Shown here in pieces: positions 1-64,000 of a stretch of 64,000 nt of DNA. Within the stretch, counting starts at the first letter, position 1; each line of letters opens with the position of its first letter. The stretch lies in NCBI GenBank assembly GCA_951394405.1, contig OX596339.1, positions 868,001 through 932,000 of the forward strand, written 5' to 3'. The notes under the pieces are model-generated. The model ran no database searches. It was not told the origin of the DNA and saw nothing but the letters and a program-made list of their open reading frames with translations. The position numbers and the translations under genes are program-made. The DNA is from Coprinellus micaceus (lineage: Eukaryota; Basidiomycota; Agaricomycetes; Agaricales; Psathyrellaceae).

Positions 1-1218
1 AGATATTCCGACTGGGACGTGGCCCTCCTGCTCCGACGTATAACTACTAGGCGGGATCATGGCTAAACGATACAGGCGTGTCAGCAAAGTTCTCTCCATA
101 CCCTGCAGCATCTACCCGCCTCCTGGGATTTGAAGGCTTGAATCAGCGCGAGAGGCGCTTGAAACCTGCCGTAAGTGCATTTAGGCGCCTAAGCGGCAGC
201 CACTTCCTGGACACCTTGGATTCGCACGCGTCGTGCCTAAATATCAGACGAGATGCAGGCGGACGCTGACACCATATGCATTTGATTCAGCTAACTCTGG
301 ACATGCTTCTGTCTCGCGGGTTCAATCAGTCGTCCATGGAACTTCGCTAGTCCATGCTGCAAGTGTACTGGTGTATCGATGGGATTTGTCGTAGGGTGCG
401 CTTGAAGAAGTAGAAATAAGTGACCATGTGGGCCATCCGCAGTCGTACAATGAACGAGTCTGCGTCGGCAGGCGTCGTTTCAGGGAGTTCCGATGAGGGA
501 GGTAACGCTTCTGTGGCGATGTTGAGAACCGCAATTCTGGAGATTATGGGTTAAATAAAGGCATCTGATACTGAGATGAAAAGTACTTGAAAAGACTCAC
601 TAAACTTCCCTGCCTTAGGGTGAAGTTGAATCGTTCCGAGATCAAAAGTTACCCCGAGCCAGTCTAAGTGCGCTGCGTTGGCGGGCAGTTAGACGCCCAG
701 CCTAGGGCAGAGGCCTATCGATTCTCCTCCTTCTGCGAAGCCTCGGTGTAGAAAGAGTTAGTCGCTTGGACATTCTCAGCGCCTTTCAGTCCAGACCTTC
801 GAAGTTGACGTGGGCCTGAGTAAATGTTCCTGAGGCTTAGCACTGAGCGCTGAGCACTCGAGCGCGGCACCACTATCAGCGTTACGCCCTGAACGACCTG
901 CAGAGACTTGGGGTAACGACAGACATTAATGCCAAGATCCTCGACGAAGAGTGGAACCTGGCCCAGCTTCAAGTTCGCAGTTCGAACCTAGCAGGGTGGA
1001 ATGCCTACACCTTCTGAATCAAGTATGCACAAGCAAGTACAAAGATCACGTCAACACGACCGGCTTCGAGACGCCACTGACTCGCTCGCCTCTTTCAACT
1101 TGCCTCTCCGAGTCCCTTCACCTTCAATATCCACACAATTCGCCCACGTTTCTAACCCTCTCCGCCCGCTCGGGAACGCAACCCGAAATTTAGGCCCACC
1201 GATTTCGAGTTCCTTCCA
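1..1218. other. Intergenic sequence, no recognisable gene
   Basis: I see no protein family here. Several short reading frames exist on both strands (the longest are about 85 codons), but none has a recognisable motif, a splice pattern or a relative elsewhere in the window. The last part, just before 1219, is the promoter side of the first F-box gene. Confidence 0.5.
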
Positions 1219-3206
1219 ATGCGTGAAGGTAGCAATTCAACCATTCGTGTAGCCACGCAACCTCGCGGTCTCGTCGAAGTCTTTTCCGTGGAAATCTTGG
1301 ATCTCATTGCGAAAGAGGTGCGTCTACAAGACTTAACAGACTCCAAACTCGATTTCAAACGCGTCGGCATCAATGAATCATGTTCAGCTTTCAAAATGGG
1401 ACCTCAAGCATTTCCGGCTGGTTTGCAAGACCCTCGACGAGCTCGCCCAACCTCTGGTATTCGACTGTCTGGTCATATCTTTCTTGAGGAATAAGAAGGT
1501 GGCCATGATGGGTGATCTTCTCTACGCGTTAGAATCAGGGACAAGTCCTTTTGTACGCTGGGCAACCCAACTTCGGATCTCCGAGTTGCTACCGTTGACT
1601 CCACCTGAAGGGTGGTATGGAGAGAGGGGCCAAAGGGAGCCCTTAATCAGCAACGAAGACTATAACTTCACCAAAGCTATGCTCCCTCTCCAGTCGCGGC
1701 TGATGGTCCCAGCGATTAGGTCTTTGAAGAAGATAACGTTCGCAGAGTATGTCTCTATCTCCAATCCATCTCCCGAATTCGCTCCGAGGAGTATCCTCGC
1801 TTGCAAGTTCTTCTCTTCTCTAATGCTAATGGGATCACAGGTATGAAGCGGACGACAGGGAGCCCTACGATGAGATTCTTTGTGCGCTCGCGGGCCTTCC
1901 AGATCTTCAGTGTCTTAAACTTAACCTCCTCGAAAACGCACCATCCAAAGCCGACTTTAGCGCATTCTCCCATCTCACAGAGATCATGCTCGTCCAGCTC
2001 CCGCTCACCGTTTCGGTAATTCAAGACCTGGGGAGTATGATCGCCAATTGCCCCACGCTTACGGGCCTGTTGCTCTACGTCTTCGATGATGGATATCATC
2101 CTCGAACCTTACATTTCGTCGATTTCATCCAACAGGCCTTGAACTTGTCCACATTTCGTCCCTCGTTAAAATTTCTTCGCATTTTGGGCGTCAACCTTGT
2201 CCTGTCGGTTCCTTGCGCACCCTTTCTTCACTCCTTGACCCGCCTTGAACTCGCCAATAGGCTTGAGGAGGTGCCAAGCTTTTGGGAAGCACTTGTCAGT
2301 TCGCAGGTCTACTTGCACGCCTTGCGTGTGCACAGGTTGACCGACCCCATCGTTCAATACATCCTCTCGTACGACCGGCTCCGGGAATTTCTCTTCGATC
2401 ATTTCGATAACTTCGATCCTGACCGAAACCATTCTGAAGGCCTCGCTGATGAAGAAGAGATTCGACTCCTGTACTATTCCATCTTACCAAGGCACCGCAA
2501 AACCTTGCGGACCCTTGGGGTAACCTGCAACCCTGGCGACACCCAAAGGAGAGGGTCGTGGTGGATCACCCCCGAACACCTTGGACAAATCACCTTGTGC
2601 AGCGCTTTGGAGCATCTGGAATTCATTTACTATCACTTCGACCCTCAAGATATGGGCCATCATATGGCACCTACCACAAAACCCAGGTTCCCTCTGGTAA
2701 ACACATGCGATACTGTACCCCCCATTGCGATAATCTAACACCTGCATTTCCACTAGGATGCCGTACTCTCCACCATTGCCAGCACGCTCTTCTATTTGCA
2801 CGAGTTGAAGATCCACTTGGACTGTCGCCCTCACAACCACGGCACCCCGGACGTCCACCCGTACCTCAACCAACCCTGGAAACGCCCTGACCCTGTAGCA
2901 GATTCTATCTGCCTCGCTTCCGTTTGTAGTACCACATTTCAGACCGTCCCACCGGTCATAGATTCGGATGACCCGTCAACCCAACTTCAACAGAGTCTAC
3001 CTCAATTTCGCGTCAGAGCCGTCTGGAAGGTGCTCCGTCCCCGTTGCGTCTACACCTCGTCTGATGAAAGCTGGTTTTACTTGGAAGTAGAGGGAGACGA
3101 CAGCGACGATTTCGAGGCGGGAAGTCAGAAGTGTAAGAAGTGCGGTGCGCCTGCGACTTCATATTCTATGGTCGCGTCCTGGAATTGGGATTCGTTGCTA
3201 GTGTAG
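1219..3206 (+). CDS. F-box/LRR-type protein A (intact)
   Basis: Four exons can be built: 1219-1317, 1388-1746, 1841-2696 and 2757-3206, giving 587 residues. The N-terminus holds the F-box-like helix (VEILDLIAKE) and, just after intron 1, the second half of the box (LKHFRLVCKTLDELAQPLVF). About 450 residues of irregular leucine-rich repeats follow, ending in a small CxxC-containing tail (KCKKCG). Proteins of this kind are expected to be substrate receptors of SCF ubiquitin ligases, binding Skp1 by the F-box and a target by the repeats; that role is inferred from the family. Three paralogues in the window share the intron positions and phases (0, 2, 0), which supports the model. The start is the first ATG before the F-box motif. 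This copy is the reference used to recognise the damaged paralogues at 3598 and 14832. Confidence 0.85.
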
Positions 3207-3447
3207 AAAGCGCGTTGAAGTTCCCAGAATCTACGCTACCTATGCGACATACTATGTGATTTGATCTATGCAGCTGCAGATTGAAGGGTGCGCTTACCAC
3301 CCGCCTCCACTGGTGAAGAAGCGACAAATTCCAACCTGAGCTGCGCGGTAAGCCGTTCACCGCCACTAGCTGCCTTGAGCAGTTCTCTTCAAAAACAAGC
3401 AGGCGCAAGCAAGACCAAACAGCGCGCCCACACAACTCTCGAGCCAG

Positions 3448-3515
3448 TCACCGTCCTTCTTTCATCAGACCATCCACGATGTCACCGTCCTTCTTTCATC
3501 AGACCATCCACGATG
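3448..3515. repeat. 34-bp tandem duplication upstream of F-box pseudogene B
   Basis: Two perfect back-to-back copies of a 34-bp unit (3448-3481 and 3482-3515), each starting TCACCGTCCTTC. It lies about 80 bp before the ATG of the decayed F-box gene and looks like a recent local slip duplication. Confidence 0.9.
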
Positions 3516-3597
3516 TCACTGCCCACTCGAGATCTTCCTTACAAGAACGCGCCGTTGTCAAGCTCTCTTCAAAGGCTTCATAGGAGCGATCGAATCA

Positions 3598-4906
3598 TGG
3601 TAGCCGCACTGGCACGTCGTCGCGGTCTTGTCGATGTCTTTTCGACGGAGATTTTGGATCTCATCGTGAATTCGAAAACTCGTTTCAAAGCCCTCTCAAA
3701 TCTCACGGAAATACTTTTTTCTCAACTCGCACTCGACGAGTCTACAGTTCAGGACGTTGCCTGCATGATCGCAAATTGTCCTTCACTCATCAGTTTGTTA
3801 CTTTACGTCTATCCCGACCCACGTCTTCAAGGCGAAGTGCCCTTTCGATTTGTAAACTTCATCCAGCAGTCCCTGGCCTCGCCGACATTCAATCCCTCCT
3901 TGAAGAGCTTGCGCATTATTTCCGGGCGACATGTGATCCTTTCACCTGATTGTACACCTTTCCTTCACTCTTTGTCACGACTCGAACTCGCCAGCGGACA
4001 CGAGGAAGAACCTGGTTTTTGGTCCGCCCTCCTCAATACTTCTTCGAGCCCTGCGCGTCAACCGGCTAAACCAATTCATCGTAAACTACCTGCTCTCGTA
4101 CGACAAATTGGAGGAGTTCGTCTTCGACCATTCCAGGATCAGCTATATTCCTCGCAGCGATCTTACTGCCCAAGAAGAGGTTAGACTCCTCTACCATTCG
4201 ATACTCCCCAAACACCATCGGACCTTGCGGACCCTCGGAATGGCATGCGACTCTAATCTTCTTGACCCTTCGGAGGACCCCCTGTGGTTCATCAACATGA
4301 ACATCTCAAGCAAATAGTCGCGTGCAGCGCTCTGGAGCATCTCAAGTTCATGTACTACCACTTCGATCCCTGGGACCTAAACCCCGGCTCATACCCAAAG
4401 ATACCTCTGGTATTGCACTCACTAAGCTCTCAGGCTTCCTCACACTACTGACGCCCCCCTCCTTTCAGGGCACCATCCTCTCCACACTCTCGACATCCCT
4501 CCGTTGCTTACACGAAGTGAAGATACTTTTACACTGCGGCACCTGGAACCACGGCGCCCCAACATTCGCCAATTACTCTTCCTTCGATGGTTGGAAGCCA
4601 CCCAACCCTTCAGCAGACCAGGCGTGCCTCTACTCGATCTGTAGGATCCCATTTCAAAGTGTTCCCCCTTTGAACGCAGCGGCGGGCGCAGAGCCGCTTG
4701 AGCCTACGCTCCTCGTCAAAGCTGTTGGGGAGGTTCTCCGCCCGCTCTGCGTTCATGCCACGCCGACCGAACGGTGGTATCAGTTGAAAGTACAAAGTGA
4801 CGATCCCTGTACGGAGGGTGGAAGGGGTCGGGTATGTGAGGAGTGCGGCGAAGGCTGGACCTCGTATGTGATATGTGGGTCCATCGAATGGGAATCGTCA
4901 GTTTAG
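3598..4906 (+). pseudogene. F-box/LRR gene B, decayed paralogue of A
   Basis: The ATG at 3598 opens the same F-box start as gene A (VDVFSTEILDLI), but the reading then jumps to the part matching residue about 190 of A (LTEILFSQL), so the second half of the F-box and some 150 residues are missing. A first frameshift lies near 4040, after the segment EEEPGFWSALL. The next part is readable in another frame (LSYDKLEEFVFDH onward). A second frameshift near 4290 is followed at once by a stop at 4315-4317. The tail, including an intron with good signals at about 4409-4468 and the CEECG end, runs to a stop at 4906. All of this is seen directly by alignment to gene A. A working product is unlikely. 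Confidence 0.8.
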
Positions 4907-5175
4907 AAAAACTCGGCGTCCGTTGGAACCATGCACAGATATGCAGAGGTTCTGTATCCCAATGGTTGCTAAGATACCGCCGTAAGTAGGCCTTAAAGTA
5001 GTTCTTATTCAATGAGCTTTATCCCTTGTCTACTGATACGTCTCTCCAAAAACCGTTCGTGCGCCGTTTTGGGACGGTTATTGTTCAATGGGTGGCCGTT
5101 CCGCGTCAGGGGCTTCAATGGATTGGCTGAACGCGTGACGTCACGCGGCATCACGCACAGCCAACCTTGTCGTTA

Positions 5176-5205
5176 CAGTCAAACCTGTCCTAATCCATAC
5201 CCCTC
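5176..5205 (+). repeat. pogo element terminal inverted repeat, left
   Basis: The left terminal repeat begins CAGTCAAACCTGTCCTAATC. The matching end, read on the minus strand from 8457, is CAGTCGTACCTGTCCTAACC, so 17 of the first 20 bases agree. Confidence 0.9.
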
Positions 5206-6733
5206 CGTGGACACCCCATCGTATGGGTTATCATGGGCTATGGATTTGAGCAGGTTGACCGAAAGCGGTAATTTTTTCCCATCATACACCAGGGCCAGAC
5301 ACAGAGGCGCGAGGTCTCGGTGAAACACAGTAAATTAGAAGATTATAATAGTGCTATCGCAACACAGGGGAGTAGCTTAAGTAAAATAAGAAGTAATTGT
5401 GGTGTCCCTCAATGAGCGAGCCTCCTCCAAGCGCAAATCACGGTTCATAGAAGCCAACAATGTCTCTAACTCGCGTGCATAATGGGTGTCAATGCCGATA
5501 AGATGGCGTTTAATGACATCGGTGGCTTGAAGGACCTCGCGACGAGTTGGAGGTGGGTCAGCAGGCTCCTCGTCATCGCCTCCATTAATATCCATAGCCT
5601 CCGATGCATCCCGCGCCTCCATAACGGCTTGAAAGATCTCCTCTTCTGATGTGGAGGATAGGAGATCAGACTCACCGATAGGGTTGAGTAAAGCATCGAC
5701 ACTCATCCTATTGGCTGATTGAAGAGCCCCTGTGGCCTCCAAGTCATCTAAGGCCTTCTCAATATCATCCTCCGCAGTCTGAATTTGATCAGTGTTGCTG
5801 CTATTGGCTTGGATCAAGAGGCGCCCAGGTAAAATGCCGGCCTTTCTCCAACAGTTGCTGATGGTCGTGCCTTCGATTTCTTGCCATGCGGTATGAGCGA
5901 GTCGCATGGCCTCCAGCTGATTAATCTTGTAGATGTCCGCTGGGGTGACACCTTGGTCGTACCGGTCAATTGCACGGTGGATAAAGGCGGCGCGGTAATG
6001 GGCCTTCCAACACTTGATGATGCCTTGATCCATGGGTTGAACATGGGCGGTGAGATTGGGCTCGAAATTGATGACCCAAATATTGCGGAGACCCTCTGGA
6101 GGGACATGGCCTGAGAAGTTATCTTGGAGTAAGATGATCTTGCGCCCCGTTTCTTCGAGCTCACTATCCCAGAGTATAAGCCATTCTTGATAGAAAACCA
6201 TCACCATCCAAGCTTTTGGGTTGTTGCGGTAATAAAACCTCAACTGGAGGCCGGTCTTCCTCTGGAAGCATCGCGGCTTGAAAGCCTTCCCAATTATGAA
6301 AGGGGGGCGCTTCTCAGGTCCGTCCGCATTGGCCGTCAGGGCGTATGTAAGCCGAACTTTGACTTGCTTGACTCCAGACAACTGGCGGTCACACAATCCG
6401 GTGTCCGGGGCCATCCTGTGCCCGGAAAATAGTTAAATTAATGAAATCAAGATGGAGGCTTGGACACGTACGCATAGAACAGCCCAGCCTCATCCATGTT
6501 GAAAATATCCTTCAATTGATACCCCGTTGCATTGGAAAGCTTCTTCTGCATGCGTTCCCTCTCTGCAATCACGTCCTCCACCTTCGCTGATGCTGCCTCT
6601 CCATGGCATTTGATGCTCGTGAGACCATGTCTCTTCTTGGTGGAGTCCAGCCACCCTCCGCTCAGTTTCAATCGCTCATCGTTAGGGACACCGACGAGAT
6701 CCTCAAAGGCCGCATACTTGGCTTTCAAGGTGT

Positions 6734-6741
6734 CTCCCGTG
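6734..6741. repeat. 8-bp target-site duplication of nested insert, left copy
   Basis: CTCCCGTG, repeated exactly at 7452-7459. Confidence 0.88.
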
Positions 6742-7451
6742 CACCAGTAGCTGGCGCTTTTTTCCATAAAACCCTTACAGCTGTCTGCTGGGGGTTTTCC
6801 AAAATTCACCTTTCTGTCTGAGGGGCTCCCAAGGGGCTTCCATCAAAGTGCAATTTGCATAATTTTGCAAAAGCCAGAAATAATTGCGGCTTGGGTGGTG
6901 CTTCTCTTCCAAATGTAGCAGGGGCATCATTTGCAATGTGATCCAATGTGATCAAGTCCAACATAACACTGTATGTTGAGCAAATCAAACAAACCAAAAT
7001 TCACATTGTGGGCTCTCGAAAACATTCTCAAGTGGGCTCAAATAAATTTCATTATTAAAATGTGCATGCCCGGCGTGTGTAATGCCACCGTACATCTGTC
7101 AAATCGAGGCCCTTGGGCCGAGCCTGCGATGAGCGGCAGCAAGGAACCCGGGGGCCCCACATACATATGTGACTGACGGTCACACATCGGGGGCCACGGG
7201 ACCCTCCCCGGAGCATCGTGGGGCCCCCCCGAAGGGAGGGGTGCGATGCGCAGTGGGAGGGAGCTACCCATGTGGGAATGTGGGGGCTGTCGCGAATGGA
7301 AATCAAACTTACATCACATGACCGTTGCCAAAAAATGCGATTATGCATAACGCAAAAAGAAGCCCACACTCCCAGACAGAAAAGTGAATTTTGGAAAACT
7401 CGCACCAGACAGCTGTAAGGAAATTATGGAAAAAAATGCCAGACAGGACTC
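6742..7451. mobile_element. Nested MITE-like insert with 8-bp target duplication
   Basis: A 710-bp insert in the pogo transposase. The 8 bases CTCCCGTG occur at 6734-6741 and again at 7452-7459; removing the insert and one copy restores the transposase frame. The two ends are imperfect inverted repeats about 75 bp long (CTGGCGCTTTTTTCCATAA near 6751, and its partner CTGGCATTTTTTTCCATAA read on the minus strand from about 7442), placed at the same offset from both ends. It has no coding region of its own. The middle (7090-7300) is GC-rich with short palindromes. An 8-bp duplication fits hAT, P or KDZ-type transposases; which one mobilised it cannot be read from the sequence. Confidence 0.88.
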
Positions 7452-7459
7452 CTCCCGTG
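7452..7459. repeat. 8-bp target-site duplication of nested insert, right copy
   Basis: Second copy of CTCCCGTG. In the undisturbed transposase only one copy is present, within the codons for ITGD. Confidence 0.88.
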
Positions 7460-8427
7460 ATAATGACGCCATCGTTCATTGCCTGCGCAATCCAAAGGCT
7501 CAGCATCTCCGAGACTTCCGGATGCTCCGTCTGGCGGACGCGTTTGGCCTTGCGATCAGCATTCGTTCCGGCCTCTGCCCAACGCTGTCGCCACTTTTCC
7601 TCATTCTTCACCCAGTCTGAGACCAGCGGCTGCTTGATCTGGACGTCCCGGAAGCTGGGCAGAGTGTCGAAGTGCTTGGCTGTGTTGATCTGATTCTTGC
7701 CGTTTTTATGGTACCAATCGAGGACTTCAATTCTCTGCGCAAGGGTGGCATTGACTTTCTTTCCACGTGGGGGAAGGGCGGCAACCTGTGTCGCCTTCTT
7801 GGTCGAACCTTCCCCCTTTGTGTGATTTGCCTCTGTTCCGGAAAGAGACAGTTAATAAATGGCCTTCTCTAACAACAAGATGTCTCACTGAAGCGGCGCT
7901 TCTCTGGTTCTTTGGGGGTGTCATCCCCCAGCGCTCTTAGATTCTCGACAACGGCCTTGTCCTCCGCACTAAGTCCCTCCAAGCCTCGTAGCTTCCGGCG
8001 TCTGTCAAAATAGACAGGACTCGCAGCTCATCAACGATATTGCCTTCAACATCCAACCAAGTTTCCTCTGACGCCGAGAGCTGTCCATTCTTGGCCTTTT
8101 CAGTGAGCTGTTTCCGCTTGCAGTCGGTCTTGCGCTGTAGAATCTCGAGTCCCTTCTTGAGAATTTCGAGAGGATTTGGAGTTGGCATTGGGTGGACACG
8201 TCAATGGGGGTTGGAATGGAGCGATTTATTAATTCTATCAAATGAATACAGCCCGCCGAACAACATTGAGGTTGTCTAAAGCGAAAATCCCATCATGTTA
8301 TGGGTTATAAGGGCGCCAGAGGGGTATGGATTATGGATTATGTGTGGTATGGGTTTCGGGACCGATTTCTCTGCGAACCGAGTTGGGAGTCCCAAAAATC
8401 TATGGATTCCCACGGGTTATGGGGTTT

Positions 8428-8457
8428 CTCAGGTATGGGTTAGGACAGGTACGACTG
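8428..8457 (-). repeat. pogo element terminal inverted repeat, right
   Basis: Right partner of the repeat at 5176, read inward on the minus strand. It is followed by the TA duplication at 8458-8459. Confidence 0.9.
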
Positions 8458-8550
8458 TAAAAACAAGGCATTATGGGTTCGCAACCCAATTCTTCTCTCC
8501 CATCCGCCACTCGCCTTCTACCTCCCCGTATCAGGACTCGCGGCAGATCT

Positions 8551-8933
8551 TGTTGGAAGACAATGCTCATGTCAACTCTATCTCTACAAAGAATACCTCT
8601 ATTTCGAACGTTTTACTTATCTTCTATTGTTCTACAGAGAACAACAAGCACCTTGTATTATTCCCATTATACTCGCACTTATTGTTTTCTTATCTCCACC
8701 TTATCTCCATTCACTGCTATTGTTCTCTACTTATGGAACGTCTATTGTTCTTTTCTATTGTTCCGCATATAGGTTATCTATTGTTCTCCACAGTATATAG
8801 TCCACACTGTAAGTGGGTGAGTCCCCATCGAACTCTCCCCACTTACAGGTGCGTATCTTGTATACCCTACTTACTTTCAATCTAACATCGAACTCTCCCC
8901 ACTTACAGTGGGTCATACTTGCATCGTTCTACA
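8551..8933 (+). repeat. 5' LTR of the copia element
   Basis: 383 bp, TG...CA type ends. It contains several near-repeats of CCCACTTACAG in its 3' half. The sequence matches the 3' LTR at 14376-14758. Confidence 0.95.
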
Positions 8934-8935
8934 AG

Positions 8936-8946
8936 TTATGAGCCCC
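8936..8946 (+). promoter_or_regulatory. Primer-binding site, initiator-tRNA anticodon type
   Basis: Two bases after the 5' LTR comes GTTATGAGCCC, which is complementary to the anticodon stem-loop of eukaryotic initiator methionine tRNA (GGGCUCAUAAC). Copia-type elements are known to prime from an internal (half) initiator tRNA in this way, rather than from the tRNA 3' end. The match is seen; its use as primer is inferred. Confidence 0.7.
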
Positions 8947-9521
8947 GGGCTCCTCTGATCACGCCATCCGTTATCAGACACCACGGTAACCGCTCCACTG
9001 CCCCTCGATCGCCCATAGCCTACGGCCTCTTCTCGTGTGATATCTCCACCTGAAGCCTATCTCCCTTCACATTCTCACTATCTTCACTTTCGCTATTTAC
9101 GTTTCGCTACTTACATTCCACTACCCCTCCTGATACTCAGGAGTACATATCAACTTCCATTACCACCTTCTACCCCGCGGCAAGCGTTCCCACTACGGGA
9201 AAGAAGCTATCAGGAAGTCCACAGACGCTTACTGTCTGCAGAATTAGAGTAGTGATCCTTCTTTGAGAGGCCTGATTCGGTTGGACTGGGGAAACGACGC
9301 AACGGTAGCGCTCCCTCCATCCAAACGCTTTCAGTAACCGGTACTCAAAGTGACAGCGGGGTTCCCTCTGCGGATCTTAGTGTAAAACTTCAACTCCTTT
9401 TTAGGATATCTACGTATTGGTCCGTTTTACCTACAAAATCACGGGCACTTTACCTATCACCTATCACTTATCGTTTCGTACCTATCATTTTATCCTCTCC
9501 CATTCTTTATCACCTACCATC

Positions 9522-12500
9522 ATGGACTCTACCACTACGTCCTCGCCCATCATGCTCACGGCCTACACTGTGCAGCAGTGGAAGTTCACTGTCGAGAACA
9601 AGGCCTTCGACCTCAACGCCTACGGCATCCTCACTGGGGAAGAGAAAAAACCTGGGAGCAATGCCGACGACAAGGTCAAGTCCGACTATGCCAGTCGCCG
9701 CTCCAAGCTCATCGGCTACGTCCGGTCTACTCTCGACCACTCCCAACTCGAGACCGTTCTCTCTGGCATCCAAGTCACCGACATCGCTGCTATCTGGGAG
9801 AAGCTCTTGGAAACCTACCAGCCCAAGACTTCTGGCTCTCGCATCAGTGTCCTTCAGGAGATGATGGCACTCCGAATGAGGTCCTCGGGTTTCGAGAAGG
9901 AGACCTACTCCGACTTCGGATCGCGTTGCATGGCACACGCCTCACGTCTCACTGCGCTCCTCCCGCAAGGAGCAGAATACCTTCCAGAGACAACACAGAC
10001 CGTCACCATCTCCTCCCAAACGACATCGGACGGAGCAACAACGATGATTCAATCCACCAGTCGGGGAGCACATGAACTCCTTACGCCCTCTGCTTTCGAG
10101 GAAGGATACACGGCTGCTCATCTCGCGCGCGATCTTGCAATCAGCATGATCCCCATTGGTCTTGGCAAGGATGACACCATCCTCCGCAATACGCTCAACC
10201 ACATCTCCACTGGGGACGACAATCCCCTTGAAGTCCTCGATCACCTTCGCAAGGCCGACTCCCTCGCTCGCAACACTCAGCTTGCTGAGGGGACGTCCGC
10301 CGCTCTTCAGGTAGCTACAGCTGCCCCGAAGAAGAAGGCGAAGTACAGGTGCAAGGTCCACGGTTGGCAGAACACGCACGAGGACAAGGACTGCCGCGTC
10401 CAGAACTCCCAGAAGGCCAAGATCGCCGAGACGCCTACCACAGCTGCGACTGCTGAGGAGAACGTCATGATGGCCACTGTTGCCCACATCGCAAGTCCCC
10501 TTATCCGTCGAGCTCGTAACAACCCCACTAATACTTCCTGGAACCCAGACTCAGGTGCAACCTCACATATGACACCCAATTGCAAGTGGATCCGTAACAT
10601 GGTTGTGGTGAAAATTGCTGTGTCTCTCGCCAACAACGAGATCGTCTGGGCTACAGGAAAGGGGGAAGTACGTTTCACGCCTCGTATATACGGAAAAGTT
10701 GGCCAAACTGTGATATTCAACGATGTACTATATGTTCCCGCACTTCGCAATAACCTATTCTCGATCCTCTCCGTTGTTAAGAAGAGCAAAATGCGCGTCG
10801 TAATTGAAGGAGACTCGCTTGACTTCTTCAAGAATGGCGAGCTACTCCTAACAGCTACCATCGATGGAACTGTTGGCTCTCTCAATGGGACAACGCTCGA
10901 AAACACGGAAACAGAGGCAGCCTACATCTCCAAGATCGAGAAGGAACTATTACATCAGAGGTTAGGGCACATTGGGAAGGACCGTCTGGAGACGCTTATG
11001 CGCCAAGACTTAGCCACTGGCATCCTGGTGAAGGAGGGCACGGAACTCAATGACACCTGCGAACACTGCATTGCAGGCAAGCAACATCGGGATCCATTCC
11101 CAAAGCTATCAGCGAATCGCTCAACAGAGCTCCTTGGACGGATTCACTCGGACCTCCATGGACCCCTCGCTGTACAGACACCAATCGGCTATCGATACTG
11201 GATCACATTCATTGATGACCACTCACGGTTCAAGGAGGTCGCCCTCCTGAAACACAAGAATGACGCATTCCAAGCCTTCAAAGACTTTGTTGCCAAGAGT
11301 GAGCGAAAGCTCGGCACAAAGGTCAAGGAACTTCGTGATGATAAAGGAGGGGAATACATGGGGAACGACTTCATTCAATGGTGCAAGGGACTTGGTATCG
11401 CACGGCAACACACAGTTAAAGCCACACCTCAACAGAACGGTGTCAGCGAACGACTCAATCGCACACTAACTGAAGGGGTCATTGCCATGCTCAACCAAGC
11501 ACGCCTTCCCATGATGTTCTGGGGTGCAGCTGTACTCTATTACACAGACATCCTGAATGCGACCCCATCCTCTACATTATCGAATACTACCTCCTATGAA
11601 GTCTGGCATAAAGCAAAGCCCGATCTGTCCATGCACCGAGTATTTGGCTGCCGCGTATACGTCCATGTATTGCGCAAGGACCGCAAGAACCTCCAGTCAC
11701 ACACGGAGCCTTGTGTCTTTATCGGCTTTGAACCAGGCTACAAAGGCTGGAAATGCTACAATCCAGTAACGAAGAAGATCACCATATCCCGGGATGTTAT
11801 CTTCGCTGAGAGCACCTTCCCTGGTCTCTCGACCGTAGGGAACGAACAGGCATACACGCCTATAGGCATTAGGGACATCTGGCCAGACGCTGATCTCGAA
11901 CCAGAGAATCCACCTCTTGCACCACTTCATGCTCCCATCGCGCCACCACCGCCTCCCCATGACCATCCAGACGATGGATCAGACGAGAGCGACAATGATG
12001 ACGATGGAGACCAAGCAGCACCTCGGACTCCCGAGCGACATCCTAAGACTGAGCCTAAGACGCCAGCCACACAGCAACCGTCTGTCCATCCATCAATTCC
12101 ACCTACTCCTACGAAAAGGGATCCCTCATCTACTCCCTCAACGAAACAGCTGCTACCAATACCTGCCTTGTTCCCAGGGCTCCCTGCACCAGCTGAGGAT
12201 GGACCCATGTTCCCAGAACTACCTCCTCCAGCACCAGTTGCACCTCCAGCACCTGCCCAGAAACGCACCCGGCCACCTCCCCCTCCCCCTCGCGAATCAA
12301 TCCCTCGCAAGGCGAAAGTTCCGAAAGCTCCACCGCTAGTAGCACAAAGCTCCCGGCCTGTACGGAAAACGGCAACAGCCGTCAAGGACTACCAACTCGC
12401 GAGTGGAAAAGGGAGACGCGGTACAATTCCAGTAGCCAGGCGTGAAGGGGGTGAACAGGTAGCAGATCGAGGGGGTGCACAGAGAAACAATCAGCTACCC

Positions 12501-14348
12501 GAAACAGAGGATGAGGATGAGGATGAAGACGACGATGAAGACGACGAACCTGTACAACCAATTGCAGCTGAGGACTTTGACCTTGACGACGAACCTGTAG
12601 ACATGGAAGATGCACTACGTGCCACCAGTATACTTGATTCTCTCATCAGTCTATACCACGTCCCCCTGGAAGAGACCCTGACGCTCGACCAAGGCATGGA
12701 AATGGCATTCTACATGGCACAGGATAAAGCACTAGGAGTGGCTACACGCCGTCCAGGAGATGCGCCTCGGACACACTGGGAAGCCTTCGCAGGACCAGAT
12801 GGCGAACACTGGCAGACCGCAGCACAGGTTGAGATTGACGCTCTAACCACCAATGGCACTTGGGAACTAGTCGAACTACCAGAGGGACAAAAGGTTGTCG
12901 GATCACGATGGGTCTTCCTCATCAAACGAAAGGCAGATGGCACAATTGACCGCTACAAGGCTCGACTTGTCGCCAAGGGATACTCCCAAATGCCTGGAGT
13001 AGACTACAATCAGACATGGGCACCTGCATCTCGTCTCACATCAATTCGCGCGATCTTCGCCCAAGCCGCCATGGAAGGACACTTCATCGAGACCATTGAC
13101 GTCGACAATGCCTACCTCAACGGAACAATCGAGGAGCAATACGAAGTCTACATGGAGCAAGCGCCAGGGTTTGAGATCAAGAATCCAGACGCAAAGGGAC
13201 GGAGATGGGTGTGCCGGCTGAAGAAGGGTTTATATGGCTTGAAACAGAGCGGACGACTATGGTACCAAAAGCTAGCATCAGAGCTTGAAGCAATCGGATT
13301 CACCCAAATAAAATCTGACCCGGCTATCTATGTCTGGGAGATGGATGGGACCCGCATTGTTGTACCAGTCTTCGTTGACGACATCACCATAACCTCGAAA
13401 AGCCAGGAGAAGATCCAATGGCTCAAGGACTCCCTTGCCAAGGTCTTCAAGATCAAGGATCTCGGACCCACCTCGTACCTGCTTGGAATCAAGGTTGACT
13501 ACGACCGCGAGAACCGAGTCATGCACCTATCCCAGACTCAATACATCCTCGACATGCTTGCGCGATTCAAGATGGAGGACTGCTACCCAGTAGGAACTCC
13601 AATGGATCCAGGAAGCGGTGCTACTCTCACCAAGTACATTCCAAACAAGGCTGACGACGAGATGATGAAGAACGTCCCATACATGAATGCCATCGGTGCT
13701 CTGATATACCTTATGATTGCGACACGCCCTGACATCGCCTACGCTGTTGCCAAACTAGCCCAATACAACTCCAACCCCGGACCTATGCATTGGAAAGCAG
13801 TCAAGCACCTATTCCGTTACCTCAAGGGAACCAAAGATCTGAAACTCACCTATCGTAACAATGGTAGCAAGATGTCTTCGGAACTCTTCCAAGCATACAG
13901 CGACGCAGATCATGCTGGGTGCCTTGACACGCGACGATCCACATCTGGATTTGTCATTAAAATGGGATCAGGAGCAGTTAGTTGGTCGGCAAAGAAGCAA
14001 TCAACGGTGGCAGACTCCTCAACAGAGGCAGAGTACGTCTCCGCGTCGAGCGCTGGAAGGGACATCATCTGGATGCGCACACTCCTGAAGGAACTTGGTC
14101 ACGACGTCTCTACTCCCTCACCACTCATGGTCGACAACCAATCCGCACTCAAGGTTCTCCGGAACCCAGAACTCCATAGCCGAATGAAACACATCGATAT
14201 AAAGATGCATTGGATTCGGGATGCTATCAAGCGAGGCGACATTACTGTTCACTTTCTATCTACTACCGATATGATCGCCGATATATTTACTAAACCTTTA
14301 CCCAAACCTGCCATTGAACGTCATCGACTCGCTCTTGGACTCGAGTAA
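9522..14348 (+). CDS. copia Gag-Pol polyprotein
   Basis: A single 1608-residue frame. The ATG at 9522 (MDSTTTSS) is the first one in frame. In order: a copia-type Gag (about 1-330) with a variant zinc knuckle CKVHGWQNTHEDKDC near 275; aspartic protease with DSGA near 342; GAG-pre-integrase HRxGH-type motif (HQRLGHIG) near 478; integrase with D (HSDLHG, about 542), D (RDDKGGEY, about 604) and E (GVSERLN, about 641); a long proline-rich and acidic linker (about 805-1050); reverse transcriptase with FVDD near 1284; and RNase H with SDADHAG near 1459 and the E of STEAEY near 1501. This protease-integrase-RT-RNase H order defines Ty1/copia. No frameshift or stop was found, so the copy may be active. 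Confidence 0.95.
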   Translation: MDSTTTSSPIMLTAYTVQQWKFTVENKAFDLNAYGILTGEEKKPGSNADDKVKSDYASRRSKLIGYVRSTLDHSQLETVLSGIQVTDIAAIWEKLLETYQPKTSGSRISVLQEMMALRMRSSGFEKETYSDFGSRCMAHASRLTALLPQGAEYLPETTQTVTISSQTTSDGATTMIQSTSRGAHELLTPSAFEEGYTAAHLARDLAISMIPIGLGKDDTILRNTLNHISTGDDNPLEVLDHLRKADSLARNTQLAEGTSAALQVATAAPKKKAKYRCKVHGWQNTHEDKDCRVQNSQKAKIAETPTTAATAEENVMMATVAHIASPLIRRARNNPTNTSWNPDSGATSHMTPNCKWIRNMVVVKIAVSLANNEIVWATGKGEVRFTPRIYGKVGQTVIFNDVLYVPALRNNLFSILSVVKKSKMRVVIEGDSLDFFKNGELLLTATIDGTVGSLNGTTLENTETEAAYISKIEKELLHQRLGHIGKDRLETLMRQDLATGILVKEGTELNDTCEHCIAGKQHRDPFPKLSANRSTELLGRIHSDLHGPLAVQTPIGYRYWITFIDDHSRFKEVALLKHKNDAFQAFKDFVAKSERKLGTKVKELRDDKGGEYMGNDFIQWCKGLGIARQHTVKATPQQNGVSERLNRTLTEGVIAMLNQARLPMMFWGAAVLYYTDILNATPSSTLSNTTSYEVWHKAKPDLSMHRVFGCRVYVHVLRKDRKNLQSHTEPCVFIGFEPGYKGWKCYNPVTKKITISRDVIFAESTFPGLSTVGNEQAYTPIGIRDIWPDADLEPENPPLAPLHAPIAPPPPPHDHPDDGSDESDNDDDGDQAAPRTPERHPKTEPKTPATQQPSVHPSIPPTPTKRDPSSTPSTKQLLPIPALFPGLPAPAEDGPMFPELPPPAPVAPPAPAQKRTRPPPPPPRESIPRKAKVPKAPPLVAQSSRPVRKTATAVKDYQLASGKGRRGTIPVARREGGEQVADRGGAQRNNQLPETEDEDEDEDDDEDDEPVQPIAAEDFDLDDEPVDMEDALRATSILDSLISLYHVPLEETLTLDQGMEMAFYMAQDKALGVATRRPGDAPRTHWEAFAGPDGEHWQTAAQVEIDALTTNGTWELVELPEGQKVVGSRWVFLIKRKADGTIDRYKARLVAKGYSQMPGVDYNQTWAPASRLTSIRAIFAQAAMEGHFIETIDVDNAYLNGTIEEQYEVYMEQAPGFEIKNPDAKGRRWVCRLKKGLYGLKQSGRLWYQKLASELEAIGFTQIKSDPAIYVWEMDGTRIVVPVFVDDITITSKSQEKIQWLKDSLAKVFKIKDLGPTSYLLGIKVDYDRENRVMHLSQTQYILDMLARFKMEDCYPVGTPMDPGSGATLTKYIPNKADDEMMKNVPYMNAIGALIYLMIATRPDIAYAVAKLAQYNSNPGPMHWKAVKHLFRYLKGTKDLKLTYRNNGSKMSSELFQAYSDADHAGCLDTRRSTSGFVIKMGSGAVSWSAKKQSTVADSSTEAEYVSASSAGRDIIWMRTLLKELGHDVSTPSPLMVDNQSALKVLRNPELHSRMKHIDIKMHWIRDAIKRGDITVHFLSTTDMIADIFTKPLPKPAIERHRLALGLE

Positions 14349-14366
14349 ATACAGAGACATTACATT

Positions 14367-14373
14367 GAGGGGG
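14367..14373 (+). other. Polypurine tract of the copia element
   Basis: GAGGGGG just before the 3' LTR; expected start of plus-strand DNA synthesis. Confidence 0.65.
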
Positions 14374-14375
14374 TG

Positions 14376-14758
14376 TGTTGGAAGACAATGCTCATGTCAA
14401 CTCTATCTCTACAAAGAATACCTCTATTTCGAACGTTTTACTTATCTTCTATTGTTCTACAGAGAACAACAAGCACCTTGTATTATTCCCATTATACTCG
14501 CACTTATTGTTTTCTTATCTCCACCTTATCTCCATTCACTGCTATTGTTCTCTACTTATGGAACGTCTATTGTTCTTTTCTATTGTTCCGCATATAGGTT
14601 ATCTATTGTTCTCCACAGTATATAGTCCACACTGTAAGTGGGTGAGTCCCCATCGAACTCTCCCCACTTACAGGTGCGTATCTTGTATACCCTACTTACT
14701 TTCAATCTAACATCGAACTCTCCCCACTTACAGTGGGTCATACTTGCATCGTTCTACA
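14376..14758 (+). repeat. 3' LTR of the copia element
   Basis: 383 bp, matching the 5' LTR. It is followed directly by the GATCT target duplication at 14759-14763. Confidence 0.95.
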
Positions 14759-14831
14759 GATCTCTCTATCTCTTTCTTTTGCCCAGTATCAGCTTGTTAC
14801 GCAAGGTCGAACACGCAAAGTACCCGACCAC

Positions 14832-15899
14832 ATGGGCCCACAACCACGAAGCCTTCTTGAGGGCACTCCGGTAGAGATCCTAGATCTCATAATGCGAGAG
14901 GTATTCGTCATATTAATCCCCGTTACCTTCCGGTTACTCAAAAATACTGAATGGAGCACGTAGGTCAAAGCCGACGACTCAAGAAAGTTTGGGCGCTTAC
15001 GCCTGGTTTGTCCAATAATCAATGACGTGGCCGAGCCTTTGGCACTCAGCCGACTTGTACTGTCCTTCTCTGGCAGTAAGCTCGAAACTATGGAAGAAAT
15101 GCTTACCAATATGGAGTCAAAGAAGAGCCCTTTCGTCAACCAGGCCACCCAACTCTGGATCCACAACTTGCTCCCAAGCTGCTCAGATCCCGATGCTTAC
15201 ATGAAAAGCCTACTTCGACTCCAGTCAAAGTTACTAGTTCCAGCTATTAAATCGCTAATCAACGTCAACTCGGTAAAGTACGAGTCAAACCTTTCTCACC
15301 TTGCACGGGAAATCGCTCACGGATGCGATGCAGATACGATGCAGATTATCTGGACCCATATGGACCCATCCTACAGGCTTCGGCCAGCCTCCCAGGCCTC
15401 CGAAAGCTTGAGCTGAGCTTCAATGGATCAACCCTATTCATGCTGAACTTCGGGTTATTCTCTCACCTCACCGACATCCAATTCTCCTGGCTCCCGTTGG
15501 AAACCCCGGCGGTTCGCAGCGCTGCGAACGTAATCGCAAAGGGTTCCACTCTCACCACCTTACTCCTCAAATTAGACGGGGGGCAGCATGGGGAACCCGC
15601 CCAGCTGATAAATTTCTTCCAGGATGCCCTTGTCGCCTCTCCGATTAGTTTCGCCCCTTCGTTGAAGACACTCTCCCTTTTCTCAGGGCGGCACCTAACC
15701 CTCTCACCTTCTTCCGTACCTTTCCTGCGCTCTCTGACCCGTCTCGAACTATCGAGGGGTCACCTAGGAGAGTCGCAGTTTTGGACCGCCCTCGCCAAAT
15801 CCAAAGTCCGATTGCGAGCTCTACGCATTGCTGAGTTGGACATCCCTATAGTCCAGTACCTGACCTCTTTCAGCGGGCTCAAGGAATTTGTCTTCGATC
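14832..15899 (+). pseudogene. F-box/LRR gene C, 5' part (split by the KDZ element)
   Basis: Exons 14832-14900, 14964-15277 and 15334-15899 match F-box gene A in order, intron positions and phases: start MGPQPRSLLEGTPVEILDLI, second half of the F-box after intron 1, then leucine-rich repeats. The reading breaks at the codons for VFD (15890-15898), where the 8-bp target duplication and the KDZ left end begin. The 3' part resumes at 35776. Joined across the element the gene would encode 577 residues with no other defect that I can find, so the gene was intact when it was hit. As it stands, the protein would run a short way into the transposon (to 16054) and stop. Confidence 0.9.
15892..15899. 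repeat. 8-bp target-site duplication of the KDZ element, left copy
   Basis: CTTCGATC, exactly repeated at 35768-35775. Paralogue gene A has one copy of the same word at the same codons (LFDH). Confidence 0.95.
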
Positions 15900-15989
15900 C
15901 ACACTATAACACCCGGGTGTCATCAGCCAAATACCCAACCTGGGCCGACATCAGACCCAGCTTTGATGGGTTCACCTGGGCCCAGCTGA
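15900..15989 (+). repeat. KDZ terminal inverted repeat, left
   Basis: Starts CACACTATAA. The perfect 20-bp core is at 15935-15954, and further matches (TTGATGGG, then a CCTGG block) stay in register for about 30 bp more. The outer 35 bp are only weakly alike between the two ends. Confidence 0.9.
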
Positions 15990-16689
15990 TATCCCCTAAT
16001 GGCCAAATCGGGTGCCCCAGGTGGGATTACCCTCCATATAGGGAAAGTTCCTGAAACGGTCTGCGGATGGCCGAATTCGGACAACCGCGTGTGTGTCCGG
16101 CTGGAGTGCGGACGTAGAACGCCGGCTTGTTAACCATGGCGTGGAACCATGTTGGATGTGAGGGAATCTGGCGGATGAGCACCAGACGTGGGAGGGCTAC
16201 CTGAAATATACCGAACGAGCTTCGCCGGGAGAACTTGAATGTATATTTACAGACCAGTTGTCCGGTTTCTAATGATATACTCAGAATAGCCTTGTGCGGC
16301 ACACAAATACATCGGAATAAGCACGGATAACGAGAAAACCTCCCGACGCAGGGGTGATGGTGCAAACAGACTCAGTAGGTACCTGGTCAAACACAGAGGC
16401 ATAACGAAACACCTATGAGAGCGGTTAGTCAATAGACAACAGCGAGCCAGTACCAACGAATATGCCCCATTTAGCGACGTCCCAATCGCGTCCACAGCAG
16501 CATTGAGCTGCGCGAGGGCAAGTTTATTCATCCTCTTGGACACAATCTCACACTACCCGACCCATCACGCCATTGGCGTGTATGCCAATGAAAAGGCCCT
16601 CGCAAATTTGTAAGGCATGGAGCGTAATGACAACTACAGTGCAAGGAAATTAACGAGCAGTATACGTGAGACTAAAGGACACGGAGTAT
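15990..16689. other. Left subterminal region of the KDZ element
   Basis: No clear gene. There is a 98-codon minus-strand frame (16247-16543) without recognisable motifs, which may be a real small exon. The stretch holds several GTCCG/CGGAC words (about 16078, 16093, 16259), the element-wide motif discussed in the findings. Confidence 0.4.
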
Positions 16690-17181
16690 CTACATAACGT
16701 GTCCGCAATGTACAGAGAACAAAACAGGAGGACTGAAGATAAAAATCATTCCCGGGCGTTCTGGGCGGGTGTCAGTGGAATGATGAATGGAAGCCAACGA
16801 AGGGCTCACCATGGTCGTGCCCGAATGTTCTTCGTTGCGTATCTCAAGCCAATCAAGGAGTAGTTGCACCCTTGCCCCCATTGCGGTGAGTTCAGACTCC
16901 ATCGCATGAACCTTGCGCTTCAAAAGGTCCACATCACGTCCAACACCGTCCAGCACAGTGTCAAAGTGGCGATGGACAAGGGCGACCTCAGCAATAACGC
17001 CCTGGGCGGTAGCGAGAACCTCCAACTGGGATTCCATATATCCGGCTCCGAAAAGCTCCAAGGACTGGGCAATCGCTTCGGTGATGGTCAGCTTGAGGTC
17101 AGAAAGTTGGTTTTCCCCATGGCTGTCGGTAGGGCCACTCAGCGGAGAGGAGGAAGATGGGGGTGGAAACATCGAAGGCAT
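16690..17181 (-). CDS. Small helical/coiled-coil protein of the KDZ element
   Basis: A 163-residue frame on the minus strand. I do not recognise the family. After a serine/proline-rich start, the middle (about residues 25-115) is a regular helix with heptad-like spacing (SDLKLTITEAIAQSLELFG, then VGRDVDLLKRKVHAMESEL). An AT-G|GTGAGC splice donor follows the helix, so the last 45 residues may be intron read-through. It could be a structural or transposase-associated factor; this is only a guess. Confidence 0.45.
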   Translation of the reverse strand: MPSMFPPPSSSSPLSGPTDSHGENQLSDLKLTITEAIAQSLELFGAGYMESQLEVLATAQGVIAEVALVHRHFDTVLDGVGRDVDLLKRKVHAMESELTAMGARVQLLLDWLEIRNEEHSGTTMVSPSLASIHHSTDTRPERPGMIFIFSPPVLFSVHCGHVM

Positions 17182-17458
17182 GGGTATCTGGAACTTGTTA
17201 CGCAGTAAGAGAAAGTCTACCGGTGCGTGTATAAATAGGGAAATACGCCTACCGCATCGCGGATACGTGTCCGTGGATAGGATTTATGTCCGTTTACCTT
17301 TCCGTGTGACGGACAAACACCATTAGTGCACACGACGTGTCCGCACTCCCAATAGAAGTCCGTTCTGCGGATGCATTGTATTGTGATATTCGGAGAGGGC
17401 GTAAGCGGTACATGGACGAAATCCAGGCTTGGGAAAAGTGACATAGGGAAGGAATGTA

Positions 17459-18478
17459 TTACGTGGATCCCGAAGCCTCCGCTAATGCATTGGAGACGCC
17501 AGCATCTATGCTCCTCTTCTCCAGGTCCTTCAGCTCCTCCATGAGCCGCTGTGCTTGGACAATCTTCCTGTGAATGGTGGAGAGACGCTTGACGCTGTCC
17601 TTGACTTGGTTGTCGAGGAGGAAAACTGCGTCGCTGGAAATGGAGTGCGCCTCCTCGAGTTCACGAACAGTGCAAGCGGCGAGGTTGAGGGTGTTGAAGG
17701 CAGGGAGATGGTACGCGATATCGACGATCTTCCTTTGCAGCTTCCAACACGCAAGGGCGTGGATTGGACTGTAAGGGCTCATGGACGAGTTGGGATCGAA
17801 GGGGCACCACCAGGCCTGCTCATACCGGGGCAAAAGCCGATCAGGGCCCATGGGCTGGTTTGCGACAATCTCCATGAGGGATATCACATCCATATCACGA
17901 TCGCGGGCTCGTAGATCTGAGTAGAGGCGAGCAGCAAGGGGAAGGTCGATGAGCAGGCCGTGGATATTGAAACTATAGCCAAGGAGGAATGAGAAAACGG
18001 ACTATGACGATATCCGTGGTGAGTCAACGGGAAGCCCAGGGGAGTGATGTACAAACAAACATACGAGTTCGGTGCCCATCCTCTGCTTCCAGATCTCCAT
18101 CGCAGCCTTATCGGCAGTAAGGTCGTCGATGAAAGTAACCACAGTGGCGCAACACGCACGAACACGGCTCGAGGAAAAGTTGAGAAGAGATTGACATCCT
18201 TCAGGGCCGAGGGAGTGCAGCTCCTTCATGCAGGATACGTAGCTATCACCTGCCATGAGGGGAACAATGAAAACGGGATGGGCGGCAACGATACTTGAAA
18301 TCAGCGTGAGACGTGAATGGCGATCGGGATCCGTGCCGAGGATCTCGGGTCGGACGGAAATTGATGTCCGACGTGAACCAGTTTCCGGGGCAGCGCAAAA
18401 CTTTACGGCGTGGATTGGAACGATGGATATTTGATTTCGTTTCCAAAGATAAGTTGCATTAAATGAGGAACATGTCAT
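17459..18478 (-). CDS. Unknown KDZ cargo protein, alpha-helical
   Basis: Two exons joined by a phase-0 intron at 18002-18064 give up to 318 residues. The frame at the far end overlaps the transposase stop by 4 bases, so the true start is probably internal, for example the methionine of MAGDSYVSC. The C-terminal 100 residues are a helix with leucine spacing (VKDSVKRLSTIHRKIVQAQ, then LMEELKDLEKRS). There is no enzyme motif and no transmembrane segment that I trust. It lies directly downstream of the transposase on the same strand, so the two may share transcription. Function unknown. Confidence 0.5.
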
Positions 18479-21400
18479 TCAATACGAACGTCTACACCAG
18501 CCTTTCCGAACACGCGAGTGGCACGGGTTGCCATACAAGCCCACATGTCCGCTTGGCGGAAACAGTATGCCCGATGTCCGAGGCTTTCATGACTGTCAAC
18601 CCAACTCCGGGCTTTCGCATCCCTTGACCTGCAATACCGCACAAACCAATCCATCTCCGCCTTCAGCATTATCACCTCCTCCTTCCACCGATCAAGCCTC
18701 GACTTCCCTCGAATCCAATTCACGCGATACACTGAAAAACAAGTCAGGGGGCGGCGAGAGCCTGAATGGATCGGCGGACTCACTTTCCGTCATGTAGTCG
18801 GGGCGTGATTCCGTGTTCTTTCTGAGGGACATTGTCCAGATCCAAGACAAGCCCTCATTCCTCTGGCCAGGAGCATTTGGTTTGTACACCGATGTGACGG
18901 CCTTGAGATCTCCCCGTGTGATAACCTTCAAGTGTGCATGTTTATGCTTGATGCCAAGCTGTTCCAGTGCCCATGTCGACTCTTCATAACGTTTCACCTG
19001 TTCCCGCATCTCACTCTCGACTGTATTGATCTCGGCATAGTTCCTTAGCCTATCACGCTTGCCGAGGGCAAGCTCTTTGTTTGCTCGATACATAGCGGAT
19101 TTCTTCGCTATGTTCTTCCTCAGCTCTTCCAAGGATTCGTGAGCATGGGCCACGCGCAAGGCAGCCTCTCGTGGGACAAGGATCTCCCATTCTTTCGGCA
19201 GAGGGCGCACAGAGGAGGGGAGAGGGAGCACCATTGATTCCGCTCGATGCATGGAGATCTGCAAGCTTTTCCCATCTTCCCGGTGCGGACAATAGCACGG
19301 AATATCCTCCTCGCAGACGCATGGTTCGTCAGTGCCTCCAGAGGATTCCGTGAGATCCGCCAGGTCGATGTCCGTAAACAGCGACGACCCACGGGTATAC
19401 CATGCCGTAATTCGTTTCAGGAGAGCCTCCCGTCGATTAAACAGGGAAACTGTCGCCGTGTCCGTGGGCACCAACGAGTGTGCCATGGCCTGAGTCCGTA
19501 CCGCGATCCTTCACGCAGGCGTGTCAGATGGAGTCGAAAAAAAGAAGTAGATGGCAAGGTGGGAAATGAACCCACTGGGTGTGCTGAATTTCGATAGCTG
19601 CCTGAAGCCAGTTGGTGGCTCCTTTCACGGAGCCATTTCGACCTTCATCTTCGACGAGTTTGGCCTTGACAGATAGAGCGGAGTCAACTAATAAAGGGAG
19701 GTGTAGGTCTAAGGAAAGCTGAATTGCGATGAAAAAGGGAAACCCACCCTTGTCGACATTGGGAAGATAGACATCCATGGCTGAGAAGTCACCAGCCCGT
19801 CGCTTGCGATTTGCCGCCTCCATTTGACCTTTCCATACAGCCCGGTCGGTGGTAGAACCGGTCGTCTGAAGCGCGGTATAGTATTCTCTTGCTTCCCTAA
19901 GCCCTTCCAGCGCCCTTGCTAAAGAAGACACCAGGAACGCAACTATGTGTTTCGAACGTCAGCTTGAGGCGAATATACGCCGACATTACGCACCCATCGA
20001 TTGCAACTTCTTCCAATTGATATCCGCAATACATGCGTCCATCATCTCTGCTCGGTGCGGGAGAGTCATCGTCCGTGCAATGTATGCAACCTCATTCAGG
20101 ATTGACCACAAAGACTCCAGGATCTCACCACTCGTCATCCCTGCCCCAGGCATGAAGGTGCTCGCAAATCTTGGGAGGCAGTTCTCTTTGTGACCATGAA
20201 CGTGAAAGAGGCCGATAAGGTAGGTGATTTCAAGGTCCTCGGATATCGACAAACACTTGGCGGATTTGATCCTGGATCTCAGGTTGACGCAGTACTGGCA
20301 ATTGACGTCGTACGCGAACCGCAGGCCAGGGGTGCAATCGGCATTTGTTGTTTTTGCAGCCTGGTTGAGTGAGAGGTCGACGATTTGCTGTCTTTGACCC
20401 AGAACAAAGGTCAATATTGACTCTTTTCGACGAGTTAGGAGGGAGGTGAAAGGACTTACCGCTCTCCCTTCTCCATATCGACGACTGAGCTCGGCGCGAA
20501 ACAGCCATGTCGGGTACAGGCAACGGCGACAACACCTGTAACATCGTAGCCCCTTTTTGGCTTATCCTTGTCTTCCACAGCGGAATGGTGATTGCATGTC
20601 GGGATCTGGGGTTTTCCGAATGCGGACAAGTGATGAGGAAGGAGTATCGACACGGAAAGCACAAGGTGAGCCCGTACCTGATCTGTGTCGTCGGAAGAGG
20701 GGATGTGCTCCTTTAAAAGACCGCTCCCGATCATGTATGCAGCTCCATCTGTCAGTGAAACCCCGGGAACGGTGCCCCTAGAAAGGAGGTGATTGAGAAC
20801 AAAATTGCCGTCCGTCATGAGGTACCTCCAGAATTTCCACCTGTTGGGAGGGCGTTGACGCAGTGCCATCCGAAATGAAAGGAGGTACCCACGTGAATGG
20901 ATCACTTTCCCAGCCAGGTGGGAGGTTGACACCAGGTTGGGGACAAACGGCACAGAACAAGGCCAGATTTCCAAGCCCAGGCTTCTGACCTCGACGGTCG
21001 TGCGCAAAGCCATAGCGTTTCAGAAGGACAAGAAAATTGTATTGCTGCCACACTCTCGCGAGCTCTCGGTGACGATTCTATAGAATATGTCAGTGAATTA
21101 CTGATGGAAAAGGAATCAGTGGACCTACGGGTGTAGCATCCGGAAATGCGAAGTTCGTCTTCCGCCGGAGGATATCGCAGTAGTTCTCCGTGGACATTTT
21201 TGCTTCAACCTTGGTGAGGTGAAAGTCCTTCAACAATTCGAAAGTGAATACAGTATTTATCTTCTTCCATGAAGCCGGGAAGAACCCCATCGAAAGAAAC
21301 TGAATCTCCTCAGGAACGGATGGCACAATATCAGGAGCGGATCCATCGTCTCCGGACTCCGCGGATGGCTGTTCTCCTGAGAGGCCGCATGGGGTATTGC

Positions 21401-22332
21401 ACAGGCACGGATAAACGGGAATCTGGTGGAATCCATTGACATGTACGACAGTGATGAAGCGTCCAGCACCAAATACGGTGCACTCAGGCACAGCACCATA
21501 GGTGTGGTCGTTATCCGTCACCGGACATTTATCCTTACAATTGTTGTGTTTGAGTGCCCTGTCTTCAATGTCCGCTTGGGTATGGGTATATCGTGGGCAC
21601 AGTGTGCCGTCATGTCCAAGGCACAGGATGTTTCCGACGTGCCAGAGCCATGCAGGCTGGAATGAATGGCCATTCCAACATTCGACCCGATGGAGGGTTG
21701 TCCGACGATATCCGACCTTGCAGCAAAGTCGGCACAAAGGCACCCCAGGGGTGCAATCAAGGCATCTCCAGTTTGCGCCCTCACACCCACATTCATAGCA
21801 AGTGGACCTCCCCCGTGCCTCGTTGTCCAATAGGGCATCTAGCCACGGCCGAGATTTATCGCGGAGCCACTCCTCCATGTACTCGTGAGTTGTCTGCAGG
21901 CCAATGAGCACTTTGAAACAATGGAGGTCCCAGCAAAACTGGACGTACTGTGCCTTCGCTCCTTTTCGTCTTGTCAGTCTCGAACAGGGCTTCTTTGAAG
22001 ACGGGCTCCGGATCCTGGGTGTCGTGGATGGTAGTCCGACCGTCGAGGTGAAAACGATCACTATCACATTGGTCGTCTACGTGTTCGTTCGGAAGGCCAT
22101 GTGGTGCTGTTGTGGGCGGTGAAGGGGCCTTCTCCCTGGTTTCTTTGAATTTCCGCTTCTTTGCACGAGGTTCTTGGGTGTCCGACTTTATGAGGATAAC
22201 CTTGGGGATGTCGCAAAGGCCTCGTTTCGTTCGCGTCCTTGCAAGGTGCATCTCAACCGGACCCTTGGTCATCCTGGTTCGCATGTCGGAACAACGTGTG
22301 TTGGGTGAGGGGCAGGATGGGGGGCAGGGCAC
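18475..22332 (-). CDS. KDZ transposase with CxC2-like zinc cluster
   Basis: A multi-exon gene (about nine introns, all with GT..AG) for roughly 1,100 residues. The N-terminus is basic. A cysteine-rich CxC2-like cluster follows (YECGCEGANWRCLDC, then LCRLCCKVGYRR). The catalytic core has the blocks typical of KDZ transposases: WRYLMTDGNF, GVVAVACTRHGCFAP with VVDMEKGER, RFAYDVNCQYCVN, and HVHGHKENC followed by GAGMTSGEILESLW. These hold the presumed acidic catalytic residues (D of TDGN, D of AYDVN, E of LESLW). The C-terminus (SWIW..., YRVNWIRGKSRLDRWKEE, MDWFVRYC) is also typical. Other family members usually read DGE where this one has SGE. No stop or frameshift was found when the introns are removed. 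The enzyme would cut at the element ends and reinsert with an 8-bp duplication. Confidence 0.88.
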
Positions 22333-22613
22333 AATCGGATTGTGGAGGAATAAGATCTGGGTGGTGATATGCAGGATTTAATTGGACAAAACAAACAGCG
22401 ACAACATTGACACCGGTGCCACAAACCAAACAAGAAGCGGACCACAGCAAACCAAGATACTGAACCAAGCCTCGTTGAGAGCGGACAGTGGACGTAACCG
22501 TGGCGGTTAAAAGCAGGCCCTGAAAGTTCTCGTCAGCCCCATCCCAAGCAGAACAACATTCCTCCGTCACCGAACTCCTAAGCAATCTGCCCCTCAATCA
22601 CCCGGTCTCCTCC
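22333..22613. promoter_or_regulatory. Divergent promoter between the transposase and the homeodomain-like gene
   Basis: 281 bp between two start codons that point away from each other; it must hold both promoters. It contains CGGACA near 22480. No TATA box stands out. Confidence 0.45.
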
Positions 22614-25289
22614 ATGCCTGCCGCCACGCCCAAGCCACCGCCCACGGACAACGAGTCCGATGATGGGTTATCCGACAGTGAAGAGTTGGACCTCTCGCTC
22701 GATGGTGCCCTGGATAGCAAGTTCACTCAAGCACAGCTGAAGGTTCTACACGCCGCGAAGCCGGAATACAAAGAGGCCACCCCTGCTCTCAAGGCTGAGG
22801 TATCGAATCGTGTCGCCGAGACCTTCATGACGGAAATTCAAGCCACTGGTCGCCGACTCAAGCGGCAGGAGAAGCGGGCACTGACAAGGGTAACACTTTA
22901 TGCCAGTCGATTTGTAGGGTTTGCAGTACTGACATAGTACGTTCCTTCAGCTAGTCCGGAAGTGGTTTTCCCAGCGGTCGCGGAAGAGGCAGAGGGTCCC
23001 GATGTGGGGCATCAAATGGAACAAGAGACAGACATTCTACAAGCAGAATATGCCGTTGGTCGCGGCACGCCAGAAGAAGTTATACGACGCAGCGATCGAA
23101 CAACTCGTGGCAGCGGAAGACGAGAAGGAAGAGGCGAAGGCGAAGGAAGTGGCCGAGGTGGATATGGATTGTGTTGGAGAGGAGGCCGAGCTTGATGAAG
23201 TTCTGCCGGCGGAGGCGAGGAAACTGACGCCGTTCTTTTTCTTTCAGAGAGCCTTGACCGAGGAGCTTGCCCTGCTTGATGACGAAGAGCTGGACATGTA
23301 CCAACGGTTGGCGGAAGAGTGGAATGAGAGGGGCCCCAGTAGTGACGAAAGGAAAAGGTCAGTTTCTCTTCCTCACGTCTCGCCCACATCACTGAGAAAG
23401 GTCTCTCTCCTCCTAGGTTCGCGGAAAAGGATGCTATAAGGGCGACGAGGGAGTTCCACACGACGATGTGGACTCACATGGGCGTCCGGATGTTCACGTT
23501 CTTGGCTTACGAGGATATAGTTGATGAAGTGGTCGTTTGTGCGTCGCCTTTCTTCCTGCTCCTGGGTACCATGGTTGACGTTTCTCGGTGATTCATTCTA
23601 GCCATGGAGGACACCAGCAAGCAGCTGGGCCTCAATTCATTCAAGTCCGACTTCCGGCCCGCGATCCGCGCCTGCAATATCTTCCGTTTGTGGAAACGAT
23701 TCGTGAATATGGAATTCCAGGAGGAAGACCTCCACGTTCCTCTCAGGGGTCGGTGCAAGCCACTCCTCTCACTGGAAGTGAATGACTTCAAGGACCCCTT
23801 AATTCCTGACCCAGACGACAAGGTGAAGGGCTGGGCGCGGTGGGAGTATCTGCCCCATTTGATTCGGACGCTTGTGACAATGTTTGTTGGTAAGTCTTGT
23901 CTCTGTAATGGGATGAAATACGTCGTCCTAACGGGGTACCTAGCCCTAGCTTCGGGGAAGTTGAAGGAACACGTCCACGTCAAGTGGGGGCTAATCGGAA
24001 AAGACATCCGCACCTACATCAACATCGACTATGTCCCCGACGATATGATTCACCTATTCCGAGAGCCCTCTTCCCTCAAGGTGAAGCAGTGTCTGACACT
24101 CCTTCGGCACTGGTACAAGCGCCAGGAGGAAGGCCTCATAGCCTTTGCATTCGACCAATACATCGACGATGACGGTGAAGCAGCGCCAAGCCGACCCCGC
24201 GTGTACGTCGGCAAGTCTTCCGCCTCAAGGACGAACAAGCCCAAGGTCAATCCCGTGCTCTCGGACAACTCGGCGGAGCATGGTTCTGGTCCACTCTCCA
24301 AGGGTCGTAAGCATCACGCCGTATCAAACAAGAAGACAGGAAAGACCAAGGCTCAGAACAAGCAATCCAATAAGGCCAAGTCGAAGGCGAGGCCGGACGA
24401 CGAGGATCAATATGCATTGTCCGTCATTTCCGCCGCACTCGGAGTGACAGAAGAGGAGTTGTCCGCATCCATTGTCCGACCCAAGGCAAAACGTGTCAAG
24501 ACGAAGCATCGCAGCAAGGTCATCGTGTCGGGCACCTCACCTTCATCTGTTGCAACACCATCCATTGGTTACATCGATGATTATCCCTCTCTTGCCACCC
24601 AGGCGGCATTGTCAGGAATTGGTAAACACAACATCAACCTTGTGCGGGCACAATCGATTTCCACCCCGTTGAAGGCACCGTCGGAGACCCCTACTCTCCA
24701 GGGGGACTCAGGGACCTCCATCTCAGCAAACGGAGCTTTGAAGCCTTTCGGAGAGAGCGCAAGCCACCTGTCCCATCACTACGAAGAGGACAAGCCCGCG
24801 TCCATCTCGAGGCCCACATCCCCATCCATATCCACGACACACGCTGCGCTCACGGATATATCGCACACCTTGCCCACGGGGAGCCTTGACGACATATGGA
24901 ATACGCTTAACCCATCGGCAAAGGCACACCTACTCAAACTCGCTGACGTGGTTGACGCTCCGATAGAAGAGACCATTGAAGGGAGGAAAGTCGGAGATGT
25001 CGTTGGCAGTATCGTGAAGATCGAGGTGGTGGAAATTTCACCAAAGGCGCCCCCAGTGTCCGACGATCAGGACGACGAACATATGGGCACATCGCATGCA
25101 CGCGACATCCCGCCTTCTCCCAGCAGCTCTTCCACCATTCCTGCTTCGCCAACCACGGTAAAAGTTCCACGCATCGCGGAACATGTTCGGCTTGCCCAAG
25201 AGGCAGAGAATCATATGTATTGGGCATTGAAAGATTCAGAGGCCCCCAGAGCACGGAAGTCGACGCAGAGGTATGATCCTTCCAAGTGA
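22614..25289 (+). CDS. Homeodomain-like KDZ cargo protein
   Basis: Five exons (22614-22889, 22951-23357, 23417-23538, 23602-23889, 23944-25289) give 812 residues. Across the first intron the reading gives VRKWFSQRSRKRQR, which resembles the recognition helix of homeodomains (WFxNRRxKxRR). A region of conserved look follows (TTMWTHMGVRMFTFLAYED, then NSFKSDFRPAIRACNIF). The C-terminal half, from about residue 400, is low-complexity and rich in Ser, Lys and Pro, with basic stretches that may be nuclear signals. I know similar WF/basic-helix proteins as large unassigned families in mushrooms, but not their function. Its head-to-head position with the transposase suggests a partner or regulator in transposition; that is inference. 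Confidence 0.7.
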
Positions 25290-26227
25290 ATACTCCCTGG
25301 TATGTGTATTCCGCTGTTTTCAATGGAACAAGCCACTGATATTGTCGGCTTAGACGCTTGAGCACCTGGTCCTTTCCGTGCACGGAGTGCATTGTCCGTG
25401 CCTTTCCGCAGTTGTGTTGTCCGTTATCCGTCTAGTCGGATGGAAGTCGATGTCCTCACCCACCCTGGTCCCAATCTCGCTGTTGCCCAGCCATGGATGT
25501 CCACTACGTAAATGTATTCCCATTGCTCCGTCCATAACCTAGCCTGTACGCTCATGTCCCGACAGCCATTGTCTTATTCAGTCCCTTTCCGGAACTTGTC
25601 CCTCCCGAGTCTATCCGCCCATGTTCACTTTTCCGCGTCATTGTTCCTGCCTCTCTCACGTCATATGTATTCAGAGTCTATTGTGATGGTGAATCCCTAC
25701 AGTCGCACATTTGCACAGTCATTAATATATGGATCTTCACTTGACATACGTTCGCTTCCGACACGGACGTTGTCCGCATCTGGCAGACGCCGGACAACGC
25801 TGGACGGCGACACAGCCAGCATGTGCCATGCTATTCGGCAAACACCGTTCACGACATTCCCTTTCCTCTCCTTTCCAACACGCTGAGGCGTCGTCGGGGC
25901 CGGCATGGGCCCCGTGATTGTCTACGATCCGTTGCCATGTCGGTCCCATGCATCCCTCACGACAGCTTGATCTTCCCCGTCGGAAATGTGCCCTCTCCCA
26001 CCCATCGTAGGTCCTTTCCCGTGAATGGACCTTCTCTGCTCACTGGTTAGAAACCGGTAGATAAAATAATCAAGTCACTATAATACACGTAGGAGAGGGT
26101 CATGCTGTGGTTCATAGAAGGGATGGACATACGGAAGATTGTTCGACGAGCGCGGCACACCGTTCAGGTGAGGGAAGGGGATGGGTAACTACTTGGAAGG
26201 AGGTCACGGACGACGACCAATAAAGAT
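25290..26227. other. KDZ intergenic stretch rich in TGTCCG words
   Basis: No gene seen. At least four TGTCCG/CGGACA copies occur (about 25395, 25418, 25768, 25790). It separates the 3' ends of the plus-strand homeodomain-like gene and the minus-strand coiled-coil gene, so it must include both terminators. Confidence 0.45.
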
Positions 26228-29200
26228 CTACTCAGCCTCAGGATGCGCCCGCGTCACCCTCCCATGCCCTCGGATCTGTGTCCCTCTTCCCAGCGACTTC
26301 CCCAGTGCGCCATTCTTGCCCCGTCCTCTAGTTGCACCCCTGCCCCTTCCTCGTGCTCCGCCCTGCGCCTCAGATGTTTCCGTCGGGACTGTGCGTCTTC
26401 CTGGGGCAGCCGCGGAAACCGAGGTTTGGTTCAACAGGGCACGATCTTCCTCCGCTTCCAGCTCAGTGAGGGTTGTCATCGTGGACATGGTGGTTGGTGA
26501 ATCTCTCCCACTTCCACTTGCCCCTCCATCGTTGTCCTCCATCCGGACGTCATCCTTTGGCGCCAAGGCTTGATCCGCTCCACTAGGGTCGTAGTCGACG
26601 CCTTCGTCGTCGTCGCTCTCTTCAGCATCTTCATCGTCTTCACATTCACCCTCGCCACTCCCCTCGTGCTCACTCCCCACACCTTCCCAGGGAGGTGAAT
26701 CAACGCACTCTTCCCCTGACCCCTCATCCATCGTTTCATCGTCCTTAGTCGTCTCCGTCGAGTCAGGCAGTTTCCCGGCTGACGTCTTCGAAACTGAGGT
26801 GATCATGGAAAGAACAGCTGATGCTGTCGTCGTCGTCGTCCCCTGGCCTGTAGACGTCCCACGAGCTCTCTGGATACTGCCCCACACAGCGCGCTGGCTG
26901 ATCGTATTCGGACCAGGAATTTCGCCGTCAGTGAATGAGGATAACGACAGGGCGAACGGAGGTGCAGGAAGGGGGGGAATCGGATGTGAAACGCTATGTC
27001 CGCAGAAAGTGAAGGGATCCGCAAGGCTGGCGGCACTTGTCCGGGGCGCGGGCGTTGGTGTCGTTTCAACGTCCATGGGAACGTTGCAGCGACTTGGCGT
27101 ATGTTGGGTATCCATGGCAGCCTTCCCCTCGACCTCCGATGGCAGTGTTGTCGTTGATGGGCCGTCGCCAGAGGTTGGCGCACTCTCAGAGGCCGGCACA
27201 CGGGAACTCAGACTCTGCTTTCCGAGGACCAGGAACCTTTGGAAGTCGGCCTCGGACAACTCGGTCCGTTCTGCTTCGACCTCGTCCTCGTCACTTGACT
27301 CAATTAATCCGCTGTGATCAAGCCCTGATGAAACGCTCCCAGAGCCAGAAGATATGGCGTGAACCTCCTCGTCCGCTAACTCGCGCTTCAGCGATTCCGC
27401 CTCCCTCCTCGCATCTCCCTTCGCCCGCATGTTCGCCAGTAACGAAGCGACCTTCTCAGATGCACTCGGCTTCGGGGAAGGTATATTGGAACGAATGGCC
27501 TCGTTCTGGGTGAGTGGGAACGGGTTGAGAGACGTTCCTGCGCCGGCGATGGGAGGAGCGGAAATGGGAGCCGGAACCCCCATCGCCAACGCTCCCGCAA
27601 CTGAACCCTTCCCGAAGGCTTTCGTGACTTTGCCGAAGACGAACAGCGGGTGCTTGGGCTGGTCATCATCGGTGGCAGGGGGATCGCGGCGTTCAAACTG
27701 TAGTCGCACTGCTGCCTCGGATAACTTGAGACACGCGGACAACGTCTCGTGGAGCAGAGGATTCCCTTGAGAGAGGGAAGCCTGAAGGGCACGAAATTGG
27801 GCTTGAAGTTCTTCTCGAAGGGTACTCATTTCGGTTGTCAAGGCCGCCACCTGCTCCCGGAGTTCGTCCCGACCGTCTTTCCTGCTCTGTTCCATTGTAC
27901 GCTCCAGGGTATTGACCTTCTCAATTAGCCCGACACCGGGTCGTTCGGAAGCGGCATCCGCGGACGAGTCGGCGTCGGTTTGTGCAGCCTGTTGTCCGTC
28001 CAGGCGTGCGTGGAGCTGTTCCACCCTCGCGGAGAGGCCATCGTGGTCTCGCTTCAGGCAATCCGAAAGCTTCGGCAAGATCTTTCCCTTCGCCAGCTCA
28101 TTAAGTTCCTCAACCTTGCTTATGGCCCAAGCGTGGTTCTCCTGCAGGGCCGTGTCAATGCTGTCGATCTTTGGTTGAAGTGAGCCCGCAATGCGCTCGG
28201 TGAGCCTCTCGACCTGGGCTGGGTAGCGCATCTCGATGGCCTTGACGCGGGTCATCGTTTCCTGGGTCATCTCATCGGTTGCCTCCCAGTCCGCCCTGAT
28301 GTCCCCCATGTCCCCATCCAGTTCCTCCATCTCCTTGACGTTCGCCCAAACCTGCCCTTTCATGTCGGCAAGCGCTTCTGCCTGCGCCCTCTGCGTCTCC
28401 TTGATGGAAGACACTTCGAGAATGACATCCTCGAGCTCGATCATGCCTTCTCCTGCGTTCGCCGGTCGAACCCTATTTGCATCATGCTCGACTGGATTCC
28501 CCGCGGGTGCCTGATACTGATGTTACTGTGAATTCAGGTTAAAAATGGAAACAACGCACCTTGCTTGGACCGCCTACTTGGGACCTCGTACTTATCCGGC
28601 TGGCGGATCGTGACGTATCCGCGGACTGGCCGGCAGCAGGCTTGAACATGATCTTCTCCCTCCCATCCACGGTCCATATCGTGTCTTGCTTGCTAGGTCC
28701 AGCTTCGCTCGTCAATCCCGCATTCTTCGGTCGTCCTTGCTCACCCGGATTTACCACGTCCGCTTCTTGACCCTCCGCCTTGACCTTTCGACGTCGGGGC
28801 TTCTTATCGGATCCCTCAGGCACGGGCTTCTTCCTCTTCCACGACTTCTCGCACATCTGCTTCGACTTGCGGCAGCGGTCACACGCAATCTTCGGCCCTG
28901 AAGTCGCCTTGCAAGTCTTCTTATTTGGAAGACACCACGCCGAGCAAGGAACAGCGAAACACTGGACACCGTTGATGTTGATGAGAGTGCGGTCGACGCC
29001 GTCCTTCGGCGGAAGTTGAGGATGCGACGTTGTGGATGCTGTGTCACCGAGCTCGTCCCCCTCCATCTTGTCCACTACGATCTCACCGGTGGGAGCCTGC
29101 ACCTTTCTCTTCTTCGACGGAACTGTCTGGGCCAGGGGAACATCCTCCTCCTCCTCCTCCTCGTCTGAGTCGCGCTGCGGGGTTTTCCGCTTCCGGGGGA

Positions 29201-30193
29201 CACCGTCCACCAGCATGGTGTCGTCTTGCAGGAGATTGGTGTCCTTAACGAGACTTCCGCTCCCATCCCCGTCGTCGTCACTGCCTTCAGCTGCTTTCGC
29301 TCGAGGGACAATGTCCTCCTCATCCCCAGGGCTGTCGGCACCTTCTCCCTCGTCCTCTGAATCATTGAGCGTAAGCTCGGCCTTCTTGGGCCAAGGGGTT
29401 TGTTTCGGCCTTCCTCCCTGTGCTGGCTGGGGTAGATCGACGTTCATCTTCTTGTTGTCCGTGCCCGCTGACTCTGCTTGGTGCTTCCGCACCGGTAGAG
29501 GGGGTGGCCTGATGACGCCCTTACCCTTCGAGTTGTCCACGCCAACAGACACCTTGTTTCCCGAACCCTCTTTGGCAAGAACGGGGTCAGGAGTGACCCC
29601 TTTGGAACCTGTTGCATCCTTCATCTCAACGTCCACCGCCTCACCCAACCTCGCATCCCCTTCCCCTCTCCTTACAACCCCCGATGTCTGACGCTTCTTC
29701 TTCTTTGCCACAACCCCGGTAAATCTTGGATTCTTGAAGATACTGAGGTCGAGGGGCCGTGGCGCCATTCCATGCTTGCTGATCGTCTGCACCATGTCGC
29801 CTATCCACCACCTCATTCGATCCGAACACCCATGGCGCTCAAAATCTTTCATTCCGTCATTGAAGCTGTTCACAATAATCCACTACAAACGGCATCAAAA
29901 TTAAGCAAGGTAACACGTTTCGGATAACGCACGGATATCTGCACTAACTCCTGCCTCTTTCCAGTCAAAAACAGGCGGGCTCCCTCCGGATCCGCAGGTG
30001 CCTTCCAGGAAGGTGCTTCCTGCAACATTGCCTCCAATGCCTCAATGCATTGGATCAGTTCTTCGCCCACCAACACCATGGTCTGGATGTCACTGATACT
30101 GCCTCCCTCATCCTGTTCCACCGGTCGGTTCTTTACGGAGGTGGTTGGGGCTCGGCTTCCTGATGGTATTCCCTGCTGTTTAGTTGCTTGCAT
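26228..30193 (-). CDS. Large acidic coiled-coil protein with cysteine cluster (KDZ cargo)
   Basis: Exons 29933-30193, 28560-29882 and 26228-28516 join in phase 0 at both introns, giving 1290 residues. The first 90 residues hold a short helix (VGEELIQCIEALEAML). The middle is basic/acidic low-complexity sequence with a CKCII-like rich run of D/E. Around residue 385-415 is a cysteine cluster (WCLPNKKTC, then ACDRCRKSKQMC) that resembles the paired-cysteine zinc clusters of fungal DNA-binding proteins. A long coiled coil follows (about residues 545-770: MIELEDVILEVSSIKETQ onward), then a Ser/Pro/acidic region and an RG-rich tail (GGARGRGRGATRGRGK). The design suggests a nuclear, nucleic-acid-binding scaffold; function unknown. 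Confidence 0.7.
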
Positions 30194-30378
30194 TGTGGTG
30201 GTAGCCCCAGCGTCAAGAGTGCGTGATGAAAGTTGAGAACAAAGGGCGTTCGGCGGTAATGACGTTAAGACTGCCTGGGAATGCACTGTGATAGCGGACA
30301 ACATGAGCATGTCACATGTTCGACATTCGTTCATTGCCACACGCCCACCACGTTTCTCTCCTCTCGTTCTTCCCCTCA

Positions 30379-31174
30379 ATGGCGACCAAGTCTTCTGGGA
30401 AAGCAAAAAAGGCGCCGCTCCCTGCAAAGGAGGTCATCGAGATTGGTGAGCACGACCGGGCCTACTCGTAGGTTTCGCATCTCACTACACGCTCGTAGCC
30501 GACGACGCACCGGATCCGTTTTTACAACTTCGCCAAATGGCGAAGGGTCTTCCACCTGGATCCGTTCATGTTAAGATGGAAGAGGAAGATATTGAGATGA
30601 GCGGTATCCTTGATACGGAGCGGGGAGGGAAGGACGTGGACCTGGAGACTCGCCCAGGTGTGTGGTGTTATCACGACTTCGGTCGATGTTGAGCCGGAAC
30701 GCGTTGTTAGGTGCAGGTAATGACCGTCTGGCCTTCCCGCTCAAGAGACCGGGGGGAGTGAATCTCGTCGCACCACTCGTGCAAGCGGAGCTTTCGAAGA
30801 TGAAGGACGCATTCACCATCGAGGCTGGTGGATCCCGCGATGGAAACGACAGCCCCCCGGCGTCGAATTCAGGCTCTGCCACCCCAGGGACCCGAAGCCC
30901 TCAACTCTCAGTGTTCTGGGACTTGGGAAATCTCGACGCTACAGCCATCGCCACACAATTCCTCACGGACCACATCAACGACCTCATGCGCATGCGCACA
31001 GAACTCACAATTCTTCACGAGAACCTTCTTCGCACTCGAATTGTCGCTGCGAAGACCAAGCACTGTCTCTCTCGCGCCCTTTTCACCACACAGACGGGCC
31101 AGGACATGCAGGAGGAGATACGAAGGAGGAACATCGATATACCGTCGAGTCGGACGCATGCAAATGCCATCTAG
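30379..31174 (+). CDS. Unknown KDZ cargo protein, 229 residues
   Basis: Exons 30379-30445, 30499-30657 and 30711-31174, introns in phase 1 each with clean GT..AG. It starts MATKSSGKAKKAPLPAKE (basic), then an acidic patch, then a conserved-looking core (RLAFPLKRPGGVNLVAPLV) and a C-terminal helix with heptad leucines (INDLMRMRTELTILHENLL). It lies head-to-head with the coiled-coil gene, 185 bp apart. I do not know the family. Confidence 0.6.
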
Positions 31175-31760
31175 GCCACACCCTCGGTTCCCCCGTTCTG
31201 TTGACTTACGACCGAGTTCCTGTACGATTTATGCGACTTACCGTCCAATATATGTGCTTTATATTCGATCTCCCGTGTGCACAAACGTGGGTGGTGTCGG
31301 TCAACTTCTCTTGCCGCCTCTCCCCTGGTCCGCGTTGTCCGCCCTCGGATTGGGCGGAGTCGTTGTCCGCCCTCGGATCGTACACTGTCGTTGTCCGCCT
31401 ATAATATCTATCCGATACGACGGAGCGGACACCAAACATTCCTTACTTGTCCTCGTCATCCGCACCATTGTCCGACGTATCCTGCGCAGGTTATCACCAG
31501 GCATTGCCTTCGCGTCGATAGCCAAAATTCTTACCTCCTTCACCTAGTCCGTCCGCACCAACGGCGTCTCGGTCATGAGGCCACCCACCTTGCCTCGTTC
31601 CCCACAACCTAAAGTTTATGTTTATTCGTGACCCAGGCGATTGGCGCCTCCATAAGCACACCTCGACCTCATAAAAGCTCTCGCGTTCCTGAGTTGCACG
31701 CTCCTCAGTCATTTCCCTTCACACGCCCACCCACCTCACTCGCCGCAGCCCAGCATCGCC
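31175..31760. other. KDZ intergenic stretch with clustered TTGTCCG repeats
   Basis: No gene is supported, although long frames cross it. Between 31337 and 31480 there are five copies of TGTCCG/CGGACA; three of them are GTTGTCCGCC within 55 bp, two with the same following CTCGGAT. This is the densest cluster of the element-wide motif. Confidence 0.55.
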
Positions 31761-32230
31761 ATGCCCCACATCTGCTTCTGCCCCTCGGAGCATGGCAAGG
31801 TTAGTGTTCCTCACTCTGCACCCTGCATACGCAGCCGCCAACGATCACATGAATCCTTTTCAGCTTCCACCGGGCCCTCAGATGGAATGGATATACGAGG
31901 TAGCACACAGTCACGAGAGAGTGTGGAAGCACTACCGAGTAGTTGACGAAGAATTCCAACGCCAACACTGGCACCTTTGCTGGGAAAATGATCACGGTGG
32001 TGTACTGCCATGCGAGATACCACCAGCCCTCCGTGACGCAGAGAAAGCCTGGGCAACCTCTTCCGCAATGCTCAGGCAAACCAACGATTGTCTGTTCGAT
32101 GCTGGCAGGCACGATCTTTCCGACGCCCTGTCCAACGCGCTGAGTGATGTCATGTTTCCCTGTGAGTCTTGTTTTTTCCCTGGCCATTTTCGATCCTCAC
32201 TCCACAGGGCCATTGTGTAGACCGCCATGA
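31761..32230 (+). CDS. Small unknown KDZ cargo protein
   Basis: Exons 31761-31799, 31864-32161 and 32208-32230 give 119 residues in frame. The start MPHICFCPSEHGK is cysteine/histidine-rich. The main exon is helical with several tryptophans (PPGPQMEWIYEVAHSHERVW). No family recognised. The last exon is short and the least certain. Confidence 0.45.
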
Positions 32231-33117
32231 TGTTCACGACTTCCTGCAATTCTGATGACACCCCTGTTCCTTTCCGTGCTTATGTTTCCTTAGATCCTTG
32301 TCCGTCGTTTGTGTAGATGTCTATGCCTCTCGCTCATAACATATTGTTGGGGTCTCCTATCTCTCTATACTCACAGACGCTGTACATCGCCAGATCCGCT
32401 TCGACTTCATACCTTTATGTCGCGTGTTCTCACACAGTCCGTGAATCGCTTCAGCTTGCTCTTCTTGACCGAAGGCGAATCTGATCATGACTGGCTGTCC
32501 CACCCATAAAACACAAGGAATATGACCAGTCTTTCTCGTCGACGCACAACCAATACTTCGCCTGGGTTATCGCAGCGGGGCTTCGACATATTGCACAAGT
32601 TCGGCTCTTTCAACCATGGATGCATCTCGACCTTACTTGCCTCACAGGTTCGTGTACGTCAACGAGATCCTCCAAGTGGGCAAAGTGAAACACGCGATGA
32701 ACGCATGGAAGCAGCAAGGCGATGGCACTGCCCATATTTGTATCCACGCCCTAACACCGACCCTTCACAGACATGCACTCCACAAATCTATGGATCGACA
32801 ACTGAACGACGCGTCGTGCGTGTGTCCAATGCCTCTCTAACGTAGCGTTGTCCGGTAAGGGAACGCAGACATGGATGAAGCGGAGCAACTTCTCGGGGAG
32901 TGTCCCAGCGGACAACATCTACCGGACAACGTGATCTCCACCGGGCAACCAAGAGTCCACAACAGATTAGTGACAGAGTTCCTGAGCCTATCGTAGTTGG
33001 TAGAACACCTGCGTAATGACGATGATAATGTTCTAACGGAGGGGCGTCGGATTAATACGGACAACGACTCCGCTACCTCGGAAATCATACGCTGGACGGA
33101 AGACGTCGGATAAGGCA
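32231..33117. other. KDZ intergenic stretch, possible gene fragments
   Basis: A 74-codon frame at 32616-32840 (start MDASRPYLPHRFVYVNEI) may be an exon or a remnant. I could not join it convincingly to the gene at 33118. Four TGTCCG/CGGACA words lie between 32845 and 33065. Confidence 0.35.
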
Positions 33118-33899
33118 TTGTTCATCTCCGCAAGTCACGCTCTCAATAATATCACGTTTGTATTTCCAGCATTGCGTGTCGACATTCGTTCCCGCAGCAT
33201 CCACTTTAACCAACTTGCTGTCACCCCCATGAAACTGATTACCGCGACTGAGGCCATTGCGTTCTCCTTCTTCCTGGAGGGCCGAATCATACACTTCCTC
33301 GAATATCTTTACGCAGGTCGTTTGCACCTCCCGTTTGATCAGTCTTACATCGATGTCTTCTTATCCTACCTTGTATGTCGCATAACCTCCTCACTAACGC
33401 GTGCCACTCACCTCCGTTATCCTTCTCCTTGATCGCCTAGGACAATGCTCTCATTTTCGATGGGCTACGCATGTGTGCTGTGAAAAATATCGACATGCGT
33501 CAAGTCCACCTCTCAATGGTCATCAGCAAGCTTCATCACTACACGGAGTCGAACGACGACCTGTGGTTTGCCCTCACCTCTGGCATATTTCTACCTAAGG
33601 CGTCGCGGGATTGTCCCACGTTCTTGGGTGAGGATGTCCGGGAATGGTGGACGGAAAACCCGTGCCCGACCTTGGCGGATCTGTTGTCCGAGTGGGAAAG
33701 TTGTGGAGGGGTGAACGGCACGGACAAGGTCGATATGACGGAACAGGCAATCACCGACTTGATAGGGTTCTTGGACGCTCTGGAGATGCACCTTGTTGGA
33801 ACTGCAAGGGATATTGCAGAGTTGCTATCCCCTGTGGAAGTTAAGCTATCACACTTCCAAGATCTGTTGCATGATATGAGTGCTGTAGCAGCTGCATGA
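33118..33899 (+). CDS. Unknown KDZ cargo protein, faintly BTB-like
   Basis: Exons 33118-33372 and 33441-33899 join in phase 0 for 237 residues; an upstream exon is possible because a good 3' splice site lies at about 33170. The segment IIHFLEYLYAGRLHLPFDQ followed by ALIFDGLRMCAVKNIDM recalls the end of a BTB/POZ fold (a ...FL.YLYTG... pattern), but the N-terminal half of such a domain is not visible, so I do not assign it. Its 3' end faces the TET/JBP gene, 84 bp away (tail-to-tail). Confidence 0.5.
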
Positions 33900-33983
33900 A
33901 TGGGGACCCCGCGGACTCGTAATGTAACGCTTGACGAATTGATAACTCTACTCTACACATGAACGAAAGCATGTCTCGAAGTA

Positions 33984-35449
33984 CTACTTGACGTGAATTC
34001 TTTCATCCTCCATAACGGACTGGAGCAGGGCCGAAGTATGGTGACCCCAGTGGTAGGTCAACCACCGGTGACAAGGTGGTCCCTCGTCAACCCACGTTTC
34101 CTCGCCTCCCTTCCTGTGAGCGAATTGACAGACCTCAGGGCGGACAAATCCCGCGAAACATATCCGCTCCCCCTCAACCTCCGCCGCACCATGCTCATAT
34201 AGGTATCCCGGAAGAAACATGCCGGTACCTGAATTGTACGGAAATCGGGCAGATAGTACCGGAACCTCGAATCGACCTTCCTCATACCGCCCGAAAGTGC
34301 TGAGGAAGTCAAACATGAGGGGACCTCCGGAAATGTCCCGATGGAACGGACTTTCCCGATTACAGAGGAACGCGATTCCGTTGAAGGGGGAGGTCCAGTA
34401 GCGGTATGCGAGGTTGGTACGGACGTGGTCCGACGTCTTGCAGTGATGGTTGTAGATGCGCTCGTGTGCGTTCAGCTGCCTATTGAAGGCATCAGGGTGA
34501 AGGAGAGAGAACACGGCTCCGATGATGGAATTGGTCTCCATGAGGTCGGAGATAAGGGCCTGCCCCCCTGTCCCATCGAATTGTCCAAACGTCACGGAAG
34601 GTCCTGGTTTGCAATCCGGGTTCCTCTTCAATCGTCCAGAATAGTTAGTTGTTGCAGCTCATTCCCTGGAAGGCGATGTACGTACAGAATGCCCCTGCGG
34701 GAACCAACAAGGGCTAATGTTGACCACCCCTGGTTTCACAAGGCAATCCGAGGGGTCCTTGAAGTAGGCCTGACCGCTGCGCCAGTTGTCCTTCCCTGCG
34801 AGCATCAGAGGTCTGTCAACCTCGGATGCACGCCGGAAGATTGACCATACTATTTCCTACTCGGATAGTCAGAATTTGGGATCGGGTGGTGAACTGCATT
34901 ACTGCCACGTAGCCACGGAGATTCCACTCACCCTACGACGCTCCGTGAACAGTCCGGGCAAGAAGCACAAGGCAAGCTTCTCCGCAGAATCCACAATCAT
35001 CGTGGGACCCTCAACCAGACGCGACTGTCCATCGGGGCCCTTCTTGAATGGCGACGGAAAGTGTTTCAGCAAGAAGTCGCGTTGGGTGATGCTGCCTGGT
35101 TTGGACTGAAGGGAGTCGTGCATGTCCTGGAGTGAATACTCCAGACGAACTGCCGTTCTCATGCTTCAGCACGCGCTTCCGATGGAAATTGTGCCGCGTA
35201 CTCACCGATATTCTGATTCGCCATATATATCTGCTCAACTGCCGTTGCTAGTTCACCCGCGACACGTAGAGATATTTCCCTTGGTCGTCTCCTCGCTTCT
35301 GCCATGCCAGTTCGCTCGCGCATGAGCGCCAAAGAGTAGTCGGAAAACAGCGTAAGCATGCGCTGGGCCCTTGAGAGCTGCTCATCAGGAGCGCGAGGGA
35401 CTGGGTTGAGGGTCATGGTGGTTCTGGTCTGTGTTTCAACATCAAACAC
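33984..35449 (-). CDS. TET/JBP-type 2-oxoglutarate/Fe(II) dioxygenase
   Basis: Exons 35206-35449, 34932-35149, 34686-34856 and 33984-34625 give 424 residues; an internal ATG at 35416 is an equally good start. The C-terminal exon holds the double-stranded beta-helix core. The iron-binding HxD is in SPFHRDISGG, followed by the LLSTLGR-like segment FDFLSTFGRYEEGRFEVP. The distal iron histidine is in YLYEHGA and the 2-oxoglutarate-binding arginine in GERICFAGFVR. This order and spacing are those of TET/JBP proteins, which oxidise 5-methylcytosine or thymine in DNA. Fungal members are known to be expanded and carried by KDZ transposons. All three metal and cofactor residues are present, so the enzyme may be active. 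It lies about 230 bp inside the right inverted repeat. Oxidation of methylcytosine on the element or host is inference. Confidence 0.83.
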
Positions 35450-35677
35450 GGGCTCGTCCCAATCCCACGTGCGGCGTGTCGCTCTATTTCCGCGGGCGCG
35501 GGGTTGTCATACACCGAGAGCGGACCGTATTTTTTGATTCGGTGTCCGACGTTGCTCGGGCAACGGATGCGGCACCTCTGGCTGGTGGCTGGTGGCTGGG
35601 GCCGCCCAGCCCGGCCCTTTATGCTACGTCACTGCCCTGGTCCCAGGTCGGCCGTCACTTCAGTGGCACTATAGCTC
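35450..35677. other. Right subterminal region of the KDZ element, promoter of the TET/JBP gene
   Basis: Short GC-rich stretch between the dioxygenase start and the right inverted repeat. It has a GTGTCCGAC word near 35541 and a small direct repeat of GCTGGTGGCTGGTGGCTGG at about 35580-35598. Confidence 0.45.
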
Positions 35678-35767
35678 CCGAGCTGGGCCAGGGTAGCCCA
35701 TCAACCCAGTATCTGATGTCGGCCCAGGTTGGTCTTGCCCCTGTTGCCACTCCTGCTGAATGGGCTG
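35678..35767 (-). repeat. KDZ terminal inverted repeat, right
   Basis: Read inward on the minus strand it starts CAGCCCATTC. The 20-bp core lies at 35713-35732, the same offset as in the left end. Confidence 0.9.
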
Positions 35768-35775
35768 CTTCGATC
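35768..35775. repeat. 8-bp target-site duplication of the KDZ element, right copy
   Basis: CTTCGATC, the second copy; F-box coding sequence resumes directly after it. Confidence 0.95.
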
Positions 35776-36616
35776 ATATGAACGTCAGTGCCGACCGCCA
35801 TAATCCCACAGGGAGCGGGCTTACAACTACTGAGCAAGTCCAGTTGTTCTACGACACTATCCTACCCAGTCATTGCAGCACTCTACAAACTCTCGGCCTG
35901 GCGTGCGATGTCCCAGATAGGGACATGTGGTATTTAACCCACGACCATTTAGAACAGATCGCTCTCTGTCCTTCTTTAAGGCACTTGGAAGCTATGTATT
36001 ACCATCTCGAGTCTGAGGACCTTTCCAGGGGGCTTCATAGACCTTTCCAATGTCCTGCAGTTTCAGACCCTCGCATACTCCCAAAACTCCCTCTAGTGCG
36101 TTCGTGTCACCAATGCCTCGGCGGCCCCTTCGACTGACATTGGCCTCTCAGCATCACCTACTTTCTACGGTCGCCACCAAATGCTCTGAGTTACACGAGT
36201 TGAAGCTCTTAATGGACTGCCGCGTACGCCTCCATGGAGCGCCACCGCTCAGCGGCCATTACCGCCAATCAGGCTGGAAACTCCGCAACGGCCCTGCAGA
36301 CCTAGCCTGCATTAGCGCCGTCTGTGCCACCCAGTTCCCCATTGCTGTTGAGGGCGCATCGGCTTTGGTAGCCTCAAATACGCCGGTGCCTGAGCCCCAT
36401 TTTCGCGTCAAAAGTGCCTGGAAGGTGCTCCGACCACGCCGAATTTACAGCCCAACCCTTGAGCCAATGTTTTCCCTAGAGGTGGAAGGGGAGGACCCCG
36501 ACGACCACGAACATGGGAGCCGTGCGTGTAGGCAATGCGGCGAACTATGGACATCGTATGCGATGTGTGGAGCTCAGCCGTGGGCCTCGCTGGGATCGAC
36601 GATAGCTTGTGATTAA
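35776..36616 (+). pseudogene. F-box/LRR gene C, 3' part (cut off by the KDZ element)
   Basis: Continuation of the gene at 14832: exon 3 resumes at 35776 and ends at 36095, intron 36096-36151, last exon 36152-36616. It matches gene A (the segment HCSTLQTLGLACD against HRKTLRTLGVTCN, the LHELKLLMDC block, and a CRQCG end). The first base completes the codon interrupted at 15899. It has no promoter of its own in F-box sequence, so it should not be counted as a separate gene. Confidence 0.9.
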
Positions 36617-36827
36617 ATAGCTTGGATATAGTGTCAGGAACACCCTGTACTGTAGTACATAGCCCATTGAAACCCCTCCGAGCGAGGAGGAGAGACCAGG
36701 GGCTCTGGAAAACCAGTATAAGAAGAAACAAAGGTGATAGGCTCCGGGACCCGTGGGCAGTTTACCTAGGTACCGAAGGGATGGGCTTTCAAAGTATTAG
36801 GATCTACCTGCAAGCTGCACTTCCTGG

Positions 36828-38497
36828 TCACCGAAGCATCACCGTCCATCCCCCCGGGACCGGCGCTTTGACAGCAGCCTTTGCGGCCCAAACCATCTCG
36901 CCGAAAGCCTTCGCCATGTCGAATTCGTAGTCGTCATATGCATTTCCACACCAACCGAGGTCGGGGACGGCACGTTTGGCTTCCAGCGTAAGGTCCTTGA
37001 GGTGTGGTAGGTTCGAAGCGAGGTTTGAAAGGAGGAGTGTCTGTTGGTGGCGAAACTAAGTTCGGGTGTGGAGATGAAAGGGGTAAATTTCATACCATAT
37101 CTATAGTCGAGGGCAAACCTTCCACTCCCCCATCTTCGCCTTCATCTTCGCTGCGATATCCATCTTCGTTATCACCGTCCTGACCTTTCCCGTAGTCCTC
37201 GATAGGATCCGGTGGAAAGTGATATGTGAGCCACAACGTTTCCAGTCCCTTGCACTCGAGTATGCCTTGCAACCTCTCCTCCGTAACACCGTAGTTCCTC
37301 CAAGGCAAATTCTCATACGCAAGATGTCGAAGTGAGCTCCAATGCGTCGCCAAAGCCTCGTGGAATGCCTTGCTGCTCGCGTTGTCCTTGATAGGATTGC
37401 GAACCCGGGCAGTATAAGGAGACTTATAAAGACGAAGCTCGACCAATCCGGAATATGACTGGAGGTACTGGAGGATGGGGGCCGTGATCGGATAAATGGA
37501 TAGAGTCTTCAGTTGTATGCCCTCCTTCGATAGCTCTTTCCAAAAGGATGGATCGACTGTACCGGCAACGGCGTCCTCGACAATGAGATGGGACAGGGAA
37601 GGGAAGGCGGAGACGGATGAAGCGTGGAGCCGAAGATGGGCTGAATTGAATGTGAGCGACGCGAGGTGTGGAAGAGACGCCGGGAGAAGAGTTTCCAGGC
37701 CTCGAAAGAAGACGCTGTGGTTCACCGTGGAACCGAGGTAAGAGAAAGCCGTTCGGAGGGTCAAGTTTTCCAGCCCTTCTGTATGCTTCGCCAGCATCGC
37801 TTTCAATGAGTCGGCAATCGACGGGACGAGATCGATCTCGACGATGTAGACTGAACTGAGCTTGGGGAAGGTATACAGAGGAAGAGAAACGTCCTGGAAC
37901 GTGTTGCCGTCGGGACGAAACACGATTCTGAGCTCCTGGAGGACTGGAAGGCGGGATAGACTATGGAGTATGCTGTCGTGCGGATGCGTCGGGTACAAGG
38001 CGAATCTACAATGGGTTAAATAATCGAGGTTAGTTCATGAGACGAGGGGTCCGACGAGGATGACGTACGCCGCGCATTTGACATTCACAAGCGACTCGAT
38101 AGCCGGGATGAGATAACATTCCTCTAGATTTGGTGGCTTAATGGCCCCAGTATCAACAAGAGACGACGGGTCACCATGCCCTCCCTGGTCGATAATCAAC
38201 TTGGTTGTCCATCGCGAATGCGGGGCGCCGCCAGCCTTCAGGTATTCGACCTGAGGAATGAACTTCGGACTATGGTATGGGGCGATTTTTATGGAGCTGA
38301 AGGCTAGGGGTTCGATGGTCGTCGCGAATGTTCGAGACAAGAATCGCAAGCCACAGAACTCCACGAATCGAATCGTGCGTTTGACCTGCGTTCATAGACC
38401 AATTAGCAAATATACTATCGATGGGGAATGAAGAGGCTGATGGTACTTCGTTGAGAATGAGAGTGAGTATTTCGGGGGGAATTTCCTCGAGGAGCAT
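36828..38497 (-). CDS. F-box/LRR-type protein D
   Basis: Exons 38447-38497, 38069-38385, 37096-38005 and 36828-37040 give 496 residues, with intron phases 0, 2, 0 as in gene A. The F-box starts at once (LLEEIPPEILTLILNE) and is completed after intron 1 (FVEFCGLRFLSRTFATTIEPLAF). Leucine-rich repeats follow. An acidic insert lies near residues 405-425 (a run of D/E/G), and a helical tail ends the protein. It converges with the 3' part of gene C, with 211 bp between the stops. The expected role is an SCF substrate receptor, by family. Confidence 0.82.
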
Positions 38498-39140
38498 GTC
38501 TTCGAAAACTAGTGGGTGAAGCGGCGGGATTGTTTCGAGGGTATGTGGGGGTTTAGAGAGAGGAGATCTGAAGTGTGACGGATCCTTGTCAAGTACTTAT
38601 AGCTTCGCGATCTTCAGATCAACGGGCGTGACGGGAAAGGGCCCAAATGCGGCACAATTCAGATTCCAGAACACCAGATACATGACTTCGTTTCTGGCAA
38701 CGCACAGCTCTTCTCGAGTCGCATCATGCAGCGAGGAAGAGCTAGTGATCAATCTCAAGTTGGGGGGAGTAGATGTTCTCGTGTCTCATGAACCCTCCTG
38801 GTAAGCTGCTAACCTACGATTGGGATCCCTTGAGATTGCACAGGTTAGCGACTGGCCAGACGATACAACGTTTGGGCGCTTACCGGCACATGATGACCGA
38901 ATCAGGGAGGGTGGGTCTTGATTTTTGCTCCTGCTACTCAGGAAGACATAGCAAACAGTTCCATCCAAGTTTCCTGTGTATTTAAGCCATTCTACCTAAA
39001 AGTTTGGCAGGAAACGACGAATCTCGTTGATCGTCGTGGTTGGGAGTAAGATGTGACGGCGTCACGGTGTGACCGCGCGCCAATTTGGCACGGACCGTGA
39101 CATTCCTCCTTGATTTCACCCCTCGAGGACGTCGATAGTC
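38498..39140. other. Divergent promoter region between F-box gene D and CK2 beta
   Basis: No gene seen. It holds the promoters of two genes that point away from each other. A short GATTTGA-type AT-rich part lies at about 38980-39050. Confidence 0.45.
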
Positions 39141-40259
39141 AGTATCCAAATAACCATCTACGAGGCCAGGAGCTCACTAGGATGCAGTGGAGGACATATC
39201 AACGGGCTCAGACTCTGATTATTCCAGGTAATATCCTCTCCAACACCAACTTCCCGTCGTAGCTGATGTTTCTGATTTCTGTACAGCTCAGTGCGTTTCT
39301 CGAGTTATATCCAAGAGCGTTCTCGATTAATACTACGCGCAGTGGATCTCTTGGTTCATGTCTTCGAAGGGAAATGAGTACTTTTGCGAAGTCGAAGAGG
39401 ATTTCATCCTGGATCGGTTCAATCTGACGGGCTTGAACAACGAAGTGGCGAACTACTCACAAGCTTTGGATCTCATCACGGACAACCTAGGTGCGTGGCT
39501 GTCCGTTCTGGAAAGGCGTGGTATCTAGATCTTCTGTAGACGACGATATCCAAGATGAACTACGCGGCTCGCTAGATGTCCAGGCCCGTCTTTTGTACGG
39601 CCTCATCCATGCACGATGGATCGTCACTGCTCGGGGTCTCCAGAAGATGGTGAGTCTCGCGTTTCATTAAGTTGCATTTTCTGGACACCTTTTCCAGCTC
39701 GAAAAGTACAAACGCGCAGACTTTGGCCGGTGTCCTCGCGTTCTCTGCCAACAACAACCCCTCCTCCCTGTCGGCCTCACCGACATCCCCTACGAAAAGT
39801 CCGTCAAGCTCTACTGCGGCCGCTGTGAAGACCTCTACTCCCCCAAATCCTCCCGCCATGGCTCCATCGACGGAGCCTACTTCGGCACGACCTTCCCCCA
39901 TCTCCTCTTCCTCGTCTACCCTACGCTTATCCCACCGAAGAGCGGCCCTAGCGATACGGGGAGCTCAAGCAGGGACGCTGGAGGCGACTCGAGGAACCGC
40001 CGGAGAGCAAGAGACGAGGGTGAGATCGCGGAGGGCGGAGGGGAGAATATCAGTACGGCGACGGTTGCGCTCAAGGCGGACAGGTACCGCCCGAAGATTT
40101 ATGGGTTCCAGGTGCATGAGATTGCAAAGCTCCAGCGGTGGCAGGAAGCTGTGCGCGACCGGTGAGTCTATTCGTCTCCGCTATGGCCCCACGACTTATA
40201 CGGGATACAGGCAAGTCACGCGGTTGGAAGGCCTCGAGGAGGCTACCCGGACCAACTGA
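39141..40259 (+). CDS. CKB1: Casein kinase 2 regulatory (beta) subunit
   Basis: Clear CK2 beta: [48 protein letters not shown], the zinc-ribbon cysteine pairs CPRVLC and CGRC, and [17 protein letters not shown]. The subunit dimerises by the zinc ribbon and steers the CK2 kinase. Exons: 39188-39227, a 4-base exon 39287-39290, 39343-39490, 39540-39649, 39698-40161 and 40211-40259. The family sequence requires the four bases CTCA to keep the frame. No ATG is in frame before the conserved [12 protein letters not shown]; the best reading is a start codon split by an intron, A at 39141 and TG at 39188, which gives 271 residues. A Ser/Arg/Gly-rich insert of about 45 residues follows [10 protein letters not shown]. 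The start is the only weak point. Confidence 0.9.
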
Positions 40260-41235
40260 AGCTAGCCACGACTTTCCCTGTACATCCTACGCCTCCCACT
40301 ATTTCATATTCCACTAATTTCTCGACGATCTCCCTCTTGTGGACCCCAGCCCACTTGCCCACGTTCGGTGTGCACCGTCGCCCGCTTTTTCTTACACGCT
40401 CACTCACGCGGCAACCTTCACGGGACTATGAGTAGCATATCTGCATTTCGAAGCCGCTCCTTCCAGACCCCACCTCACCTTTCACAGGCTGCAGTCGCCT
40501 TCCGTCTTGCCCCTCAGCTAGACTGGTGACCAGCGGAGAATGAGGATGAGGGTGGAGGATCCTCGATTCTCCCTTTGCTCATGGAGCGACGGTAACCGGT
40601 CTACCCCTCAGCCACTTCTGGTGGACCTCAGCGTCTAGGTCCTCGCTCTCATCTTCGCCAAGGTGCGTCCGACTGAACTCAGGTTGCGCGAAGTTCAGCG
40701 AAGGGTCCGGCTTCACCCTAGGCGATGAGATTCGTAGTTTCCCGCCGAACGCCAGAAAGGAGGTTTTGGAAACGCAGAGAATTGTCCCAGCCTTCGATCT
40801 GTCGAAGGACGTTAAGTCTGGAAGGCGAGCGTATTCGTGTTTCGTTATTCTGAAATTTCTAACTGACATTTACGACCTCGAGGCCGTCCAGGATTTGCCT
40901 TTCATCAGATGTGGATCGAGGAGCAACCGACATCGAAGGAGTATGATGTCGTGCTTCAAGAGAAGGGAGTAACCTGTCGTCGTCATCGATCTTATTCCGC
41001 CCTTTGGGCATTTCATGGGCGCTTGGAGGGCCTGAAGGCCGTGATCTGATCAGAGGTGGGGATGAGGTCGGAAGCAATACTCCAGTCTCTTTCACCGTTA
41101 TCTGTTTCTTTGTCTTCTTCTTGTCACGTTCGTCACAACCCATTCACAACTTAAAACGCTCGGGGTGGCCATGAAACTCGCTCAGCTTCCCTTCCATTTC
41201 GACCTACTCCATTCCTCTCGTCGACCCTTCGAGCA
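40260..41235. other. Intergenic region with a doubtful minus-strand frame
   Basis: On the minus strand two adjoining open frames (41143-40859 and 40869-40579, about 94 and 96 codons) could be exons of a small gene. I find no convincing splice pair between them and no known motif, so I do not call a gene. The rest holds nothing I recognise. Confidence 0.4.
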
Positions 41236-43001
41236 ATGCCGGTACAAAGTGTGTTGGATATAATGCCCCTGGAGCTCTTTGAGCTCATCCTGAATACGGT
41301 GCGCCGTCTTCCGTTATGCCTTTCATCTACACGCACCCTTCCTTACCTCCATGACCTTTGACTAGAACCGCATTCTGGATCCTACCGACTACCATCGCTT
41401 GCGACTCCTTTGTCGGGTTGCCAACGATGTGTTGGAGCCTCATGCGTTCTCGACGTTGAATATACGACACACCGAGCACCACATTACCACGAGCGAGGAT
41501 AAGCTAGCTGCCATCGCGTTGGGAACCAGTCCTTATTCGCGGCGGGCGAAGATAATCGCCTTCCACAGGTCCCTCCCCGATGACGACGGCAACGAGGACG
41601 AAGGGGGTGAAGACAACGATGAGGGCGACGACGACAACGATAATCCGGGCCGATTGGAACACGACGGAGCCCCGGTAGCCCAGTTGCTGGTGAATGCCCT
41701 GAAGGCCTTGAAAGAGATCGAAGCCGTATCCATGTACGTCCGGATTCCTTTTACATTCGGGAATTGCTAAACAGTGTGCTACATCACAGGGTCGATACTT
41801 TGCCACAGATGATACACGACGACGTGCTCTGCATCTTAGCGGACTACCCCTCTCTGAAGCGTCTCGATTTAATACCCGGTCAAGACGGTCGACCGGTTCC
41901 GCGAACCATCTTCGATCGCTTCTCAAACCTTACGTCGATAAGAATCATCCAACGCGATCCCGCGATTGACCCGCTCTGTGTGGACGGCGCAATCGCGAGG
42001 TCCACGTCCCTAGAATGTCTCGAAATCCGTTCCCAGCTTCCGGATGGGTTCCACAACATTCCTCAGTGGTCGCTCGGCGCCCTATTCAAACCCGCGCTAA
42101 GGGGCGTTCCTGGATTCCAACCCAAACTCAAGTCACTCGACCTCCACTCGCCGTGGCTTACTCTTGATCCTGGCGCAGCCCCATTTCTGGCGTCCCTCAC
42201 CCGGCTTTCGTTCAACGGCATGGCTGAAGTGAGCCCGGGGTTTTGGGTCGCCATGGCCGCAAGCGCTGTGCGACTGAAGTCTTTGCGGGCGGGGAGGGAA
42301 ACCAACATGGGGCTCGTCCGTTACCTTACATCGTATGAAGGCCTCCAAGAGCTGGGAGTCTACTTTGGCCCCCACACCGAGTTCGTCGAATTGGACGAGA
42401 CCCTCGCTGCCTCGTTTGCCAAGGCGTTCTTTACCCAAGTTCTCCCGAGCCACAAGGGCTCACTCCAAATCCTCAACTACGACGGCGAATATGGGCCTTG
42501 GTGTTGCGAAGCCTGGCTGCCCCAGATTTTTCTCTGCACATTGCTCAAGAAACTGGGAGTTCTCTGTCACTACCCCTCCCCTCGTGACGGGGATGCGCAT
42601 CGTGCGATACCTGTGGTCCGTCAAATTCATGCCTTCCATGACCGTACTGCACTAACTCCTCCCCATAGGGCGAATTGATATCCAAGATCGTGAAAGAGCT
42701 TCCGCAAATCGCAAGGCTTTCCATCAAAGCCACACGCCGGAAGCAGGTCTCGGCGGATTCTCTGAATATCTACAGAGTGCGTGAGTACTTCGCAGCTGTC
42801 TGCATGACCGAGGCTATCATAATCGCCGCGGAGCCACCCCAATGGGTTGTCTCGACGCCCATAGTCGATTTCACTCCCGTTCCGGGTCCGATTCCAGGTC
42901 AGTACAAGTTGGAGATGGACCCGGAATGCGCCCAATTCCTCCACCCTCCGTTCTCTGATCCCGATGGTATGTCACCCGACGACACCAACACTACGGTGTG
43001 A
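41236..43001 (+). CDS. F-box/LRR-type protein E
   Basis: Exons 41236-41298, 41366-41733, 41790-42615 and 42669-43001 give 529 residues, with the family phases 0, 2, 0. The F-box is LDIMPLELFELILNT plus, after intron 1, DYHRLRLLCRVANDVLEPHAF. A strongly acidic loop (about residues 85-110, DDDGNEDEGGEDNDEGDDDN) is peculiar to this copy. Leucine-rich repeats follow. The third intron uses a weak GTCCGT donor, so the exact end of exon 3 is less certain, and an alternative final exon beyond 43001 cannot be excluded. It converges with gene F, 204 bp between stops. Confidence 0.78.
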
Positions 43002-43205
43002 AGGTAAGCACTTCCCCCTCTCCTCGTGTCGGTTGTCGTTAACGCCGCATCTTGCGGGTTATAGCCACTTCTATCAACTGGGCGCGTTCCCCGTTGCGAA
43101 AGGAAGTGACTCGGGGCGTGCGTGGCTTCCGCGCCAATTGTCGATTGGTAGTACATTACGGAAGAACCGCTAGACAGGCCCTCATCACACCCTCATCATC
43201 CTACT

Positions 43206-44810
43206 TTACATCTTCTCTATGACCTCGATATCCGCTGTAAATTCGACTCTGCTCTTCTGCAACGCCCGCTTCAAATCCCGTTTGAAGTCTTTAACCACCT
43301 TGTGCCTAGCCACGTAGTCGCCATGGCAAGGCGTGAAATCACCCGCCGGCCAACGATAGTCCACTCTCTTCGGCTGGATCGCCAAGTGTTGGAGTCGAGG
43401 GGCACTTCGTGCGAGCCCGTTAATCAAAGACCTGAGCGCCGCGACAGGACGGATGAAGATGCTAGGGTCATCAAAATCAGGGTAGTAGTAAATAATTTGA
43501 AGCGTTTCGAGATTGAAGCAGGAGCGGATGCCCTCGAAGCGATCACACACAGTATGGACAGTGAGAAGGATGCCGTACTCCGCACAGGGGAGTTCTTCGA
43601 AGAGAAGGTTTTGGAGTGTCGGGCCATGTCTGGGTAGCACGTCCCGAAAGAGACTTCGTTGCCGTTCCTGAGCGACATCCTCGTCGCTGAAGGCGCCCTG
43701 GTCCGCGGTTGATGGATAAAGCTTCAGAGTTTTGAGACCCTCGTACGACAATAGGTAGTCTATTGCGGGCCGGGTTATGGGAGACATGTGGAGCCCTTCA
43801 AGATGTACGCCGTTGGCGGTGAGGGCGCGCCAGAAAGAGTGGTCGATGAGTGGTGAGAACGCGTTTTTCATGCGAAGTTCGGTGAGACAGGTGAATAAAA
43901 GGGTGAAGGGGAGGCCGATGCGACATGCGTCCATTGCAAGGTACTTGAGAGGGGGTACATCCGCGAGTAGATCAGCCAGCGATACTTTGATGTCGTTGGA
44001 TTCCGGGAGGGAGCCCCCAGAACCGTCGCGGCGGTCGGAGAAATTGGCTGGGAGGAGGGATAAAACCTCGAGATTGGGGCTATTAGCCAGAAGGGTCTTG
44101 AGGGTGCTCATATTGGCGTCGATAAGGTGGAACTGAAAGAGGTTGATAGTGCGCAGGTTCACGAATCCGCCCAATGACAGAGGGAGTTCATCGAAACGGT
44201 CTGAGAAATGGAGTTCGAGATGCTCAAGATGTGGGAGTTGAGAGAATGCTTTGAGAGCATCTTCGAATGGATGTCCTTCCCAAAGGTTCATGCTTTAATC
44301 CGTCAACTCGTTGCCAACCGCATGCCACGACTTGCACAATACACACCTTGCACTCGTAAGATTCCCTAATGCTCGTATTGCCGAGATCAAGTAGTCGCTC
44401 TGTGATTCGTAGAGCTCTACCATATACTCGTTTTCTTGCGTCTTTGGTTCCTGTTCGGCCAAACCTGGAGCTAAGGCTTCGATGCGCAGCTGGGTCGTCC
44501 ATCGTGAGTTCGGACTTGTCCCTGACGCCAAGGCTTCCATCTGGCTACGATAGTAACGCATTGCCCAATGAAACGAGGCGGAGGCAAATAAAGAGCTTTC
44601 TGAGGCTCCGCTGAGCTCCCTACAGACCAGTCGAAGTTGGCAAAGCCCATAGAAGTCAATGTATCGAAGCTGTCAAGCCAAAATGCAGAGGGTGTTATGG
44701 GGTGACACTCTCAGTGATGTTGCCCAGACACGCAAGTGAAAGGGACGAACCTTCTTCGCGATGAGCACCAAAATTTCCCTAGGAAGGTCGAGCAGTTGCA
44801 CCACTGTCAT
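43206..44810 (-). CDS. F-box/LRR-type protein F
   Basis: Exons 44751-44810, 44347-44669 and 43206-44292 give 489 residues, introns in phases 0 and 2 as in the paralogues, but without the last intron. The F-box is VVQLLDLPREILVLIAKK and FYGLCQLRLVCRELSGAS. Leucine-rich repeats make up the rest. A second in-frame ATG at 44864 would add 18 hydrophobic residues. The likely role is substrate recognition in an SCF ubiquitin ligase, from family knowledge. Confidence 0.8.
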
Positions 44811-45248
44811 GATAGGGGTAAAGGAAATGAGGATGATAGGTGCCAAAGGAATGCGAGTTGGCACGACACCTATTCCAACTCAGCTCGGTCAGCTCCGATC
44901 ATAGGCGCTGGGACTGGGATCCAAAGTAGTGCAATCCGATTAAGGGATATGAGGGAATGTTAGGCTTGGGGGCAAAAGAGGAAGATACCAACTCTGAAGA
45001 TCAGAGGCTCGCATTACGTGCTCATGGGTCCGGCTCCCAGTCGACGATTTTGTACTTGAACAGGCTGTCAATGACCGCAGATTGTGGTCATGCATGGTCA
45101 TAGAGTATACATCGCACCGGACCGCGTATCACGTCGCGTTATACAAGAAGAGTAAAGACCAGAGCAAAGCATAGAATAGGAATGGGGGTATCACAGAACT
45201 GGATATGGGGTATAGGTAGCGCAGCGGTGTAAAGAGAATTCGCACAAT
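44811..45248. other. Intergenic, nothing recognised
   Basis: Promoter side of F-box gene F and the 3' side of the LRR gene at 45249. No coding or repeat signal seen. Confidence 0.45.
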
Positions 45249-46938
45249 TCAAGGTCCAAGGAGCATCTGCGCGACAACCAAGTCCATCTCTCGTTTCCTT
45301 AGAATTTCCTGCAACCTCGCCAGCAATTCGCCCTTGGAACCAGACGTCATGATCGCAGGGTTCATTTCAGCGTGGGCAACGAGATTCTGCTTCAGAATCG
45401 CCGAGGGCAGAGAAGCGCAGGCAGTTGGGTCGCTGACGAGTGGTGGTTGGACGTCGACGAGGTACATGGTGTGCAAGCCTATGTGTAACAAGGGGACGCG
45501 AGGGAGGATTAGCGTCAAATGAACGTCTAGAATGGGCCACTGGAGACGTACTGTCGATGTAAGTCTCACAAGCATATGGAATCTCGATGTCGATCGTTCG
45601 ACTTTCCTCGTATATTGTTTTAGCAATTAGTCGGAGTCCGACCATGTCGACGCCAGTGTCAAGAATCGACAGGAACTCGAGATTCTCCAGCAGAAGCATG
45701 GCTGGGACAGATTCTGATGTTATGTCTGGGTTAACCGACAAGGAAAGTCTCTTCAGGGTGTGCTTTAGAGGAACCAGCAGGTAGACACTGTCGAGTATAA
45801 GCCAAGGCGTTCGAGATCGAGATCTCAATCCCACACGTACGCTTCGTTTCCAATACCTGTGTTGCTCAGACACAAGTTCGAAAGGCTTGGTAGATGGTGA
45901 ATATGGATGATGTTGAAGTCTTGCACCAGCGACCTGCTGAAGTCGAGCTCCTCCAGGTGTTCAAAGCAGCCAGGCGTTCCGAGAGCTAGAGAGGTTTCAG
46001 TCCTCTTAAAAGTACGCCGTCATAGTTGTCGGCCTACATTTGATGACCTCCTCCCCACAGATATTCAAGCCATCTTCGTCCCAGAGTGAAGTAGACAAAC
46101 ACAAGCGCGTGACACCGGTCCGCTGGAAGGTATTCAAGACAGTATGGTTCATGTAGCCGTTTTCCGCCAGGAAATCAGCCACCTTCTGGATGCTGAGATC
46201 GGGTAATTTAGCCAGGCGTTCCTCCAGACGCATCCCAGGGAGAAGGGCAATCACCCTGCCTATAACCATTGCCAGGAGTGCATCTGGGTCGCAAATGGGA
46301 GCTTCTTCTTTCTCCTCGAGTCCAGTCGACAGCAACGTAGGTGAGCCGGTAACATCGAAGTCGACTGGTTCCCGTCGAACCTCCAACTCGAAGGAGGATT
46401 CGTCCGCAACGAGCTCTGACTTTCCGTACTTTGGTGCAGGTTCGCCCATGTCGCTGGAGCTCGAATCGGAGGAGGGCGGAACGGGTGAAGGGTCCCTCTT
46501 CCGTTTGCTCGCTCGCTGTTGAGGTAGCGCCGTGCTTTGGAATTGGGGCGGGTACCCAGAAAGCGTCAAATCGTCGATATCTGCGCTAGGCGAGTTGCTA
46601 AGAGTATCTCCCAGAGCGTTCTGAATGGGTCCTTTCGTGGGCCACTTGGCGGTGATCTTGCTCGCAGCCCGCCCAGCGCCGCGTCCCCGCTTCCGAGCCC
46701 CAACGTTCACGCCAACAATCCAATCGTTCTCAGAGTCGTATTGGAAGTGCTGGATCAAGGAGTCATCGTCTAGAGGTCCAGTAGGGTCTAGAATTCTAGC
46801 GAAGGCGGAGAAGAAGCTGTTGGGTCCATAGCTCGTCGACCCTGGCAAGAGCGCTCGACGGAGATCCTGGAGAAATGTCGCAGCAGGCAGAGCAGGGCAG
46901 TAGCACGGATTCGACGGGTCGATTATTGGTGCGTCCAT
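45249..46938 (-). CDS. LRR (RNI-like) protein with SAP-like C-terminus
   Basis: Exons 46038-46938, 45841-45985, 45552-45787 and 45249-45478 give 503 residues in a continuous frame. The N-terminal 200 residues are low-complexity with basic runs (ARKRGRGAGRAASK, SKRKRDPSP). From about residue 230 there are leucine-rich repeats (LPDLSIQKVADFLAENGY, VTRLCLSTSLWDEDGL, LEELDFSRSLVQDFNIIHI, LSLSVNPDITSESVPAMLL). The C-terminal stretch SKGELLARLQEILRKREMD resembles a SAP motif (a DNA-binding helix pair); this is a weak resemblance. I see no F-box. It is of a different build from the neighbouring F-box genes and looks like a conserved basidiomycete protein of unknown role. Confidence 0.68.
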
Positions 46939-47416
46939 CTCAATCCCTGGCGTTTGATTCTAGTGTGTCGAATGATGCCCTTGCGGATACGGGGGAAGGT
47001 AAAGAAGTGGTGTCGGTGATCGAGCAAGCCTTGGACGACCTCGAACTCCGCCCGGCAAGCCCCGAGCGCCTGCTTAGCGCTCGCCCTGCTTCCAGCGTTT
47101 CTTCATTATACAAAGAATCTAATTAGAGTCAAATGGAATGGTCCACAAAGGGGATTCAAATCATATGAAGGACTTCCCAATTGTCCGCCCTCGTGGACCC
47201 ATCCCACACAATCTTCGCACTCGGAACCGCGGCTCGAATCCTCTCGCAATCGCCCGTCAGGAACTCTGCACACTCTTTGATAACCAATTCGTGGGTGGGG
47301 TGCTGCTCCTCTCGCCAAGCGAGTCCTTCAATAATATCGCTAACGGTGGCCTCGGCCTCAAAACGAGCTTGGGGACCGTTGAGTTCGTTTGGGTTGAAGT
47401 GCACCCTATCGAGCTC

Positions 47417-47424
47417 GACCTTGG
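47417..47424 (+). repeat. 8-bp inverted repeat at the inversion border, left
   Basis: GACCTTGG, inverted partner at 48021-48028. Confidence 0.85.
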
Positions 47425-48020
47425 TGACATGCTTCCCCGCAGTTCCCCAGGCCTCTCGCCCCTCCCGCAGGACCACCCCAGGCCCATCGTACTTCCGTCC
47501 TTGGAGACTGTGACCTTCTACGATGGTCTGCCAGAGATCGTCCAGTTTTTCAAGTGCGTCGAGTTGCCGAAGGTCACTTGGACCCAGGTGTCGTTTGTCG
47601 ATAGTAGGATACGAGATACCTGGGGTGTAGACAGGTTTTTGGTGGCTTTGGAATCGTCCTGTGGCACGATGAAGCGTGGGGACCTTGTCGAATTCCAAAT
47701 CCACGAGCATTCCATTAACGGGCCTCGGTTCGTCTTGTTGTTTGGCAGTGGATCCGAATTGGAGTTGGAGTTCTCCGACCCCGAAATTTCCCTCCAACAA
47801 TTTATCGCTGCAATCCATACGCGACTCGACTTATCAACCATCACCACGCTTTGCATTTGGGACACTACATCTCTGGACCGCGCGGTTTGGACCGACACTC
47901 TCAGCAGCCTACCCAAAGTAGAAACGATAACTATCCAACTCTCGCCTATCGAAGGCTTCGCCGACGTCCTGAAGATCCGACCCACGGAAGACGGGTCGGT
48001 TCACCATTTCCCCGCCTTAT

Positions 48021-48028
48021 CCAAGGTC
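48021..48028 (-). repeat. 8-bp inverted repeat at the inversion border, right
   Basis: CCAAGGTC, the reverse complement of 47417-47424. Confidence 0.85.
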
Positions 48029-48847
48029 CAGCGTTTCCAGGTTCGACATGCGTGATAACGCGCCGAAGAAGATGTTAGCCACGGGGCGAAGGTTCTTGTC
48101 AAGCGCGAAAAGTCGGAGGAACGTCAAGGATGTGGAGCCAAAGGGAAGGGCATTCCAGAGGGTAACTGGCGCGCGGCGAAGCTCCAGGGTTTGTAGAGCA
48201 GGGGCATCTCCACCGAAAAGATCCCCAGTAAAAGGAGGGCCTCCTCCTTCCCCGGAAGCTGTCAAGGAAAGCTTCTTGAGGTTGGGTACGCGAGAGGTAA
48301 AGTGAGCCAATAGCGACAAGTAACCCCCCGGTCCCTCGTCAAGCGTGTACACACTCACGGTCTCCAGGCGTTCCGTCAGTGATAGAGCGTTGTGGAGCAT
48401 TTTGAGTAACGCTTCATTTGGGCTCTGTTGCCAGGTGAGGCCATCGAGGTGTCCAATACAAAGGGGCGCGTTTTCCGATCGTTGTAGCATGACTTCCGTA
48501 AACGCAGGGTATAGGAAGGACAAGTCGGACCAGAGCGATGGGCACGCGATGGCAACTTCTCTCCAACGGTGGCAGACATGCGTTATGCGGATCCATTTGA
48601 CCGAACCAATGCGATGGAGGAAACGTTCGTCTGTCTCGAACTTGTGTCGCCTTCGGTACATGTTAAAGATCTTGCACAGGATCTCAGGGGGGAGGAGGAT
48701 GGCCGGCGAAAGGGAGTTGGAGTACTCCCTCAGCTCGGAGATATCTTCCTCCAGTTCGGCGATCCGCTCTCTCAGCATTGCACGTAGGACCAAGGGATCC
48801 CTACGGTCGTCCTCCCCAAACAACCTCTCGACAGCTGAAGTGCGCAT

Positions 48848-49641
48848 TCCGGCCGATTGTCGAGCGCGAGGGGTGAACTAGTTCGCCGTGAATGTCAGGA
48901 AACACTCCTAATATCGGTACTCGATGTAAACGTTACCTTAGCTGTACAGATGGGTGGATTCTTACTAATCGTAACGACAGTCACACATCTCGTCAGTCTG
49001 GCTACGGGAGACTACTTACTAACTTAGCTGTGGTGGTCAAGGTACAAGAGGCTTCATACTCGAAATCACGGGCAAATCGCGACGTGGCCTGCCCTAAATT
49101 CAGCTTACCAAAAGCGTCCCGAAACAAGTTTAATCGAATTGGAACGGCCAGGACTTCCAAATGTCGCGTTGCAGTGATGAGGTTCTTCCAGTCACTGGAG
49201 AATGGAAATTAGGCGTAGAGCTGCCGTGGATCTCGTACTCTCTACACGGTATTGAAATACATGACGAGCCGCAGAATGGCGGAAGTCCGGGTGGTTGCCA
49301 GGCGAACAGGGCGCGGTCACCTAATCGCAAAGAAAAGGAAATTACAGTATTCGGAAGGGAGGGCGAAACCTGCGCCTCGCTACAATCCAAAGTGTCGGAC
49401 GAACATGTTACATCGAGATGCAAACCCAAAGCTATGGCAAGGATCCGCAACGGTCGCCTCGCCATACTGTGATTGACTCGGCGCAGCGAGGGGCTCTTCC
49501 AACGAAAGCAGGAGGGGCGGTGAAGGTCTTGAGATGCGGGAGTTGGAAAGGATGTCATACCGGTATCGAATGAGGGGGCGGTGACATGGCTACAGAGCAA
49601 GAAGCATAATCAGGGACAAATGGCGTACAGTAGCACCGGAT
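48848..49641. other. Intergenic, possibly with an F-box relic
   Basis: No intact gene. Around 49440-49580 the minus strand can be read as TLPHLKTFTAPPAFVG, which looks like part of a leucine-rich repeat in this protein family, but it soon hits stops. It may be the remains of another deleted F-box copy. Confidence 0.35.
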
Positions 49642-50446
49642 TCAAGGCGCATCGAGATCATCCCAAGTCTTAAAATCCGTGCACCCGTCCCAATCGACGG
49701 CCAGGGTTGGAACCCCAACCCTGATCCTGTCCAATCCTCTTGGAAGAACTCCGTGCATTGCTTAATATCCAATCGACGGACAGGGTGTCCCCCCTGGATG
49801 GGGCGTATTCACCAAGGAAGTCGTCTGGAAAGCTGTCCGGCGATTCCGATGAGGTAGTTAAAGAGAGGTCCTGGAGGTGGGGTGTACTCTTGCGGAAGAA
49901 CTCCGCTATGGCTGAGAAACGCATCGGACCTTTCGTTCTTGCGTCCACGTCGACAGTAAGTAACCGTTCTGGTCGTGATAAGGCTTTACAGAACACTGCT
50001 TGCAAGGCTTGGGGAGCGTTTTCTTGGAAGTTGTGTGCAATACGGAGGGGCACCTCCTTAGAGCGCTGGAGCATGATCTCCGTGAACGGCGGGTAGCGAA
50101 AAGATATATCAGACCACAGGGAGGGGAAATCGACGGCGACGTCTCTCCACCTGCGACAGACATGAGTTATGCCGATCCAGCCAGTTGAACCTTTGGGCTC
50201 GAAGCGGGTAATTCCTTTCCTGTGTTGGTTTCGATGAATATCAAAGATCCGGCACAAAATTTCAGGAGGGAGGACAGCTGCGGGGACGAGCGAGTTGTGG
50301 AAGTGCTTCAACTCTGAAAGGTCTTCCTCCAGCTCCGTGAGACGCTCTCTCGCCAAGGCGCGTAATGTCTCGGTGCCTCTGGTTTTGTCGGATTCGTCAC
50401 TTGGCCCAAACAGCCTCTGGACGGCTGAGGTTCGCATTTCGTTCAA
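49642..50446 (-). pseudogene. F-box gene H, truncated paralogue of G
   Basis: The N-terminal 230 residues match gene G closely: MRTSAVQRLFG, the coiled coil, VLPPEILCRIF, WIGITHVCRRWRDVAVDFPSLWSD. After LGEYAP the homology ends, and the reading reaches the last few codons of a family C-terminus in another frame (VDWDGCTDFKTWDDLDAP, stop at 49642-49644). About 900 bases of repeat coding are missing. A 17-base direct repeat with one mismatch (49690-49706 and 49769-49785, CCAATCGACGG with a CAGGG end) marks the scar. A truncated F-box-only protein might still be made. Confidence 0.78.
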
Positions 50447-50563
50447 TTGTGGACTGGCAGAGCGACTCGGAGATACGCGTTAATTCGGATAGGGCGTCAG
50501 GATAAGCCAGGGTGGAATGCATCGAATGTGAACCTTGCCTTCGCGCTGTCAATCAGGGTCGTG

Positions 50564-50584
50564 GTGTGTGTGTGTGTGTGTGTG
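50564..50584. repeat. (GT)n microsatellite
   Basis: About ten GT units, between F-box pseudogene H and the BRCT gene. Confidence 0.9.
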
Positions 50585-50739
50585 ATGTTCCAAGGATGAG
50601 TGGTGGTGGTCAGGAGCGAGGCCGGGTACACATTCGCGAGATGGCCTGCCCTCAACTAGTCACGTGCGCCGAATAATGATTGTGCCCGTCGCCGTCGATG
50701 TTGACGAGCAGGTTGGTTGAATTCAACCACGTCGGCACC

Positions 50740-53700
50740 ATGAAACGTCGGTCGAACAAGTCGCACCGAGTCCCAAATGTGAAACTACGGCCAGGAGAGG
50801 CCCAACCATCACCAAGCCTCGTAGCCATCGACTCTGTGTGGCCCGAGGACAGTCAACTTCGAAGTGACGACACGACGTTCAAGGATACGTGCCCAAGGCC
50901 ATTCAAGAATGTTGTGTTGTGCGCGACGGGCATTGCGGATAAGGTATGCGCAGCCACGACGACGAGGGGGAGAAGCTCACGTTTGGTCAGGCCGCAATAT
51001 TCAAGAAGGCACTCGAGCTTGGTGCAGGCACGACGAGCGCGTTCACGGACAAGGTCACCCATTTGATTGCTGTAACCCACGGAGGCCCCAAATACAAGGT
51101 GAGTCTCCCAGGGATAGAGAAGGGTCGACATTGACGCGTGAACAGTGTGCATTGGATCACGGTATACCCATTGTCCAACCGTCCTGGATCGCCGACAATT
51201 ACGATGTCTGGCTACATGGAGACGACGTCGAGACGGACCTGGAGCGGGTGCGTGCGTCGACACTGGGTCTTTGGCCTCTCTAACATCTTACAGAGCATCG
51301 ACAGCCACCGCCTCCCCGTCTTCTCCGATGTCGTCGTCTGCGTTTCTGGCATTCCAGAGCTTGAGCGCAGAGCTGACATCCGGCGCATAGTCGAGCAGCA
51401 AGGCGGGGCATACGTCAAAGCCATCGAACGCCCCGTGAGGGTGACGCACCTTCTGTGCTCGGGGGACGAGGAATCCGACAAAATGCGCTACGCAGAAAAG
51501 TTCATTAAGCGCGGGGAGGCGCAGATACACATGGTGTGGGAGGACTGGTTTTGGGACTCGCTCAAGGTCAAGGGGAGGCTAGAGGAGGCACGGTATAATG
51601 TCAGGAACCCAAGACCGCCACCCGTCGTTCTGCGCAACACTCAGCCTAACATCGCCGACTCGACCGCCCCATCTCGTGCAAATAGCATGAACGCCCCGGC
51701 TCCTCCTCCTGCAGACGACTTGGACGAGGAGGCGGCATGTGTGAGGGTTGTACCGGATATCACGCTCAGAGTGTGGACAGGGCTCCTAGAGAGAAGAGGG
51801 TACGAGGTGGCGAATGGGGAAGTCATCCGGAGTCCTTCCAAATCGCAAAACTTCTCCCGCTCGCTGACGCCGCCATTGGAACGACGGAGGGCGAAGAACT
51901 CGGGCGTGATTTCCGCTGTGCGGAGCGACAACACGTTCAAGCCTGCTGCAGGGTCGTCCAGGCCCATGCCGTTCAAGCGAACCTCCACAACATCTTCGAC
52001 GTCTTCACGGCTCAGCGGGTCTCAGGCGGGTCCGTCGAACCAAAGCAAGTCCGCATCCCCCAAACCCAAAATATTTTCGGACATGCGATTCGCCCTTCTT
52101 GATGAAGCACACGCACCCGCGGTTGTCGCTGCGATTGAGGAGAACGGAGGAAGTGTTGTGTCTGGCGATGATGCTGATATCTACGTCGTGAGGCTGTCGA
52201 GGTGAGCCGCCGCTTCCTCACTCCCATCAGGACCTTAACTCACGCGTGGTTCGGCAGTGCGACTCGACGTTACACCTCCGAGAAGGATGAAGCTGTGCGT
52301 ATGAAGTACAGGACAGAGTGTTGGCTGGAGCAGTGCATCCACGACGAGAGCGTTCTCGCTGTCGATGACCACGTATCATATAAACCCGTGGGCATCAGCC
52401 TACCCGTCCCAGGTGAGTCCAACCGACTTTGGGCGTTTGTGGCCTAGTTTGACTCAAATCCTCTTAGGCGGCAGTGCCATCCACCTAAGCTTCTCAGGTT
52501 TAGACCAGCCAGAGCAGCTATTCACCCGACGTCTACTTAAAACTCTCGGTCAGTCTACATCCGCCCTACGACCCCGTTCTTGACTGACTTTATATTTACG
52601 TTCCTCCGTTCCAATAGGCATCAACCACGCGCCACAGTTCTCCAAGAGGACTACCCACCTCCTGTGCCCGCCTGGCATAGGCCTCAAGTTCGACAAAGCA
52701 CTCGAGTGGGGTATACCTGTAGTAACAAACGATTGGCTCCGTGCGATAACGGAGACTGGTACGATTCCTGAGGAGGAGGGCATGTACACCGTTGGCGCCA
52801 TACCTCAGGATGTCAAGGGCAAGGGAAGAGCTCTCGATATTGGGCAGGTGGGCAAACTCGGTTCGGCAAAAGGGAAGGAGAAACTCGTGGAAGGTGAGAT
52901 GGATATCGACAAGCGGATGAACGATATCACAAATAGTGGGTTTCTCCTTCCCCTTCCCATCCGACCAAAGCTCAACTCGCTAGACGTAGAACCAGACCAA
53001 CCACCAAACCCATCCAAACCACTCGGTAAATCGGGGGGTAGCTTAGATCGACAACCCACGACCATCCTTCCCCTAGACCAAGCAGCTGGAGGAGGGTTTG
53101 GGTTTGGTCGGCCCACAGAGATGTTGGGCAGCAACCCGTCTGCTGCTTCTACCGGTTCCTCAATCTACGCGCACCACCCCTCCTCCGTACGCCCGCTGAC
53201 GCAAGGCTCGCCTCTCATCAAATACGGCACAGCTACCAAGTCCCAATCGAGTTTCATGGGTGAGGGCGGCCCTCTTTCTGAGCACGAACTTGAAAGCACG
53301 CAAGGCCAGGACGCAGACCCTCCACGCCGCGTAACACGAGGAAACAAATCAAGAAAGCTCACGCATACATCGACACCTTCGCTCAAGGCCGCCTCCACCG
53401 CCGCCTCCACCCAAACCCAATCCGACGGCGCGGACTACCGCGACGTCTTGCGCATCCCGTCATCCGCGTCACCGTCGCCGATGAAGATGGCGCATCTACA
53501 ACGCAACTCCTCTATATCCCCTGCGAAACTCGACCCTGGGGCTGCCAAGGCACTCCATGAAAGCATCGCGTCATTGCTTGGGAAGAGACATTCGGTGGAG
53601 GAGGATGAGCTGCCGGGCGTTGAGAGTGTGGAGGAGAACGTTGCGGGGAAGAGTGGGGGTAACGGTCGCTCGGCGAGTAAGCGGTCGAAGAGGCCTTTGC

Positions 53701-54139
53701 GTGCGAAGGTGAGTTTAATCCCTCTATCACGAGTTTTGTGGTGGTTTTCTAACGCGCGTTTCCCAATGTAAATTAGGCTTCCACGCGTACTCGAGCTAAA
53801 ACTCGTAAATCGTCGTCACCTCCCCCCGCCGACGCACCAGTCGATGCAGTCGTCTCGCTCAGCGCGTTCGACCCCTACGGCGCCGCTCATCCGGATGAAG
53901 AGAGTCACAGCCAGAAGCGCTTCAAAGAAGACATCTCCGCGCGTGTCCTGTACGAGGATCCCGCACAGCTAGAGGAGCGACAGCGCTTGATGAACTTGCT
54001 TAAGACGAATAGTGGATCGAAGAGCTCAATTGGGGATGGGACAGAGTCCATTGACACGGCGTTTACTCCGGCCAGTAGTGGGAAGAGTGGGAGTGGGAGG
54101 GCTATGAGGAGGAGTGTGAGGTTGTCGGGTGCTTTTTAG
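50740..54139 (+). CDS. BRCT-repeat replication/checkpoint protein (Dpb11/Rad4/TopBP1 family)
   Basis: Eight exons (50740-50943, 50991-51098, 51146-51247, 51294-52201, 52258-52412, 52468-52548, 52618-53708, 53777-54139) give 1003 residues. Tandem BRCT domains are visible: the first from FKNVVLCATGI through VTHLIAV to PIVQPSWIADNYDVW, the second from FSDVVVCVSGI through VTHLLCSG to IHMVWEDWFWDSL. A further BRCT follows in the middle (DMRFALLDEAH ... CWLEQCIHDES), and the next (AIHLSFSGLD ... THLLCPPG ... IPVVTNDWL). The C-terminal 350 residues are low-complexity with an RSVRLSG end. Four BRCTs in two pairs is the build of Dpb11/Rad4(Cut5)/TopBP1, which links CDK-phosphorylated factors to origin firing and the checkpoint kinase. 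The start is chosen at MKRRSNKS; an ATG at 50698 is also in frame. Confidence 0.85.
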
Positions 54140-54346
54140 GCCGAACGGGACCCTTGAGAAGAAACCTTGGTTCTGGGGGATTGGCCTTGATCTACAGTAG
54201 ATGGGAAGCTTGCGCTTGCTCCGCATGTATGTTTTTATCTTGTATGTTCGACTATCCTATCGTAGAGGAACTTGTATCGCATACCCGCACCATTGAATGA
54301 TACCACCACATATGCTAGTGTCCATACAAAGCTGTGTGTGGAGGAA

Positions 54347-55025
54347 TCAGTCTGCCTTTGGAGGGTTGCAATGGGTGCCTAGCCCTTTAACACGAAAATA
54401 GGCTAGCTGCCTCATGGATAGGTAAGGAGCATGTACTGCAAGACGACGGACTGCAGTCCCTCTGACTGGTTTTAAACGAATTCGCCATTTCGACGCTGTT
54501 CGGTGATCCAAACCTTTGAGGTTCGACAATCCGGGTAAGGAAATCCCAACCCGAACTTCAACTTGTGTCCACCCGGCCCACTGGCAGGAGAGTTCCAAAA
54601 TAGGGGCCACTATGAGTGGAGAAATTTTGCGAGCAGCGCTTGATGTACATCTTGCGATTTGTCTTCCCTCCTCTTCCCGCCTCGCCAGGGCCCAGATGAG
54701 GCCGTCGAGACCTCCCACTTCCACCAACGTTGCCCCTCTGGACACCTTCATTGAACCCGGCGGGGCTCCGCCGCTCTCTGTGATGAAATTCTTTGATGGC
54801 GGCTTCGCGGCGCGCGTAACACTTAGAATGACCAGTTCAAGCCCTGGACGATCTCCAGACAATATTCGTGGATGGTCTATCTACTCTGATGAGCCCGATG
54901 TCAGCACGAAGCCCGAATTCCAAGTCCCATAGCTTATGTCGGGAGGCACCCATTGTGCACCACTCGAGCAATATTGGGCGCTTATATCTTACAAGTTCGG
55001 TAAAGGGTTCCCCACCAGGCGTCAA
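54347..55025 (-). pseudogene. F-box C-terminal relic
   Basis: The minus strand holds GGLDGLIWALARREEEGRQI, KISPLIVAPILEL and WTQVEV, which resemble the last part of basidiomycete F-box proteins. Upstream frames (to 55025) are broken and no F-box is found. It is probably a decayed fragment; a short real gene is not excluded. Confidence 0.4.
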
Positions 55026-55937
55026 CCCATTGAAGTTTACGAAATAGAGCTTGCCTCGAAGTTCCTAGTTTCCCACTGCTTATTACTCATGGCGCGCTTT
55101 TGTGAGAGCGTCGGAATTTATACCGCTGCATCCTGTGAACCCACAATAGACGCTGCAGACGGACCAAGGTTGGATTCGGGATATGGGCATCGGAAATGAA
55201 AGCTTTGGCAGTTTCTGCCAGAGGGTCCCGTCGATTCTGATAGAGAAGGAGGTCGTCGATCAGCGGTGTATGTATACTGTATACATATGCCTTATCCTCG
55301 ATGGTGGGCCTTTTAGACGAGCTACGGACAGTACTCGACCATTCGCCGTAGAAAGAGCCATTCCCAACTGGTTAAAAGATATATAGAAAGGTGAGAGGGC
55401 CGTTTCTACAGACCTTCTCGGACAAAGCGCCAAATTCTTCCCCAGTGGCTACAATGCGTCGATCTCCTCCTCTCGATTAGGTTGAGAATCGGATGGACCT
55501 TCTTGCGAAGCACAGCCAAGCCTTCGCGGGGTTCGAAGTCCGACCTGACCATCAAATGTGGACCCACAAACGCGGAGAAATGAGGCGACGGAGGAAAAGC
55601 CGTCGTATTTTTGGTGAAGGTCGTGGATGTGTGACTAAATAATACAATATGAGTAGGAGCCAATGCATGCGATATCGATATCTACCCTCGGGAGCGTCCT
55701 ACTACGAATATTGAACCAAGTATGGAGTATAAATTGAGGAAGGGGTGGTGACGGTTAGATTACAGAAAGCATGGATCAGAGCAAGCGAGCGGTCATGAAA
55801 ACGGGACAGCGAAGAAAGCATGAAGGACATTGGCTAATGGAGCCGGAAAACTTGTAACGCGACGAAAGCATGGAAAACGTGTGGGGGTTATCGATGGTGG
55901 AGGGACAAAGAGGGAAGTAGGGCGGAAGGCGAGGCTC
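55026..55937. other. Intergenic, 3' side of the forkhead gene
   Basis: No gene recognised. Some AT-rich patches near 55640-55780. It probably contains the forkhead gene's 3' untranslated region. Confidence 0.4.
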
Positions 55938-57181
55938 TTATCGAGCATCACGCCTCGCAATGGCACCGTCGTACGAGGACCCAGAGTATGCAGACCCCTC
56001 CGGAGACGATGCATAGTAGAGGTCGCCGATAGGGGAGCCAGGATTCATGCCACCTGGGGGCGGCATGGCGTAGCGGCCATTGGGCTCGAGTCTCCTGACA
56101 CCAGCCGAGGGAGACTGGTAAGGCGAGGCACGACGCGACGCCCGGGATGACGAAGGACCAGCATGGTTCCCCGAGCCATCTGACTGATCAGACTCCACTA
56201 TGCCCATCTCGAGCTCACTGAGCCCGTCGTCGTACACATAGTCGTCGTCCTCCGACCGCGCACGAGAATCGTCGCCAGTCCGGGCCCTACGGCTCTTGCG
56301 TTTCCTGTCACGCTTGTAACCTTCGCCCCTGGAGTGGTCGATCTCCCAGTAGTTGCCCTTCCCGGGCTCTGTCAGAGGGCGGTGCACGTTCTTGAATACC
56401 TGATTCAGGCTGAGATTGTGCCTAATTGAGCCCTACGCGGAGAGCGTCAGAACACGAGGCTGGGGGCCGAACAAAAAAAATGCTTACCTTCCAGGCTCCC
56501 TTGGGCTGGTTGCGATAATACTCGAACCGGTTCTCGATGGCCTCGTAAATTTGCTTCAAAGTCATTCGCTTGTTGGGGCTGCCGTAAATAGCAAGCCTAA
56601 CGAGCAGGGGGTACGAATGTGGCGGACGTTGGCCCGGCTCGGGATCGGGCAACGACCAGAGGTTGATGGCGTCGCCAGGTCGCAGGGCAAGCTTCTGACG
56701 TAGGTACTCCTCGGGATCTGGAATGGGCTGTCCAACCTGCTGAGAGCCATCGTTGTCGAACCCAGCCGTAAGAGCAAGGTCATCAGGGAATCCGGGACCA
56801 GGATAAGAATGGGGGTGGGCCATCGGGGGGCGAGGGCCACCTGGCATATCCGAGCCAGGGAAGGCGTACGGCATCGAGTTCTCGCGAGAATGGTAGGAGG
56901 GAGGGATGGTGTTGGGTGGCACCGCGAACTGGTGGTCCATTTGGGGGGAGGAATACGGGGAGTGGAAGTGTTGATCGAAGCTTGTGCCTTGGCCACCGAT
57001 GTTTATACCCTGTGATTGGACGTGGAATTCTTGTTGATTGTAGGGTGGCATGGTGTGCTAAATGACCATAAACAGAAATGGTCAAAATGAAAGCTAGTTC
57101 GGAGAATTCTGGGCGCGTGGTACATACAGAAGGAAGCATCTGGTGGCGGTCTTGGAGAGGATAATTGTTTCTTCGAGGCAT
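55938..57181 (-). CDS. Forkhead transcription factor
   Basis: Exons 57128-57181, 56488-57057 and 55938-56432 give 372 residues. The winged-helix domain (about residues 145-235) is [36 protein letters not shown] and, after a phase-0 intron inside the domain, [18 protein letters not shown] and GKGNYWEID; the recognition helix (IRHNLSLN) is fully conserved. A basic patch ([12 protein letters not shown]) follows the domain and may be a nuclear signal. The N-terminus is rich in Pro, Gln and His. The upstream exon is in frame and has good splice signals, but an ATG at 57051 could also be the start. It binds DNA and regulates transcription; target genes cannot be told. Confidence 0.85.
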
Positions 57182-60100
57182 ATACGGGGTGTCGTCATGT
57201 GTAAATCGATTGCTGTCAGAAGGGCTAAGGACGAGTAAGTCTTGAAGCCGCGGAAGCAGAAGGAGTGGCACACACCCCGTAAACTCGACCGGCTGGCTGA
57301 GCTGGGACTCGTGGGCGCTCTCTGGGGGAAGCAGACCGTGGTAGATGTTGTGATTTGGGCGGTGGGTCATCTCTGCACGGCCACCATTTCGTCGACGAAT
57401 GAAGGCAGGGGGTTTGGTGTGGCCCGCCATGGGGGAAAGACATTCGGTCGAACAGTGATGGGGCACGCGTTTAAATTGGTTCGGATGACACGTGCAAGGG
57501 GGACCGCGGGACGAGGGTCAAGACGGGGATAGAAGGTGTGTCATGAGCAATCTGCAGATCTGGGTCATTCCGCATAAGGAAGCCTCACCTGAAACGCCAA
57601 GGGGCAAGGCTGATAGGAGGGAATGGGGGAGGAGTTCGCCAAAAAACGATGCGAACAGAGTTGGGGGAGGGCAAGAGCGTTCTGCCAGCCTGAATACGAG
57701 GAGAAGGGAGCGTTTGGTGCACAGAAGGAGGGGAGGGATCCACAAGCTTTTATGTTCTGGCCAACAAGCACCGCATTGTGTGTGGTCTGTTGACTGATCG
57801 ATGAAGAATTAGCCCTCATAGGTAGTTTTTTGTTTTAGGAATCTGAAATGTGGGGGATTGGTCGAGGCGGGATTGGTACAGAGGAACATTTACCGTGAGA
57901 AAGCTCTCAAAGGAGTTAGGGGATGCACAAGCGCCCATACACGAACTACTAAGTTCGGTAATTCATGCCAAATAGGGTAGAAAGTGATGACATTCCCCTT
58001 ATCGGTGCTATAACCTCGGGATTGGGGCGGGCCCACTTTTTGAAAGTAGCCTCCTAAGGCCCTGATGGCGGTAGTACGCGAGGCGGGTGTAGACATAAGG
58101 AAAGGGCGGTTGGGAGGGGAGGGTGATGGGATGGCCCTCGGGAACTTTTCTCGAGATTGAATGTATATCGAGGGGTGATGGAGAGGATTTGCGGTGTGGG
58201 CTCGAGGATCAACACAATCGCGTCCTGGGATCTCGCATGGCGACGAGATATCCTTTTCTCGTCCAGAACGAAATGGACGTGGTAAATTTGAGCAAGTTGT
58301 GGGTCCACCATGGAGTTCGACCCCCCCGCCGATTCAACGCGATACCCAGCCCTCAAGTCGGTTCTTCAGGATACTGGGGAGGTTTGGCGCGCGGCAGGGA
58401 ACCGAGTTCGAAGCTGAATGTCGCGGGTGTTTCACGGAAGGATAGTACATGGAAAACGATGCATCAAAACACTTACTAGAACAATTGCGTTTCGCCCGCT
58501 CTTATCCTTTGCGCATTCTTGTTATAGACGTAAAATATGGCATCTAACTCGTGAGCCCACAGAGGTGTCGGAGTATCGATAGCGTTAGAAGGGAGGGGAG
58601 TGATTCTGAGCATGACGGGGATGCGCCACCAGGCTCTGCACGGTGAACGCTCTTATGAGAACCTCAGGCTGGACATTCTCTCAGGGTGCGACGCAGGCAC
58701 CTTTTAAAGCCCATTGAATCTGGCTATGTGTGAATAAAAATGGATCAGATAAGGTGCAAACAGGTTGATATGCTTGTGACCAAGTTGTTGACACCCACAA
58801 ACGGTGCCCACACCAACATTGATTTGAATGCCGGGCAAGGAGCTTTTATGCCGAAGTGGCCGAGCCTCATAGCAGGCATCTCCGACCCATCTCGCCGAGT
58901 TCTAAACACCCCCACAATGGTGAATGCTTCCTTCGCGAGACCACGAAGTACAGCGCATTTCGATTCCCATCATGGATGACGCGCACTGGTTTCATCAATT
59001 TCAAATTGGGCACCACGTCTCCTTGTTTAGCAAACCGTCAGGGAGCGATCAAGGCACTGTTGCGCCTGCCTTAAACTCCACACTGTGTGCTATGGGCACA
59101 TTCTGTGGGTTGGCATCCGAAGATAGCAAAACAAACTTGAATGTACTTCGAGCGTTCACAATTGCGACATGGGGGTTCTCACATTGAAGTATGTGGCGGG
59201 CCCCCGTAACGATTGCACCACACCTCAAAATGACCCACAGGGTTCTTCACGAGGCTGGATGCACCCATCTACCTCGAACCAGGCTGTCCCGAGAATCCTT
59301 TGACGCGCTATGTGCAATCATGCCGTCCCGCCGGCATGCACGCCCACAGAACCCCCTCTTGCATCTCGCAGATTCGACTTCAAGTTTCGGCCTGCCTAAA
59401 TCGTTCAATTATCTTTCTACAGCATATCAAAAGGTAAAACGCGATCATATCCCCCATTATGACTCTGCCCAGACCCTGCCAATCCCCAGAATTCGTCACC
59501 GGGGGGGCCGGCGCTGCTCTGGTGGCGGTTTGTGGGTGTGTGGGCGCCCATCAAAATTATCTTGGGCGCTAATGGCGTTGCGGACCGGAGCCCATTCGAT
59601 TGAAGGAAGCCTCGCTTGGTTCAGAAACAGGGCTTGAGGCCGTTGGGGTCATAACTACGTACCTCTGGTGCACCCCAGAATCCGTCGGCCCGCGGAAAAC
59701 GAGGCCGCTGCGTGTTGGACCCTCAGCTTTACCCCAAAAAGTTTCTCTGAGGGATCCGAACGGTAACTTAATCAATGGACGCTATACCCCCTCTCCGAAT
59801 TCATCGCTGGAAATGAAAAGAGACCCATTTTCTGGTCGCCGATCGGAAACGCGATGCACATGCGGCCGCGGCGGAGATAGGGGCTTCTCAGGCTATATGC
59901 GCACCTCACCCGCTTCCGAGCCCTGGATGCTGGGAACTCGACACCTCCCCGTTCTTCCGAGTCGGAGGTGCGTATTTCCGTCTCGGGATCGTCGAATCAA
60001 CCGTTTTAGGTAGGCAATGTTTCCGTGATGGACTATGTGACCAATAGGCGCCCAAGGGGGAGTTTCTCGTCGGCCCGGGGAAAAGGCCGTCAGACGGTCA

Positions 60101-61219
60101 GATGCATACTTAGGGCGAGACTTAGGAGAGACATACCAGCGTGTAAGTACGCCAGATCCGCAACCACCGCATATCACCTCTTCCCTGTCGCAGGATTCCG
60201 TCTACTTCGAAGGGGTAGCCGATTACATTAGATCTATTTCGCCAAGGGACGGGTAACGGGTAAGCAAAAACGCAAAAATACCCTTCTCCATTCTCGGGTT
60301 AGAGGGCTGACTAGTATTCCAACTCCACCTAGATAACCGGCGTAGGACAAGGCCTCGGGAAAGGTGGCTGCCAATCCAGTATATACCATTTAACTCGTGT
60401 CCTCCTCCTGGTGGTATGGATCAAGTCAGCACTGGCTTGAGGGTAGTATCCCGCGCACGAGCGCCTAATCGTGGTTTCCAGAACGCGCATGTGCCCGGGG
60501 CCCATGGGATATGGATCCGGAAAGACTGCAGCGCCGGTCGTACCGGTGCTGGACCCTTGCTCCCCATGGTAAGGTCCATTGGTAGATATGGCCGAGACGC
60601 AAATATTTGTTGCACTAGTATTCCCTATGATTTGCTGAGAGTTTCGCGTCGGCAGGCGCTGGACACTCGGAGGACCGATTCTCCTTGGCTTCCGTGGGGC
60701 AAGGGGAGAGGTCTTCATCGGCCGACTATAGCCGACCTCCGGAGGGCGGGGTTCGACTGAGACAAGCGCCCGCCAAGCGGACGACGTCATCCTCAGCTCA
60801 GCGACGTGCAGGTCTATAGCAGGGCTCTACCACTCTGGACAGCAGAGATGTTGTGAGGATTTCGATACACGATTGAACAGAATATACGGTATAAGGCCCA
60901 GGGATTGATGGAAGAAGGTCAGCGGTGCGTAAACCAAGAATGTAAAGATATACGGAGGGAGAGAGCGCCATAGTACAGGGAGAGCAGGGCGAATAGAGAA
61001 AGGAGTCGAGTCGATATCTATCCAACCAAGGGGCGGCGGCCAAACGAACGCTGGGAAGGTGGAGAGTGTATTAGTGGAAGACTGGTGACGAGAGTAAGGG
61101 TGGTGTCCGCAAGAGAAGTTCAGAAGTGTGGTGGTGATACAGTGGGGTGGAAAGCTATACGACAATATTGGGAGCGCAGATAGTACAAATGTGGGTAGAA
61201 AGAAAAGAATATCGTGCAT
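57182..61219. other. Four-kilobase region without a recognised gene
   Basis: Short frames on both strands, none with motifs or a splice pattern I trust. The first 300 bases can extend the forkhead frame upstream and may hold a further 5' exon. 60800-61219 is probably the 3' untranslated region of the gene at 61220. I see no tRNA, transposon end or tandem repeat here. Confidence 0.4.
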
Positions 61220-61990
61220 CTAGGGAATGATGTTACGAAGATCTCCCTCTTGGATACGGATCTCGACAACTTCGACCTCGTAATCCGTCAAGGCGGAATT
61301 GGTAGATGAGGCCGAAGCAGAGATGAAGCCCTTGGAGCTTGGTGGGGAGGTAGAAGCGATATCTGCGACGGGATCGGTCAATGCGGGTTCTGTCGCAGCA
61401 TTCATTAGAAAACGTACATCGATCCTTGATGTAAGGAGGGACAAACAAGTCCTTGAGGATGATGTCGCGCGTTAGCCACGAGTCCGCGATAAGGCAAGGT
61501 GCATGATGCGCACCTGATTCCAAACAAACCCCTGGCTGCGTTGAATGGTCAAAATAGGTCTGAGTGTGTAGGTCGGCTGACGCCTCTTCTTCACATGGAG
61601 TCTCCCCCGGTGACCCATCTGGACTGGCTCTGGCTCTGGGTCCACAGCCCGCTGCTTGCCCTTGATATCCTTCTGCGGTGGAGGCCTCCTGGGGGGGGCA
61701 CCGTCCCCCATCTCCATCTCCATCTCCAGATCGTGGTCGCCGCGGTTCAGGGCCTCTCCCACAGCCCCGCTATCTATCGCAGGTGAGTCGTCTGAATCGC
61801 CCTGCATAGGCCCGTCAGAGCGGCGCTGCGATACTACGTTCACGTAGTCCTCTTCGTCTTCAGAGCACGAATCGGAGTCGCTGTCGGAGTAGTCCTCGTC
61901 CTCGTATCGGATCTGCTCGTAGCACGCCCAGGTGGGAGGTGACGCTGCACGGCCGATGCGTCGACGGAAGTAGAAGGGTTGGCTGCTCAT
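61220..61990 (-). CDS. Conserved basidiomycete protein of unknown function
   Basis: Exons 61514-61990, 61418-61451 and 61220-61362 give 217 residues. The start MSSQPFYFRRRIGRAASPPT and the segment TIQRSQGFVWNQ plus DLFVPPYIKDRY look like a conserved small protein of mushrooms. The middle is acidic (a run of D/E/S at about 30-55). The end TDYEVEVVEIRIQEGDLRNI is also conserved in style. The 34-base exon is needed to keep the frame. I know no function for it. Confidence 0.7.
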
Positions 61991-62783
61991 CGTTGTGTGA
62001 TTCTATATCTTTGAATCTGATTGCGTGCGTGCTCTATCGTAGATGGTAGTAGATCCAATTGAACCTTCTCAGAGGTGGTGGTGGTCTGAGGGAGAGATGC
62101 AAGGTGTTGGGCGTGATGCTGTGTCACACCAGTTCCCTCATTCGGGAACCTGCGCTATCTATTGTCACCAGGATCAGCAGGGGATTACTATCGTGGATAG
62201 ATTGTGGTAGTAGTCTATTTCGATAGTCCTCTGGGGAAATCTCTCCGACACTACTCCTAATGTAGGTCACTTGTAACGCGAGTGTGGCCCGTTACCTCCC
62301 AAGAAGCTTACGACCTGCAGGATGAACCCAGCTGAGCTGCACGGAGTGTGAACCATACACAGGGAGCTAAAGTCTATATCGCCCTCATTATGACTCGGAT
62401 CTTTCTTCTTGGTGCCCATCGCGACCGAGCTCGACTCGAAACTTTCCCCATGGCAGGTTGCATATAGCATTGCCCCTGTCGATGACGTCCACGCTCGCCT
62501 CAGGGCTGCCGGCATCTAACTGGGTCCGGTTATCAGCTCCCCCAAGTCCAAGTCCAAGCGTGAAAAGAGCTTGGATGAAGGGGAGGAGTCCGCTGATGAG
62601 ACAACGTGGTTGGGACAGGTAGCAGCATACTGGTATTACAAGGACGAGCAGGAGTGACAGGGGCTCGTCGCTGCGCAAGGAACAACTCTGATGTTTCGTC
62701 AACTGCAACGAAAAAACGGAGGTTAGTGAAGTCACATAAAAGTATAGAAACGGCCATATCTCACTATTCGAGCTGTAGGGCCT
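61991..62783. other. Intergenic, nothing recognised
   Basis: Promoter of the gene at 61220-61990 (minus) and 3' flank of the Ubp8 gene. No coding signal is supported. Confidence 0.45.
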
Positions 62784-64000
62784 TCAAACAGTCGCCCAAA
62801 TTTCATCCTCAATCTCCATATCCTTGTGGTCTAACCCACCCCCAACAATCCTCGGACTGGCCACGCTTCCACCTCCCTTCGCTTCCCTCTCCCTTTCCTT
62901 CAACTCCCGCTCTCTCTCTTTTTGTTCCTCCTTCTCCCGCATGAGCACGTACGTGGGTGTCTGGTACGGCTTATAGTCGAGATGTCGCTTGACGTAGAAA
63001 CACATATAGGCGTTAGAAGCAAGGGCGGAGGCGAGGGTGGTATGTGTCACTTTGTCATCGTCGAAGCGGTACCACTGGGGGCCACATGGTCGGTCCAAGT
63101 GTGAAGAGGGAGAATGAACGGACGAACCTCGTCTTGGAATCGAGCATAGTTGATATAGTGCCCGTTGTCAATTTGACCTTCGTGGTTTATCACGGCGAAG
63201 AGGTCGTACTCGTAGAGTGCTTCAGGCCCGGGGTATCTGTAACGATGTGAGGGATCGAGTAGAGCTTCTTCTAGGCATTCACATACGAGAATGGTACACC
63301 TGCGCCAGGCCCGTTGGCGTTCTCCTTCTCCATCTCCTTCATGACCAGAGTGGTATATGGGGCCATATTGATGCTTGACGGAAACTGGACTTGAGTGTCG
63401 ATCTTGCGCGACTTGTCGTTCGTCCTCTGCTCGAACCGCTTGAACTGGATGCTCAACACGGATGGGAGCTTGCGTATGCTGAGCCGCTTGCTCGCTTCCG
63501 GGGAGCCTTTGGCACATTTTGAACATGAGTATTCTTTGGGGCCAAGTCTTTCGGGCTGCGTGTATCTGGAAGGGGATGAGTGTCGCGAACGGTGGAAGTG
63601 AAGCGATACGCACCTCCGCAGGCATGCCGCCAACGTATTCTCTGGCGGGGTTCCCTTTAACTCCAGACTGATATCCAGGGTTGGGTCAATCGTAGTGGTC
63701 GTATTCCCACACCGTTCGCACTTGACGTCGCTCTGCAACTGCCCTGCAAACGTATTATGGATCACGCAGTTGCACGACACGTTCGTTGATCCCCTGCACG
63801 TCGAGTGGATTTGGTTCAGCGTGGCAATGAAGAACTCGTGGGCGTCCTGCTGCGCATACCCCGACAGCTCCGACGAGGCCACCTTCCACAGCGTGTACAG
63901 GAAGCTCGTGGGGCCGTACGGCGCGGGGTCGTCCGAGTACACCTCCGTGAACAGTTTGTCCATCTCGCAGCATGTACAGGTGTCGAGCTTGCAGTTTCGC
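62784..64000 (-). CDS. UBP8: Ubiquitin-specific protease, Ubp8/USP22 type (5' end outside the window)
   Basis: Partial gene: exons 63614-64000, 63287-63565, 63128-63236 and 62784-63074, continuing past the right edge. The visible part starts CCEMDKLFTEVYS, then AGYAQQDAHEFFIATL (the QQDAHEF box), FAGQLQSDVKCERCG and CSKC (paired zinc-binding cysteines), LSIQFKRFEQ, the histidine box GHYINYARF and WYRFDDDKVT (histidine and aspartate of the catalytic triad). The active-site cysteine lies upstream, outside the window. CEMDKLF and the zinc pattern point to Ubp8/USP22, the SAGA complex enzyme that removes ubiquitin from histone H2B. A charged coiled tail (EKEEQKERERELKERERE) follows the catalytic domain. 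Confidence 0.85.

Follow-up and report, generated by a model that had tools for sequence, protein, structure and literature searches.

Complete TET-carrying Kyakuja elements, Kyakuja-1_LB and Kyakuja-2_LB among others, are already described in the main text of PMC12730594. They combine a KDZ transposase with an AG-type TET/JBP enzyme, exhibit CA..TG tips, are devoid of true TIRs and are complete with target duplicates, which comprise 7 bp in two Laccaria families. The KDZ1, KDZ2 and KDZ3 elements of Cryptococcus neoformans, as presented in the available text of PMC12810828, are also inserted into a gene, measure about 9.2-11 kb, carry CxC1 and TIRs of 139-241 bp, and are flanked by duplicates of 8 bp (KDZ1) or 4-8 bp (KDZ2 and KDZ3); that text makes no mention of TET in them. 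We analyzed a stretch of 64,000 nucleotides (hereafter the window) from Coprinellus micaceus, in which an element that we call W shares with the Kyakuja elements the KDZ transposase, the AG-type TET/JBP enzyme, the CA..TG tips, the lack of true TIRs and the completeness with target duplicates, its own duplicate measuring 8 bp. It belongs to the same superfamily as the C. neoformans elements but is larger, contains CxC2 and possesses no TIRs. As complete TET-carrying Kyakuja elements are published, the kind of element that W represents is already known, which qualifies the statement of the preliminary description that complete KDZ elements with all cargo are seldom delimited. Judging from its tips, duplicates and TET type, W may be classed as Kyakuja-like, and it is apparently complete, intact and of the cut-and-paste type. 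We assign a probability of roughly 0.9 to the joint explanation, namely an intact Kyakuja-like KDZ cut-and-paste transposon residing in an LRR/F-box-like host gene, with the gene roles and the block inversion proposed below.

Table 1. Position of W, its predicted genes and its surroundings in the window
Feature	Positions	Strand	Remarks
Copia LTR retrotransposon, 5' of host gene	8551-14758	+	LTRs 8551-8933 and 14376-14758; duplicate GATCT
Host gene, 5' part	14832-15899	+	exons 14832-14906 (or -14900), 14964-15277, 15334-15899
Target-site duplicate, left	15892-15899		CTTCGATC
Element W, KDZ (Kyakuja-like) TET+ DNA transposon	15900-35767		terminal bases common to the C2, C10 and C13 elements
End2 of W	15900-15982	+	ACCTGGGCC at bases 39 and 75 from tip
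p129, small predicted protein (128 aa)	16746-17181	-	C2 counterpart 41.6% identical
Gene G, predicted 235 aa	17459-18229	-	
Transposase gene, predicted 1114 aa, 8 exons	18475-22272	-	CxC2 1e-14, KDZ 9.6e-42
Gene B, predicted 810 aa	22614-25289	+	
Gene C, predicted 1271 aa	26228-30193	-	acidic, cysteine cluster
Gene D, predicted 250 aa	30316-31174	+	
Open frame E, no gene model	31693-32220	+	31861-32154 kept in C2 (58%, 98 aa)
Gene F, predicted 200 aa	33229-33899	+	
TET/JBP dioxygenase gene, predicted 333 aa	33984-35162	-	HRD, Gly +5, Asp +11 as CcTET
Conserved block outside gene model	35201-35422	-	66% conserved in C2
End1 of W (TET side)	35685-35767	-	ACCTGGGCC at base 39, ACCCTGGCC at base 74 from tip
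Target-site duplicate, right	35768-35775		CTTCGATC
Host gene, 3' part	35776-36616	+	exons 35776-36095, 36152-36616

Ends of W and of its relatives

W comprises 19,868 bp. The base-exact 19.9-kb borders and the direct duplicates reported by the preliminary description both hold: CTTCGATC (8 bp) is present at either flank, and three other elements of the genome (C2, C10 and C13) share the terminal bases, so that the borders of W do not depend on any single insertion. The C2, C10 and C13 elements begin with CACACTATAACACC and finish with GAATGG(G/A)CTG, their terminal base being identical to that of W, and possess duplicates of their own, ACCTGTC (7 bp), GATTCGGC (8 bp) and GCCCACC (7 bp), respectively. 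Adding C12 and C1, with duplicates of 7 bp each, both ends are delimited in six elements, all with CA..TG tips. Hence, the duplicate comprises 7 bp in four of the six and 8 bp in the other two, W included, a variation that has a precedent in the duplicates of KDZ1-KDZ3 (PMC12810828, available text).

The tips of W (5'-CA..TG-3') match each other for CA only, and no TIRs were found in the element, the inverted similarity being subterminal. Inverted cores of 21 identical bases lie in register at both ends, as previously proposed, and extend over bases 36-56 from each tip instead of 36-55; the extended subterminal arms span 48 nt (81%). In the C12 and C1 copies, the tip of the D-side end (CACCCTATAAC) is similar to that of end2 of W, and the tip of the TET-side end (CAGGGCATTCAGC) to that of end1. 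The subterminal ACCTGGGCC pair is absent from the C12 ends, and the agreement between the two gene orders described below is thus limited to the outermost tips. The two other gene-bearing relatives are not further copies with the 19.9-kb content that the preliminary description proposed to search for: the C2 element resembles W over four DNA blocks of more than 700 bp (66-71%) and exhibits an identical gene order. The C13 element (10,938 bp) is similar to W only over ~90 bp per end, its interior being other DNA flanked by its own duplicate, as would be expected of a derivative moved in trans.

Host gene and gene content

The host gene, with a likely start codon at position 14832, is split by W with its frame kept on both sides (FD|H junction), in line with the preliminary description, and its paralogue A is stop-free through the insertion site (44% identity over query residues 1-273). 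The F-box assignment fared less well: a Pfam search up to E 5 with the first 128 residues of the host protein returns no family, and the N-terminal part of paralogue A likewise lacks support; the label derives from a motif resembling an F-box and from LRR matches below threshold. The claim that the host gene has no other defect finds no support at its promoter, where a copia element stops 73 bp short of the likely start codon. This neighbour is assigned to Ty1/copia by its RVT_2 reverse transcriptase, its integrase (core at 31.1 bits, slightly below the cut-off of 32.6) and its flanking LTRs, identical over 383 bp. Since the host exons are open, a recent, though undated, insertion of W is plausible; the genome yielded no near-identical counterpart of the two 509-bp ends, and the protein matches of W other than to itself are well short of identity. 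Clean excision would restore the host gene provided that one 8-bp duplicate is lost exactly; if both were left, the 8 extra bases would shift the frame.

W contains eight predicted genes and one conserved open frame (E), all models being predictions from sequence made with a gene model that broke the C2 transposase into two. The W transposase carries a KDZ domain (PF18758, 143.6 bits for a curated cut-off of 26.6) and an associated CxC2 cysteine cluster (55.1 bits, cut-off 27), which places it in the KDZ superfamily. Candidate residues for the acidic catalytic triad are visible by eye in its predicted sequence. The TET protein returns the Tet_JBP domain (7.2e-13). In the PDB, good E-values were obtained for two entries, 8jkk (2.1e-25) and 7vpn (2.3e-25), the latter being CcTET of Coprinopsis cinerea. 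Both alignments keep the His-x-Asp motif, the downstream His, the Gly and the Asp; the equivalents of CcTET Gly331 and Asp337 identify the AG type, the functions of these residues being taken from the main text of PMC12730594. The W enzyme, known from its sequence, is thus a predicted relative of CcTET, with the same oxygenase domain and key residues. The conserved block upstream of its gene model may represent a 5' portion of this gene.

The main exon of gene G matches no Pfam family, and its AlphaFold model, computed for this exon alone, is uninformative (mean pLDDT 47). Gene B returns no Pfam family above cut-off, no public protein at E 0.001 among 7,991 scored candidates, and a best E of 0.2 for its profile (3 sequences) against the PDB, while its C12 relative exhibits a weak HMG-box hint (E 0.052). 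Relatives of gene C were matched in C2 and C10 only, and the C12 protein at its place has no detectable kinship (best E 1.2); gene C was therefore dropped from the shared core. No convincing match was found in C12 for p129 (best E 0.61) or open frame E (best E 0.45). Comparison of W with its C2 sister copy (NG86) reports dN below dS in all nine coding blocks, with dN ranging from 0.16 (TET, the lowest) to 0.56 (p129) and saturated dS values of 1.45-2.85.

W might also be an immobile, preserved remnant. The result of the genome search, in which neither of its 509-bp ends had a near-identical copy, is consistent with this. Yet the eight predicted genes are open, as are the host exons, the key TET residues are intact, and cut-and-paste movement does not require a second copy, which makes a remnant improbable.

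Gene order and a probable block inversion

TET and KDZ genes co-occur in 22 clusters. The clustering drew on all 31 TET hits, whereas KDZ, B and D genes were each entered at a single position, which retained 64 of 107 matches for KDZ, 24 of 51 for B and 17 of 20 for D and set aside those that represent additional exons of these genes. In 19 clusters, a number that includes identical or near-identical pairs and hence exceeds that of independent families, the TET gene lies 3' of the transposase gene and faces it (canonical order, delimited and read through in C12:217168-239489, 22,322 bp). In the other three, W and two sisters, the G-transposase-B-D block is flipped, while the tips and the TET/F pair are unchanged. 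In all 18 clusters where gene G was found (15 canonical, 3 inverted), it is situated on the 3' side of the transposase gene, and gene F adjoins TET in 14 of 14 (11 canonical, 3 inverted), with weak F matches in 11 of these. Gene D is on the expected side in 12 of 13 canonical clusters, the exception being C10:1727920, with a D match on the TET side, 16 kb off; the C1 cluster displays two weak TET pieces beyond D. The three inverted copies form a single clade (support 100/100) in a midpoint-rooted TET tree of 23 rows out of 28 TET loci, from which four identical rows and the partial L036 were dropped and the weak loci L037 and L038 left out.

The simplest reading of these orders would be one inversion, which explains both the identity of the tips and the position of F beside TET. 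This difference in order seems to be new: the available text of PMC12730594 mentions neither the further genes of W nor the two gene orders for Kyakuja. An end1-TET-F module captured anew on the other side, with no G-to-D inversion, could also account for the difference. The inverted family possesses additional sequence at both breakpoints, p129 and E, not found in C12, and TET gene transfer between transposons is reported in rusts by PMC12730594 (main text), where the AG type is nevertheless without transfer between superfamilies. Moreover, each tip retains its own sequence in the W, C12 and C1 copies, CAG..CATTCAGC on the TET side and CAC.CTATAAC on the other, and gene F still resides beside TET; recapture, requiring a replaced opposite tip as well, is thus an unlikely alternative to a single inversion. 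Finally, 8-bp repeats are frequent by chance in 64 kb, but the possibility that the borders are merely a fortuitous direct repeat enclosing genes with no relation to one another is rejected as having virtually no likelihood, since three further elements with different duplicates end at the same bases, paralogues read through the insertion site, and the longest in-register run among 20,000 random pairs drawn from the window is 10 bases, as compared with 21 in W.

Proposed functioning and significance

The CxC2- and KDZ-containing transposase is likely to recognize the paired subterminal motifs and to cleave at the CA..TG tips, which would give rise to a duplicate of 7-8 bp. By analogy with CcTET and from the literature, the TET/JBP enzyme probably oxidizes methylated cytosine, which would counter silencing of W and perhaps of other elements too. 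The suggestion in PMC12730594 (main text) that such enzymes lack target specificity in Agaricomycotina argues against an element protecting only itself. CpG depletion was discarded as a sign of TET protection, as median observed/expected ratios do not differ significantly between TET loci (0.911, n=27) and TET-less KDZ loci (0.884, n=26; p=0.08) and near-identical copies confound the comparison. To judge from their co-conservation, the remaining W genes probably play accessory parts in transposition or in overcoming silencing. Tentatively, and with the odds somewhat against it, mushroom TET-carrying KDZ elements may be multi-gene transposons that share six or more conserved core proteins, namely the transposase, TET, B, D, F and G. 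TET and F would then constitute an invariable anti-silencing module at one end, the rest would be able to flip together, and B, D, F and G would be undescribed partners in transposition or demethylation. Exact ends are now available, in one genome, for TET-carrying KDZ elements of either gene order, and the genes that travel with TET in them are named. The shielding of transposons by TET enzymes thereby becomes testable on defined elements.

Borders of the element and of its relatives

The window corresponds to positions 868001-932000 of contig C6 in the genome (G000; 50.3 Mb, 17 contigs). Within it, the TET-carrying KDZ (Kyakuja-like) element, hereafter W, extends over 19,868 bp between two copies of its target-site duplicate, CTTCGATC. 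Its left tip starts with CACACTATAACACC and its right tip, read inwards, with CAGCCCATTCAGC; since the agreement at the very tips is limited to CA, W has no true terminal inverted repeat. Just inside the tips lies an inverted pair of 48 nt (81%). The in-register inverted cores placed by the preliminary description at bases 36-55 are confirmed, but span bases 36-56 with 21 identical bases, and both ends carry ACCTGGGCC, exactly or with two differences, at 39 and 74-75 from the tip.

The two 509-bp ends, used as queries against the genome, find 5 and 3 matches, among them the window's own. Those beyond W belong to three elements, on C2, C10 and C13, all of which (3/3) share the terminal bases of W and possess duplicates of their own, which confirms the borders; the insertion had been rightly and well observed. 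In the C10 sister, gene D is split by ~4 kb (C10:1944416 and 1948554), which would explain the greater length of this element. The C13 element (loci L004, L076 and L005) is similar to W over ~90 bp per end, its interior being unrelated DNA, and because of this restriction it is probably a non-autonomous derivative moved in trans.

Features of the host locus and the delimited elements (window coordinates unless a contig is named)
Feature	Coordinates	Length	Duplicate	Remark
W	15900-35767	19,868 bp	CTTCGATC	duplicates at 15892-15899 and 35768-35775
C2 element	C2:3805821-3827136	21,316 bp	ACCTGTC	inverted order
C10 element	C10 ~1927776 to 1953168		GATTCGGC	inverted order
C13 element	C13:2490745-2501682	10,938 bp	GCCCACC	7-bp duplicate
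Canonical element, C12 copy	C12:217168-239489		CTCCGGG
Canonical element, C1 copy			GGTTGTG
Host exons before insertion	14832-14906, 14964-15277, 15334-15899
Host exons after insertion	35776-36095, 36152-36616
Paralogue A	C6:869842-870660			reads through insertion point
Second paralogue	C6:824632-825429			reads through insertion point
Copia LTR retrotransposon	8551-14758		GATCT	identical 383-bp LTRs

The interrupted host gene

As had been proposed, the reading frame is kept on both sides of W, with no stop or frameshift in the five host exons. The assignment as an F-box gene is made by motif, but Pfam gives no confirmation. That the gene has no other defect holds for its exons, which are open, but is not supported for its likely promoter: a copia element containing one 1647-codon open frame ends 73 bp before the likely start codon, making this the second insertion at the locus. 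A group of host-gene relatives is found at C6:678-1117 kb (19 of 22 matches on C6, self and exon matches counted). The window also contains BRCT-domain open frames at 51135-53771.

Order of genes in the TET and KDZ clusters

Family searches of the genome report 31 TET matches and, counted exon by exon, 107 KDZ matches; genes B, D, G, F and C of W were sought as proteins, and every count is a lower bound. When TET, KDZ, B and D are clustered at distances of up to 28 kb, at least 25 mixed and at least 34 KDZ-only clusters result, and none with TET only. In 19 of the 22 TET+KDZ clusters, TET lies 3' of the transposase gene and faces it (the canonical order), while in W and its C2 and C10 sisters (3/22) TET occupies the opposite end, past D. 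Of the 13 canonical clusters in which D was matched, 12 have it on the side expected; in the remaining one (C10:1750801) it lies 16 kb beyond TET. Where detected, G is 3' of the transposase gene (18/18) and F adjoins TET (14/14, the 11 canonical matches being weak, E 4e-6 to 3e-4), and the protein search detects C in W, C2 and C10 only. These three form one clade in the TET tree (support 100/100). We regard the inverted order as probably derived, on the basis of its rarity and the midpoint root of this tree.

For one canonical element, the borders follow from a comparison of the copies on C12 and C1, which cease to be identical at either end. The C12 copy reads end1 (the TET-side end), TET, F, G, transposase, B, additional frames (coiled or acidic), D and end2 (the opposite end). 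Its TET-side tip is similar to the right tip of W and its D-side tip to the left one, whereas the subterminal motifs differ. The frame left of D has a cysteine cluster, as in C of W, with no detectable similarity between the two (best E 1.2). Together, order and tip likeness point to one G-to-D inversion setting W apart, with predicted breakpoints at F/G and D/end2. Gene p129 and open frame E of W sit at these breakpoints and have no convincing counterpart in C12.

Gene content and relation to known elements

Gene prediction with a simple model of codons and splice sites, for which the window served as training set, yields eight genes of at least 80 aa in W. Blocks conserved in C2 agree with these models, E and a block at 35201-35422 coming in addition. 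Pfam reports KDZ, CxC2 and Tet_JBP, and no family over cut-off for p129, G, B, C, D, E and F. In W versus C2, dN is below dS in all nine coding blocks; only this direction is safe, because dS (1.45-2.85) is saturated. The lowest dN is that of TET (0.16), followed by the transposase (0.21), and the highest that of p129 (0.56). The TET protein matches structures of Coprinopsis cinerea TET (CcTET; E 2e-25) and, in this alignment, retains HRD, Gly at +5 and Asp at +11, residues tied to 5mC and 6mA activity in PMC12730594.

Elsewhere in the genome, HRH takes the place of the HxD seen in most other TET genes at five loci (L015, L016, L024, L025 and L029; C2, C7, C13 and C4), all of which have another TET gene no more than 3.6 kb away; they constitute an altered-triad paralogue (three distinct rows, one clade). 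The TET regions L015/L016 and L030/L031 (C2, ~4.54 and ~5.14 Mb) are identical across 3450 and 3417 compared bases with no border inside, as expected of a segmental duplication or of copying in the very recent past. The canonical copies L021/L022 (C8, C13) share 99.94% identity across 3320 bases, ending at a sharply defined tip on the TET side (CAGCACC...), an indication that they moved recently.

KDZ elements were reportedly treated by Iyer et al. in 2014. Published work describes complete TET+ Kyakuja elements, two Laccaria families lacking TIRs and having CA..TG tips with 7-bp duplicates, and proposes escape from silencing and, in Agaricomycotina, action without target specificity (PMC12730594); also described are mobile KDZ elements with duplicates of 4-8 bp (PMC12810828), intact Pleurotus KDZ transposons, all preceded by CxC2 (PMC7641404), Marasmius KDZ and Plavaka elements (PMC8290104) and oxidised cytosines mapped in two mushrooms (PMC8889193). 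Within the openly accessible passages covered of the literature on Kyakuja or KDZ with TET, cargo or inversion, neither the additional genes nor an inverted arrangement is mentioned. The kind of element is already known, and what seems new is the inverted-core family together with a set of co-conserved genes of unassigned kind.
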